NCBI GenBank assembly: GCA_963920765.1
Contig: OY987246.1
Location: 13,388,868 to 13,452,867 of the forward strand
Length of the DNA: 64,000 nucleotides
Origin: Ulota crispa
Taxonomy: Eukaryota; Streptophyta; Bryopsida; Orthotrichales; Orthotrichaceae
Reading direction: 5' to 3'
A program made the position numbers and the translations under genes. The stretch's first letter is position 1. The number at the start of each line of letters is the position of its first letter. Below are positions 1 to 64,000 of the stretch, in pieces. Under the pieces are notes generated by a model. The model saw only the letters and a list, made by a program, of their open reading frames with translations. It had not been told where the DNA came from and did not search any database.

Positions 1-322
1 GATCCTGCATGATTTTACATCTCTTATTTCACCATCGTGCATGTGAATTCAGTTTTTAGGCATGGTCCCATTCTTAGATTCTCATGTAACAGCAAGACTA
101 TAGCGCTGTAATAGACTGGATTAATTCTGCGCTGGTATCTAGGGGCGAACAGTATATTGTTTAATCAGACTTCTTTGATTTAAACTAGATGTACTGAAGG
201 AATGTTTTTAGGTGGCGATCACATTGAAGGTTTGCATGGTTTCCCCTTTTATGCTAACGAATCGAGCTATTGAGGGTTTGTATAAAATGTCTCTCCCCTG
301 AATCATTTGTACAAATATGTAG
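1..322. other. Intron or upstream part of the PPR gene
   Basis: No exon can be placed with confidence before the acceptor AG at 321-322. The exon starting at 323 begins inside a codon, so this stretch should be intron sequence plus possibly one upstream exon. Confidence 0.4.
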
Positions 323-3212
323 ATGCTGACTTGGAGGGGGTGGAACAGGAAAGGTTAGAGCGAGCTATGGATGTTTTGAAGGAAATGCTGGCTGCTGAAG
401 TTCAGCCTGACACTTACACATATTCAATGCTAATATTTGCATGCTCTATGGTGCGGAATGAGGAAAAGGCTGTTGAGGTGTGAACACAAACCTTAAGCTC
501 TCAGTGTCCTTAGAATTGACACATGCAGAACAACTGTGGGGTCGTCAAAGCCGATTGAGGGTAGTCTTATGAATGGGCTTTGACAGCCAGATGAAATATT
601 TAAGCCTTCTGTAGACTCTGAGGCGGTTTTGACAAGTTTGTCTCCAATTTTGTAGAGTAAAGTTGACTAATGACATTGACTCGTGGGGCTCACAAATTTC
701 TGGAACTTAAACCACATTGTCTTGGGGCTTGCAGCTGTTTGAGGAAATGCGTCAGCGTGGGGTGCAGCCTAATGCAGCCATATATTCCGCTATGGCCTCT
801 GTGTTTGCGAGATGCGGAAATCTGGAACGCAGTATTGAGGTAACAGCTTAGCTTAGCCTTTCGTAATTGTCGTTCTGACCATGCTTTTCCTTGGAATCTG
901 CTGATAATTGCCGCTCCCCAATGGAGAGCGCATTTTTGAGCTGAAATGCGAGGTAACTGAACATATTCAACTGAGCGTTACTTCGTGTGAGGTGTCTTTA
1001 TATATTTGTTCTATTTAGATCCTCTTTAGGAAACTTACACTTTTAAAGTCCTTCGGTTTAGAGTTCCTGCCCAACTCGATTTTATTAAGTAATATTTCCT
1101 AAGCAAGTGCTAGTGCATCCGTGATGCTTTCTGTACTCGGTATACCAAGATATGACTTGCAGTTCAGAGATACCCTCAGTTGTGGACTTATTAGATTGTA
1201 AATCCTGACAAAATCCAATTTCTGTCAGTTCCGGGGTTTAACGTTTGAAAAGTTCTATCATCTTGCAGATGGTGAAGGAAATAGAGAGAAGAGGTGAAGT
1301 AGTAGGCACCGAGGCAAAGAGTGCTGTCTTGGCTGGTTTAGCTTTGGCAGGTCGTCTTGAGGAAGCCATAGCTTTGTACGGAGCTCTTAGAAGGGAAGGT
1401 GCTTTTCCTGAGGCTTATTCTGCTGGAATCTTACTGGTAGGTGGTCTGTGGCTTGTTGGTGTCAGGGTCCATATACTTATGCTCTACTTGGGACAATCTT
1501 CATTTTCAATTCAAGCGCAACATACTCTTTTTCCCATAATTTATTATTGCTACGTTGGAACTATATATACTAGCCTTGTTTGACTTGTCCTTGAACAGAG
1601 TCTCACATCTTGGATTTGGAAATGTTGCAATGGCAGGTTGCTGTTGGGAAGACCGGGGATCTGGATCGCATGTTCAGCATATTTGAGAACTGCCGCGAGA
1701 AGAATTTATGGACGAAATTGACCTACCAACAACGGGCTGAATTTCTAAACGTTCGATGCATCAACGTGGTTCTGGGTTGTATACGGCATAATCAACTCGG
1801 GTGAGTTGATACAATAGGTGCATTGATGGTGCCGCTTTAACCATGAAACTAAAAAGTCCACACGAAAGGTAATCTTTCATTATTGTAGCTTTTAAAACGT
1901 ACTCCTATCGTTCCGTTCACAACTGTAGGATATATGTTTTTCTTTCTATCTGTGCAACCTCATGCTTTCCTTGAAGCTTTTGAAATGTTTTTTTTCAATC
2001 TTCAATAGATACGAAAGTGGCCAGTCTTGGTCACTTGTATTTCTTTTTGACAGGATTCACTGTTTTTGACTGTACAGACGAGCCCTTGAGTTTCTTCGCA
2101 AAGTGAAAGATGAGAATATTGCAGATGTGGGAGTTCTATTCGACAAGGTATGCTCCTGGCTTTTTATGAACACAAGTGTGAGAGGGTGGTTTGGTTAATT
2201 CTTATGTGGCTGCTACGAAAGACGATCTTACATCACGCTTTGGAATCGTTGCCAGATTTTTCTTCACATCTCAAATGGAGGAAGAGACGAAAATGAAATG
2301 TGCTGGTTGGATGTGGATGATGGCTTTGCTGTTGTCACAGCCATGCGAGAATTGGGCTTACGGCCTTCACGCATGGCATTAGAGGCTCTTCTTGATGGTT
2401 GTGCCTCCATGAATGACTCTGAGCAAGCACAGAAAGTTGTTTCTGAGATGAAGAAGGAAGGCTTAGCACTGAATGTCTTCTCGCAAATTAGGTGCGTGGG
2501 ATACCTGAGCCTCTGATCACACCGAATCAATGCTTTTAGATAGCTCTTTCAACTTGACTTTTTTTATTAACGATAAACTCTTTCTTTTTGTAGAAATGAT
2601 TGTGTTACCATGCTATATTCTACAGGAGTGCATTTCCTATCTATGAATAACTTTCTACAGAATCCTTACTGAGCACCTCTGAAATGGCCTGGATAGAAAT
2701 CTCTGAATCTTGATTTGCAAAATTGAGCTCAATTTTGATGACAAGTGAGAGCTCCTCAAGCCAATGAACCATTTTCAGACCTTTGATTTTGCTTGATTTC
2801 TCTGATTTGGCATGACTTTGTACTAAATGTTTAGAACAACTCGTAGTCAACATTATTCTTAAAAGGATCACGTATTACCACTTAAGAACGATATGGTTCT
2901 GGCAGGGAGATATTTATTGATTTGTACTAATATCTGACCCGTTTTTTTGGGCTTTTTTTGTGCAGGTTATTTCGAGCTTACGTAGCTGCAGAAGACGAAG
3001 AGAAAGCACTGGAGCTTCTCCAGCAGATTGACACCTACGATTGGCAAGACGCGCATGTGCAGTTCATCTTACACCAGACTTTGCAGCCCCATTTTGCAGC
3101 CGCACAAGACTCTCCAGAGGCTGCGCAAGCTCCCGAGACTCTACCCCGGGTTCGACAGAAGTTGGAGGAGATGATAGAGTTTTACCCATCCCGACACTGC
3201 ATGGATGATTAG
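323..3212 (+). CDS. P-class pentatricopeptide repeat protein, 3' part (N-terminus outside or unresolved)
   Basis: Seen: eight exons join in one open frame at 323-477, 735-839, 1269-1436, 1601-1800, 2078-2147, 2256-2491 and 2966-3212 (seven clear blocks, the first entered with two carried bases and probably preceded by another exon). All introns are GT-AG and every phase matches; 392 residues are visible before TAG at 3210-3212. PPR-like helical pairs appear, for example VQPDTYTYSMLIFACS, VQPNAAIYSAMASVFARCG and LRPSRMALEALLDGCA, about 35 residues apart. Known: P-class PPR proteins are organellar RNA-binding factors that stabilise, cleave or help translate transcripts in mitochondria or chloroplasts. 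There is no C-terminal E, DYW or SMR domain; the end is a helical, acidic tail. The targeting peptide would be upstream, so the organelle cannot be told. A possible AATAAA signal lies near 3437. Target RNA unknown. Confidence 0.8.
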
Positions 3213-4518
3213 ACTTGCAGGTATGCCATTTTTGCTACTTCTTTCCTGGAGCCGGGTTGGACTTCCAGGTCTAGTCTCATCACACATTCTCTTAAAATAT
3301 GGCATAGTTAGTTATTCTCATAGAGCTGAGATCTGCATGGCACAATCCGGGGAGCTTTTTTTTAGCTAAACCGGCCAATATCCTACATTCTCTTGGACCA
3401 ACCGGTTGTCTAGTATACTCCCGGCTAAGCCTATTGAAATAAAGAATATTCTCTTCTTTTCCTCTTAAATAGTCGGTTTTTTTCCTAAACTTTTGAAATC
3501 AATTCGGCAATTTTCAAAATCACCCGGCTAGCTCGTAACTAAATGCCGGTACTCCCCGTAGATTGCTGCATGGTAGAATGGAGATAATTTATCCAACCTT
3601 TTCTGTAGTTTGATGCTTCTCTATAGATTGTTGCCTTTGAGCTGCAGCGTCCGAAGAAACGTGTATGTTGTGGATATTGATGTTTATACAAATGGTGAAT
3701 GGATTTGTTTGGAGGTAATTTTACAAGCATTGATTACTCATGTTTATAGAGCTCTGGCTAAGGAATTGTTCTGTCATAGCCATATCTTAATGAATGTCAT
3801 TTTCTTACTTGAGGTTTCTAAGGAGCTAGCGATTTAATCTCGTACCGCCTATCTGACAAGTGTGACTGTTGGGCAACCGTTTTGCAACGTACAGACCTGA
3901 AGGTAAGGGACCTTATTCTGTTCCCGAAATAGTACACTTGCACTGTCCTTTGAAGGCTGCAAATTCAAATGTACTGGTTAATCAAGTTTTTGTATATGAG
4001 TTGTACCAGAAGGTTGGTGCCAGGGCTTGACTCAAGTTTGCTGTTCGCAATTTTACATATTTATCAAAACACATGTAGAATGGGTTTTTGATTTTTTTTC
4101 TTCTGAAAGTCGTTCCTTTTTTATTGCGTATGCTGCCTAAAACGTTGAGATTTATTCCATCCGTTCTCGTGTTTGATAATCTTTAAAGAACACGAACAAG
4201 GTACCTCTACCTTTTTGCAATTGTTGACACACCTGCATTTCATTTGCATACTGATATTCATGGTCTTCAGTCAAACTTGCACTTGGCTATTACTTTAGGA
4301 ACCCATTTTTAAGAATAGTATGCATACACCAATTGGTCATTGAGTTGCGTTTAGTTCCGAAGTATTTAGTTATCCACCTTTCACAAGCCAAGTTCTCAAA
4401 TGTGGTCAAGTTTAGCACAAATCATAAAAAAATCAAATTGAATTTTATCACATTTAGCATTGTTTGTAGCTACTTGAGCTATTTATGAAATGCACATGGA
4501 GGACTAGTGCTACACATA
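3213..4518. other. 3' flank of the PPR gene and plain AT-rich spacer
   Basis: The first bases after the stop include a possible donor (CAG then GTATGC near 3219), so the 3' UTR may be spliced. An AATAAA occurs near 3437. I see no gene-like frame, repeat or element in the rest; the short frames at 3539-3837 have no domain or splice support. Confidence 0.4.
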
Positions 4519-5063
4519 TAGAGATGTGGACAATAAGATCCATTCCTCACTCAAACCCTTCCCATGTAGTAATCAATTCTTAACCAAATCTAAAACCAAT
4601 TATGTATTTTAAAAGCTTTGAAATAGGATACTATGCATTAATATTTGAAGAGTAGGCTATTCCAACTCAATGCCTTTGACCTTTGCCAAGTGCTATTTTG
4701 CTTTATCAAATATGCTATATTTGTCAACTTTTAATTTTCCACCAACAATGTTTTTAGCTTTTAATCACCTTTTAGAGCTTGAAATTACCTCAATTCAAGC
4801 AAGCCTCTTGTAGATAGAAAGAGGACACAACAAAAACTTGATATGAATTAAATTAAGAGAAGTGCTAATAAAAAACATTTGAAAAAAAGCATCAAATTTT
4901 GATTAAAATGCTTTTAAAATCATTGCAAATCCACCATCAATTTAAAACCAACTCATTCTCAATCTATAACTAGAACTTTCAAGATATGTAAATTTAAATT
5001 TAGTGAAGTATTGATTGAGTGGGAGGGGTGTGAAATGGGAATGGATCTCTATGTCCTTGTCTT
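4519..5063. mobile_element. Inverted-repeat element, family G copy 1 (about 545 bp)
   Basis: This stretch is a direct, diverged copy of 6346-6897. Both begin with TAGAGRTGTGGACAAWAAG and carry GATCCAYTCCTCACTCAA soon after. The far end carries the same motif inverted (GGAATGGATC then TCCTTGTC). The interior is AT-rich, has no coding frame, and matches the second copy along its whole length. The two-copy alignment plus inverted ends indicate a non-autonomous DNA transposon. The superfamily is not clear because I cannot see a convincing target duplication. Confidence 0.6.
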
Positions 5064-5152
5064 TATTTTACATTGCTTGTAAAGCCTTTGATATTTATGC
5101 ACATAAAGAACCTCCAAAACTTCTCACTAATCTACATACTCATAGGTTCTAG

Positions 5153-5190
5153 GGAAAATTTCATGGAGACCCTTGAAATCTCAATATATA
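5153..5190 (+). mobile_element. Left-end fragment of fold-back family C
   Basis: The sequence GGGAAAATTTCATGGAGACC matches the left end of the family C elements at 47450 and 61507. The match stops after about 35 bases. A continuation of the same arm (TTTCATAGATACCCCTGC) reappears at 5896-5925, so the copy may have been split by later insertions. Confidence 0.5.
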
Positions 5191-5277
5191 AATGATTACG
5201 GGTTCAGTCTATTATGGTTGGGCATGACTAGGATAGAGTTGGCATGACTAGGATAGGAAGGTTATAAATTGAAAAAA

Positions 5278-5648
5278 ATAAAATCATTAAATGTTAACAA
5301 CAAGTCACTAGCAGTTGCACTGTGGAAAGTTGTAAATGGAATAAAATCACCATATTAGGTAAATTGGGAAAAAAGGTATAATTTGGGACTTTTAGACTCG
5401 CTTTCAAAAGTTTGAGGTGACCTCTTCAAACTGAGCTCAACATTTTTTTTTGTACACATGTCTCACTTGAAAAGAGGGATTTGCGAGGGAAAAAATGTTA
5501 GTGGCTCAGACTGAATTTGATACCTTCAAATCTAACTTTTTGGGTTTGAGGGGGAGTACAAGTTGGGACACCTCTTTTTCCCAATTTACCTAATATGGTG
5601 TTTAAAGTAAAATCACTAGACGTTAACAACAAGTCACTAGCAGTTGCA
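5278..5648. repeat. 45-bp direct repeat flanking an inverted-repeat element
   Basis: A segment containing GTTAACAACAAGTCACTAG and CAGTTGCAC occurs at about 5278-5322 and again at about 5606-5648, both preceded by TAAAATCA. The family L element at 5348-5600 lies between them. Either the element's insertion was accompanied by a local duplication, or the element sat inside a unit that later duplicated. Confidence 0.55.
5348..5600. mobile_element. Inverted-repeat element, family L copy 1 (about 253 bp)
   Basis: The ends are inverted copies: CACCATATTAGGTAAATTGGG at the left and its complement ending CCTAATATGGTG at the right, both followed inward by a run of A/T. The interior has no gene. Related ends with the core AAATTGGGAA occur at 50914-51163 and 62870-62991. 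Non-autonomous DNA transposon; superfamily unresolved. Confidence 0.65.
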
Positions 5649-5669
5649 CCACAACTTTCTCTCGACAAA

Positions 5670-5850
5670 AAGAGGGCACGGGGATAGGGGGGCATGGGGA
5701 TAGGGGGGCACGGGGATAGAAGCACAAGGATGATGGGGCACAAAGATAGGGGCACAGGGATAGGAAGCACGAGGATATGGGGGTATGAGGATAAGGGAGC
5801 ACGGGATTAAGGAGACACGGGGATAAAGGGACACAGGGATAGGGTGGGGA
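5670..5850. repeat. GC-rich minisatellite, unit close to GGGGCACRGGGATAG
   Basis: About ten to twelve imperfect units of 14 to 18 bases with the core GGGATA run through this stretch. They create long proline-rich and cysteine-rich open frames on the minus strand that are artefacts of the repeat. The block is much more GC-rich than its surroundings. Confidence 0.7.
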
Positions 5851-5933
5851 GCATAATCCCGTCAGTACGACGGGTTGTATACTAGATTGCAATAATTTCA
5901 TAGATACCCCTGCTTATTTAGAAGGGAATTGAG

Positions 5934-6335
5934 ATGTGTACCACACCCTTTGAACTACTGTACCACATCCCCGGAGTGAATTTCAGAATTCTACCATCAA
6001 AAAGCTGAATTTGAGAATTTGGAACTCAGATTTGGACTTCGAGACCATGATTTTGTCTAGAACCATAAAATAAGTTGCAATTCAACAATACCCAATGAAA
6101 AAGCTTATCTTTTTTTACAAACAAAAGTAAAAGTAACACTTTTCTCCCTAGCTAAAGGTTTTCATTGGGTGTTGTTGAATTGCAACTTTTTTTATGGTTC
6201 TAGATTAAATTATAGTCTCTAAGTCCAAATTTGAATTCCAAATTCTCAAATTCAATTTTTTGATGGTAGAATTCTGAAATTTACCTCAGGGTGTGGTACA
6301 CTAGTTCAAAGGGTGTGGTACACATATCCATTCCC
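5934..6335. mobile_element. Fold-back element family A, copy 1 (402 bp)
   Basis: The element begins GGGAATTGAGATGTG and ends CACATATCCATTCCC. The two halves are inverted copies for about 170 bases: each arm contains TTCTACCATCAAAAA, then CCAAATCTGAATTC-like sequence, then AGAACCATAAAA and TTGCAATTCAACAA. A short loop with AAAAGTAAAAGTAACAC separates them. Two more copies lie at 14219-14633 and 30123-30528. No coding capacity. By end sequence and the 9-bp duplication of copy 2, I infer a Mutator-type non-autonomous element. The flanks of this copy show no clear duplication; it abuts a family C fragment. Confidence 0.75.
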
Positions 6336-6345
6336 ATATCATAAA

Positions 6346-6897
6346 TAGAGGTGTGGACAAAAAGATCCACTCCTCACTCAACCCTTCCAAAATAATCAAT
6401 TTTTCATCAAATCTAAAACCAATTACACATTTTAAAAGCCTACAAAGGGGGACAATTTGCAGTAATTTTTGAAAAGTAGACTATTCCAACTCCACGCTTT
6501 TAACCCATGTCAAGTGTAGTTTTGCACCATCAAACATGCTTTTTTCAGCAACTTTTAGTCTTCCACCAATAATTTTTTTAGCTTTTAACTCCCTTTTAGA
6601 GCTTAAAATTGCATCAACTCAAGCAAGCCTCTTGTAAATAGAAAGAAAGACACAATGCACTAAAATTTGACATGAATCAAATTAGGGTAAGTATTAATAA
6701 AAAATCATTAAACAAAAGCATCAAATCATAATTAAAATGCCTTTAAAATCATTACAAATCCACCATCAATCTAAATCGAATACATTCTCACCCTATTATT
6801 AGAGCTTTTCAACAAATCTAATTTTAAATTTTTAGTGAAGCACTAATTGCGTGAGAGGGGTGTGATTGAGGAGTGCATCGTTTTGTCGCGACCTCTA
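6346..6897. mobile_element. Inverted-repeat element, family G copy 2 (552 bp), just upstream of the ATPase gene
   Basis: The left end TAGAGGTGTGGACAAAAAG and the right end, read on the other strand as TAGAGGTCGCGACAAAACG, form imperfect inverted repeats of about 40 bases. The body matches 4519-5063. The right end lies about 370 bp upstream of the ATPase start codon, so it may sit in the promoter or 5' leader of that gene. Confidence 0.65.
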
Positions 6898-7269
6898 CCC
6901 TTGATCAAAAAAATTAGGCGTATACCATTGACGGTGTCAAAGGGATGGAAGATGCGATGGATGAAGGTGTAGATGAACAGAAAAGGAGCGACGGATGTAA
7001 CGGAGGACGAGCGGAGGAGGGAGGACAAGCCTGGCACGCTCTGCTCCTCACTCCTCACGGCCCGCGAGCTGTTTCTGGCACTGCAGGCAGCAAGCTCTGC
7101 GGTCGCCTGCGCGCTCCGCCCTTGCTGCTCCATCTCTGACGCACCACCACCCCCTCCCCCGTCAATTCCCACCTCCAACACCCCACAACCGTCCACCCCA
7201 AGCTCAGAACCACTCGGCTTTCTTCACAACCTTCCCGTTGGTCGATTTCATGCGGAGCCCGGTCCGAGA

Positions 7270-9098
7270 ATGTCCGAGGACGGAGCGGCTCTGACGCGAT
7301 GGTTGTTTGACGATTTCAAGGTCGCTTACGACTCCCGGTTCGGGCGCAAGCACCCGTCCAAGGGACCTCGCCCGAGTGTTGCCATGGGGAATGCTGCGAG
7401 CGCTTCGATTGAGAACCGCAATGGTGTGGTCGGGGCTAGAAGAGAGCGGGAGTTAGCGCCATATGAGAAGTACCAGAGTCAGGAGAGGAGAGTGGCAGCA
7501 ACGGAGGCAGCAGCAGGTGGTGAGGGAGCGGGGGAGAAGCAAGGATGGCAGAAGCCGTTGCCGGAATTCGCAACGCTGGAGCTAATGGCGCTCGCGGACA
7601 GCATCATGCAGGACATTGTGAAAGGCGACCTGGATGTGCAGTGGGACAGCATCAAGGGGCTGGAGAATGCCAAGCGATTGCTCAAAGAAGCCGTGGTTAT
7701 GCCGATCAAGTACCCGCAGTATTTCACGGGGTTGTTGACCCCGTGGAAAGGCATTCTGCTCTTCGGTCCACCCGGCACAGGCAAGGTAACAACAATCATC
7801 ATCATCATCCACCACTCTTGATCCATCACCAACAACTGCAGTGGTTTCGTCAGTCTTCCTCTCTTTTAGGGTTAAGGTTTAGCTGTAGGTTTTTAGCAGA
7901 AGTGTCGGTCTTCAATCATAATGAGACGGAATCTTTTTAACATGAAAGGTAAAGAGAACAAGATGGAGCTCAACAGAAAGTCATATTCGTAATTTCGAAG
8001 CTACACTGAGGTGGATTCTTTGTGAACCTTCAAAGTCCCTGTGGTCCAAACCCTAAACCTTGCTCATAACGAACTGGGAGAGATTGCTGCAGCTGCTGCT
8101 GCTGCTGTACTCCAAACCCTAAACCTTGCTCATAACGAACAGGGAGAGATTGCTGCTGCTGCTGGTGTACTCCAAACCCTAAACCTTGCTCATAACGAAC
8201 TGGGAGAGATTGCTGCCGCTGCTGGTGTACTCCAAACCCTAAACCTTGCTCATAACGAACAGGGAGAGATTGCTGCTGCTGCTGGTGTACTCCAAACCCT
8301 AAACCTTGCTCATAACAAACTGGGAAGATATTGCTGCTGCTGGAGTGCAGTAATCGATCGATCGATCGTTTGTGGTGGTCAGTGCAGACCATGCTGGCGA
8401 AGGCGGTAGCAACAGAGTGCAAGACGACGTTCTTCAACATCTCAGCCTCATCAATCGTGAGCAAATGGCGGGGCGACTCGGAGAAGCTGGTCAAAGTCTT
8501 GTTCGAGCTCGCGCGCCACTTCGCACCGAGCACGATCTTCCTGGACGAGATCGACGCGTTGATAAGCACACGTGGCGAGGGCTCCAGCGAGCACGAGGCA
8601 AGTCGGCGTCTTAAGACGGAGTTGCTTGTCCAGATGGACGGGTTAACCAAATCCAACGAGCTCGTGTTCGTTTTGGCGGCTACTAATCTGCCGTGGCAGC
8701 TGGACGGCGCCATGCTGCGGCGTCTGGAGAAGCGGATCCTGGTGCCGTTGCCGGAACCCGAAGCCCGGGAGGGAATGTTCAATTCGCTTTTGCGAGGGCA
8801 AAATACCGGACTGGTGGAGCTGCCATTGCCCGCCATGGTGGACGGCACTGACGGCTACTCCGGGTCTGATATTCGCATTGTGTGCAAAGAAGCCGCCATG
8901 CGGCCGCTGCGGCGCGTCATGGCTGTGCTGGAACAACGAGCTCCCGACTGCGAGGATCCTCTGCCGGAGCTGGGATCCATCTCTCCTGATGACATCCTCA
9001 TTGCTTTGAAAACCACCCGCCCTTCGGCACATTTGTCCGCTGCCAGGTACACCCAGTTTGATAACGACTTTGGTAGCAAAGCCTTCCAGGATATGTGA
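7270..9098 (+). CDS. KATNAL2-like: Katanin p60-like AAA ATPase, KATNAL2 type
   Basis: Exons 7270-7785 and 8388-9098 join in frame to give 408 residues. The single intron splits Walker A exactly after GPPGTGK; exon 2 resumes [12 protein letters not shown]. Further signatures are [17 protein letters not shown] (pore-loop region), Walker [12 protein letters not shown], sensor 1 and second region of homology [16 protein letters not shown], and a C-terminal [14 protein letters not shown] helix. The N-terminus [20 protein letters not shown] is the conserved plant start for this subfamily, which is why I chose the ATG at 7270. An in-frame ATG at 6973 would add 99 low-complexity residues and is probably leader. 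Known: meiotic-clade AAA proteins such as katanin, spastin and fidgetin sever or remodel microtubules; the plant KATNAL2 role is little known. All catalytic motifs are intact. Confidence 0.9.
8041..8340. repeat. Five tandem 60-bp units in the ATPase intron, each with a telomere-like motif
   Basis: Units begin at about 8041 (longer first unit), 8107, 8167, 8227 and 8287. Each has CCAAACCCTAAACCTTGC, CATAACGAAC and a GCTGCTGCT run. Because 60 is a multiple of three, both strands stay open through the array, which explains the long antisense frame. The motif AAACCCTAAACC is the plant telomere repeat (TTTAGGG) in short form, also called a telo-box. The array lies between exon 1 and exon 2 and ends about 48 bases before the acceptor. 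Confidence 0.85.
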
Positions 9099-9907
9099 AG
9101 CTCAAGCACGCTGCTTTCACTTGCTTGGTCGAGGCACAGCTTCAAGCTTTGCAGGCAAGGTGACATGATGGATCCCTTCCCATGTCAATACCGAAGCCTG
9201 GTTTCATTGTAGAGTATTACTGACGCTCTTTTTGCTGCTGCTCCCTTTTGGAGTGAGCCGGGGTAGATGGCCGAGCAAATTCTTTCAGTGATATATGCCT
9301 CGAATTCTTTGTTCATATTGAACTTACCCCTACTTGATTCGTCAAACCATTGGAATGATCGAAGTTTGCCACGTTCGTACTGGTTATTATGTATAGCCAG
9401 ACTTTTGTACATGAATATTCGTTGTACTGGAGTATACCTTTGTCTCTCCTAGGTGAGCTTTGTGCTGAATTTTTTTGCTTGTTTTGTGGCATGTTTTTGC
9501 TTCTGGATTGAAGTGTTTCTTGGGATTGTGTTGCTTTTATGTGGTTGACAATGCTGATTTGGTTTCTGAGTGGAAGATTTCATGTCCTGCAGTTGTGTTA
9601 CTGGCCAGAGACACTGTCAAGTAGTTAGCTTTTCAGGTCTGCTTTTCAAGTATCTGGAGTTTTGAACTTGTTTGCAGCTACTGTGAATTGCAGGGACCAG
9701 GGGAGTACCTAACTACCCAGACCCTGGAGTGCAGAAAAGGTAGTGAGTATGCGTACCATAATAACCAATTCCAATTTTAGAGTAACCAGTGGTTTTGCCT
9801 AAAACCAATGCTATGAATTAAATGGTATCTGGAGATTTTGACTATTCTGGGGAAACCTCAAATAAAGTAGAGGAGGTTTCAAATGGGCTCTGCATATCTT
9901 TGAATTG
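9099..9907. other. 3' flank of the ATPase gene and spacer
   Basis: This should contain the 3' UTR of the ATPase gene. I see no further exon, element or repeat; the sequence is T-rich and TTG-rich as in plant 3' UTRs. Confidence 0.4.
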
Positions 9908-9908
9908 C

Positions 9909-10259
9909 TAAGGTAGGAGCACCAATCGGACACTTTTGTTACATCAAGTGCTGAAAATTTGTTTTTGGAATTTTCTGAGATCGTATGAATAAATTACAAA
10001 TTGTTGAAGGTAATTTCCTAGACACACTTATTGTGGACATTAGACCCTCATTGAATTGCTTGTATTGAAATGCAAATGTGACATCAAAAAGACCCAACCA
10101 CATGCTACCACCTACACAATTTGTGTTCCAATACTCAATTATGGTGGACAACTTTAGTTGACTTGCATGTCTAATTTGGGTAACTGATGAATCATAAACG
10201 GGCTCATTTGTAGGTGTCCATAAACGAATTGTGTCTGCTTTAGGTGCTTCTACCTTATA
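9909..10259. mobile_element. Inverted-repeat element, family J copy 1 (about 350 bp)
   Basis: The left end TAAGGTAGGAGCACC is matched at the right by the inverted copy (GGTGCTTCTACCTTAT). A second element with ends of the same type is at 35324-35552. The interior has no gene. Superfamily unresolved. Confidence 0.55.
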
Positions 10260-10924
10260 AGTTGACGCTAAGCTTTAATACCCTTGAAGTTGTATAAAAG
10301 TAGCATTTGTTTCAAAAAATTTGGATTCTGGTTAGTTCTACGACAAGGACAAAGATGACCATGCATATACTTTTTGAATATATGTTGCTCTAAGCTTAAA
10401 TCAAATATCAATTGGTTCCCAAAAAGTGTTTCCTATGCAATTAGTGACTTAGCCTTGAAGGTTTGGCTTCCTTGGTAACCTTCGTAATCATTTCTTTCTC
10501 TTATAAAACTTTGCTAGAATGCCTCACTTCTCAACCAATGCAACTCTTTACATTTTATGCACCAAAAGGAAGTAAGGCTTATGTTAAATATTTAGTAATG
10601 ATTAGTTCCAATCCTTTTATTATAAATTAAATCATCAATAAACTATAGTTTCAAGTGTAATCCTTGAGATACTTTAGATTTTTTTGAATGTGAAGATGTA
10701 TTATAAAATGTAATCTAGAAGAATATTTAATGACAGATATTTGAAAAATATATTTAGGCTATAATCCTTAAATCATATCCATATGGTTGAATCTACCATT
10801 AATCTCACTTTCATTTGTTACAAAAATTCAAAAATTGAAATCATGATCCTTGTCAGATCAACTATGAGAAGGAAATTCATGATTCTTATGAAAAAAAATT
10901 CTATCACATATGAAACGTTAACAC
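10260..10924. other. AT-rich spacer
   Basis: No coding frame with splice or domain support and no repeat seen. Confidence 0.35.
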
Positions 10925-11019
10925 TTAACCCTTAAGCTCCGGGGTGGGTCACCGTAGGTACACGGGCCCCCATGTATCCCCGGAGATGATTTTTGTCCCT
11001 ATCAACGTTGAAGGGTTAA
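10925..11019. mobile_element. TTAA-bounded element 1 (95 bp)
   Basis: Begins TTAACCCTTAAGCTCC and ends GTTGAAGGGTTAA. It is too short to be more than an internally deleted copy or solo-end pair. Its right TTAA is also the left TTAA of element 2. Confidence 0.55.
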
Positions 11020-11934
11020 CCCCTAAAGGACCATTGTCCCTTTCGGGGATAAATGGGATTTTGGGCAAGTATCCACAATCTCAATTTTTGTCTTGATTTT
11101 TTGAAATTTTTCTTGAAGATTAAAAAAACACATTAGCTTTTGAGGAATACAATTTCTATTTCAATATATGCCCATGAGCAAAAGTTATGCCCAAATAAGC
11201 ACAAATTTAGGGAGTCTGGGTAGCAAAAATATTTTACAAAAACTTGATTTCCTTTTTCGTTTTCTTATAGATTATGTTTTTGTCTACACTTGAAGCTTTG
11301 ATTCATTCCATTTGGACTAGTTATGAGAAAGTTATGGACAATCTTGTTTTTGGGCAATTTAAGCACCTCCTTGAAAAAATAACTTTGAAAGTTCATTTTT
11401 GAATGCAATTTCAAAAAAAATTCAAAAGAAATTGTTGGAAAGGGTAAAGTATTCTTGCTAGAACAATCTTCCCATTGGGATTATTGTGTTTCAATTCCAT
11501 TACAAGGTTATTAACAATTTAAGTTTTTGTTCAATCTTATACTTTCTTCTACCTAATTTCTTTTAAGAATGAAAATTAAGTATTTTTTGTTTCAATTTTT
11601 TCTCAAAATTCTCAACTCAACTTCCCACCATAAGGATTGAAACTCCCAAAATCTTTGGTGCAAAAGTTTTAAGTTAAAAAAGTTCAAAGTTGAATAATCT
11701 ACTCATGCAATGTTCAAAAAAGTTTGTTTTTTACACTTTAAACACAAATATCTTGCAATATGTACAATCAAAGTTTTTGAAATTCATTCTACACATTCTT
11801 GTACTAGTCTAATACAAGATCCTATAGTTAAATATGCAAAAGACCAATATTAAAACTTTTTAACTCTTTGCCATAAAAATGACAGTTTTGAGTGTCTTTT
11901 GACAAAATAAAGGTTGCGATCCTTTACAGGTTAA
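11016..11934. mobile_element. TTAA-bounded element 2 (919 bp)
   Basis: Begins TTAACCCCTAAAGGACC and ends GATCCTTTACAGGTTAA, an inverted match over the first 15 or so bases. A short subterminal stem (TGTCCCTTTCGGGGATA) follows the left end. Read on the other strand, the right half matches the left half of element 10 at 56261 (for example CTTTATTTTGTCAAAAGA and GATCTTGTATTAG), so they are copies of one family. No coding capacity. Confidence 0.75.
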
Positions 11935-13009
11935 TTGTGATAATTCTTTCAAGATTTATCTTACTCATCCTTTGAAGTCATTTGACCATCATTTGTAATT
12001 GAAAATGACAAATTGATTTTGAAACATGCTTTTGTTCTTTCAAACAAAGAATATTTGCAAAGAAATTTTTGAAATTCTATATTAAACAAAAATTATAAAA
12101 CCAATTGAATAAACTTATGATAAATGCTGAACAAAACTATAAAATATCTACATGCATGAGATCCACTATCATTAATTCAATGATTTTATATTTGAGTAAT
12201 TGGTTCTTAGGGGTTAATGGTAAAATTAAAATATAAAACACCCGTACCAATATTTACTTTTGTAAAGATCAGGTAGCAAAGAAGAAGGTAGTCTCATATT
12301 ATTTTGATATGTAACCAAAAAACATGCATTAAGAGTTGCAAATTTTCACAGCATTTACAAGAAAATTTGATTAATCTTTAACGACGAGGCGGATGAAAAT
12401 CATCTGCAGGGTATACACTGTGTTAGTGCAACCACGGTGACCGGCCATGATGTTCAAGGATTAACATCCCAAAAAGTAAGGGAAAACAAGAATTCTTCTT
12501 TGTTTTGAAAAATAATTGCCAAAAATACATCAAACCACATGTGGTTAATTTGTCTACTTATAGCAATTAAGGCAATTATATCTTTGTTTCATTCCTTATA
12601 TTTGCATGTTCACTTTTCTATGAAGATTTTTTTTTCAGAGTCACAAATCTTCTTCCAACTCTACTATCATATTACTAAAATCACATTTACCTTTGTAAAA
12701 TCACATCTTGACTTTTTAATATCACATCTCCATTCTACGTGACATCATAGATACATGATATTGACCTCTGTAATATCACAGCTCCACTCTCACATAAGTT
12801 TGAAGACTTACTAAAACTCTTACTTTGCATTCTATCTAACATATAAAAATCCTAATAAAATTCTAATGGTGAATATATATGTAGCGTAGCAAGCGTCAAC
12901 TGCTAATTATCTTTCTAAAATTAAAACACGTGTTTTTAAAAATAGCAATTTTATTTTATTTTCATGTAAAATCATTCATGTATGTACAATGACTATGTGT
13001 TCATCTATA
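11935..13009. other. AT-rich spacer
   Basis: No gene or clear element. A short frame at 12539-12742 is low-complexity and has no support. Confidence 0.35.
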
Positions 13010-13243
13010 TTAACCCTTAAACAACCAAAAGGCCCTTTGCGACCAGTACAATACGGGGTATTTTTCTTATATTTGGAATGGATCCACACCTCTATTACAT
13101 TTGAAACCAACAAAAAAATTGGAGAATAGATCAATACGATTCTAGTGAACTACTTGAGATCCCAAATTAAAATTTCTTATCGGTAGCAAATGACAATTAT
13201 ACGACAGCATATATACTATGCCCTATGAACGTTTAAGGGTTAA
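13010..13243. mobile_element. TTAA-bounded element 3 (234 bp)
   Basis: Left end TTAACCCTTAAACAACC, right end GAACGTTTAAGGGTTAA; the terminal bases are inverted repeats with TTAA at both limits. No gene inside. It lies about 330 bp upstream of the SPF30-like start codon. Confidence 0.7.
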
Positions 13244-13575
13244 GTCAAGACTATCTTTCTGCATATATACCAAATAAGAATTATTATGCACGATAAAAGT
13301 AGTAATAGTTTCTACTAAAAGTAAAAATAGCAGAACGACGATTCCATTTGGAACGGGCCTCCTCTCGCTCTCCTCTCAACTTCAGCCTCCGTCTCTCTCT
13401 CCCGATTGTTTTCAATTCACTTGTCGACGAGCACTCTCAAATCGCAGCTTTGCTTGCAGCTAAACCTCCGAGTTTTTTCACTCTCTTAGAGAATAATCAC
13501 GTCTTGTCGATTGAAGCCGTCGCGTATTTCGGCGAAGCATATTCTCGATTTTTTTTGGCTGGTTTTGGTGACAAG

Positions 13576-16500
13576 ATGAGCCTACAAGACATCGAGGAGT
13601 TGAAGGCTAATCTCTCCACTTACAAAGAGCAGCTTCAACAAGTAAGTGCATATTCCTTATTCATTTTTTCATGTTTTAAGTTGCGAAGTTTGGTTAACAG
13701 TAAAAAAGTTGGCGTTTGTTATGAAGAGAATCGAGGATGACAGTTTCAGGGTTCGGTGTGTGGAGCGCAGGTGAAGGAATTGCTTGTGGCGGAGCCTGGA
13801 AATGGCGAGTATCAAGAGATGGCGAAAGGTCTGACTGAGGTAAGTATGAAATATTCAAAGCCCCTGTGAGTGTAGTAGCGATGCTTGTAAATAATTAGAA
13901 TATGCTGGCACAGTAGGGTTTCTATACAGCGTCAGTGTGTAAGGAAGACGGACGGACGGACAGACCGAGGAGGGAGAAGTCTGTAGTGAGTGTGTTAGTT
14001 AGTTAGTTAGCTAGGGTTTGGAACTGTCCTAAGGATCATCAATGTTGTTCAAGCAGGGCAGCACGACTTCGCTGCATGCGAGAGAGGACCTTTGTCGGAG
14101 TTGCTTTGCAAGGTGAGGTGGTTTATGCCCTATTGGCATTCGATACCAGTGGTCGGGATTTTCTTCTTACACTTACTTTGCTGCGATGGACGTAAAATAA
14201 AAAGGGAAAATATCAAAAGGGAATTGATATGTGCACACTGGGGGGTTGATATTTGCACACCCCCCTGGGAGGTAAATTATAGATTTCTACCATCAAAAAT
14301 TTGAATTTGAGATTTTTGAATTCAGATTTGGACTTACAGACCATGGTTTAGTCTAGAACCATAAAAAGGTTGCAATTGAACAACACCCAATGAAAAAACT
14401 TATCTTCTTTTACAAACAAAAGTAAAAGTAACACTTTTTCCCCTAGCTAAGCTTTTTCATGGGGGTGTTGTTCAATTGCAACCTATTTTATGGTTCTAGA
14501 CAAAATCATGGTCTGTAAGTCCAAATCTGAATTCAAATTTCTCAAATTCAGATTTTTGATGGTAGAAATCTATAATTTACCTCCCAAGGGGGTGTATAAA
14601 TATCAACTCCCCGGTGTGTACATATCAATTCCCATATCAAAAATACTCCTCAATTCTTTCAAAATATCAAATATACCCTGTATTATTTGAAATATAAAAA
14701 AAGACCCCTGGTTTTGTGTAGGAATATCAATTATACCCCTAGTTATCTTTGAGAATATCATTAGAGAGTTAGGGATATTTCTTACAATTCAAATAATACA
14801 AGGGTATATTTGATGTTTCTACATAAAGCCAGGGGTACTTTTGATATTTCAAATAGTAGGGGTATATTTGATATTTTGAAAGAACTGAGGGGCATTTTTG
14901 ATATTTTCCCTAATAAAATGGATGTTCCATCGACTTCCTGCAAGTATACAGCAATTGAATCATTAAAATTTCAGTCGCTCTAATATCTGTAAAGTTTAGG
15001 TCTTGTTGGTGTTGCCCTTTCCTTTCCCCTCATGGTTTATTCAACACATTGATCTGCCAGTTAATCTGGCTTCTTGCAGGTCTTAGAGTTGACCTACGAC
15101 CTGCTCAATGAAGCTCAGCAAGCCAAAGAGGATGCGGAGCAGGAACAGCGTGAAGCTGCGGCTGTTAGTACACAGAGGCCTCCACTTCATCCTTCTGCTA
15201 TTTACAAACCGCATCAGGTAATGCAATTTGGTTTAATTCTGAGCTTGTGGCATGGATTGTTGGGACTTAAGTCTGATCACGCAAGCTTTGAAAAATAGAA
15301 ACCTTGGCAGTGGACGTTCATTGGTTTAATGTTTCCGACATCCAGGGAGCGCTCTCTTTTTCGATTACAATCAGAAAAGTCCTCTGATTATGCATTGGCA
15401 TGTTTCTCGATGCAGGACACGACACATAATATTCCCGCGAGACTTCCAGTTGGGACTAATGTTCAAGCCATATGGAGTGAAGATGGAGAATGGTAGATGA
15501 TTTTTCTATTGGCGGAGTTCATTCTTGTTACCTTTTGCGATTTTAGAGCTAGTTCGTCATCTTGTGCGGAAGAACATGCATGTATATATTCTTGTTGGCT
15601 TGTGAGGTCTGACTTTTTGTATAATTTGGCGATCTTAATGTTTTATTTATTTATTTGTCGTACTTTGCAGTGCCTCCTTGCTGCTTTTAGTTTCGTCGTT
15701 TGGTTAGCTATCAGGCTTTGGAAAAAGGAGTGATTTTGTTTTGGAAGATGTAGTAGTTGTTCTAAATTGCTCATATGTCACTTTTGGGACGTTATGCAGG
15801 TATAAAGCCACAGTGGAGGCGGTTACTCCAGGAGGCTACTTCGTCGTCTACGATGAATGGGGCAACAAAGAAGAGGTGTGTGGTCTTTTTTATTTTTTAA
15901 TTTTTTTAATGTTCTGGTGATTCGGTGGTGCTCTGCTTATTTTTGTACTTTTCTTATGATTTAATAGCCTGGTACTGAAACTTTGATTTGTCTTCTGCAG
16001 GTAGATGCTTCGAATGTAAGGGAATTAAACATCCCAGACGGTGATGCGGAAATTTTAGATCAAATGCTTGGTGGAGTTCCGGCACCTGAGAATTCAAATG
16101 TGGATCCCATGTTCGATGCTGAGCAAGAAGCTAATCTTACTAAGCTTGCTTTAAAGGAAAAGATTTTAGCAGCCGCAGATATAGAGGCTATCCCGAGGGA
16201 CTTGCCCCCAAAGTTGCGAATCAAACCCGAGGATTCCGAGGATGTGGTAAGTGTTACTTAGTTCAACGGTTTAGTAATTTGTTAAAGTGAGGTTAACAAT
16301 GCTTTCATGCTTACGTACACCAATTTGTGAGTAGAGAAAAGTAGCTTAAGAGTTTGTGTTTTCCTTGCAGAGAGCAGCAAAAAAGAAAAAGATCCATGCT
16401 TTCAAGTCGAAGGCAAGACTTGAGCAGATGGAGCTGACACAGAACAAGCGTCAAAATGCTTGGCAGCAATTTCAGACTACTTCTAAAGGGAAAACCAAAA

Positions 16501-16911
16501 AGGTCAGTACCATTTCATTCTGTAGCAGCTACAATGTCTTCCTTGTCAGTATGAGTACACTTTAATCCTTACGTTCCAGTCTATTTCTGGGATGAACTAA
16601 ACAGAAGGAAATCTTCGTTTTCGGAGAAATACAAAGGTAATCGTTGCAAAGAGCTTACTTATGGTGTAGGATCCTGGAATGTGTTTATTTGACAGATACT
16701 GCCCTTTTCTAATGTAGCTCATTGTGTGTTTTTCTAGCAGCAAACGGGTTTCTTTACTGGGCGCAAAAGGGAGAGCATTTTCAAGTCACCAGACGATCCC
16801 AAGGGCAAGGTAGGTGTTACAGGTAGTGGGAAGGGAACTACTGAATTTCATAAACGTGAGAAGCATTTGCACCTAAAAGTAGGTGGCGAAGATGGAGACG
16901 ATTATGTTTGA
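13576..16911 (+). CDS. SPF30: SPF30/SMNDC1-type Tudor-domain splicing factor
   Basis: Eight coding exons: 13576-13641, 13771-13839, 15080-15217, 15416-15492, 15800-15875, 16001-16246, 16371-16502 and 16741-16911 (the last could start three bases earlier at a duplicated AG). All junctions are GT-AG and in phase; the product is 324 residues, close to plant SPF30. The N-terminus LKANLSTYKEQLQQ matches the family opening, which decides the ATG at 13576. The Tudor domain is around residues 100-145 (VQAIWSEDGEWYKATVEAV then YFVVYDEWGNKEEV), with aromatic residues for dimethyl-arginine binding. Two basic blocks follow (RAAKKKKIHAFKSKARLE and TGFFTGRKRESIFKSP). Known: SPF30 helps tri-snRNP join the pre-spliceosome in the nucleus. 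AATAAA overlaps the stop codon end at 16911. Intron 2 hosts nested transposons. Confidence 0.93.
14204..14910. mobile_element. Fold-back element family B, interrupted by a family A element
   Basis: The left end GGGAAAATATCAAAA and the right end TTTTTGATATTTTCCC are inverted repeats, and the arms continue with CTCAATTCTTTCAAAATATC on the left and its complement on the right. Without the inserted A element and its 9-bp duplication, it is about 283 bp. It lies in intron 2 of the SPF30-like gene and has no coding capacity. Confidence 0.75.
14219..14633. mobile_element. Fold-back element family A, copy 2, nested, with 9-bp target duplication
   Basis: Begins GGGAATTGATATG and ends CATATCAATTCCC, with long inverted arms as in copy 1. 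The bases ATATCAAAA occur directly on both sides (14210-14218 and 14634-14642). The uninterrupted right arm of family B shows that the target held this 9-mer once. This is a 9-bp target-site duplication, typical of Mutator-type elements. Confidence 0.85.
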
Positions 16912-17583
16912 ATAAAGATACTCTTTTTAAGAAGTGGCGTTACTCTTGGTTCAGATAGTAATGTTTTGTGCTTAACATTCTATACTTCAGAAATACTAGG
17001 CAGTCTATCTGAGCCCTTCCACTATTCCACGCCCCTTTTCAATCGTAACTTTCGAAAATTTACCATCTCTTACAGGGTGTGTCATATTGTGAGCACATAT
17101 AGACTCTGTCAGTGTCCCACTCATTATGTTGTACATGATGTGAGTTGAATGAGTGTAACAACCCAAAACTGTAGTCCCTACTGTCCCGATGGCATTGAAG
17201 TATTTGTTTACATTCTTGTGACTTAGACTAAGATCATGAGGAATGTATGTAAATATTCTGATCCCGTAAGCGCTCTGGATCCAACATTTTTGGGATTACT
17301 CTTCTGGAAATTCTTGCCAACTGATTTGGATAATTGTGAAGTATCTGTGAAGGCCTTGAATTCTCTGTGAAACGTAATGAACAGTTCTCTTCTTTTCTTA
17401 GTAGCTGGATTGGTAGTATTGGTGGAACGATAATATGTCTACATGCGCAATTTTTGCTGTGTCCTTAGACATGCGCATGTTTACTTGAAATTCACTGTAT
17501 GTTATACAGAATCATACAATTGTTGTGCCCTCGAATCTTCGTATATTGTAGAGCTATTCTTTTTTATGTAAGAATGAGTTTCC
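16912..17583. other. 3' flank of the SPF30-like gene
   Basis: Contains the 3' UTR. No further exon or element is seen before the TTAA element at 17584. Confidence 0.4.
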
Positions 17584-18204
17584 TTAACCCATGAATGCCG
17601 AGGTGGACGGGTTTTGTCCGCTAGATTTTTTTTTTAAAAATCTCTGTAGGATGGAGAAAAATCGTTTCTCATTTGGTTTTTTTGAAGAAATGATTATGGA
17701 AATATAGTCTAAGGTAGTCGCTCTAAAACCGTCACTTTAAGGGCTGTTCTGGATTTTCATGGGCTTTCCAAGACATGAAGATTTTCTGCCTAATTTTCCG
17801 TCAAAGAGAAATGGATGCTAAATGTAATCCAAATTTTTACATACTTTTTGAAGCATTATTGAATTGTTGATGAATTTTCAAAGTTTTTTGTAGTAGACAC
17901 ATATCTGTGACTCTAGGTTTTTCATAAAGCATCTCATATCCATTTTTGGATTGGCTATGGAATGTTTTAAATGTGAGGGTTGCAATTATAGCATACTACC
18001 TTATCATGGAAGGCAAAAACAACCTCACCAAATGTACACATTTTTTAGGTTAGTTAATTTGTGAGAAGATTCATAGACATGGTGTTAGGTCTCATGTTAC
18101 CCTTGTTGCAATTTTTGTGAGAGCAACATGCACTATTAACTCCTGCAACTTTTGAAAACAATATTATAATGGTGGCCACTTACCAGCCCCGCGTTAGGGG
18201 TTAA
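17584..18204. mobile_element. TTAA-bounded element 4 (621 bp)
   Basis: Left end TTAACCCATGAATGCC, right end GCGTTAGGGGTTAA. A subterminal stem GGACGGGTTTTGTCC follows the left end. Its interior (for example GAAGCATTATTGAATTGTTG) recurs at 33900-34070 inside another, end-less copy. Confidence 0.65.
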
Positions 18205-19115
18205 GAACGGCAGAAGCTATTCACAGGAACAGAGAAGCACGATTATGGTATTGTGGCAATGCTGGTTACAAAGACTCAACTACCAATTCTTGCAACAAAC
18301 TCCATCTATATGAAAGATATGTACAAAGTTTGTTGTCCATGGTTCAAAGGCTTCAGTGGTTAGATTTTATTCACGGCCGAAGGAATAATGTCAATTTGGA
18401 CATTTTTGGTCAATTCAAACGTGACAATTCAAATGTTTTTGTGTTAGTTTGGAGATTTTTTTGTTAATTTAAACACATTTAGTCAACTTAGACATGTCAA
18501 TTTGGAGAGTTTTTTATTGTAGTGTTAGAGACTTAAAAATAGGGTCAAGAAGATCTCACTTGAGAGGTGTAAACATGCAAGAGAGGTGAATATAAGAGCA
18601 AGGAAACAAAGCAAACACACAAGCAAGCGGTGAATAAAAGAGCAAGAGCAAAGAGTCCCTAACCCTAAACTGCCAACACTAGTACACCACCTCCAACCCC
18701 CAACGTTGTGAACCACCGTTGGCAAATCCCCCTTTCATATCTTGGGCGGGTTCTGTGCCGCAACTTGGACAACTACAAGTTTTTGCCCGCGTGATCGGGG
18801 ATTATGTTTTTGTCATCTTGAAAAGTTCTCATCCTGCTCCCATGTCACAACATTCATCCCATTGGGCATTTCCCATTGGGCATTGCCCATCGGTCGTTTA
18901 CGCCGGGCAATGTTGTTGTCGTCGGGCATTGCGGGAAAAAAGTACCTCCTTGTTGGGCTCTACCCTTCTTGTTGGCCCTTTTTTCCCACAATCCCCTCCT
19001 CAAGCGGCATTGCTCTGTATGTAACCCATGTCCCAAATTCAAATCCCTCATCCAAACCCACTCAAATCCTTGGTATTTTTGCCAATCAACAATCCTAACT
19101 ATTTGGGAAATTCTA
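18205..19115. other. Unresolved stretch with a possible CACTA-type right end
   Basis: The segment 18380-18525 has repeated CAATTTGGA/TCCAAATTG motifs and ends TATTGTAGTG, which resembles the right end of a CACTA element, but no matching left end was found. The motif set recurs near 22378-22490 after CACTACAAGGAAATAG. From 18719 to 19110 there are repeats of CCATTGGGCATT and several overlapping frames without domains. I call no gene here. Confidence 0.35.
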
Positions 19116-19688
19116 CTCCCTCTCTCCCAATATAAAACTCCAAATTAGGCATAGTTCTTGTCCCACTAAAAGGCTCCCTTTTGCTAATTTTAACTATTGA
19201 AAAAGCGTTTGTCATGTCCAATGATCTCATGGGGGCAAGTTAAGCAATTAAAGAGCATTCCTCTCCTAACAAGCTTGGCCTTGCCCATATGAGGTATCAT
19301 TGTTGCTAATAATCTTTAAATCATCAATAATGAGGAGCTAGCAACATGTAAAAATATGGTACTTTTTGCATGGAATTTGGGTGCCCAAACATCAACATTG
19401 AAGATTGGAGATTTTACACATATTTGGTGGGTGGTATATTGATTCTAGAGTGCATTTGTCACTAGCACAAAGATTAAAATAATGAGGAACCAACAGCCTT
19501 CACAACCTATGCACAAATATGGTACTTTTTACTTGAAATTTGAGTGTCTAAATGGCAACATAAAAACTTGAGATTTTGCACATATTTGATAGGTGGTATA
19601 TTGATTCTAAAATACATTTATCACTAGCATAATGACTAAAAATACAGTTAATCCCTCATGGAGAAGCTTTATATTGGGACAGAGGGAG
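19116..19688. mobile_element. Stowaway-like element (573 bp) with TA target duplication
   Basis: The left end CTCCCTCTCTCCCAATATAAA and the right end TTTATATTGGGACAGAGGGAG are inverted repeats, flanked by TA on both sides. CTCCCTC plus TA duplication is the hallmark of Stowaway elements of the Tc1/mariner superfamily. The interior contains a diverged direct duplication of about 150 bp (about 19330-19470 and 19495-19640, both with GGTGGTATATTGATTCTA). No transposase. Confidence 0.8.
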
Positions 19689-19966
19689 TACTACATAAAA
19701 ATATTGTTGACTAAAAACTATTCTATTAGGATATTAGGAGGGTCAAAATTCTCTAACGTCTATTTCCTCCCATAATTGATTTCGGGTCCATAAAAAAAAA
19801 CTGTATTTATTAAGAAGTCTTCATTCCCATTGGAATCACAAACCTAATTGCAGACCCCAAGAGCCTGATTGCAATGTACAATCGACACAAAGTCTTTGGC
19901 AAAATCCTTGTGCCCAATAGTCAAGGGGGGCCTGCCCCCAACAAAACAATTGCACTGCAGTCTGTT

Positions 19967-20472
19967 AGGGTGTCAGAGCCAAAGGGGGCAAACCAGGGTT
20001 CGGGGAGAACCGGCATTTGGCATGATATCACTCATGTCAGCCGGAAGAAGTTGTTGGAAAAGATTGAAACTGGAAAATCATTGGACAGAAATGCAGCCAG
20101 TTTTTCAATATATCTTATCTTTATAATAGTCTTATCTCTTTTAGTTGGGTAGTTGCAAGCAAAGTATGATTTAAAAATTTGTGATTGGTTGATGGCAAAG
20201 TAGTGAAGTGAAAAGTTTGTGATTGACCGAGGGCCAAGGGGCAAAGTGATGAACATGGGCGTTGTGTGTGAAAGGACATCTTTGGTGGAATCCATTGCAT
20301 TTTTTCCAACTTGAATTTGGAATTCACATATAAAGGGGTGGGGAGGGAGATGAAGAGGCAAATTGATTTGAATCTAAAACTGAATTTGAGTTTATATTAT
20401 CCCATGGAATATTTTTTATGAGCATGGGGTGGCCCAATAGCCTTCCGCCGGAATGACGGGTGCATGAGTCTA

Positions 20473-20519
<47 letters not shown>

Positions 20520-20694
20520 TAAAAGAATCCCTCTAAGTTAGGGTTTTGGTGAAGCTGCTCATTCTAAAGAGAGAGAGAGAGTTGCGGTATAACTTCTAGT
20601 GACCAATTAACTGGGGAGAGAGAGGTACATGCGTAAAGTGGTTTACACTAAGGATTTATTTTGAATCAAGTTGTTGCCTCCATTGGTACAACAG
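19967..20694 (+). repeat. Possible solo LTR (copia-like), weak
   Basis: The stretch begins TGTTAGGGTGTCAGAGCC and ends GGTACAACA, so it has TG...CA-type limits. It has a TATATAAAAG box after a TA microsatellite and a T-rich tail with GAATCAAGTTGTTG near the end, as in some copia LTRs. No 5-bp target duplication, second LTR or polyprotein was found, so the call is tentative. Confidence 0.3.
20475..20520. repeat. (TA)n microsatellite
   Basis: About 20 TA units in a row, followed by a GA microsatellite at 20572-20581. Confidence 0.9.
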
Positions 20695-21132
20695 GTACTT
20701 GAACTTGTTATAATATGATGCACATTAAATATAGAAATTTATGAGAAATAACTAGTGCATGCCTGTGAAACACTTATTGAAAATGAAAAATGCCAAGAGC
20801 CAAATTTTAGCTAGGAATGCTATTTCACGGGCAAGGAAATGTGGGCCATGAGCTATAATTTTTAGTCAAAATAAAAAATTCCACCAATAACTATGTACCT
20901 AGGGTCCTATAATTGTGCATTTTAAACTATCATATCTTGAAAAAAATGTTATTTTTTGGTTCCATTGATTTTGAGTTGAGAATTTGTTCTTGCTAGTAGA
21001 ATCTTGAGTTCCCAACTCATTGCTCACCATTTTATGCTTGCCAAAGAGCGTTGTCCAATTTTAGTAGATGAAGTCAAAATTTCTCCCTAAAAGAAGGCAT
21101 ACATTACCTTCCATTCCATATAAGCTACACAA

Positions 21133-21423
21133 AATATTGCGTTTAGGTTGCCCCGCTCTAATTTCTCAACATTTCACACTATTTAAATGTTTTCCGCTGC
21201 TACAGTATTTTTCATCAAAAATTGCTGCAGCAAACCATTTTTAGAAGGCCTATCAACAACTATGAAGCTAAAAAAAGACAAATTAATAACTTTCAAATCA
21301 TAAACCATGTGAATTCTAAATATTTAATGAGTTACATAGGCTTCCAAGTGACCAAGTGATGAGTCATGAGGTAACTCACCATGGTAAGGCAACCTAATTG
21401 TAAGGCAACCTAAATGCAATATT
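21133..21423. mobile_element. Inverted-repeat element, family K copy 1 (about 291 bp)
   Basis: Left end AATATTGCGTTTAGGTTGCC, right end GGCAACCTAAATGCAATATT, inverted. The right half, including AACCATGTGAA and GAGTCATGAGGTAACT, recurs at 23437-23590 as a half copy. Confidence 0.65.
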
Positions 21424-21672
21424 CAGTGTATGGATTGCACTGAGTACCCTCACCCTTCAACCATGCTCGGCTACCATGGCACTGTAGACGCCGCCTTGTA
21501 CCATTCCGTGCTAGATTTTTCACTCAATAAGCTTACTGCAAACTGCAGGTGCCTGCTTTCTAAGATGGTCACAATAAACACCAAAAGGTGATGGGTGTTG
21601 TGCCCACTTTATGTGTAGGGTAAGAGCAACCTCAATGGCTGTGCAATATGTGAGCGTTGAGTAAGATGTTTA

Positions 21673-22036
21673 GGGCAGCTTCACACTATGGCCGAAAGTT
21701 GAGAGGCCGTCAGTCTGTACCAATTAGATTGCACGAAATTAAGAGTCTGGCTGTTCAAGCCTTCACACTAAAGGTCAAACTCCAAAGGCCGTCATCCACC
21801 ATTTGCCTACATGGTAGCACTTTATCATCTAAGGTTGATAGTTTTTGAAAGGGAAGTTTGGGTTTAGCAAAAATGAAAACCAAAACTATGGGCGAGAGGC
21901 CATCAATTTCAACATTTATTATTGTCAGTTTCAGCATTTATTGTCTATTTTCAACAGATTTTCTTGGCCTCTCGGCAAATTTTGGCCACTCAATTTGAGG
22001 GCCTCTTGACTTGGCCGGTCATAGTGTGAGGGACCC
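21673..22036. mobile_element. Inverted-repeat element, family H (about 364 bp)
   Basis: The left end has CTTCACACTATGGCCG and then GAGAGGCC. The right end carries the inverse (GGCCTCTTG ... CATAGTGTGAGG). No gene inside; superfamily unresolved, with some resemblance to hAT-type ends. Confidence 0.55.
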
Positions 22037-23436
22037 AATGGTAAAATTGCCAAACAAGGAATTTGTGGTGCTCATTTAGGCAATTAACAATGCAATACCC
22101 TAAAAGTATTGGGAATTGGGCCTACTTGTTATCACAATGTTGTTGATCACACTTTTTGCTTCACTTAGTGTACGTAGCAACAAGTTGTAAAATATTGCTT
22201 CAAGGCTCTCAATTGGCATGCACCGCAATCAAAAGCACTAATTACAAATCCCATTGGGTCCCTTATTTCATTGTCCACCCCCATCTTACAGTTTTTGCAT
22301 CTACATGGCACAATTATTGAGGTTGCTCTAAGGGCATTATGCAAGGACATTCTCATGCTTAAGCTATTGAGAACTAGCACTACAAGGAAATAGTATCCAA
22401 ATTGACTAAACTTGTCTAAATTTGTAGGAAAATGTCCAAAATGAAAAAAAAATGCCTAAATTGACATGTCCAAATTGACAACATTCCCCCACCTTTAAAG
22501 GCTGGACCTAAGTAATTAGTGGCCCAAAAATGAGACTGCTTGTGCGTGAGGCCCTTGACGTGCAAAAATATTGCTTGAAGAAAATATTGCCACATGTCCT
22601 TTATGGTGGCAAAAGTGATGTTGTGCAAAGTGACACCATTCCGCAATTTTTGTCATTACATTCACAAGTATAAAGGCAACCAAAAATGCAAAAGATTTTG
22701 TTCAAGCAACATTCATGCATACCATATCATACCTTATTACTAGCTCTGGCACAAAATCACATTTAAACCACTTGTGTACTTTTTTTGTTTTGTGATTATA
22801 CACATTCATTGCTGAAATTTTGTAAAATACAAATAAAATAAAGGAAAAGAAAACACAAATGTTCCAAAATGAGGTTTAAAGTATTGTCATATAATTTCTA
22901 TAGTTATAATGACACACAAAGGATCAGAACATTAAATTTGTGCTCAAAGTTGCAATATCATGGAGCACACACACTTCTAACTCATCTTTCTGTAAATTGA
23001 TGTATACTTGCATTATGGGGTCCTTTACTTAACAGCCATCTCAAAATGTTGATCATGTGAATTAGATACAGTAGTTAACTACCTGTATCTATAGAGTTTG
23101 TCTAGAATGAATGACTAAATATTATAACATTTAAATGTGAACATGACAAAAAACAACCATTCATTAAATTTTCAACTGCCTTACTATATTTTTGCACTTT
23201 AATTGATTGTTAGGCAATTGGGTGTCCAAGCTGGTAATACGATTAAGTATGTGGATGCATATCCTATAGTTGGCACGTCCTTGCCAAGCTCTTATAGAAA
23301 AAGTATGGTTTGGGAGGTGTCATAGTTTATTCACATTTTACATTATACAGTTACTTACTGCTAGTTTAATAATTTTCATTATAGTTTTTGCAATTAAAAA
23401 ATAATAACAATAAGGACTCAGTAACAACAACAATAA
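22037..23436. other. AT-rich gene-free stretch
   Basis: Apart from the CACTACAAGGAAATAG motif at 22378 (possible single CACTA-type end), I see no gene or complete element. Confidence 0.35.
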
Positions 23437-23590
23437 TATAGAAAATCAAATTAATGACTTTGAGGTCATAAACCATGTGAAACCTTAGTAGTTAGAAAGT
23501 TGCATGCTCCTTTAGGTGACCAAGCAATGAGTCATGAGGTAACTTTTTAGGATACGGCAACACAATTATTAAGGCAACCTAAATGCATTG
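23437..23590. repeat. Half copy of family K
   Basis: Direct match to the right half of the element at 21133-21423, ending GGCAACCTAAATGCATTG directly before TTAA element 5. Confidence 0.6.
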
Positions 23591-23591
23591 T

Positions 23592-24239
23592 TTAACCCCT
23601 AAATGCTCTAGGCCTTTCTGAAGTTCTTGGCATTTTCAGGAAAGTGCACAATCAACCAACCTTTTCATAAATCTCATCAACTTTTTTTAAACTGTAACCG
23701 TACAAATTTAAACTTGACATGTTAGAGATTACATGGAAAAAGAAAACACAACAATATCATTTGTAGTTTGAAAGATTATAATGTTTGAACATGAGGGTGT
23801 TAAAATTGTAAAAGTGACTTGAAGTCTTCTAATCCTCATTTCACATGTCAAATCTAAAAAGTTGGTCATCAAAAAAATATGAGGTTTAAGGTCATTACAT
23901 GTTTAACCTCAACCAATTTATGGTTTTCAAAATCTACTCCTATATGTTTTTGGATTTCTAATGTGGATTTTTCCCCAAGCTCTAGTGTATTTGAGGCTCA
24001 TTTTCAAGATCTTCCAACACTAGAAAACTCAAGATTGCAGTGGACACCCTTGTACAAAATCTTGAATAGGAAAATCATCAACACTCATTTGCAAAATCAG
24101 ATTTTTGATACTGAAAATAGACTTCAAAACAAACTTATGTTCAAAAAAAATACCAAAAATTGTGATTTGATCAAAACATTATTTACCTTCAAAGTTTTGC
24201 AAACACCCAAATTGGGTGCCTTGGGCATTTCGGGGTTAA
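23592..24239. mobile_element. TTAA-bounded element 5 (648 bp)
   Basis: Left end TTAACCCCTAAATGCTC, right end GGGCATTTCGGGGTTAA, inverted. The interior is related to element 9 at 34147 (GTTAGAGATTACATGGAAA-type block and CAACACTAGAAA). The 121-codon frame inside has no recognisable domain and I do not call it a gene. Confidence 0.75.
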
Positions 24240-24408
24240 TGTAGACAATCTCTACATTCGTTTTACTTTTTATTTTTTACTTTTGCTAACCTTTAGGATT
24301 TTTGAGGCGTATTAAAAGAATCTTAGGGTTACAAGTAAAGTTATTGATTGATTTATGCTTGCTTTAAAAGCTCATAAATTTCTCATTTGATATAAAATAA
24401 TTTGCAGC

Positions 24409-25316
24409 TTAACCCCTACTGGCCCAAGCCCATTTTTTTTGTAAAAGTCACCACAACTCTCACTTTTAGGGAATCATTAAAAAGATAGGAAAGAAGTTTT
24501 TTTTGAAAATTCAACCATAGGATTTTGCCCAAGACAAGACTAAGGTAGGTACTTGTGGATTTCAATGAAGAGAAGTGAGATATTGACATCCAAATTTAAA
24601 AAACTCTTTCTTCTTGCCCCAAATTTTCACAAGTCTTTAACCACTCTTCTAGCAAAAAATTGCTCTACACAAAGTTGAGGTTTGATTACTTCATGTAATA
24701 AAACAAGTTAGGTATATGTGGGAAAATTTTCAAATGAATTGGAGGTATACAATGTATTATGTAAAATCTTTGAATGTCTGAAGGTCATAAACTTTGCAAA
24801 TACGCTAGGCAAAATTGGAGGCTTTATGTAAAATTTAGAAACTTGAATTACTTTGATCCAAATGGTGAAAACCAAGGAATCTTAGGCTATTACAATTTGG
24901 AAAAAAAAAGAAAAGAACAAATATGCAAACCACTAAAAAAATTAAAGTACCAAATTTCACAAGGGACAAAAGGAATGGAGGATTGGGAGACCCCCAAGAT
25001 GGGCCCTTTTCATTCCACTCCCCTTTACCCAAGTGTTCACACCTTGTGTCCGTGAGGGCTAACCCTCTTTGGAGTCAACAACCACTTACAAAAGAGAAGC
25101 CCTACCCAAACCGCACATCCTCTTTTGATTTTGGAAATTCTTGCATAACTTCTTTATCAAATATTAGAAAGAAGAAAAAATTAGATACCCTTGTTGTTAT
25201 TTGAAATTTTCACCTTCAATAAAAATTTCAAAAAATCACATAAACTAGTTTAACTATATGTACATACCCAAAATCCATTTGTCCTTCAAAGGGACACTTG
25301 GGCCTTGAGGTGTTAA
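24409..25316. mobile_element. TTAA-bounded element 6 (908 bp)
   Basis: Left end TTAACCCCTACTGGCCC, right end GGGCCTTGAGGTGTTAA. A subterminal stem GTCCTTCAAAGGGAC lies inside the right end. The right end block with TACCCAAAATCCATTTGTCC matches elements 10 and 11. Confidence 0.7.
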
Positions 25317-25518
25317 ATAGCTCATTGCTGACCCATTCTGGAAAAGTCTTTTCTAACAAGCTTTTTCCAAAATTGTGTTTAATTTCCGATAAAAATTTCT
25401 TAGAGGATATACATAACTTACGCTAGAATCAAAAAACTAAGTGACTGTCCTGGGATCCTTTGGTAGGCTAGAATGTTATTGTGATAGATAGGTACATTAC
25501 TATTGGTTTTATCTACTA

Positions 25519-26578
25519 TTAACCTTTAAAGGGCGGAGCTACTATAATACATAGTATGTATGGTGCTATATAATTGGCATTTGTTACCAACAAAAAGTTT
25601 TAATTTGGGATCTTGAATACCTCACTAGAACAACATTGATCTACAGTGATTATCAAAATTGTCTCAATGTTTGCTTAGATGTTAAGCTTTTTTTGAATAT
25701 CTTCACTATATATAAGTGGCATTTTATCCTCAGATTTTTTGTGTGTGATCCTTGTGCAATCATGATCAAGCATACCAATTTTCAGTTACTAAAAACCAAA
25801 ATTCTATTTTTGGTAAATTTTTTTGTGTCAAAATCAAGAAAGTTGATCAAAAAACATTGGTGATGAATTTTTGAGATTTGATTGCATGAATATGTTGGAG
25901 ACATCCATACGCACATCTTTGCCTCAAACAAATTTTTCCAAAAAAAATCTAAAAGAATTCTAAAAATGTTTTAATTTTAGGCCAAATTTAGTAAACTTGA
26001 TAATTCTTCATGGAATCTATTTTTTGGCAAAAGAAACATATCCTCATGTTTAAAGGTACAAACATAATCACAACATGTGAGTTATTTTGCCAAAAAATAG
26101 ATTCCGTGAAGAATTATCAAGTTTACTAAATTTGGCCTGAAATCAAAATATTTTTAGAATTCTTTTGGAAATTTTTGTTTGAAGCAAAAATGCGCGTATA
26201 GATGTCTCCAACATACCCATGCAATCAAATCTCAAAAATTCATCACCAATGTTTTAATCAACTTTCTTGATTTTGACACAAAACAATTTACCAAAAATAG
26301 AATTTTGGTTTTAAGTAACTAAAAATTGGTATGCTTGATCATGATTGCACAAGGATCACACACAAAAAAATTGAGGATAAAATGCCACTTATATATAGTG
26401 GAGATATTGAAAAAGACTTGACATCTAAGCAAACATTGAGACAACTTTGGTAGTCACTGTATATTCTAACTCCTTTGTTGATCTTAAATGTAATAAGGTT
26501 GTGAATGCACTCCAAATACAAGAAAAATACCCCAAATTGTACTTGTCACAAAGGGCTGCTTTGTCCTTTTGGGGTTAA
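25519..26578. mobile_element. TTAA-bounded element 7 (1,060 bp), long palindrome
   Basis: Left end TTAACCTTTAAAGGGCG, right end TGTCCTTTTGGGGTTAA. The two halves are inverted copies for about 250 bases; for example GGCATTTTATCCTCA at 25718 and its complement near 26377. A related half copy is at 50316-50725. Confidence 0.75.
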
Positions 26579-26964
26579 CTCCTCAATGATAAGGCGTTCA
26601 AAATTAAATGATAAGTGAATGAAACATATTCCACGTGCATGGATTTTTTTTTTCTTTATCATGTTAGATTCTTGTATTAGTTCTTTAGAATTTGTATGGT
26701 ATAGATTTCTAAATCTTTTGTTTATAAATACGTAATAGCTGAGAAGACATAGCTGTGTCTCATCTCAAAAATTATCTTTATAATAACTCTAGAAAGAAAG
26801 TAGATTAAAAATCCTTAAAAATAGTCATAATTAGAACCTGACATTATAAATTTAGAAGAATCAAAGAAAGAAATCTCTTGTAGAATCTACTCATTTTCAA
26901 TCCACAATCAACTTTAGGAGGAATTTCAAAATTAAGCCTTGTAAAAAATAATGATAAATATAAT

Positions 26965-27093
26965 CACTACAAAGAAATCATGGTTGAATTCACAAAAAGT
27001 TGATAAAGATTGTGACCTAATTTTCAATATATTGTAAATTAGGTCACAATCTTTATCAACTTTTTGTAAATTTAACCATGATTTTTTGTAGTG
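26965..27093. mobile_element. 129-bp CACTA-ended palindromic MITE with 3-bp target duplication
   Basis: Begins CACTACAAAGAAATCATGG and ends CCATGATTTTTTGTAGTG. Almost the whole element is an inverted repeat around a short AT-rich loop (GTGACCTAATTT inside both arms). AAT occurs directly on both sides (26962-26964 and 27094-27096). CACTA ends plus a 3-bp duplication fit the CMC/En-Spm superfamily. Confidence 0.8.
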
Positions 27094-27997
27094 AATGGTA
27101 GATTCAACTGTATGAATACAATCTATGAATCATAATGTGAACTTTGATTCTGAATCTATTATTGAAATGTTCTTCTAAAGTGCAATTTCATACCATATAT
27201 TTGATATGTTTAAAAATCTAGTGTACCCTTGATCCGTGAGAGGCTGAGCTAGCAGCATAGATTTTATGTTGATGCATTTGTACAGGCAGCTAGAGGGGCT
27301 TGATGTGACGTGGAGGGCGAGAAAAAAACCTGTTTCTGGCAGTTAGTCACACCAAGAGGCTGGCATTTTTCTGTCTTTGCAAAATAAAATCATGAAATGG
27401 TGTACTTGGAACAAAAGGATTTCTTTTTCTAAAATGGGTACCCATGTACTCTTTAATTTCCATGCCATGCTTTAGGGGTGCTTGGGGTCCTTGGCATACC
27501 ACCAGGCAGGGTGTTTAAATTTTTCTATGCTCAGATGTGACAATATGTATTAAGTATTCTAATATTTTATTAGGGCTGGTTTTCATGTGAGGCCAATATG
27601 GGTAAAATTCATTAAAAGCTAACAGTGAACCTTAGTCCATGCATGGAAGTGCGCCTTATATGCTAAAGAAGAAATGGCAAATTGAATTAGCATTATTCAA
27701 GGAGGAAATATGAATTTTTAGGAGTTTGGGTTGCCTGTTGACTTGACTAGCTTTGGATATTGAAATTGACCTACTATGAAAGGTTACCAAAAGTAAGTGA
27801 CATGTTATAAGGTCAGAGGCTTTTAAACCGACCATGTAAGGGCTGAAATTGAATTTTGGGGAGGTGGAACTTCTTGAAATAGTTTTAAGTAAGTTTTACT
27901 TGAAAGACAAGAGGAATTGGCATCTAACCCAAGTTTTTTCATATTTTTTGGAATTCTATGAAATTTGTTCTAAAATTTTGAAATGGAAAAACGATAA

Positions 27998-28111
27998 GGC
28001 TCTAAAACCGTCCACCTCCTCAAATGTATGTTTATTGTACATTGCTGAAATGCTATGAATAAAAAATGTACTAATAGAGTTGATTTGGGGAGGTGGGCGG
28101 TTTTAATGCCC
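27998..28111. mobile_element. 114-bp Tourist-like MITE with TAA target duplication
   Basis: Left end GGCTCTAAAACCGTCCACC, right end, on the other strand, GGGCATTAAAACCGCCCACC. TAA flanks both sides, the usual target of PIF/Harbinger (Tourist) elements. Confidence 0.6.
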
Positions 28112-30122
28112 TAATGGAGTTTGAGCTTCCTTAGCACATATTGAGAATTATGGTTTTGCTTCAAATGGGACTGCAAAATGCGCTTGGAAAGACATTGCTA
28201 CGAGTTTTCCAACATTACGTCACGTGTTTAAATTCAACAAAAAAAAATCCGAGCATGTGGAACTTTGTTAAAAAAATTGATGACAATGAGTTGTGGATTT
28301 AAACCTATTTTAGAGTTTGTTGACACCCAAGGAAATTTGCTCCATAACTTGTTCCTTCCCTACTCACATGAAAGTGATTGACAACACTTTTGTTGGGCAA
28401 CATAGGTATATCATTTTCCAAGTTTGATAAACCTCTTGGTATTTGCCAACTTGGCAGGTACATATAAGTCTGCCTTAGAGATTTTAAGTTGATGCATGTT
28501 GAAATGTCATTGTATATGGCATGATTTTTTTTTTTAATTCTTAATTTCTTATAATTTGACAATGTTCATTCTACTTTCTTGCTAATTAAGGGAATGAATG
28601 TAGAGGGTAGCCAAGTGACTCGGTTATTGGGAAGTAGGAAATGATTGAGTTAACCTATCCACAGTAGATTAGAAGTGTGATTTAACAGTTTTACTCCTCT
28701 CGAATAATATTGCAAATGATACATGTGTAATGTTAAATAATTTCAAGGGATGAGTAAAAGATAATAGGAACCATTGATAACATCCTAAAATTCTTGATTT
28801 GTTTCTTAGCAAAGATTTTAATGAAATTTTCCATTTTAGAATGTCTTCAAGTCACCTAAATCAATCCTAGATTTATTCTTTTTCTATTCTTAATGTTATG
28901 TTCTATCCAAAATATTATTCATTTCAATATAAAAATTCAAATTTTTATTTTTAGCATCCAAACAAAAGGTACAACAGAATAGTTACAAGTCCAATGGTAT
29001 TTAGTTTGACGTATAAGCTGATATTTAAAGCAATTGGCAATTTTGAGACTAAAAATGCCAAAATTTGTGAACTCTCAAAAAAACACCTTGTAATTAAATT
29101 TTGGAGCGTTCCTTTTGCACATTTGGTTGTATCCTTTCAATGTTGATTTGAGTTTGTATTTAGAGATTATCATTCATAAAGATCATAACATCAAAGGTGA
29201 GAACTTTTGATGTTTGAACTCTGCAAAATGGGAGAAATTTGACTTCAAGAATTTGCAACTTTAAATTGTGTGCTCTTATACCTAGTAACTCTTGGGATTC
29301 CATTGCATATGTGTGTTGAAAGTATGTGTGAAAAAAATCAAACCAACTGGACAAATAATTGTGGTGAAAATTAATTATTTGTAAAGATGGTCTAGCAATT
29401 TCATCATAGAAAAGGAATATTTTGAAGGATGCAAAAGAATAGTTGTCCATTTTTTTTGGTAAGATTAACAAAATGAACACCTAGCTTATGTTGTAATCTT
29501 TGTCAATCATGAAAAACAGTAGATTAATGCAAATTATTTCCTTTGGTCTTAGAAGCCTTTGAAGCTATGCCTTTTTTATTTTTTAGACACTAACTAACAA
29601 CAAAAAATTGTTAATAAAGGCTCATAATTCCACTTCACGTGCTTATCGTCATTATAATTTTTTGAATTATACAAGTATGTTGAAAGGATGTGTGAACAAT
29701 TTTGAATCCATCAAGCCTTTTTTTAAGTTGCCGATGTTGCCCAATTTGAAAAGGAAGTCACATGTTCTATTACAATTTTTTTTGTCATTTTGTTCAATAT
29801 TTCTGAAAACTAGTGCATTGAAAAAGTAATACTTGTGCACAAGCTCTAACAATATTCTAAAAATCCATGCACATTTTTGTTTACATTTGAATGCCCACAT
29901 TACTTTTAAATTCCATTGCAAAGCTTTAAAAAAAAGGAAGGGTTACTTCCTGAGTGGCTCTTGTTATCTTATCTGTGCCTCGAGGTGATGTTGGAGTGAA
30001 TTTACCCATGATCTAATTGATACGAATACACAATCGACAATTATTCTTAAGAAATCTATCAATTATACCAACAGTGTTGTTCCCTAAGTAGTCATGTACC
30101 TATACTTTTGCACATAAATTTT
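28112..30122. other. AT-rich gene-free stretch
   Basis: Several minus-strand frames of 84-106 codons occur but none has domain, codon or splice support. No complete element seen. Confidence 0.35.
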
Positions 30123-30528
30123 GGGAATTGATATGGACACACCCTGCATTTTATATATGCACACCCTATGGGTAGATTTTAGATTTTTACTATCAAAAAG
30201 TTGAATTTGAGAAGTTTGAATTTAGGTTTGGACTTAAAGACCTTAATTTAGTCTTGAACCATAAAGGAGGTTACAATTGAACATCACCCAATGAAAAAGC
30301 TTAGCTTTTATTACAAATAAAAGTAAAAATAATGATTTGTTCCTTAGTTATGCTTTTTCATTGGGTGTTGTTTAATTGTAATGTCATATATGGTTCTAAA
30401 CTAAATCAAGGTCTGTAAGTCCAAATTTAAATTCAAAATTTTCAAATTCAAATTTTTAATAGTATAGATCTAAAATTTACCCCGGGATGTGCATATATCA
30501 AACCTTGGGTGCGTTCATATCAAGTCCC
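30123..30528. mobile_element. Fold-back element family A, copy 3 (406 bp)
   Basis: Begins GGGAATTGATATGG and ends CATATCAAGTCCC. Arms and loop match copies 1 and 2 (AATGAAAAAGCTTAGC, CATTGGGTGTTG). It is the most diverged of the three. No convincing target duplication is left. Confidence 0.75.
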
Positions 30529-31354
30529 TAATTTTTGTGTATAACTGAATTGTTGACATGAAGAATACATCTTTATTTTAAAAATATGAAACGATACTAA
30601 ATTCTTCAATAGATCAAACATAAACAGAAGTAAGCTTACACAACATGGCCAGAGTGCCCCTCAACACTGTCATTTTGACTTCAGTCCCGTGTAAACAGAA
30701 ATAAGGCCCAAATAATAGATGGACATTATGCGGTACCTAACTTTAAATCACATAATGTATTAATGTCACTTGTAAAATATTTTAAAATGAAAGTAATCTT
30801 AAAAAGAATCATTACTAAAAAGGACTCCTTTTGCACTCTGCACCTTACAAGATTTTAAATTGGACAGAAATCTTTTAAAAATCCTTACCCCTGGTAAGTT
30901 AATTAATGTGAAAAGGTAACGGAATGTCATCTATCAAGTTATCTACCTCGAGAACCATGAATGCACATGATGCCATCATGCCATGGTGATCACATCGGGC
31001 CAATTAACCCCATGATTACAGCAACTGTTCCCATGTTTGAACTCCAAGAGCTGAAGGTGTTCCCAAGGACCCCCACTGGAGAGGCGACACCTCACCCCCA
31101 ATACACAATAATAATGAATGAGGAGCCCATCATCATGTATACATCACCAACAGTAGTGTGGTACTAATAAGTTAGGTGTTCGGTAGAAGGCTTTGGATCG
31201 TAGAAGAAAAGAGAGGGAGTAATTCTAGCCTACAATTCAAATGATTTGTTGGGAAAGTTCAACCCTAAGCATCATAAATTCTGTAGCTTTCTATGTACTT
31301 TTGTCTTACCCTTGGTGTCATCAAGAGTGAAGACCAGTCCAAGTTTCAAATTCT
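30529..31354. other. Gene-free stretch
   Basis: A slightly GC-richer patch at 30950-31170 contains a 68-codon frame without recognisable motif. Nothing else seen. Confidence 0.35.
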
Positions 31355-32276
31355 TTAACCCCTAAAGGACCAGGCAAAGATTTCATCCAAATTCTCCAAA
31401 ACTGCCATTTTTAGAGCATCAACCAAATTTGAAAACAAAAACATTTTTATGCATATGCTACCGTAGGATCTTGTAGAAGAATGGCTTAGAAGGTGTGGAA
31501 AAAAAATTCAAAGTTTTCCACCACATGGATTGGAAGTTAGAATGGTTTGAATATTCAAAAACATCTTGTGAAAAACCGGGCACCTACCCTTCAGAAGGTG
31601 AAATTTCTTAGGAAAAAAGGCCATGTGGGTGGTGCTCCTCTAAATTTCTTATTCCACCTAAGTAAAGTACATGTCAAAAAAGTCTCAAATCATTTGGAGT
31701 TGTATAACATATGAAAAAAAATTAGTAAGTAAAAAGAAGTAGAGAATGATCAAAGCACTAAATTGTTAAGAATTTAATTATGGAAATGAAAAATGCCAAT
31801 CCCAATGGTCATGATGTTGTAATAAACAATCTACATCCTTTTGTTTTGTTTTTTTTCCAAAATGTTGGAAATTGAGTAAAATAAAGGACTTCAAAGATTA
31901 TTTTGGAGTAGAGAATCCATAACAGCTTGCAAACAAAAAATCCTCATAACTTTCATCTTGTTGATCAAAATGGAATGATTTGAAGCTTCTTGCATTCACA
32001 TAAATCTCCTAAACCAATTTCAATTTTTTTTTTTTTTGAAAATTTTGATTTAAAAAAATCTGCCCAAGCTACCTACTAAATGTAAAAAGCAACATATCAA
32101 GCCATAACTTTTTACTCATAATTCCAAATGTCATGAAATTTAATGCATATGAAAGATAAACCTTGTCCCCACATTCTGTTAAATTTTCAACCTAAAATAT
32201 TAAAAAATCCAATCACAAGTACGTGCTCGAAATCGCTATGTTTCTAAAAAAGGGGGTTTGATCCTTTAAGGGTTAA
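31355..32276. mobile_element. TTAA-bounded element 8 (922 bp)
   Basis: Left end TTAACCCCTAAAGGACC, right end GATCCTTTAAGGGTTAA, inverted over about 15 bases. The left end is identical to those of elements 2, 10 and 11. No coding capacity. Confidence 0.75.
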
Positions 32277-33048
32277 ACATATGTAATTCAGAAGAGTAAT
32301 TTAAGGATGGTTTTTGCACAAAAAACGTTGTAATTTATGATCCTTAGATCATGCTTGTTATATTTACCATGGTAACAATAGTGATTATCAATAAAATCGT
32401 AACTTATTTATTGAGGAATCTTTCTAAAATGAATTGTGATCTGAAGTTCACTAGCTTTTATAAGATTTGTATTTGCTTCAAGTTTGAAACAGCTAAAGTT
32501 ATATTTATTGTCATTTGTTTCGATTTTTAGAAAGTTTAAGCATTTTGAAGAGTGGTTTTTCTTAGCAAGAAAAACTATTCTGTAAGGTGGAACATGCTTG
32601 TATTCTTTGAACTATCAATTGTTCAAAATTAAACAAAACACTAGGTTTGGAATCTATATACACAACATAAATGATAAAAATTTGACATAAGAAGAACATT
32701 TGGATGGATGATAAACTTGGCTCTAAATGCACAAGAGGACATGTTTCTCACTTTTTGAATTCCTAATTTCCATTTCTCTTTCAAAACTTGAAGCTATTTA
32801 GTGGCATCGCTTACCGACTCTTGTTTTTTTATTGAAAGTTTTGGACATTTATTGAATTTAGGAAAGTACACCCAAGCCTCTCTCATCTCATAAATGAGGT
32901 GTCCAAATGCACGTCATTGAATGGAACTCTACAACACAATGTCAATACAATATTGCAAGCAAACATAACATTAACAAAGCATTTGAAAATTTAGAATTTT
33001 TAAGGATATATTGTAAATTTTTTTTTGCTTTCATTGAACTCCTTATTA
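32277..33048. other. AT-rich spacer
   Basis: No gene or element recognised. Confidence 0.35.
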
Positions 33049-33308
33049 TAGTAGAACTCCTCTAAACTGATATGGTTGGGATTCCAAGAATTAGATTAGT
33101 TTAAGTAATTTATTAGTTAATTATGTGGAAGTGTAAGTGAAGTAACCTTGAGGTTACTAGTGGCAGGATAGCACCAAGGAGCATTACTACTATTGAATTA
33201 ATTGTTTTGGTTTATGACTAACGTATGGTTTGACTTTGAGATTTGTGTTAAATATTAAATTATAGAGGATATCAATTTAGAGGATATTAGTTTAGAGGAG
33301 TTCTATTG
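33049..33308. mobile_element. pogo/Tigger-like MITE (260 bp), TA target
   Basis: The left end TAGTAGAACTCCTCTAAAC and the right end, on the other strand, CAATAGAACTCCTCTAAAC are inverted, with TA on both sides. Ends of the type CAGTAGAACCTCTATAAA with TA duplication are known for pogo-type Tc1/mariner elements. No transposase inside. Confidence 0.65.
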
Positions 33309-34146
33309 TATGGCATTTATATGCAACTTTTTGACACATCAAATAAAATTCCACACCTTATTTACTAGTTGAAAGATGGAATTTCAAAAAACAAACTACA
33401 ATGTCAAAACTTGGTTTCCAAATCCCAAGTGATCATTGGGTTGAATTGGTGCCACTTGGACTTTTGGAACCAACCTCAAAGCCTCTAACATTATAGCTTG
33501 TTTTCCATAAACCCTATTTGCTTTGGTGTTTTACAAGATTACAAAATCTACAATTCTTTCTTCCAACTTGTTGTTGGTCCTCTCTTTGACTTTTCCAAGT
33601 TGTATTCAAAAACCGGCTATCAATACAAAGATAACCACGTGAAACAATAAAAAATTAGTTGAAATTTGAAGTTCCTGGGCAAAAACTAGATTTTTTTTTC
33701 TTAAATAGTTTAATCGTAATGTGTTATACTATAATTATATATATGAAAAAGTGCGTCCCCAAGAAAAACCACTTGAAATCAGGAAATTGGGACAAACCAG
33801 GTTTGAGCCACTGATCTTCAAAGGTCTTCCTAAATGGGGTATGGTAGGTAGCTCAAGAAGCGACAGTTTTAGGGTTGATCTGCTTTTTCATGGCCTTTCC
33901 AAGACACAAAGATTTTTTGTTTAATTTTCAGACAAAGAAATGGATGCTAAATGTAACACAATTTTTTTTCATGTTTTTTGAAGCATTATTGAATTGTTGA
34001 TGAATTTTTAAAGTTTTTGGTAGTAGTGCACCTATTTGTGATTCTAGGTTTTTCATAAACTATTCCCCTATAATTTATAAAAAAATGAGGTGGAATCAAG
34101 GAGTACAATTGGCTCTTGCAATGAAAGATAGTTTTTCTTTTAAGAC
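33309..34146. other. Spacer with a remnant of a TTAA-family interior
   Basis: The block 33880-34070 matches the interior of TTAA element 4 (for example GAAATGGATGCTAAATGTAA), but no TTAA-type ends bound it. The rest shows nothing. Confidence 0.45.
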
Positions 34147-34796
34147 TTAACCCCTCAAAGCCCATGCACTTTCTCAAGTATCTCAGAATGTGTTCTTGGA
34201 TGAACAAAATGTCAACATTTTGATAAGTTGCATCAACCTTTTTAAAATTGTAACCATACAAATTCAAACTAGATATGTTAGAGATCACATAGAAACAGAA
34301 AACACAACAATATCACTTATGGATTGAAAGATTATAACATTTGATCAAGAGGGTTTCAAAACTATGAAAGTGATTTGAAGTCTTTCAATCCTCTTTTCAC
34401 ATCTCAAATTTAAAAATTGAGGATACCAAAAAAATATGAGTATGTAAAGTACAACATGTGTAACCCTAATCAATTTATGGCTTCATAAAATATACTCTAT
34501 AACTTTTAAAATTAAGTTTCTAATGTGATTGTTTCTCCAAGTTCTATTGTACTTTAGGCTCATTTCCAAGAGCTCTCAACACTAGAAAGTGAAGATTTGC
34601 AATGGACACCCTTGCACCTTATCTTGAATAGAAAAATCATAATCAATCATTTTCAAAATCAGACTTTTGATACTAAAACAAGACTTCAACAAGAACTTTA
34701 AAAAAAAGATCATTGTAATTAATCATGAAGAATTTAGGCATCCCAAATTACAAACAAGGAGGTATAGTTTTGGTCCCCTTGGGCCTTGAGGGTTTC
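34147..34796. mobile_element. TTAA-bounded element 9 (650 bp), right end mutated
   Basis: Left end TTAACCCCTCAAAGCCC; right end GGGCCTTGAGGGTTTC, where TTAA has become TTTC. The interior aligns with element 5. An old copy. Confidence 0.6.
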
Positions 34797-35323
34797 AGGA
34801 GGGTACATTCAAGAACCAACTTATATCCATTCGTGGGTTACTTATGGGAAGCATTATCTGTGAGAGGACACAATTTGAGCAACCTACCTTATTCACTTTG
34901 TGAATGGTGGTTTCCTCATCCTCTAAAACCTTAGTTTCTTTTGGGCAATTTAAGGCCCAATTGCCTCAAAAAAAAGAAGGTGAGCTTCAAGCCTAAAGAA
35001 AAAAAAGGGGGAAAAAATTTCAAAAAATGCCGAATTGCAATAATGAAAATTGTATTGCAACCTAAGCTTTCATAAAGTTCTTATCAAATTGAAAATTGAT
35101 GCCATCATTTTAAAATTATTTGAGGTTTAACCTAATCCAATTCCAAGCAATAATTAAGTAATGCCAATGATTATTTGGATCTTTCCAAAAAAAGACCAAT
35201 AAATGCTTTTTACCTACAAAAAAAATCCCATGATGATGCAAAAATCCATGCATGGAGGCCATCTCAACCCCAATCAAAAATAGGATGGAGCGTGCAAGCT
35301 ACAAACCATTTTTAAAAAACACC
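34797..35323. other. AT-rich spacer
   Basis: No gene or element recognised. Confidence 0.35.
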
Positions 35324-35552
35324 ATAAGGTAAGAATACCTATTACCAACATTGTAACTAATGACGTCTCTCTTTACACATGGTAGTCATTTTAGAACTTA
35401 AATCTAAGTACACCATAAATGACTTATCATTTAGTCGACAACAATAAGCTATCTATAATGTACCTAAATTTAAGTTCTAAAATGACTACCGTGTGTAGAG
35501 AGTGACGTCATTAGATACAATGTTGATACTGTAATGGGTGCTCCTACCTTAT
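35324..35552. mobile_element. Inverted-repeat element, family J copy 2 (229 bp)
   Basis: ATAAGGTAAGAATACC at the left is matched by GGTGCTCCTACCTTAT at the right. The arms are inverted for about 100 bases, for example AGTCATTTTAGAACTTAAAT and its complement. The ends match the element at 9909-10259. Confidence 0.7.
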
Positions 35553-35854
35553 AGCCATTGGTCATAAAACCAAAAAAATAACCCTGTTTAGAACCTATTC
35601 GTTGAACTTTCAGCTCCTGGCAACGTCAGAACATTGTAGGCCTGAGATTTTAGCGCGAGAAACTTCCAAACTCTGCTCCTGAATATGGTTACGTAGATTT
35701 TAGAAAAACGGATACTTTAGCATTTAATGAGTTGAAAAAGGGATTGGGGGGGGAGGGGATGAGGAACAGACTCAACAGAGGGTGTGGGTCACGCACTCAG
35801 AACTCAGAAGCTGCAAGGGCCGACTGGGAAAGATCCCCACCCACCCTAAGCTTA

Positions 35855-36646
35855 GGTCCGGTTCAGACTAGCAACCAGTCGAGAGACTGAAATTGGCATC
35901 CTGTCCGTTGTTTCATTCAATAGGATTTTTTCCGTGTAATTGTGTGTCATCTAAGAGTGTGTCTTTGTTGGACAAATTTGGTACCACCCTTGGAGTAAGC
36001 CCCAAATTTTTTACTATCTTGGCCGCTAATGTGATAATATTAGTTGGTGAAGATGGATGTAAAAGTATTGAACAAACCCTCAATCTGAACCCTGCAGCAG
36101 TCAAAACCCAAGTTTCAACCAATCACATTCAAGAATTTTTTGGCCGGTCGCTAATCTAAATCAAGCCGGCCTAGTTCAAACTAGCGACCAACCAAGACAC
36201 AAAAATCAGCACCTTGTCTGGTGTTTTGCCCGCTAGAAGCTTTTCTGTGTAATCGTGTGTCATCCAAGAATGTGCCTTTGTCAAACAAATTTGGTACCAC
36301 CCTTGGAGCAAGCTCCAAAAATTTCACTATCTTGGCCGCTAACGTGGCAATATTAGTTGGTGAAGATGGATGTAAATGTATTGAACAGACCTTCAATCTA
36401 AACCTTACAACAGTCAAAACCCATGCCAAATTTCAACCAATTACATTTGAGAAATTTTCGGCTAATCTCTAGTCTAAACCGGGCCCACTAGTTACTAGTG
36501 CACTATATTGGTTGGTGAAAATGGATGTATAAGCATTGAACAAACCCTTAGTTTGAACAAACCCTCCATCTAAACCTTGCAGCGGTTGAAACCAACCAAT
36601 TACATTCAAGAATTTTTTGACCGGTCGCTAGTCTAAACCGGGCCCA
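35855..36646. mobile_element. Three head-to-tail inverted-repeat elements with GGTCCGGTT-type ends
   Basis: Copy 1 spans about 35855-36170, copy 2 about 36170-36486, and copy 3 is a truncated right half at about 36504-36646. The full copies begin with GTTCA(G/A)ACTAGC(A/G)ACCA and end GCTAATCT plus TCTAAA-type inverse. All share GGTACCACCCTTGGAG (copies 1 and 2) and AATTTTTTGRCCGGTCGCTA (copies 1 and 3). No transposase. Superfamily is uncertain; hAT is possible. Confidence 0.65.
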
Positions 36647-36721
36647 CCGGGCCCACTAGTCACTAGTGCACTAACTTACTAGTCACTCAGTCCCTGACAC
36701 GGCTGTCGCTCTCGCACGCAA

Positions 36722-37084
36722 TCATCCCGGACAGTTGCCCTTGCAGAAGAGCGCCCTCGCAACATGTGACTCCCCCCCGCCCCCGCCAAACCCCGCCCTC
36801 TTTCTCACGTCAAAATCTCCGCTGCCTGCCCCTGCAGGGACTTGCGACGACCAAGTCTGCATTTGAATCTGCGCACTCGACACACTGATGGACCCGCACC
36901 ATGACATCCTCCTGGCTCGCCATGCTTCCTCTCCAACCTCATGAGCTGCTGCCTCTCTTGCCTTTTGGCAGAACAGCATGTTGGCGATGGCGACACGGAC
37001 CGACTCTGTGCTCGTTGCTTCATTCTTCTTCCATTTCTCATGAGCTTCAACGGCATCAGCTGGTGGCCATGGGAGTAGCACCAT
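36722..37084 (-). CDS. Unrecognised reading frame, copy 1 of a duplicated pair
   Basis: A 120-codon minus-strand frame opening MVLLPWPPADAVEAHEKW. The first about 45 residues recur in the frame at 37468-37785 with mostly conservative changes, and the two indels between copies are whole codons. That suggests the frame is or was coding. I do not recognise the protein. The 3' half is glycine- and arginine-rich and may not be coding; a splice site could end the exon earlier. It could equally be a 5' region of the TRM-like gene on the other strand. Confidence 0.3.
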   Translation of the reverse strand: MVLLPWPPADAVEAHEKWKKNEATSTESVRVAIANMLFCQKAREAAAHEVGEEAWRARRMSWCGSISVSSAQIQMQTWSSQVPAGAGSGDFDVRKRAGFGGGGGESHVARALFCKGNCPG

Positions 37085-37985
37085 GATTAACGAGACGTGA
37101 TACTGAGACGTGATTCGGACCTTGGTTGAGCGGCGAAGGAGTTTAGTTGAGAGATTTTGGTTGTAAGCTTACTTAGCTTTGCAAAAGAGCGCACCGTCAA
37201 TGTGGTGAGTGCAGTGGCTTTTTGCTGGTCGAGTAAATGTTTTGTGTACCATGATTAATGAGACGTGATACTGAGGCGTGATTCGGACCTTGGTTGAGTG
37301 GCGAAGAAGGAGTTTAGTTGAGAGATTTTGGTTGTACTTAGCTTTGCAAGAGCGCACCGTCAATGGGGTGAGTGCAGTGGCTTTTTGCTCGTCGAGTGAA
37401 TGTTTTGTGTGCTAGTATGTGTTAGAATCTTGCATTTTGCTTTTGAAATGTCGATGTAGTACCATGATTAACGAGACGTGATACTGAGGCGTGATTCGGA
37501 CCTTGGTTGAGTGGCGAAGAAGGAGTTTAGTTGAGAGATTTTGGTTGTACTTAGCTTTTGCAAGAGCGCACCGTCAATGCGGTGAGTGCAGTGGCTTTTT
37601 TGCTGGTCGAATGAATTTTTTGTGTGCTGGTTATGTGTTTGAATCTTGCATTTTGCTGTTGGCTTCTGGCAGAGCAGCATGTTGGCGATGGCCAGACGGA
37701 TCGACCATATACGCGTTGCATCATTCTTCCATGTCTCATGAGCTTCAAGGGCAGCATCAGCTGGTGGCCATGGGAGTAGTACCATGATTAACGAGACGTG
37801 ATACTGAGGCGTGATTCGGACCTTGGTTGAGTGGCGAAAAAGGAGTTTAGTTGAGAGATTTTGGTTCTACTTAGCTTTTGCAAGAGCGCACCGTCAATGC
37901 GGTGAGTGCAGTGGCTTTTTGCTCGTCGAGTGAATGTTTCGTGTGCTGGTATGTGTTGAATCTTGCATTTTGCTTTTGAAATGTC
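37080..37985. repeat. Four tandem copies of a 170-320 bp unit
   Basis: Units start at ACCATGATTAA near 37080, 37250, 37461 and 37782. Each carries GTGATACTGAG, GATTCGGACCTTGG, GTTTAGTTGAGAGATTTTGG and GCGCACCGTCAATG. The third unit also carries a copy of the flanking segment (CAGCATCAGCTGGTGGCCAT) found at 37043-37072. Divergence is low, so the duplications look recent. The array lies about 0.7 to 1.6 kb upstream of the first TRM exon seen. Confidence 0.8.
37468..37785 (-). pseudogene. Second copy of the duplicated minus-strand frame, diverging after about 45 residues
   Basis: It opens MVLLPWPPADAALEAHETW and shares IANMLLCQK with copy 1, then runs into the tandem repeat and loses similarity. 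It is likely a truncated duplicate of the frame at 36722-37084. Function unknown. Confidence 0.3.
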
Positions 37986-38724
37986 GACATCAATGGCGGA
38001 AGGTTTTTAGTACAAGCGCGTTTTTAGTACCAGCGGGTTTTTTAGTACAAGCTTTTGGTCTTTTTGGAGGGTGGAGGGGATCTTTCGTAGCTGCGAGGCA
38101 CTGTTGGCATGCGTCTCACTTGAGTGATGCGTCGCTGTCAGGTGGATTTGGTTTTCTTGACATCGGTGGTGTACTGTATGTTCAAATTGAGAGATCATGG
38201 TTTGAATTTCTGTGTGCAATGCCAATTCTGTTTTGTGTGGCGCTCTTTCTTGAGAGATTTGTGGCGTTGTGAGAAGGAGGTTGAGGTTTGTGGTGAGAGG
38301 AATAAAGATTGATTGGGAGTCTGTCGTGATAAGCCGGTCTTGGAGCCGGTGGAGGAAGCTATGCAAGTGCTGCATTGTGAATTTGTAGCTTCGTTGACGT
38401 GATCTTGAGTCAAATCAAGTGTAAATACGTTCTCCAGAGTTAATGCGACTCCTGTGCTGCTTTTTGGTCTCGGGCTTTGATTGCTGTCACGTCCTTTAGT
38501 GATCACATTTTCGATACTGGAAGGACATGACTGGAGAAATGCTGTAAACAGCTGCTTAGATTAAGGTTGAAAGGCGAGTGCTGAATCAGTTTGTTAGAGT
38601 TCTTTTTCGGGACGGAGGTTGAATCATGCTGAAACTATATATGATGATGCAGATTGCTAGAATGGGAAGCTGCATTATGTTACAGCCGAAATGCGTGGTT
38701 GGAAGCTGACGAATTCTCCTCTAG

Positions 38725-41700
38725 CGGTCTTCCAATTTGAACGAGCTCCTTGTGAGGGTGGCCATACCAGTTCCAGAAGACCTGTTCAAGTTTCTTACAG
38801 GACATCCCGCAGCATTGGACCAGACGTTGGACTGCATGACTCGAATCTTCCACATCTTTGAAGGACACCCTACCTTCATGGGCCGCCGTTCGAGCGCCAC
38901 GTGCGTCGCCATTGATAGCGGTGAGTGCACCGGTATCCTCCGTCGTTATTCACAATGTTAGTCTCTTGATCATTGGCAGTGGCTGAGGCTACTCTTTTCT
39001 TCACTTCAAGCATCTTAACCATCATGTAGGAGAGTGCTTTCACCTCTTGAGTTCACTGGAGAGATCACTTTGGGGACAACAGCCATATCTTCTTGAGATC
39101 CATTTTTCTGACACATCTTATGATGATGACTTCTTATGCAATCGTTCAGTGGCTTCTTACACCGCTGTCTGTCATAACCAGGTCATTCTCAACTCAGAGC
39201 AGAAACAGCCCGCCTTTCAAATCGCCATGATCGCCGGAATCCAATGCCAGCGGTGAGAAAAACTTACGATGGCCATGGCTTCATTAAGATCTGTTCTGTC
39301 GTGTCATCTAACAATGTGTGAGGAGCTGCTATGGCGGATCGATCTCATCAGAAATTTTCATTCATTTCTGTGCAGATGGAAGAGCAGAACAAGAGAAAGG
39401 TGCAACCTCCGCCGCAGCATCACAAGTCCATCTCTGACATCCCCGACATGGCCGCTACCCCGTCACGAACGTTCACAGGATGCCGCACTTCCAACGGCGA
39501 TACTGAACCAAAACCTGCATACTCGGAAGGCGCAGAGAATGGCGTGGCACTCTCCAACTACGAGTCGCTACGCACAGCTGCCATCCTTGCAGGGGAATCT
39601 CGGCGATACTCTGACCTAGACCTCAGAGAGTACAGCAACCGCATTGTGACATCACCGAAGAGAGTCTCGAAAGCAAGGCAAGTGCACTCAGAGTCAACTT
39701 CGTCCGAATTCAGGGACCCTTTTGTTGAACGCCACAAGGCCAACGCAAATGAAGCTCGTAAGAGAGAAGCAGAAGCGCAAAACGCAGCGAATTTGGCCCG
39801 TTCTCATGCTGTTTATCCAAGAGGACTTGAACCGAGTGAGCTTCTACATTGGAAAGACGGGTTACGAAGCTCAGCTGGGGCACCTCGCAGATTCGCCACA
39901 GATGCAAAGGGCAACAAGTCACCTGCCAGGACCTCCGGAACATCAAAACTGACCAGCCGCCATAATTCTCCAGAAAGGAGAGTGGAGCCGACGAGCAAGG
40001 ATCGTCGGCTGTCTCTTTCGAAGGACTACGATTTTGCTTCTAGGAGTCCGAAAATGCATTTCAGGGAGGCTTTTGGAACAGAATCGCCGGGAGCTTCTGA
40101 CTTCAGAGAGTCTCTGAAACCATTCATGACAGGCGCTATGGTACCATTTCGAGAGAATTTCGGATCCAGGCTGATAGATTCTGGCGGTGGACAGAACCTG
40201 GATTATAGAGACACGTCGGTGAATGTCGTTGCTCGTTTGATGGGCTTGGAAAAGGAGATTCCAGGCTCCGTTCAACGCGCTTCCTCAAACGTAGTTCCCG
40301 ATGCGAAGTCCGAAGGGGCGAAGTTCTTTCGAGGGCTTGTGCAGTTTGACCCGCAGGTCACGAGAGCCTCGTCACCTCCACCACCGCCACCAGCATGCCA
40401 ATCGAAGAAGCACCACCATGGACGACAGGAGCTAGACAGGCTGCACGAATATCAGTATCAGGAGAATTACCCGGCTCGATTCAACATGGAGCAGGGATTG
40501 TGCTGTTGCGAAGAAGATCGAGATTACGAGCATTTACGGCCATTTCTTTCGTTTGAAGACGACTACAAGGAGGCTTCTAGGCAGCTGGGGTATGGCGTGG
40601 ATGGCTCGCCACCGAAGCTTGACCATGTTTTTCAAGCTGAGGACGCAATGGTTGACGCTCCTGAGGACTGCCCTTTACTTGTGAAACAGTCCAAGCATAA
40701 GAAAAAGATGATCTGGAAGATATTAGAGGCAATGCGGCCTAAGGTGCTGCTTAAAATATCTCGTCGCAAGCAAACAGAGCCTGAGGTATCGCCAATCATC
40801 AGAGCTGATGTAAAAACGCAACAACAGATCACTCGGGTGAGCTCCAGTCCGAATTTGTCCAGTGAAGTTGACAAAGAGGAGTCTTCAAGGTTCACGAACT
40901 TCGTCAAGCAGGAGCAGCAGGCAGAGAGCAGCAACAATACCGAATCAAGTATTGTAAAGCCATGCATTGATGAGACTATGGTTGTGGCGGTTAAGCCAGC
41001 TGATAATACATTACTTCCCAACGCTACGTCTCAAGTTTGCAACGGCGACATCTTCCATGTTAGAGAAGTGGAAACAGCCTCCAGTAGTTCAAACGACAAA
41101 GAAACGTGTCCTACAGGGAGGGCGACTCAGATCAACAACGAAGACTGGAACCTGGCCGATGATCAGAAGTAAGTAAACTCCTGGCAAAAATACCATCTTC
41201 CTTTCCTGCACAAACGTGGGAAATGACCGAGATAAATTTGAATTGTCCTTGACACAATTAAATGTTCTGCAGGAACTCAATCCAATCCACTGTAGCTATT
41301 GAGAATGCACCGCGAAGTACTCATACCGAGGATACTTTGGAGTTTGGTTGTGAGACTGATCCTTCAAGTACGAGACAACAGGAGAAATCAGGCAATGTTC
41401 GTGAGTTTAGGAAGACGCGAACTACTTTAAGGAAGCCAAACCTCAGTTCTCGAAGTTCAATACCAGAAGTACAAAGAAAGCATGGGCGGGCCTCGTCTCC
41501 TGAGGCTCGTCCTTCGTTATCGAGGAGCTTACCGAGCAAGGACAACATTCGAGGTGTACGTACAGCAGGTGGGAAATCTTTACTTGCAAATGGGAAGAAA
41601 GCTGACAGGCCAACACCTGCGCGTTCCAAAGCAAAATTAGCGAAGGAAGAGAACTTGCAGAGAAGATCAAATAAAAGCCCTGTTAGACTGCGAGGTACTA

Positions 41701-43584
41701 CTAGCACTTCGGAGAACGACTCGACTGAGAAGTTCATTTGTAAGGAAAGTTCTCCTACTCGGGCTACAGGTGCAAAAGCACGTTCCTCAGGTGCTGTCAG
41801 ATTGAAGCTATCAAACGAAAGAGCTGAATGTCTGGAAGCCTCTCTTACGCTGCTCAAAGAAGCGGATTGGAGCTCGCCAGCAACCAATGACCCGATCTCT
41901 CTTGATGCATCCGGTAGCTCAAATGCGGATGTTCAGTTTCAGACTCCTTCAGCACAGCCACAACCTTCAGATTCTGTCATGGAGCATCTTGTGGCGGTGA
42001 AAAGGGCAAAACTAGGGTCATTCGAGGAGCCCAGTGATTGTCAAACATCACAAGTGCAAACCTTTGAAAACGTCTCTGCAGGTGATCCATGCGACGATCT
42101 TTCACAGCCTTCATTTTCTGGATATTTTGGAGCTATTCCAGAAGGACCTCAACCACTGCTTCAGGTGGGTTTACTGAGAGAAACATTCACCAACTGAGCT
42201 CATCATAATGCTTAACTTTCCGCTAATTCTCATATGACTTGTACTATAATTTTTCTACTATCAGCTGCTAAGAGTGCCTGTCCCTGGTATGCAGATGCAG
42301 GAGGTTAAAGCCAATGAGGAACTGACAACACCCCGGGGTGATCAACTGAACTACGAAAGACTGTATGACAAGCGAGCTGAAGCGATGGGTCGACCAAGCC
42401 CTGTCTCTGTCCTGGACACCACTCCTTTCGAAGAGGATCTCTCGCCCAGTCCAACGAGTTCTTCCAAGCAGAATATCATAGCGGTGCAAGGTTAGCATTA
42501 CATCCGGCCTGTCTACAAATGGTGATTACCATTTCCACATAATTCAGCTTAGAGCACAACTAAGAATATCTTCATGAAATCCAGGCTTTTGTTTACAATA
42601 ATTTCGACCTTTGCTCTTGATGCAGATTCTGTGGGTATATGCAAGGACGAGGAACACGAAAGTATTGCCAAAGATTTGCAGGGTTACCAGGACACTGCTT
42701 CTGCAGCTATCGAAGCCGATCAGGAGTTGGATGAGCTTCAATCTTATTTCAAGGATGCAGAGAGCGAGGAAATGACGACGTTTGTGGAGAGATGCTCGTC
42801 AGAAGAAACTGCAACAACATGCGAGGAAGCTCCGCGGAATTCATGGGCATTCGACAAACCTAAGATGAAACAACAAAGCACGGAACTTATCAATGAGAAT
42901 TTACTGCAGAGTCTGCAAAGTAGCGGGATACTCCAAGAGAACGATCACGTCCTCTTGCTGGATTGCCTGGAGGAAATCATGGAGCGAATTCTGGAATCGC
43001 AATCCGACCACATGCTCTGGGCAGGGCTCCCTCCCGACACCGTCTGCGAGATACCGAGAGGCAAGCAACTCGAACAAGAGCTCTGGACCGAGATGCAAAA
43101 CATGAAACGGCCTTCATCCTCGGACGGCATCTGCGAAACAGTGCACGACCTGTTGCTGAAGAACCTACTGCGGTGTCACGGACGACAGTGGTTCACTTTC
43201 AACGCTGATCGTGAAATATTAGGATTAGATATAGAGAGCATGATAGCAGGGGACTTGGTAGAGGAAACTGTGGAAGACTTGTGCGCACTCCAATGCCGCA
43301 AGTCGAAAGAGCCTCCTCTTCTCGATGACATATTAGGATTAGATATAGAGAGCATGATAGCAGGGGACTTGGTAGAGGAAACTCTGGGAGACCTGTGCGC
43401 ACTCCAATGCCGCAAGTCGAAGGAGCCTCCTCTTCTCGATGAAATATTAGGATTAGGTATAGAGAGCATGATAGCAGGGGACTTGGTGGAGGAAACTGTG
43501 GGAGACCTGTGCGCACTCCAATGCCGCAAGTCGAAGGAGCCTCCTCTTCTCGATACAACTCGGAGACAATTGTTTACATACTAG
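38725..43584 (+). CDS. TRM/LONGIFOLIA-like protein (TON1-recruiting-motif family), start exon not found
   Basis: Exons 38725-38920, 39323-41168, 41273-42164, 42265-42490 and 42626-43584 join without a phase break to 1,372 codons plus stop. Exon 2 may start three bases later (two AGs). Family signatures in order are LDCMTRIFHIFEGHPTFMGR (N-terminal motif), VNVVARLMGLEKEIPG (DUF3741-type motif), RPSPVSVLD and, at the C-terminus, SMIAGDLVEETVGDL (DUF4378-type). Much of the middle is serine-rich, basic and probably disordered. Known: TRM proteins bind microtubules and recruit TON1 and PP2A to control cortical arrays, division plane and cell shape. No in-frame ATG lies between the stop at 38722 and the N-terminal motif, so either an upstream exon supplies the start or ctctag at 38724 is its acceptor. 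The C-terminus holds a 38-residue triplication. Confidence 0.85.
43213..43554 (+). repeat. Three 114-bp in-frame units at the end of the TRM-like gene
   Basis: Units at 43213-43326, 43327-43440 and 43441-43554 encode 38 residues each, with MIAGDLVEETVGDLCALQ and CRKSKEPPLLD in all three. The units differ by only a few bases. The repeated part is the conserved last motif of the family, so the protein would end with three copies of it. Confidence 0.95.
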
Positions 43585-44941
43585 CCAATTTTTTTGCACC
43601 GTTGACTCTACATTCTTTTTTCAGAGTGAAACTTGTTCACGATCTTACGAGAATTCTGTACGTAGATACTTGACCAATTCTACAGTGGATTTTGTCAATG
43701 CAACTGAGAATTATGTCTCAGAATCAGTATGCGTCGAGACAATGACATTTCTCGTCCTTGCAGGAAGAATTTGATAAAAGAATTTCGGATGTTTGAGACT
43801 CTCATCCTCTCAGTGGCTTGGCTGAACACCGAGGATTCCCAGACATGAAGGTTCTACAATCTCCACTTTGCAACCCCAGCATTGCTTGCGAGGCCACGGC
43901 CATGAACAGGTGCGGACTGCTCTGACCATTTCATTAAAGAGGGATGCTCATGTTGCCTGTTGCAAGGGCAGAGGAGAGGACAACAGGGAGCATGACATTA
44001 GGGTTTGATGTGGTGTGATGTGCAGGGTGCTCCCGGACTGTGATCGTGTGTTGAAGGAAGTTTGAGAATTGCGAGGACTCTGAATTATATAGACAAGGAA
44101 CAAAAAAGAGGATGTTTGCATTCGATGCTTACCAGGAATCCCTTCATATAGAATGAAGTATAAGCATGAAACGTCCATCTGGTGTAAGGCTCTCTAGTCT
44201 ACCGATAAAGATTCGTGAGGTTCGGCATTTCTACTGTCCTCTGTAGCAAGTCCTCTTTGCCTAGATTTCCCCAAACCATGTCTTTTCTACATCCTTTTTA
44301 GACTTTATAGACAACTGATGTCAGGCTCCACCGGTGCTTTTTTCATTTCAGCATTTCGCTCAGAATATCGAGCTGCGGTTAAAGTTTTTTTTACTAGAAC
44401 TAGCCCTGATTGACAAAAGCACCTCACAGAGATCTTGACCATAACCGTAATCATGTCTCTGGAATGAACAGCTCTTCCAGGATAGACCATTTTGGTGGAG
44501 GATGCCTAGTTTGAAGCCAGAGTTTTCAAGGTTGCGACTCCAGCTCGGACGTCAGAGACTCATGAATTCTGTACTTTTAGCGTGCAAGGGCTAAGAGCAA
44601 CACTATTCACACCTTCACCAGTCCAAAACTCGCGCACCTCCTCAAAGACCTGCACCAAACAAACTTTTTTCAGTAAACGCACGTAACTCATATTATGAAT
44701 CCATTCATGTTGTCAGTAAATTTCATTCGTTCGCATCATCAAGGATATTTTCATTGTTCACCCGGGATATTTGAAAGTATTGGTTTCCACGCAAAAGAAC
44801 AGAAGCAGAAGGCTATGGACAACGGGTACGTGGAAGGGCGGTGAGTTTCTCAATGCCATCCTTTGGAACACCAGTCATCGATAACCCAGTTTTAAACTGG
44901 AGAATCATGTCAAAAAAAAGCTAGAAGGTTGTAATCAGTTG
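43585..44941. other. 3' flank of the TRM-like gene and spacer
   Basis: Contains the 3' UTR. Some sequence around 43730-44100 could be further transcript. No other gene or element is recognised. Confidence 0.4.
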
Positions 44942-45378
44942 GGGTAGTCACACCTTCTCAACCCCATTCTCAATCGTCAGAGAATGGGGACGTGGCCTTC
45001 TCTCCTTGATTTGCTTAGGGGATTGAGAAGTTTTTTCCTTCACCAATGAAGGAAGAAAATGGGGATGAAAGAATATGTAGCATGAGAATTTTTTTTTCCA
45101 ATTGAGTCTCATTTCACCTTGAGTCTCATTTTCACCTTGCTCTTCTTGATTTCACCCTCCTTGTAGTTGGAGATCTTGGTTGAGTGTGAATACAACTTGC
45201 TTCCTTACTGCACCTGTCCACCTTTGTTTAGGTGAACTCATTCATCATTCTCCACCGCCCACAAAAAAGAGCCACACCGTCTTCATGAAAAAGTGCTCCC
45301 ATTGTCTTCTATTTCCACTCTACAACTTCTCACTCATTGTTCACAAAAGTTTCATTCTCGGAGAAGGTGTGACTACCC
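44942..45378. mobile_element. Inverted-repeat element with GGGTAGTCACACCTTCTC ends (437 bp)
   Basis: The left end GGGTAGTCACACCTTCTC is matched exactly at the right by GAGAAGGTGTGACTACCC, and ATTCTC follows in both. No gene inside; only a poor target duplication is visible. Superfamily unresolved. Confidence 0.7.
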
Positions 45379-45767
45379 GCAGTGTTGAGACAATGTTTTT
45401 ATCTCTACGGTTACCAAAATCAGAGTATATGTTACACTGTCTGGCAGGGCTTGTACGGCCCAAGGCGTCTTCGAAACCGTCAAACACCGTAAGAGGGTCA
45501 AAGCCTTTACTACCCCCACCCAAAAAATGCTAATTCACAAAGAAAAAATGACAGAAAAAAATAACCATTTTTCACAAACTAGTCAGAATTTCATTTCAAG
45601 GGAAGATTAGTTAACGGTTTACCCTAGTCTGTGTTGCTGTACAGTACTTTGGACATCTGACCTTATACTCGGACGTACACAGCAAGCACGGAGGAAAGGA
45701 AGCAAGCAAGCAACACGAAGGCTCTGGTGTAAAAGAATGCGAGGGTGGTAGTCATGAAGAAAAAAAA

Positions 45768-47179
45768 TCATGACCCCCCCTGGTGGGTAACAAGGGAGTA
45801 AATCTGGGTGCCAAGTCCCACAAAGCTAACAGCGACGGCCATAACCACCATACCCCAGGCGAGGGAGAGGCTCTCATAGGCATGCTTGCCCCGCTTAAAC
45901 TTAGACCTAATCACAACCAGAGCCGGAAACCCAAACCCTAAAGACAACCCAGTAGTAGCACCCGTGAACTGAAACGCAACCCATATATTCGGAATCACAG
46001 TAGACCCCAAAAACGTCAACACCAGCAACACGAACGTCAACACACCAAACCGGTACTTCGATTCCGACCGACTCGGGAACAGAACAGCATCAATGGTTTG
46101 ACGCAATGAAAAGTGAATCACTGGGAAGACGAAGACGAGATGAAGAACGTAACCGACACGAATGCAGTCGTTCAGCACACGACTGAACGGGATGCCCAGA
46201 TCCGTGTCGAAATTAGCCAGCACGTCGGAGTTGGTGAAGTCGCCGAACATGAGGTACCCGGAGAGCGCGGTGGCGGAGTAGACAAGCACACAGAGCAGCG
46301 CCGTGATGCGACCCACTTTGAACATCTTCACCGGAGTGCGGTCTTTGAGCTCGAGGTAGATCAACGGGACGTTGAAGTGGCATACGAACGCGTTCGTCAT
46401 GATCGGTATCACCGTGAGCAGTTCCAAAATGGCGCGCTTGGATGAAACCGATGGTAGCATTCGCGGCGGGGTGGTTAGTTTGCCTGTTGCAAGCTTCGCA
46501 ACGGCGATGGCGGACGCGAGCACGACGAAGAGCACCGCGAGCGCGACGGACGCGGCGGAGGTGAACTTGAGCGAGTCGATCTTGCGGAGTGACGAGAGCG
46601 GCGCGAGCACGACGACCATGGTGATGAAGACGATGATCTTGCGGTTGTTCCACCATCCGGATGCGCCGGTCCAGCCTTCCAGCAAGCCGATGTGATTCTC
46701 GGAGCCTGAGAGCACGTCGCCCATGATGATCAGGTACACGGTGAGCACTCCGGCGTTGTTCACGACGATGCAGAATTTTGATAATGCTCCTGCTGCCCAG
46801 CCCATGGCTTCTGCGACTAAGTCCCCGTACGTCCATAATTTTGTGAGTGCCAAGTTGTGCACCAGCATCTCGATTGAGAGCTCTGAGAGGAGTCCCATGA
46901 GCATGATTGCGAACAGGCCCAGGGGTATGCCCAGCACGCGCATGGTTGCGGGGAGTGCCATGATGCCTGCTCCGATGATGGTCGTCGAGAGGTTGAAGAC
47001 TGCGCTCCCCACGTCGGCTGTTGCGAGCTCCGCGCCATGGTCGTTAGTCGTGGTCGCTGTGTCTGAGGATGGCGTGCTGTGGTTTAGTAGCGGTCGCTCA
47101 TCTGCGGGTAATCTCTCGCGGTCTGTCCCATGATGCGTCCCTGTCTCGCAACATCCGCCACCCAACAATCTTAGCCCAC
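45768..47179 (-). CDS. AVT/SLC38-type amino-acid transporter, main exon
   Basis: A minus-strand frame of 469 residues. FNLSTTIIGAGIMALP near the start is the conserved first membrane helix of the amino-acid/auxin permease (AAAP) family, vesicular AVT/SNAT branch. About eleven hydrophobic segments follow, including IPIMTNAFVCHFNVPLIY (conserved helix) and ATALSGYLMFG. The stop is at 45768-45770 and the length fits AVT6-like proteins. Known: these carriers move neutral or acidic amino acids across vacuolar, ER or plasma membranes. The frame has no ATG before helix 1 and meets an in-frame TGA upstream at 47181-47183, so the start must come from another exon. An acceptor tttgag at 47180 gives the phase needed by the exon at 48233-48449. 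A tandem duplication touches exactly this exon edge. Confidence 0.85.
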
Positions 47180-47607
47180 CTCAAACTGAACTATACCATT
47201 GAATTCAAAGGAAGATTTCATGGATACCCCTGAAGTTTGCAATGTTTTCATAGATACCCCTGCTTTTTCAGAAATTGCACAAATACTCTTGGACCATAAT
47301 TTTTAGGCATTTATTTGTTGTGCTCGTACTTCTTTCATGACTAATGTTGAAGAAAGGATTGTAAGTAATCTCGCGTTCTGTCCCATGCGTCCCTGATCTC
47401 GCAACATCCGCCACCAACAATCTTAGCCACACTATACCATTAAATTCAAGGAAAGATTTCATGGATACCCCTGGAGTTTGCAATGTTTTCATAGATACCC
47501 CTGCTTTTTCAGAAATTGCACAAACACCCTTGGACCACATTTTTTAGGTGGGTTTCTTTTGTTGTGCTCGTCGTACTTCTTTCATGACTAATGTTGAAGA
47601 AAGGAAT
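47109..47607. repeat. Tandem duplication of about 258 bp spanning the exon edge and half a family C element
   Basis: The segment beginning TCTCGCGGTCTGTCCCATG at about 47113 recurs at about 47369 (TCTCGCGTTCTGTCCCATG). Each copy runs through CGCAACATCCGCCAC, ACAATCTTAGC, CTATACCATT and the left arm of family C to CTAATGTTGAAGAAAGG. The first copy contains the 5' part of the transporter exon, so a fragment of coding sequence lies duplicated in the intron. Confidence 0.85.
47210..47366. mobile_element. Family C left half, created by the tandem duplication
   Basis: Begins GGAAGATTTCATGGATACCC as in the full element at 47450 and stops where the second duplicate unit begins. Confidence 0.75.
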
Positions 47608-47772
47608 GTAAATGAAACAGAAAAAAAAACAATGTGTGAGGGAAGTGGCATGCTGCACAACAAAACAAACGCCTCTAAATTTTGGGTCCAAGGGTATTTG
47701 TGTAATTTCTTAAAAAAGCAAGGGTATCTATGTAAATATTGCAAACTTTGGGGGTATCCATGAAATTTCCCC
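47450..47772. mobile_element. Fold-back element family C (323 bp) with 9-bp target duplication
   Basis: Begins GGAAAGATTTCATGGATACC and ends GGTATCCATGAAATTTCCCC, with inverted arms of about 130 bases (CCTGCTTTTTCAGAAATTGC on the left, its relative on the right). TAAATTCAA precedes and TAGATTCAA follows, a 9-bp duplication with one mismatch. Mutator-type by inference. Confidence 0.8.
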
Positions 47773-48232
47773 TAGATTCAAACTGCAAACGAGGAAACAA
47801 GTTTTTGATAAACTTCCCCCATCCTGAGCGCGTGATGATGATGGTCTACTCATCTTGAGTAGCTGGAGATTGTCTCTCTATCTCAAGCACGTGAAGATCA
47901 TCTCCCAATACTAAGAGTATGTTCAGTGTTAAGAGTGGTAGTAACCAAGGAAAATTAGATGCATTTGAACACACTTTTAAACTACATTCATATTGCTAAT
48001 ACCCCTCCTAACACCAAGTGTGAACATACCCTAAGCCTTTGAAAATGACCTTAACACCTAGTGTGTACATACCCTAACAAGCCTTTGGAAATAGCTGGCC
48101 TCCCCATCTCGAGCACCACGAGCTGTTGAAGCTGCTCGAGATGGATATGCATGGATTAGGGTTTAGTTCCACAGACAACTAGATGAGGATGAGAGTGAGA
48201 TTAAAGAGCTATAGTGACGATTATGAACTGAC

Positions 48233-48449
48233 CTAATTCGAGCTCCGAGGGGAACCGAGTAGCCTCGTCGCCAGCTTGCGAAACAGAGACCGACGTATAC
48301 TGATGATCAGCGTGCCCATTGTGGTGCTGGTGCAGCTGCGGCAACGCAGAGCTGAGATCGACAGTCTGAAACGCTTGCAGCTCCACCCACTTGTTGGGAT
48401 TGGTTGTCGTCGTGTCCAGTGAGGCGATTGGGGATGTTGCTGGGGGCAT
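48233..48449 (-). CDS. Likely first exon of the amino-acid transporter gene
   Basis: This minus-strand exon opens with ATG (MPPATSPIASLD) and runs 72 codons plus one base to a donor reading ATTAG then GTCAG. Joined to the acceptor at 47180, the frame continues unbroken into the transporter, for a total of 542 residues. The sequence is hydrophilic, as expected of the cytosolic N-terminal tail of AVT proteins, but it has no recognisable motif. The intron of about 1,050 bp would hold two family C elements. An independent short gene cannot be excluded. Confidence 0.4.
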
Positions 48450-49006
48450 ACCTAAGAACTCGAAATCGAATCACTCTCTTGCGATCCAGTTCCAGTTCTT
48501 CTTCCGCATAGTGATGACGATGATTGTGCTTCAATCTATCAACCCTCGCAGCAATGCAAATGCAGGCCTTCGCAAATTGCGAAATCCAGTCAACTCCCGG
48601 AGATTTTCACTACAAAGTCGATCGAGTCCTGGTTCGATCTAATCCTACGATTTTGTTGGAAATGTGATTGAAGTGAAGGTTTGGGAATTGGATCTGAGAG
48701 CGCGCGACGTGAGAATCTGCAGTGGATGCGACGAAAGACGAATTGGGACAACAGAGATCGGAGATGAGAGAGAGACGATCTCCGACGGGAGGCGCGAGCG
48801 AGCGGGAGCGGAGCGCGGGTATGGGTGGGTGGTCTATGGCCGCGGTGGCTCTGTTGCGATCGCGGTTATCGGACCTGGTAGTTTCAGCTGGTCGTGGACT
48901 CGTGGGTGGGCCCGAGTAGTTATTTTCGAGTCTATCTCTTTCTGACCACTGAGTGAAGTCAATCATTCCTAGTTCCTTCATGTCACGGCCAAACCCTTCT
49001 TTACTA
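48450..49006. other. Probable promoter and 5' leader of the transporter gene
   Basis: Upstream of the proposed ATG on the minus strand; GA- and CT-rich tracts at 48760-48830 are the only structure I see. No supported gene in the overlapping frames. Confidence 0.35.
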
Positions 49007-49012
49007 TTATGT

Positions 49013-49043
<31 letters not shown>

Positions 49044-49050
49044 TTTATTT
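49007..49050. repeat. (ATTT)n microsatellite
   Basis: Runs of TTTTATT and ATTT units. Confidence 0.8.
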
Positions 49051-49082
49051 TTGTGCAGGTGTTGCCTTTCATTTGTGTGTAA

Positions 49083-49484
49083 GAGCTTCTCTAGCCTTTC
49101 TCTCCAAACGGAGGACTGGAAACGGATTTTTTCATGTGACTTTCCCTGAGCAAGGTGCGGCTTTGGGCGAGGGTCCACCCTGACTTGCCAAAATGAGGAT
49201 GAAAATAGAAAATTGTGGGACCACTGTTCGGAATCGTCAAAAGCAATATGCACTGGCAACGGGTAGTGCCACATCAGCAGGTAGTGCCACATCAGCAAAC
49301 GAGCTTCCAAAATAAGAACATGTCGAATTTCCTGGACGCACTAGAAATTACAGTTTTGGAAGAGAAGTTTGAGGAGCCCGGCCTTCCTTTCGCATGTGGC
49401 GAGCCTATGGTGGACCAAGATTCCGTATTCTTGCAAGCCCGGGCCTGGTGCTTTGCCATCTGGCGAGCAAGGCTGGAGGTGCTC
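49083..49484. mobile_element. Tourist-like element (402 bp), TAA target duplication
   Basis: Left end GAGCTTCTCTAGCCTTTCTC, right end on the other strand GAGCACCTCCAGCCTTGCTC. TAA flanks both sides. A 3-bp TAA duplication points to PIF/Harbinger. The interior has a short direct repeat (TAGTGCCACATCAGCA twice at 49265-49300). Confidence 0.65.
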
Positions 49485-50315
49485 TAAGTGAATTCTTGAT
49501 TTTCACCAAGTTGGTTGTAAGCAAAGTGTTGTTTCACAAAGTAGACCAATGAAAAGTTAATTGGATGAAACTTTGTTTGGAAGCAGTACTCTATTCACCA
49601 TTATGAATTTGGAGACAGTGATCCCAAATATGATTTCCACTTTTAGCACAAGTGGCTGAAAACACTGCTAAAAAACTAGAATTTCAAATTAAACACTAGA
49701 AAGTTTACATCATTTTTTAGCTACAAGAAAAATCTATTGGCAATCTTGCTAAATTTAGCCAATTAAGAGAACAATTTTTGGACTTTGGCCAAAAATTAGA
49801 CAATTGAATTAGAATACTATGATTAATCTATACTACTAAGTGGAGCCTAACCCTTATTGACTCCGCGCCCTATTCTAGAACCTTCTAGAAAATTTTGGTG
49901 GAAGTTGAAGTAATAAAATATGCCCTAGATACAAAACACCAAGCACCCTCCAACCATGTTCTTTTCCAAAATCTTCTAGAACTTTTTGGTGGAAGTTGAA
50001 ACAAGAAAGGATGTCTCAAATGTAGAACACCAAACACACTCCAACCATGAGTTAGAAAACCAAAAAAATGACAAACGCCCCATAACAAAGTATAAAAGAG
50101 TAGCATTGTGATGAGGACAATTACTACTTTTGGTTTCCAAAAAGAACCAAAATGATGGTGCTTCAAGCTTAGATTCTATACCAATTGTGAGATATTGACT
50201 TTCTATAAAATACATTAAGATTAGACTCTAGACCAATTGATTTGTGAGATGTTGTTTTTTTGTAAAATTAAATGTTGCATTACCCATACATGTCCAACTC
50301 ACGCAAAGCGTGTGC
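49485..50315. repeat. Spacer with an imperfect tandem duplication at 49870-50060
   Basis: The blocks starting near 49877 (CTTCTAGAAAATTTTGGTGG) and near 49973 (CTTCTAGAACTTTTTGGTGG) are diverged copies of about 100 bp, each ending with ACTCCAACCATG or CCCTCCAACCATG. No gene seen. Confidence 0.5.
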
Positions 50316-50725
50316 CTTTATTTTGCCAAAAAATAGATTCCATGAAGAATTATCAAGTTTGCTAAAATTGGCCTAAATTTTAAATATTTTTAGATTTTCT
50401 TAAGAATTTTTTTGGAAATATCTGTTTGAAGCAAAAATGTGTGTATGGATGTCTCCAATATACCCATGCAATCAAATCTCAAAAATTCATCACTAATGTT
50501 TTTTAATCAGCTTTCTTGTAAAACCATGATTTTGACACAAAACAATTTATCAAAAATAGGATTTTGGTTTTTAGTAACTGAAATTTGGTATGCTTGATCA
50601 AGATTGCATGATGATCACACACAAAAAATTTGAGGATAAAATGTCACTTGTATATAGTGGAGATATTGAAAAAAATTTGGCGTCTAAGCAAACATTGAGA
50701 CAATTTTGGTAGTCATTGTATGTAA
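50316..50725. repeat. Half copy of the TTAA element 7 interior
   Basis: Matches 26090-26460 (AAAAATAGATTCC then GAATTATCAAGTTT, ending CATTGAGACAA), but no TTAA-type end is present. Confidence 0.6.
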
Positions 50726-50913
50726 ACGGTTGATACATCTACAACTTTTGTAGATGATGACAAACATTCAACTTTATTGAGTTTTCAAAAGTCAAAGTAA
50801 CACGACAACTAGACGATACACACTATCTAAGCTTATTATAGATAAGTACTTTATAGCTTTTACATTTTTGAAATGAGGTAAAAATTCCATAATACCAAAT
50901 TTTACATTTAAAC

Positions 50914-51163
50914 GCGTTATTTGTTAAATTGGGAAAAATGGAGGTACTATTTTGTATTCCACCTTAAACCCAAAAAGTCACCTTAAACTAGATTCAAAGG
51001 TATTGGATTTAGTTTGAGCCACTAAGATTTTTTCCCTTGCAAATTCCTCCTCTCAAGTGAGGACACGTGTACCCAAAAAAAACACTAAGCTCAATTTCAA
51101 GAGGCCTCATGAAACCTTCAAAAGTCCCAAAATGTAAGTATTTTCCCAATTTAACAAATGACG
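50914..51163. mobile_element. Inverted-repeat element, family L copy 2 (about 250 bp)
   Basis: Left end CGCGTTATTTGTTAAATTGGG, right end CCCAATTTAACAAATGACGC, inverted. The interior is related, inverted, to the family L copy at 5348-5600 (GTGAGCC-type block and TTGAAGAGG-like block). Confidence 0.65.
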
Positions 51164-51474
51164 CATTTTTAACGATAAAGTAAAAAATAACTGTGTGTTA
51201 CTAACTTTTACTTTTTCACAACGATATGTAAAAGGACTCAAAATAAGGAACTTTTACATTTTAAAAGATGCATAAATTGTCTTTGGTTCCTAAATTTCAA
51301 ACCATTTTGTTGATGAGCAATATCAAACATTCCATAGCTTCTTACAATTTTGATTGTTGTGTGTATTTAAGTAGACTTTTTATCATTGAATAGTTGTGAT
51401 TACATACCATTTCCATTTCCATTTCCATTTGTTTTTTGTGATCATTCAACCAAATTAGTTTGTCACCAACATCA

Positions 51475-51987
51475 ATGGCAAAATTTAGTTCATGTGATAC
51501 CTTGTTGTTTAGTGGCAAAGAGGTACACCATGTATTTCACACCATTGGATGTGAAGTCAAATTGATTGCAACATTCAATGTTAGAGAGATGGCATACAAA
51601 CAAGCCTTGGACATGCAATCCAAAATCCTCAAAAATATTGATGAAAGGATTTTTGAGAATATAAAGTTGCTAGACCAATCCAATCAATGGAAGCTAAACC
51701 AATTGCATGAAACAATGATGGATTTTATCATAGAAACAAATGTGGATGCCATGGACATGGATTTTTTCAATGTCATAACCAAGCCAAACCTAAACTCAAG
51801 TAATCTCAAAACAATTGCTATTGATGAGCTAGAAGATGGTGGAAGCAATACCAAAGGTATGTCAATGTCAAAATACATGTATACGTGTTTGCCATTGAAG
51901 GAGTATGAAAGTCATATACATGGTGCAACATCAAATACCAAGGCACAAAGTACTACAACGAAGACTCAATTCTCCTTGGCAAGATAA
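51475..51987 (+). CDS. Hypothetical protein, 170 residues, unrecognised
   Basis: An open frame from ATG 51475 (MAKFSSCDTLLFSGKEVHH) to TAA at 51985-51987. The middle (MQSKILKNIDERIFENIKLLD) looks like an amphipathic helix. Composition is AT-rich like the spacer, no domain is recognised, and no splice partners were found. An AATAAA occurs near 52066. It could be a young gene, a gene fragment, or part of an unrecognised transposon. It is the longest frame in this gene-free region outside repeats. Confidence 0.3.
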   Translation: MAKFSSCDTLLFSGKEVHHVFHTIGCEVKLIATFNVREMAYKQALDMQSKILKNIDERIFENIKLLDQSNQWKLNQLHETMMDFIIETNVDAMDMDFFNVITKPNLNSSNLKTIAIDELEDGGSNTKGMSMSKYMYTCLPLKEYESHIHGATSNTKAQSTTTKTQFSLAR

Positions 51988-54039
51988 ATCAAATGTCAAA
52001 TGGTTTTTCACTATTACTTGCTCAACACGCCAAGCTATGTCCAAACATCTACTATCTGTATTTGAATAAATACATCCAAAATGTACATAGAAGTATATAG
52101 AAACAATCAACCTATGTAATTTATATACCACATTCTATTTTGATATCAACTTGTTGGCATAATATATTAATTAAAAATGATTAAAAATGCTAAATAAAAC
52201 TAAATCATAAAAAAACCCATTTTGTGTTTTTTTGTGTGATTTTTGTAGAGGGTCTAGAGACCCCTTCAAATATGGTTGATTTGAAGGGGAAGGTAAATAC
52301 AAAGATTGACACATGCTAGAATTGATTGCTTATCATCCAAAAGTCAAGAGATGCTCTAAGGAGTTCAAAACACTGTAAGTTTACAATACACTAGAAGAAA
52401 ACGTTGGTAAATCTGACTGACAACAAATGACTTACTATCCTAAACGATTACACAACGACAACAAAGTGACTTTGGTCATGGCTAAAGTTGTAGCAGTTGT
52501 AGTGCAATTGTTTATTTGACTTGGGGGATGAGGTCTATTGTGTACATTTTGGGATGAATGATTTTGGGTCCATGATCAAATGAAATCTTTGTTGCCGTCA
52601 GAGCAGTTTGACATCTTTGATTTAGAGTTGTATGTGAGTTGTATGAATAAACTACTTCTTCTTCTTTACTACTACAATATTACTATAGAACAACTATAAA
52701 ACAACTCTTGATAGAATTAAATTAAATAATTAATAAAATTCATATTTAGGCTACCCGCGTTGTAACTTCTAATACAATTCTTATTTTGGTTGGAAGATGT
52801 GCACATTAATGAGTGGTTTTCTAGTTGTTCCATAGTCATTGATTAGTACTAGAGTGCTACATCGAATCAGGGACTATACTAATGCGGTTGTATTATAGAT
52901 GCAATGCGTTTCTTCTTCTCAATTGAACTATTTTGCCATTTGTGATACATTTTTGAGGTTTTCATCTTCAAATTTGGTCATGAAAACAACTAGATCATTG
53001 CCATTGCTAAACAACTATTTGAATGTAAATTGACTTAATATCAACTACACAACAACTACAAGACTAGCACCAACTTTACATCGACTAAACAACAACTATG
53101 AGACTATACATTGATTACTAAATGACTACAAAATGACTAAGTTACTCTTGCAATTGTTGTGTACTTGTTATGTAGTTGTTCTAGTCCAGTTGTTTATTAC
53201 TTGTTCTTCTTCTACTTAACACATTCTCTTGAGTTGTTTAAATGTCTGAACTAGCTCATCTCATCAATGTTAGCAATGAGTGCATTACATAGAGTGCCAA
53301 TAATCAAATGTTTACTAATACCTTGCACATGGTAATAAGTCCTCTTCGGCGGACAATTCAATAGCACCTACAAGAGAATGTTTACAAAACAAGAAATGTT
53401 ATGCTCTTCCTACTCCAATTTCAACCGACTATTTAAAAAGGTGTATTTTTATCAACTCACTAAAATGTAGCTTTAGCAGTTTAATTGTATTTTAGGTATA
53501 CATGAATTGTAGTAAGATCATTATAATCTTCTCCAAACATGTGCTAGTTGTAATATAGTTGTATTTGAGTCATAAATTCAATTACTATTATTATTATTAA
53601 CAACAATTTAAAAACTACAATTAAAGCTCTTTGAAAGCTTAAAAATTTATGATTCATAATAAAAAAAAAATCATAATTTTATTTATTATTAAAGATAGAA
53701 GATATAAATAAAAAAATATAAGATTTTTTTTAAAGAAGAAAATTAACGCTTTCAAATATTAGAAGTTAAAATTTTAAAATTTGCAAAAAACTTGTTTTTG
53801 CTTTACAATTTGGATTTTAGCATGTAAGTAGTCTATTTTGAAGTAAATGTATTTTTTAGACACATTGTTGATGTTAAATTTGTCACACAAAAAAATTATT
53901 TAAGTTTTAATAGCAATCACTCCTAAAATTGAGTTGTAGTTTTAGAGTCAATTTAGACCCTTCATTTTGAGATTAGGGTTGGTAGTTTGTAGGGTGAAGA
54001 TACGGCCGCTACTTTTGAGTTTAGGGTTTAACTCTACAA

Positions 54040-54440
54040 ACTTGGTCTGTTGGCTCCATGCTCTTTTGAGGGTTTGTTGACAATGTGCATTTGTCAAAGT
54101 TTGTTGGTTCCGCGTTCTTCTCATGTTTGCTTGCTTGCTCTATTGAGGTTTGTTGGCTACACGTTCTTCTCATGTTTGCTTGCTTGCTCTATTGAGGTTT
54201 GTTGGCTACACGCTCTTCTCATGTTTGCTTGCTCAGCTGAGGTTTACTTGCTTTGCAATCTTCTTAGCTTTGCTCACTCCGCGCTTTTCTCAAGTTTGCT
54301 TGTTCCGTGCTCTTCTCAAGTTTGCTTGCATCGTGCACTTCTCAAAGTTTGTTGGCTCCATGCTCTTCTCTAGATTTGTTGGCTTTGTGTTCTTTGCAAG
54401 TTTGCATGTTCTGCATACTTATCAAGGTTTTTTGGCCCTT
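54040..54440. repeat. Minisatellite in the centre of the CACTA element
   Basis: Imperfect units of about 24 to 48 bases with CTCTTCTCATGTTTGCTTG or CTTTTCTCAAGTTTGCTTG. Open frames through it are repeat artefacts. Confidence 0.75.
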
Positions 54441-55141
54441 CGAGAGCTACCATATTGTAATTAATTTTGAACTTTTGCTTTTGTTGTCTATATGGAATTG
54501 CAAGCGTGTGTATATGATGTTGAATGGATACAAAAGACAATGTGTGATAGTCTGTGATTGTCAAATAAGTAGTGGATGCGCGATGAGTTTTTGATATACA
54601 TGAAGCTTTTTGATTTGGTGTATAAGATCAGTATATACTTTGAAGTAACTGTGTGTATCAATTATGGAGTAAGTGACGACTAGATGACAACTAGGTGGCA
54701 ACTCTTGGATTTCTTGCAAAGTGTGATTAAACTCAATTGCCAAAAAGCTACGACTCTAGTAGGATCCAATGGCAATCAAGATATGTAACAGTAACTAGTA
54801 CAAAAACACTACTCTCATAATACTTAGTATTCATTGTGTTACTACTATGCCATGACTTTGTGACTACAAAATCACTTCTGCAATAACTACTTGTTCAATG
54901 AATTATGACTCTGTTGTGATTCAACGGCCAATAAAATGTGACTCTAATACAACTCAATGGCCACTGAGATAGTACTATAGCATGATCCATTGATCATCAG
55001 TATACAACTTTGTAGTATCTAATTAACAACTAAACCATGACAGTACTATGACTCTGCCATGACTCTATGGGCACTAGATTATCCCTATGCCATTGAATAA
55101 GAACCACTATACGACTCTATGACAATTAGATGACTACTAGG

Positions 55142-55317
55142 CTACGACTTAACTACGACTCAACCACAACTCAACTACAACTCCACTACAACTCAACTAC
55201 AACTCCACTACGACTCCACTACGACTTAACTACAACTCAACTACAACTCCACTACAACTCAACTACAACTCAACTACGACTCAACTATGACTTAACTATG
55301 ACTCAACTACGACTCAA
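55142..55317. repeat. Sixteen consecutive 11-bp units, CTACRACTYMA, in the CACTA subterminal zone
   Basis: The 176 bases divide exactly into sixteen 11-mers of the form CTAC(A/G)ACT(C/T)(A/C)A, with occasional CTAT or CCAC variants. Loose matches to the same motif continue outward on both sides. Confidence 0.9.
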
Positions 55318-55688
55318 TAACAATTATATAATTACACAAATACAACTCAAAGTACTCCCATAAAGAAAAAAGTGGGTCCTACCACGAGTTGTTTTGCAAT
55401 TGTAACTGTACCCATGAATAGTCGTATGTGAGTAGAGAATCTAGTATTTATTTGGACACTCACTTGATGACCAAAGGAAAAAAAAATGACAAAGAGAAGT
55501 TAATACTGTGTTAGTTGTGTCAGATGGATGAGAACTATCGTATTGTTGGAATGTCCTAAATGACAGGTTTTCTAGAACTGGGACATGACTATGCAATTGT
55601 ATAGTCAAGAAAGAGTTGTTTGTAACCTAAACGACTCAAAAATGAGTCATTTGTAGAGTCTTATTTTGCACATTTTCTTCTAGTGATA

Positions 55689-56260
55689 GAGCAATTTTTG
55701 AAGGGGAAGTGCTTGGGATTTTTAGGAGGCAAAGGGCCCTGCCTAGCTTGTAATGTGGCATGTTTTCATCGGTCAACCTACACCTAAAACAAGGGCACCC
55801 TACCCCTAATTTGAGCACCCTAAATGAAGGTTTTTATTTTTTGGCCAAAATTTGCAAAAATTTGTGGTTACTAAATATTGTAGCTAGAAAATATGGTGAG
55901 AGAGTGGATGAAATTGCCAAATCCTTCACTGGGCCAACACCATATTTGCCAAACTTTGGATGAAGTTTACTAATATTAGTATAGTTTGTGGATGAACATC
56001 CACATGTCCACAAGTCTATCTAACTTTGTCCATTTTTTCCTTACCTGTAGGCATTGTTGGGTGCAGGTGGCTCTACCCTCGTAAAATGAAAAAATAAACC
56101 CCGTCCTAAAGCCTACAATGATTCAAAAAATTTGAATATTTATGTAGGTCGGTTCCATCCAAGCTTGAGAGTTACATCACTTGTATAATTAGTTAACAAA
56201 AATGTACAAAAAAACACTGAGATTCTCAATAAAAGTATCAAAATCAAAATACCTTAACCC
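55689..56260. other. Spacer between the CACTA element and the TTAA chain
   Basis: No supported gene or element seen. Confidence 0.35.
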
Positions 56261-57181
56261 TTAACCCCTAAAGGACCATGGCCTTTATTTTGTCAAAAGA
56301 TACTCAAAATTGCCACTTTTATGGCAAAGAGTAATTTTTTTTGAAGATTGGTCTTTTTGCACATCTAATTGTAGGATCTTGTATTAGATTTGTATAAAAA
56401 TTTGGAAATAAAAATTCAAAAACTTCGATTGCATAGATTGCAAGATATTTGCGTTCAAAGTGTAAAAAACAAGCTTTTTTGCACCTTGCACAATTAGATT
56501 ATTTGACTTTAAACTTTTTTAACTTAAAATTTTTGCACCATGGGGTTTTGAGGTTTTTTTTGTATGGTAGGGAATTGAGTTGAGAATCTTTGGAAAAAAA
56601 CCAAAACAAAAAATACTTAATTTTCATTCTTTAAAAAAACATTAAATAGAAGAAGGTTTGAGATTGAACAAAATCTTACATTGTTAATAACCTTACAATG
56701 GAATTGAATCACAATAATTCCAATGGTGAGATTGTTCTAGCAAGCAATCTTCAACCTTTCCAATAGTTCTTTTTGCAAAAATGTTAAATTTGCATTCAAA
56801 ATGAAGTTTATAAGTTATTTTTTCAAAGCAAACCCACACCTACCCACAAACTCAAACTTCTCATAACTTTCATCTCATCTATCAAAATTCAATGATTCAA
56901 AGCTCCCCACGTCTATATAAGTCTAAAGAATCTATTTCAGATTTTTATTAAAAAAAAACAGAATTTTTAGAGAAGTTTTTGGCTGCCCAATCTCGCCTAT
57001 TTTTAGAAATTCATGCATAACTTCTTCAATAAATGTTGGAATGAAGAAAAATTACATTTCCATGTAGATCTTTGAATTCCTCACCTTCAATAAAAGTTTC
57101 AAAAAATCACAAAAATTAATTTAACCATAAGTACATGCCCAAAATTCCATTTGTCCCCTGTAGGGACAAGTGGTCCTTTAA
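56261..57181. mobile_element. TTAA-bounded element 10 (921 bp), first of a chain of three
   Basis: Left end TTAACCCCTAAAGGACC, right end AGTGGTCCTTTAA. The right subterminal stem is TGTCCCCTGTAGGGACA. The left half matches the right half of element 2 on the other strand. Its right TTAA is shared with element 11. Confidence 0.75.
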
Positions 57182-57902
57182 CCCCTAAAGGACCAACTGT
57201 CCCCTCAGGGGACAATTGGATTTTGGGCATGTACTTATGGCTAAACTACTTTGTGTAATTTTTTGAAACTTTTATGGAAGAGGGGGAATTCAAAGATCTG
57301 TGTGGGCATCTAATTTTTCCCTCATTCCGACATTTATTGAAGAAGTTTAAAATGAATTTATGAGAATTTTTGTTTGGTGGGCAGCCCAAAAACTTCTTTA
57401 AAATTTGCATTTTTTGAAATATAAATTTGAGGTTAGTTCTTTAGACTTATGTATATGTGGGAAGCTTTGAATCATTCAATTCTAATTGATGAGATGAAGA
57501 TTATGAGAAGTTTTAGTTTGCATGTAGGCATTGTTTTGAGATTTTCCACACCTACCCGCAAACTAAAACTTCTCATAACCTCTATCTCATCAATTAGAAT
57601 TGAATGAACCAAAGCTTCCCACATATACGTAAGTCTAAAGAACTAACCTCAAATTTTTATTTAAAAAAAATGCAATTTTAAAGAAGTTTTTGGGCTGCCT
57701 ACCAAACAAAAATTCTCATAAATTCATTTTTCACTTCTTCAATAAATGTCGGAATGAGGGAAAAATTAGATGCCCACACAAATCTTTGAATTCCCCCTCT
57801 TCCATAAAAGTTTCAAAAAATTACACAAAGTAGTTTAGCCATAAGTACATGCCCAAAATCTCATTTGTCCCCCATAGGGACAAGTGGTCCTTTAGGGGTT
57901 AA
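57178..57902. mobile_element. TTAA-bounded element 11 (725 bp), near-perfect palindrome
   Basis: Left end TTAACCCCTAAAGGACC, right end GGTCCTTTAGGGGTTAA, exact inverse. The two halves are inverted copies over most of the length, meeting near 57540. Stems TGTCCCCTCAGGGGACA and TGTCCCCCATAGGGACA lie inside the ends. It shares both terminal TTAA sites with its neighbours. Confidence 0.85.
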
Positions 57903-58129
57903 CCCTTGAACGCCTGTTGGGTTCCTAGGATACAACATTGTATTCTACCCATTTTCAAGCATTTCTTTGTGTATTTTGTGCCGCCAAAGGTCGCACTGAG
58001 AACACCTTTACAACAGAGACCACTTCCATTTACATTGTGACCCCTAATTCCATCTCGGACCCCTCAAATCCATCGTATACAGATATATACACATGGCCAC
58101 AGAGGGCCTTCTGGGCGTTCAAAGGTTAA
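57899..58129. mobile_element. TTAA-bounded element 12 (231 bp)
   Basis: Left end TTAACCCTTGAACGCC, right end GGGCGTTCAAAGGTTAA. It ends about 535 bp upstream of the dapF start codon. Confidence 0.75.
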
Positions 58130-58299
58130 GTTCTGTATTTAGGCCTGAAGCAAATTTAGACCGTTTTTTGCTTCAGGATCACGTCTGGATGAACCTCTGC
58201 CGCTTCATAAAATGAAATCCCAGGTCCTGGATGAAATCACTCGTCCAAAACTGAATGTCCAACCAAAGCTTCAATTATCCAAACCTCCAAAACCGAATT

Positions 58300-58440
58300 T
58301 TCATTACCGAAGCTCCAGACCCGAATCTCATCACCGAAGCTACCGACCCGAAGCTCATTACGGAAGCTCCAAACCCGAAGCTCACTGCCGAAGCTCCAAA
58401 CCGAAGCTCCACTTCCGAAGCTCACAGCCGAAGCTGCCTC
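58300..58440. repeat. Short tandem repeat CCGAAGCTC(N) upstream of dapF
   Basis: About eleven units of 12 bases with the core CGAAGCT. They stay open in the dapF frame, giving an RSSRPE/HYRSSKPE-like string, but lie upstream of the more likely start. Confidence 0.8.
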
Positions 58441-58664
58441 TCTCTCTAAATCCTCATTCCGTCTTCTCGTCCCATCAGCGCAGCCATTTGGGAGTTTTGC
58501 GGCTACCGAAGGCTTTCGCCGTTGCAAATTCCCGCCAGCTGAAGAAATTAGGCAAAGATACCGTAAGAGAGGGATTACCTCTTCCAACTGCAGGTCGAAT
58601 TTGCGTTTTTGAGACGATTTTTGTGTCAGGATTTCCGAGTGATTGTACAGTTTTGGCAAGGAGC

Positions 58665-61218
58665 ATGGCGCTGCAGAATCGTCTGCTGCTCGGCAGCCGC
58701 ACAGCAGGTCCTGCTTTCAGCGACTGCTCGTCGTTCTCGCCCGGAAAACCATCCGGGACAAGAGCGCAGCGTTTGGCCATTCGAAGGTCGGTGCTGCTTT
58801 GGGGCGCCAGCGCACATTTGGACTCGTCTGATTTGTTCACGGAGCCCGCCAGTGGAAGGGCTGGTGGCGGAACCGCCATGCTGGATCAGGTCAGTTTTAG
58901 GGTTTCCACCAGTGAGCTATGAATGAATCATTAGCATATATCCATTAATGTAAATTGCACTTTTTGAGTAATGAAAAATACATACGACCTTCTACACAAC
59001 CAAAACCATAAGTAGATTTTTCTGAGAACAAAGTGATATCGGACTCGATTTTTTTGAGTGATTATTCCAAAATTCGCAGGTTTTTGAATCTGCACCAAGG
59101 GCGACTCAAAAAGATACGACGCCGAGGACGTTGGAGTTTGTCAAGTACCATGGAATCGGCAATGACTTCATTATGGTGAGCATGGATTTTTCTCGCAAAC
59201 CCCCTTTCCAAGGTTTATCACTTGAGTTCAAATCTGTGTTGACGGCCGCTTGTGTTTAGGGTTTAGGGTTTAGGCCTTGGTTGGGACGTCGTAGAACGTG
59301 TCACAAAATGGTTAATGTGGTAGAGGATCATTGCAGGTCAACAACCTTGATTCCTCCGAACCCATCTTAACTCCTGCAGAGGCTGTTCGCATGTGCGACC
59401 GGCACCTCGGGATTGGTGGCGATGGCGTGATCTTTGTCATGCGAGATGGCGAGAATTTTCAAATGCGAATTTACAACTCTGACGGTACTGAGCCAGAGGT
59501 GAGTTATGTTGGGTTTTTCTTGCTTGAAAAAACTACCGTTTAGTTATCCAAGTTCTTTCTCGTGGTTTAGGGTTTTATATTTGAAGGTTTCGGTTCCAGC
59601 CACACTGATTCTCATAACTCACTTTTGTATCGTTTTCATTGGTTTTTGGACAGCTGCATAGTTTATCGATGTTACTTTGCTTATGCTATATTCGGGTAAA
59701 GTTGCTCTAGTCTCATTTGTGGGCATTTTGCAAGGCAGATGTGTGGCAACGGAATCCGCTGCGTTGCCAAATTTCTTGCTGAAGTCCAGAATGCATCAGC
59801 ACCTAAGAGGTATATTTTTTCCACAGTCATGGATGAATTCTCCATACACCTTTTATTTCTGAATCCAATCTTCTTTGGTTTTTGTCACTGAGGAACTGCA
59901 GTTTTGTGGTAATGCAGCTTCAAAGTACGTACTCTTGCAGGCTACATGATTCTTGAGTTGCGGGAAGATGGACAGGTATGTGACATTTATCTTGTTTTCC
60001 TTTTGTTTTATCGTCTTGCTGAGTATACGGCATAATGGAAATAAGCACTGCTCTGCTTCTAATGGTTTTGTACATGACTTCTGCATTTAGGTTTGTGTTG
60101 ATATGGGACCACCGTTCCTTGAAGCAGCTGAAGTGCCAACTAAGCTGGCTGCCAAGGGAGAGGTTGTCAAGGCACCCTTGGTTGTCGGTGGAAAGACTTG
60201 GTTGGTGACGTGCGTAAGCATGGGCAATCCTCATTGTATCACATTTGGAGACGAAGGAGGGGAGGTAAGATTTCATTGTCGAAGTTTTATTGTATTTTAT
60301 TTGCAATGAATTTTTGCTCACAGAAATTCAGATGTTGGAGATACTGTGTACTTTTACTTATATTCTTGTTTTGTCTTTTAGGGTTTGAACGTCGATGCAC
60401 TTCCTTTGGAGCACATTGGACCTCTCTTTGAGCATCATGAGATGTTTCCTGCAAGAACAAACACAGGTACGCACTCCATCTTTGCTTTTGCTTCAACTTG
60501 TGGTAGGACGTGTCTGATCTACACTATGGCTTCACAAAGTTGTGGATTTTGTAGAGCTGACGTATGTAAGTTAATTTGAGCTTTTATTTGTGTGTGCTTT
60601 TCAGAGTTCGTTGAGGTGCTCTCACGTACTCATCTCAAAATGCGCGTGTGGGAACGAGGAGCTGGTGAGATTCTTTGAACAAGTTTTTGTTGCTTTCACG
60701 TTTCAATATATGCTGTTTACTTTGCATGCCCCAGATCCAGTCAATTGCGTCTATTGTATCTTGAAAGAATGTGGCTCGACTCTCTATTGTAATCTGCAGT
60801 AAATGTTAGGGTTCCCAGTTCCAGCCTGCTATTATCTTTTGGGACAGCTAATTGTTGCCTTTTTCATGGATAGGTGCTACCCAAGCCTGTGGAACCGGGG
60901 CTTGTGCTTTAGTTGTTGCTGCAGTGAAGGAAGGACGTGCTGAAAGGGTGAGTTAATTTTGTTATGGCGCCTTACATTTTCGGTTTTTGCATTGATGACC
61001 ATTTGTAACACTTTTTTTCAACATTTGATTGGTGTAGAGGCAATTTGGAAAGCCTGTTTAGTCAGTTGACTTGGTTTCCGCTGTGATTATGAATGCAGAG
61101 CTGCACCGTTGATTTACCTGGTGGGCCTTTGGAAATCGAATGGAGGGAAGCAGACAACCATGTCTACATGACTGGCCCTGCGGAGAGAGTATTCCACGGC
61201 TCTGTTGTACTTGATTAA
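58665..61218 (+). CDS. dapF: Diaminopimelate epimerase, plastid type
   Basis: Ten exons: 58665-58889, 59080-59175, 59337-59498, 59739-59809, 59918-59975, 60091-60264, 60382-60466, 60605-60664, 60874-60947 and 61099-61218. All junctions are GT-AG and in phase; 374 residues, near the plant length. Residues 1-75 are rich in serine, arginine and alanine, as in chloroplast transit peptides. [23 protein letters not shown] (first catalytic cysteine) and [12 protein letters not shown] (second catalytic cysteine) are all intact, as are [13 protein letters not shown] and VSMGNPHC. Known: it converts LL- to meso-diaminopimelate, the penultimate step of plastid lysine synthesis. An in-frame ATG at 58212 would add 151 residues containing short repeats; I prefer 58665. 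A CGTGAC-type frame and the full cysteine pair suggest an active enzyme. Confidence 0.95.
59255..59274. repeat. Telomere-type repeat TTTAGGG in dapF intron 2
   Basis: Almost three units of TTTAGGG in a row, the plant telomere sequence, in intron 2. Confidence 0.85.
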
Positions 61219-61506
61219 GGCAGAGTGATTTAGATCAGCTTAATACAGGGTTTAGGCAGATCTCTGCCTATCTTTTTTTTCCCCAGCCTGCTTGGCAGGC
61301 ACTCTGTATCTGGCTGATCAGCGGCTCCTTTGCCACCTTGTTCTGAAGCAAGAGTATTTTCGTCTTGCAGCTTAGTGTAAATTTTTTCGGTATCATTTAC
61401 GTTTTTCTTGCATCATTGCTCAGCTTTCGTGCTGCCAATTCCCGTTGACCTCTCTTTTACTTGAATATTGCTTTCTCTTGTCAATGATTGCTTGGGATAT
61501 TTTCTA

Positions 61507-61799
61507 GGGAAAATTTCATGGATACCCCTGAAGTTTGCCACATTCACATAGATACCCTTGGTTTTTCAGAAATTACACAAATATCGTTGGTCCATAATTT
61601 TCAGGCGTTTATTATATTGTGCATGCCACTTCTTTCTCCCTTGTGCACGTTGCTGGCACTCCTTGTTATGAAAGAAGTGGCATGCGCAGTATAACAAATG
61701 CCTGAAAATTATGGACCAAGAGTATTTGTATAATTTCTGAAAATCCAGGGGTATGTATGTAAATATGGCAAACTTTAGGGGTGTCCATGAAACTTTCCC
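61507..61799. mobile_element. Fold-back element family C (293 bp) with 9-bp target duplication
   Basis: Begins GGGAAAATTTCATGGATACC and ends GGTGTCCATGAAACTTTCCC. The arms are inverted for about 120 bases and include GAAGTGGCATGC and its complement. TATTTTCTA precedes and TATTTTCAA follows (one mismatch in nine). It lies in the 3' flank of dapF. Confidence 0.85.
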
Positions 61800-62869
61800 T
61801 ATTTTCAATCGTATGTGGCTGTTGTAGTTTCATTGGTAATACTGGACTCTTGAAGTGGGTGAACTTCATGCCATGCTTATCCACGTGTAGAAAATCGTGC
61901 ACAATATTCCAATATTCTAGATACTTGTTCTACTGAATTCACAGGTATGGTGTTCTTCATAGACCTGATTTGCATCTAATCATATTTGCTTGTCTAAATG
62001 TACAGGAGGATAATGTGCAAACCTTGGTCGTAGATTCCCATGGGAAAGTGCACCTGAGTGAGTTTTTCTGTCTCGTCCTCATAAGTAAGTTACTAATGTA
62101 CAGTATGCGTCCCTCAGAAACAAAATCTGGGCTCAACCAAGTATCGGAATTTTGCCTTCACAAATGCAACCTTCCATTACTCTTGACGGGATTTAAAACC
62201 TTAGACGAAAAAAATTGAGTTATTTAGAGGCATTTATTTCTGACAAAAAATATCAATTTTCTGATGCAAAACCGAGTCTTCTCGTGAGAAAATCAGACTT
62301 TTTTATGCACCTAGCAAGGTGTGCAAGCTTGGACAAAACAAAAACAAGAGTTGATACTATTGTAAAAAATAAAAAATCAGGTATTTTTATTGACAAAAGG
62401 TGTTTAGCATGCCGCTTCCACCCTACCTTGACTCAAACTTGGTCAGATGCTCTTTAATTGATTTCAATATTAATTTCAAGCACAATTGGTCGTAAATTAA
62501 AAAATCAGAGTTAATCTAGTTTTGTGGTCAAGCTGACTTTAACTTGTTGAATCCACATTTCACAATAGTGCACCGAAGGTGCTAAAACACAACAAAAGTT
62601 GACGATACAACAGATGTTTAGCATTTTGACAACAAGATATGTTGTAACATATATCAATACATATTATAATAGAATTGACTGCATGCATTGGTAGTGTGCA
62701 GTAGGCTTTTCTTTTTCTAGCTTATTGAATCAGATTTTTGTTGCCAATACATCTATGCTAATGTCATACTTACCCACCCAACTAAGAGTCTTTCATTCCC
62801 TTGGAAAAACCAAGTGATCCATGCCAAACCTAGAGGTACCTACCTAGGCAAGATTCTTTCCATTTCCAA
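61800..62869. other. Spacer
   Basis: Two 80-82 codon frames (61970-62457) have no recognisable domain or splice support. Nothing else seen. Confidence 0.35.
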
Positions 62870-62991
62870 CAACATCATATTCATTAAATTGGGAATTTTG
62901 TAACATTTTGAGATTAAGTTGACCAACTTAAACTGACCATTACGGTACAACTTGGGAATCTGATTTTCCCAATTTAATGAATATGGTGTTG
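62870..62991. mobile_element. Inverted-repeat element, family L copy 3 (about 122 bp)
   Basis: Left end CATCATATTCATTAAATTGGG, right end CCCAATTTAATGAATATGGTG, inverted. Short derivative of the family seen at 5348 and 50914. Confidence 0.7.
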
Positions 62992-63168
62992 AACCAACCA
63001 ATACTTAGTGGATACTTAACTAGGTGAAATTTAGCTATGTATTTGCTGAACAATTTTCATTATTTGTTGTTTACTAATTGCCTTTAGTTCTTCCACATTT
63101 AGACTGTCCTTTTGCAAAGATGAACCGGTTACTATTACTCTAATACTACTCTTCATAGCTCAAGAGTG

Positions 63169-63940
63169 TTAACCCCTAAGCGCCCAGCCCAGAACTCGCA
63201 TTTCGAGGGTCGAGAAGAGAAGTTTATAATCAACCCATCGCCTTTGACTCAGAAATAAGATCCGGTTGAGTTGGCCGTTGAAATTGAGGGATAACTACCG
63301 GGTGAAGGTCCTCCCCAAATTGCACAAACATTCACCATACGGTGTGGAATATTATATCAGTCAAACAATGGTTGACTTTCAAATTTAGGGGGCAGAGCGA
63401 GTGGTTTCAGACCTTCCAAAAAATCTCAAAATTTGAGTGTATGGCCCCAGTATTTGAATTTCATGGAGCACGTAGGGTGGGCGGGGGGGGGTTGTCTGTG
63501 GACCTACGAAGTTTCAGAAAATTTTGAGGTGTAGAAGATCCCCATTTGCAAGCCCGAACTTGAAGGTCTATCCCATGCCAAGCCAGAGGGACCGGGAGCC
63601 GAGTACGGCTTGCACTGACATGTAGGACGGAGAGCCGGTGGAAGGGGCTCTACGCGCGGTTTAGTCAAGGCTCCCGTGGTTCCTAACCGGTTGCAGCAGG
63701 TCTTCCCGGTCACTGCTTTGGAGGCACTTCTTCATAAAGTCCAAAACTGGAAATCCACTCGCAAATTATGGGGAGAAATTGCACGGCAGACACTAAACCG
63801 TCAATCGCCCACTACGTTGTACTAAAGCAAGACACCCCCTCTGCACTGTACCTCTGTGGGGGCATACAGCCACGACCGTTGCCCTCATTTTGTTCTTAGG
63901 AGAGGCAAAATCTGGGGATGTGGGGGCACTTAGGGGTTAA
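63169..63940. mobile_element. TTAA-bounded element 13 (772 bp), GC-richer
   Basis: Left end TTAACCCCTAAGCGCCC, right end GGGCACTTAGGGGTTAA. A stem CTCGCATTTCGAG follows the left end. The interior is more GC-rich than the other copies. The 69-codon minus-strand frame inside has no motif. Confidence 0.7.
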
Positions 63941-64000
63941 CCCGTGAGCACCCCGAGGTAAAATCCAAAAAGAGAGCTTTGGGGGACCACCACTCAGTTC
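63937..64000. mobile_element. TTAA-bounded element 14, left end only
   Basis: TTAACCCGTGAGCACCC starts on the right TTAA of element 13 and runs off the window. Confidence 0.5.

Follow-up and report, generated by a model that had tools for sequence, protein, structure and literature searches.

The TTAA-bounded elements in a 64-kb stretch of Ulota crispa DNA (the window) are very probably non-autonomous (MITE-type) transposons of the piggyBac superfamily, here residing in a moss. Their boundaries lie at TTAA, and empty copies at paralogous places have one TTAA-sized site. Transposase-bearing elements of the same genome carry similar terminal repeats, and short internal-deletion derivatives of one transposase group are also present. 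In the proposed mechanism, a DDD transposase of piggyBac type, whose gene lies at another place in the genome, would recognise TTAACCC(C/T)TNA..G.CC-like terminal repeats, excise the window elements and insert them at TTAA, which would leave TTAA on both sides. Such a transposase would have moved the window copies by the cut-and-paste chemistry known from the piggyBacs that have been studied.

The window elements and their ends

The preliminary description had listed 14 segments beginning with TTAA and CCC(C/T)TRAA-like bases and, except for the last, ending with the inverse. TTAACC indeed opens all 14 and TTAACCC 13 of them, the exception at 25519 reading TTAACCT, while the strict form TTAACCC[CT]T[AG]AA is found at 7 of the 14 positions. 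The inverse right ends held in part: in eight window pairs the TIRs share 14-18 of 20 bases, in the 95-bp element 12/20 and in 17584-18204 10/20, and at least three elements are without a clean right end (in three it was not measurable). The elements are as follows.

10925..11019, 95-bp TTAA-bounded element, TIR 12/20, right TTAA common with the next element
11016..11934, plus strand, 919-bp piggyBac-type MITE with TIR TTAACCCCTAAAGGACCA, TIR 14/20, end-to-end match to L006 594-1518 (83%)
13010..13243, 234-bp TTAA MITE, TIR 16/20, pieces of L040, match to L076 2517-2725 (80%)
17584..18204, TTAA element with a supported left and a doubtful right end, ends agreeing at 10/20
23592..24239, 648-bp MITE of the ...ATGC class, TIR 17/20, L039 8302-8955 (76%)
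24409..25316, MITE of about 908 bp, right end decayed, L004 1519-1163 and 766-579, both ends matching L004
25519..26578, 1,060-bp composite, weakest of the set, TTAA ends (TIR 14/20) flanking a large internal fold-back
31355..32276, 922-bp MITE, TIR 16/20, full-length match to L001 (70%)
34147..34695, MITE of the 23592 class, 34142-34695 corresponding to L039 8297-8849 (80%), left end at L039 8302
56261..57180, plus strand, MITE of about 920 bp, right end truncated, left end TTAACCCCTAAAGGACCATGG, L006 1518-602 and L004 1519-587
57178..57902, 725-bp end-to-end palindromic MITE, arms of 315 nt, 94% complementary, L008 1501-2208 and L074 2616-3337
57899..58129, 231-bp MITE, TTAA common with the previous element
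63169..63940, 772-bp TTAA element present in few copies, left end TTAACCCCTAAGCGCCC, TIR 16/20, sole other copy starting exactly at 63169
63937..64000, left end of an additional element, truncated at the window edge, TTAACCCGTGAGCACC

An initial pairing of 11016 with 12217 was replaced by 11934 after the match to L006 had been obtained. For the element at 34147 a right end was sought and not found, and for 25519-26578 a relative with the same end was found for the right 119 bp only. The elements cover 8,653 bp or 13.5% of the window (12.2% when the inner fold-back of 25519-26578 is left out), the earlier estimate having been about 14%. Their designation as fold-back elements was overstated, since 11 of the 13 window elements tested show no fold-back at E<=1e-3; among these 13, only 57178-57902 is palindromic from end to end, and 25519-26578 contains the internal fold-back. 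The view that they are non-autonomous passengers was supported; no open reading frame of at least 150 codons was found within them. Rfam gave no match at gathering thresholds.

The end motif occurs above chance in the window and is abundant in the 275-Mb genome, which was searched for copies. One marker places this genome among the mosses, its LEAFY exon being identical to PDB 4bhk at 103/105 positions. TTAACCC/GGGTTAA occurs 27 times in the window, as against a mean of 10.1 and a maximum of 18 in 30 first-order simulations, and a longer end motif 8 times as against a simulated mean of 0.03. The exact 18-mer TTAACCCCTAAAGGACCA has 7,555 matches in the genome (3,781 + 3,774; reversed control 0 + 0), and a looser end pattern 31,318 exact matches (15,685 + 15,633; control 9, 4 + 5).

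Boundaries and empty sites

Most window boundaries are supported by copies elsewhere in the genome. In an alignment of eleven copies of one family, identity is 95% and 86% just inside the two TTAA ends and drops to 28% and 27% just outside. The expectation that copies stop at TTAA was confirmed for most of those sampled: of 39 other scored copies of 57899-58129, 36 share its start and 36 its end (3/39 being exceptions); for 10925-11019, 35 of 39 start within 2 bases of 10925 (4/39 exceptions); and for 17584, 11 of 18 start within 2 bases and 7 of 18 elsewhere.

Among 2,329 candidate places, the 40 with the best scores all match across the joined flanks of the L053 insertion; such a list of highest-scoring places favours full-length matches. 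L084, the one empty counterpart of L053 that was read, carries a single intact TTAA. Matches spanning joined flanks were obtained for five elements, of which three were kept; L047 and W_57178 were dropped as empty sites, as their matches lay within the same locus. In 11 locally aligned empty copies of the three kept elements, the site is TTAA in one and another 4-base site in ten, with gaps beside the site in one of the 11 (W 34321). One TTAA-sized site is kept at these empty places, which are paralogous places in one genome and not the orthologous ones at which one intact TTAA had been predicted. Duplication of the TTAA target on insertion is accordingly seen at paralogous sites only.

piggyBac transposases in the same genome

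The unseen autonomous partner postulated earlier has a counterpart in the same genome: a search with PF13843 (116 scored of 528 candidates) gave 120 match rows, with a best E of 1.3e-73. Stop codons are present in 110 of the 120 rows, so that any present transposase activity is putative. Out of the 116 scored candidates, the reading covered eight pairs of clade-B end regions and seven regions with a transposase, each 8-9 kb long (L039-L045); the groups A, B and C are labels derived from pairwise matches. As had been suggested, longer elements with like ends and a transposase exist, several PF13843 matches lying inside TTAACCC-ended elements, and transposase-bearing piggyBacs with such ends were found in L039/L040, L041, L042, L043 and the clade-B copies. 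A 5,027-bp element is present in two copies, L039 and L040, which are 90.5% identical from TTAA to TTAA, the left TTAA of L040 being changed to TTCA. Among the eight clade-B copies with fetched end regions, both ends begin with TTAACCC in five and the right end with TTAACC in seven.

The frame of L043 matches solved structures (piggyBat 3.6e-18, Transposase 6x67 6.6e-16). The gene, at C8:19570950-19572365, carries a 31-residue insert that its relatives lack. Aligned with piggyBat, it has the three catalytic aspartates at residues 191, 276 and 387 in matching contexts; L042 has N at the third catalytic aspartate position. The L043 frame aligns with the piggyBac/piggyBat structures (PDB 6x67, 9c0f) over the catalytic region, including the three aspartate contexts, but is distant from these proteins in sequence.

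Origin of the window families

The closest transposon end read is the right end C7:2697503, which shares 19 of 21 bases with the window element at 56261; across all 14 window starts the agreement with it ranges from 11 to 19 of 21. The likeness of the window families to the transposase-bearing elements read extends over about 20 terminal bases only, and no interior match between the two was found. Interior homology to a transposase-bearing element is present in L080-L083: in L080/L081 (about 639 bp) as in L082/L083 (about 409 bp), each clade-B end is preserved over about 190-280 bp and the middle is missing, so that by their sequence they are short internal-deletion derivatives of the clade-B transposon group. 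The right end of L043 was rejected as proof of parentage, since 6849-7815 is a complete separate MITE abutting the transposon, whose own end lies just before it. L045, in which a MITE end precedes the transposase, was likewise discarded as a parent; this MITE is truncated, and the search downstream of it did not reveal the remaining end.

It might be speculated, with about equal weight for and against, that the window families stem from other piggyBac families, extinct or unread, and were perhaps cross-mobilised by the groups found; this would refine the main explanation rather than exclude it. The confinement of the link to element ends is consistent with such an origin, as are the difference at 2 of 21 bases between the main end class and the closest clade-B end and the stops in 110 of the 120 transposase rows, but a closer parent may be unread, seven transposase regions and eight clade-B end pairs of 116 having been covered. 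Far less probable is that Kolobok- or Sola3-type elements moved the copies and that the piggyBac genes are coincidental. Kolobok and Sola3 likewise use TTAA, so that this target by itself does not separate the superfamilies, and none of the transposons read is a direct parent for the main window family. However, the terminal repeats of piggyBac elements in the same genome are very similar (up to 19/21 bases), these elements give rise to short derivatives, and duplication of TTAA together with TIRs of 12-19 bp that carry a CC[C/T]T motif is given as the hallmark of piggyBac in the accessible text of PMC2872659; the window elements carry such TIRs and the CC[C/T]T terminal motif of non-autonomous piggyBacs. 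That the segments are not transposons but tandem or palindromic repeats produced by replication errors, as the palindromic family and some abutting copies might hint, can practically be dismissed, as copies occur on every contig C1-C10, their flanks are unrelated, and empty counterparts exist, L084 being clean with one TTAA.

Relation to known elements

piggyBac is best known from animals. The preliminary description had regarded the window elements as a candidate for something undescribed, but piggyBac MITEs are a known kind of element, and what is new here, as far as the literature searched extends, is the moss host. The CMITEs of Acropora corals are piggyBac-derived MITEs which, according to the accessible text, resemble the moss elements in their TTAA duplication, CC[C/T]T-type ends and multiple copies in arrays, and which have a common TIR and weak internal similarity with their piggyBac-like partner AmiPB1 (left TIR CCCTTTCCCGTCC) (PMC2872659). 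Unlike these elements of an animal host, those of the moss range from 95 to 1,060 bp in the window, include one end-to-end palindromic family, and are accompanied by the 31,318 matches to the loose end pattern. The transposase-bearing moss elements measure about 5-7 kb (those read, 5.0-6.6 kb), compared to about 2,472 bp stated for piggyBac in the portion of PMC10813416 available.

Little was found on native plant piggyBacs in the literature searched. In the accessible parts of the sources, piggyBac is listed among plant DNA-transposon superfamilies (PMC10794571) and is said to have been isolated from plants too (PMC10813416). A repeat table of the fern Ceratopteris holds a PiggyBac row (1230, 122417, 0.00), a green-plant record of the superfamily, with no elements described in that part of the paper (PMC6890710). 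In the available text of a moss genome paper, both matches read 'expression piggybacking' (PMC10619864). No report on moss piggyBac elements was found, most subscription papers and bioRxiv preprints being outside the search.

We lean slightly towards the view that a land-plant lineage has been flooded by piggyBac, with several divergent transposase groups and their own end variants contributing a large share of the DNA transposons of the moss (by small samples, perhaps 4-13% of the genome); one or two transposase genes may still be intact. piggyBac serves as a tool for genome work in plants. The moss set comprises full-length elements, deletion derivatives and MITEs by the thousand, and with it origin and horizontal transfer, end-transposase matching and seamless excision can be put to the test in a plant. 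The end motif TTAACCCYTNANNGNCC helps annotators to recognise copies that are short and diverged.

piggyBac-type transposases in the genome

The TTAA-bounded elements of the window had been regarded as passengers of an unseen autonomous partner, and elements bearing piggyBac transposases and TTAACCC ends are indeed present in the same genome. A search with the piggyBac transposase profile PF13843 returned 120 matches (116 of 528 candidates scored; best E 1.3e-73), 10 of them free of stop codons and 110 with stops; the profile matched in 0 of 14 control genomes. A longer transposase-encoding element, of the kind that had been proposed as a target, was found in two copies of 5,027 bp, 90.5% identical (L039 1263-6290, keeping TTAACCC at both ends, and L040 1497-6523, its left end changed to TTCACCC). 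The loci L041 and L042 have TTAACCC ends at 696/5797 and 729/7335. Among the end regions of eight further copies of clade B, a transposase group named from pairwise matches, both ends begin with TTAACCC in five and the right end with TTAACC in seven; at the clade-B copy C5:17378513, neither end motif occurs within the stretch fetched. At a further locus, L043, a 472-residue frame matches solved piggyBat (3.6e-18) and transposase 6x67 (6.6e-16), with aspartates at residues 191, 276 and 387. This frame (3951-5369) carries ~31 extra in-frame residues that relatives lack, representing either an intron retained in the sequence or an insertion of small size. L044 3650-5341 (C1:1180709-1181995) holds a divergent piggyBac transposase in two open pieces about 270 bp apart with stop-free matches, possibly an intact gene or a domesticated one.

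Transposases of the piggyBac superfamily, which are of the DDD type, bind to the terminal repeats of an element, and excise and insert it at TTAA. By analogy, the transposase would here bind the terminal repeats, cut the element out at TTAA and reinsert it at another TTAA. These putative genes may or may not be active at present, 110 of the 120 profile matches carrying stops and the L043 frame, though open over 472 residues, having its ~31-residue insert.

Relationship between transposons and short elements

The window families and the transposons read have sequence in common only in the terminal ~20 bp. Compared over 18 terminal bases with the window type, clade-B ends agree at 11-16 positions. 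The closest transposon end read, on the right of C7:2697503 (TTAACCCATTAAGGACCATGG), shows 2 differences in 21 bases from window element 56261; across the 14 window starts, agreement with this end ranges between 11 and 19 of 21 bases. With 150 bp of this end as query, 45 candidates were obtained, and the 40 scored all reach the TTAA end; as the query began at TTAA, overrun beyond it could not show. The four best matches away from listed transposases fall into two pairs (L080/L081, ~639 bp, 92% alike; L082/L083, ~409 bp, 87% alike), each with ~190-280 bp of both the left and the right clade-B end and the middle gone; the left TTAA of L083 is mutated. Therefore, clade-B transposons yield short internal-deletion derivatives here. 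No parent transposon of the window families themselves was pinned down among the elements read. The right end of L043, which gave 1,216 candidates as query and was considered a transposon end common to the MITEs, is actually a complete neighbouring MITE (L043 6849-7815), directly preceded by the transposon end, which reads TTGACCCTTTAAGGACCG.

Structure of the window elements

All 14 elements begin with TTAACC, and 13 of them with TTAACCC. They cover 8,653 bp or 13.5% of the window (12.2% minus the inner fold-back of 25519-26578), close to the ~14 percent first estimated, and, as had been noted for a transposase, no open frame of at least 150 codons lies within them. Their limits are as follows:

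11016-11934, boundaries backed by a second copy elsewhere
23592-24239, boundaries backed by a second copy elsewhere
31355-32276, boundaries backed by a second copy elsewhere
57178-57902, boundaries backed by a second copy elsewhere
10925-11019, start within 2 bases in 35 of 39 other scored copies; overrun at the right end, where the query stopped, could not show
57899-58129, start limit matched in 36 of 39 and end limit in 36 of 39 other copies
17584, left end matched by 11 of 18 other copies (seven start elsewhere); right end weak, 10 of 20 bases agreeing with the left
63169, left end matched by 1 of 1 other copy
24409, right end weak or damaged
34147, right end weak or damaged
56261, right end weak or damaged
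25519-26578, whole element weakly supported

In the MITE family of 967 bp, homology stops at TTAA as expected: identity among 11 copies (55 pairs) falls from 95%/86% just inside the two ends to 28%/27% outside. Mean whole-length identity is 89% (range 85-95%), nine of the 11 copies being top matches of one query and hence alike by choice. Abutting elements have one TTAA in common at 10925/11016, 57178/57899, 63169/63937 and between the L043 transposon and its MITE, which fits a younger element having inserted into the TTAA that borders an older one.

The designation as fold-back elements, some near-perfect palindromes, applies to 57178-57902, self-complementary over its entire length like L008 1501-2208 and L074 2616-3337, and to 25519-26578, with its large internal fold-back, but no self-complementarity is seen at E<=1e-3 in the other 11 of the 13 window elements examined.

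Empty sites

Empty sites with a single TTAA were found in part. Flanks of 25 detected and four added elements, limited to those with at least 60 bases on each side, were joined around a single TTAA and were spanned by matches for five elements, two of which were dropped as the matches lay in the same locus. For the other three (L053, L049 and L064), copies align through the site with a single 4-base position, which is TTAA in one of 11 empty copies and another 4-base site in 10, with gaps beside the site in one. The best 40 of 2,329 genome candidates for L053 all span the join (91-94% identity), a choice by score that favours spanning matches. The one L053 empty copy fetched, L084, keeps one TTAA (AAGG-TTAA-AGGA) and lacks the element. 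The L053 sites are paralogous copies of a host repeat, itself a TTAA MITE, which at L084 1327 starts with TTAACCCCTAAATGCC. Because the L053 insertion lies in a copy of that MITE, the host family predates it.

Abundance and relation to known elements

The window (G000:C5:13388868-13452867) belongs to an assembly of 274.8 Mb in 157 contigs. On the evidence of a single marker, the genome is that of a moss: a LEAFY exon (L072:1507-1821) is identical at 103 of 105 residues to PDB chain 4bhk (E 7.5e-72), which is from Physcomitrium, and clearly more distant from four further LEAFY proteins of solved structure (E 6.9e-51 to 2.2e-30). The genome search with end motifs that had been suggested yielded thousands of ends: 3,781 + 3,774 for the strict 18-mer TTAACCCCTAAAGGACCA (reversed-pattern control 0 + 0) and 15,685 + 15,633 for the loose pattern TTAACCCYTNANNGNCC (control 4 + 5). 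The window is ordinary for loose ends (8 vs 7.3 predicted from the genome mean) and rich in strict 18-mers (5 vs 1.8 expected); TTAACCC/GGGTTAA occurs 27 times (mean 10.1, maximum 18 in 30 first-order simulations) and the longer end motif 8 times (0.03 simulated). In six 6-kb stretches at hand-picked round coordinates, a 31-element library covers 1,618 of 36,000 bases (4.5%), all within two of these stretches, or ~7% including two elements recognised from ends alone (L079 1777-2573; L075 from 5820). From these small samples, the genome share is roughly 4-13%. The main terminal repeat, TTAACCCCTAAA, includes CCCTAAA, the plant telomere unit, which is probably a coincidence.

The elements had been put forward as a candidate for something undescribed; however, MITEs described from corals (PMC2872659) have TTAA duplications, CC[C/T]T ends and a partner resembling piggyBac, and are the same kind of element. 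Other papers list PiggyBac at trace level for a fern (PMC6890710), count it among plant superfamilies (PMC10794571) and mention isolation from plants as well (PMC10813416). No account of a moss with native piggyBac elements or MITEs was found in the literature searched. The kind of element is already known; its moss host and its scale are notable.

Neighbouring genes and other repeats

Host genes in the window are:

8316-9098, AAA ATPase
42553-43584, DUF4378 protein
45768-47180, amino-acid transporter frame of 470 codons

Outside the TTAACCC-bounded set, a fold-back repeat of ~400 bp, self-matching in both orientations, lies at 5959-6287, 14217-14633 and 30125-30529, and is also present in L003 and L043. 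A second fold-back repeat occupies 47205-47781 and 61502-61801; the TTAA MITE L064 527-762 sits inserted in a relative of it.
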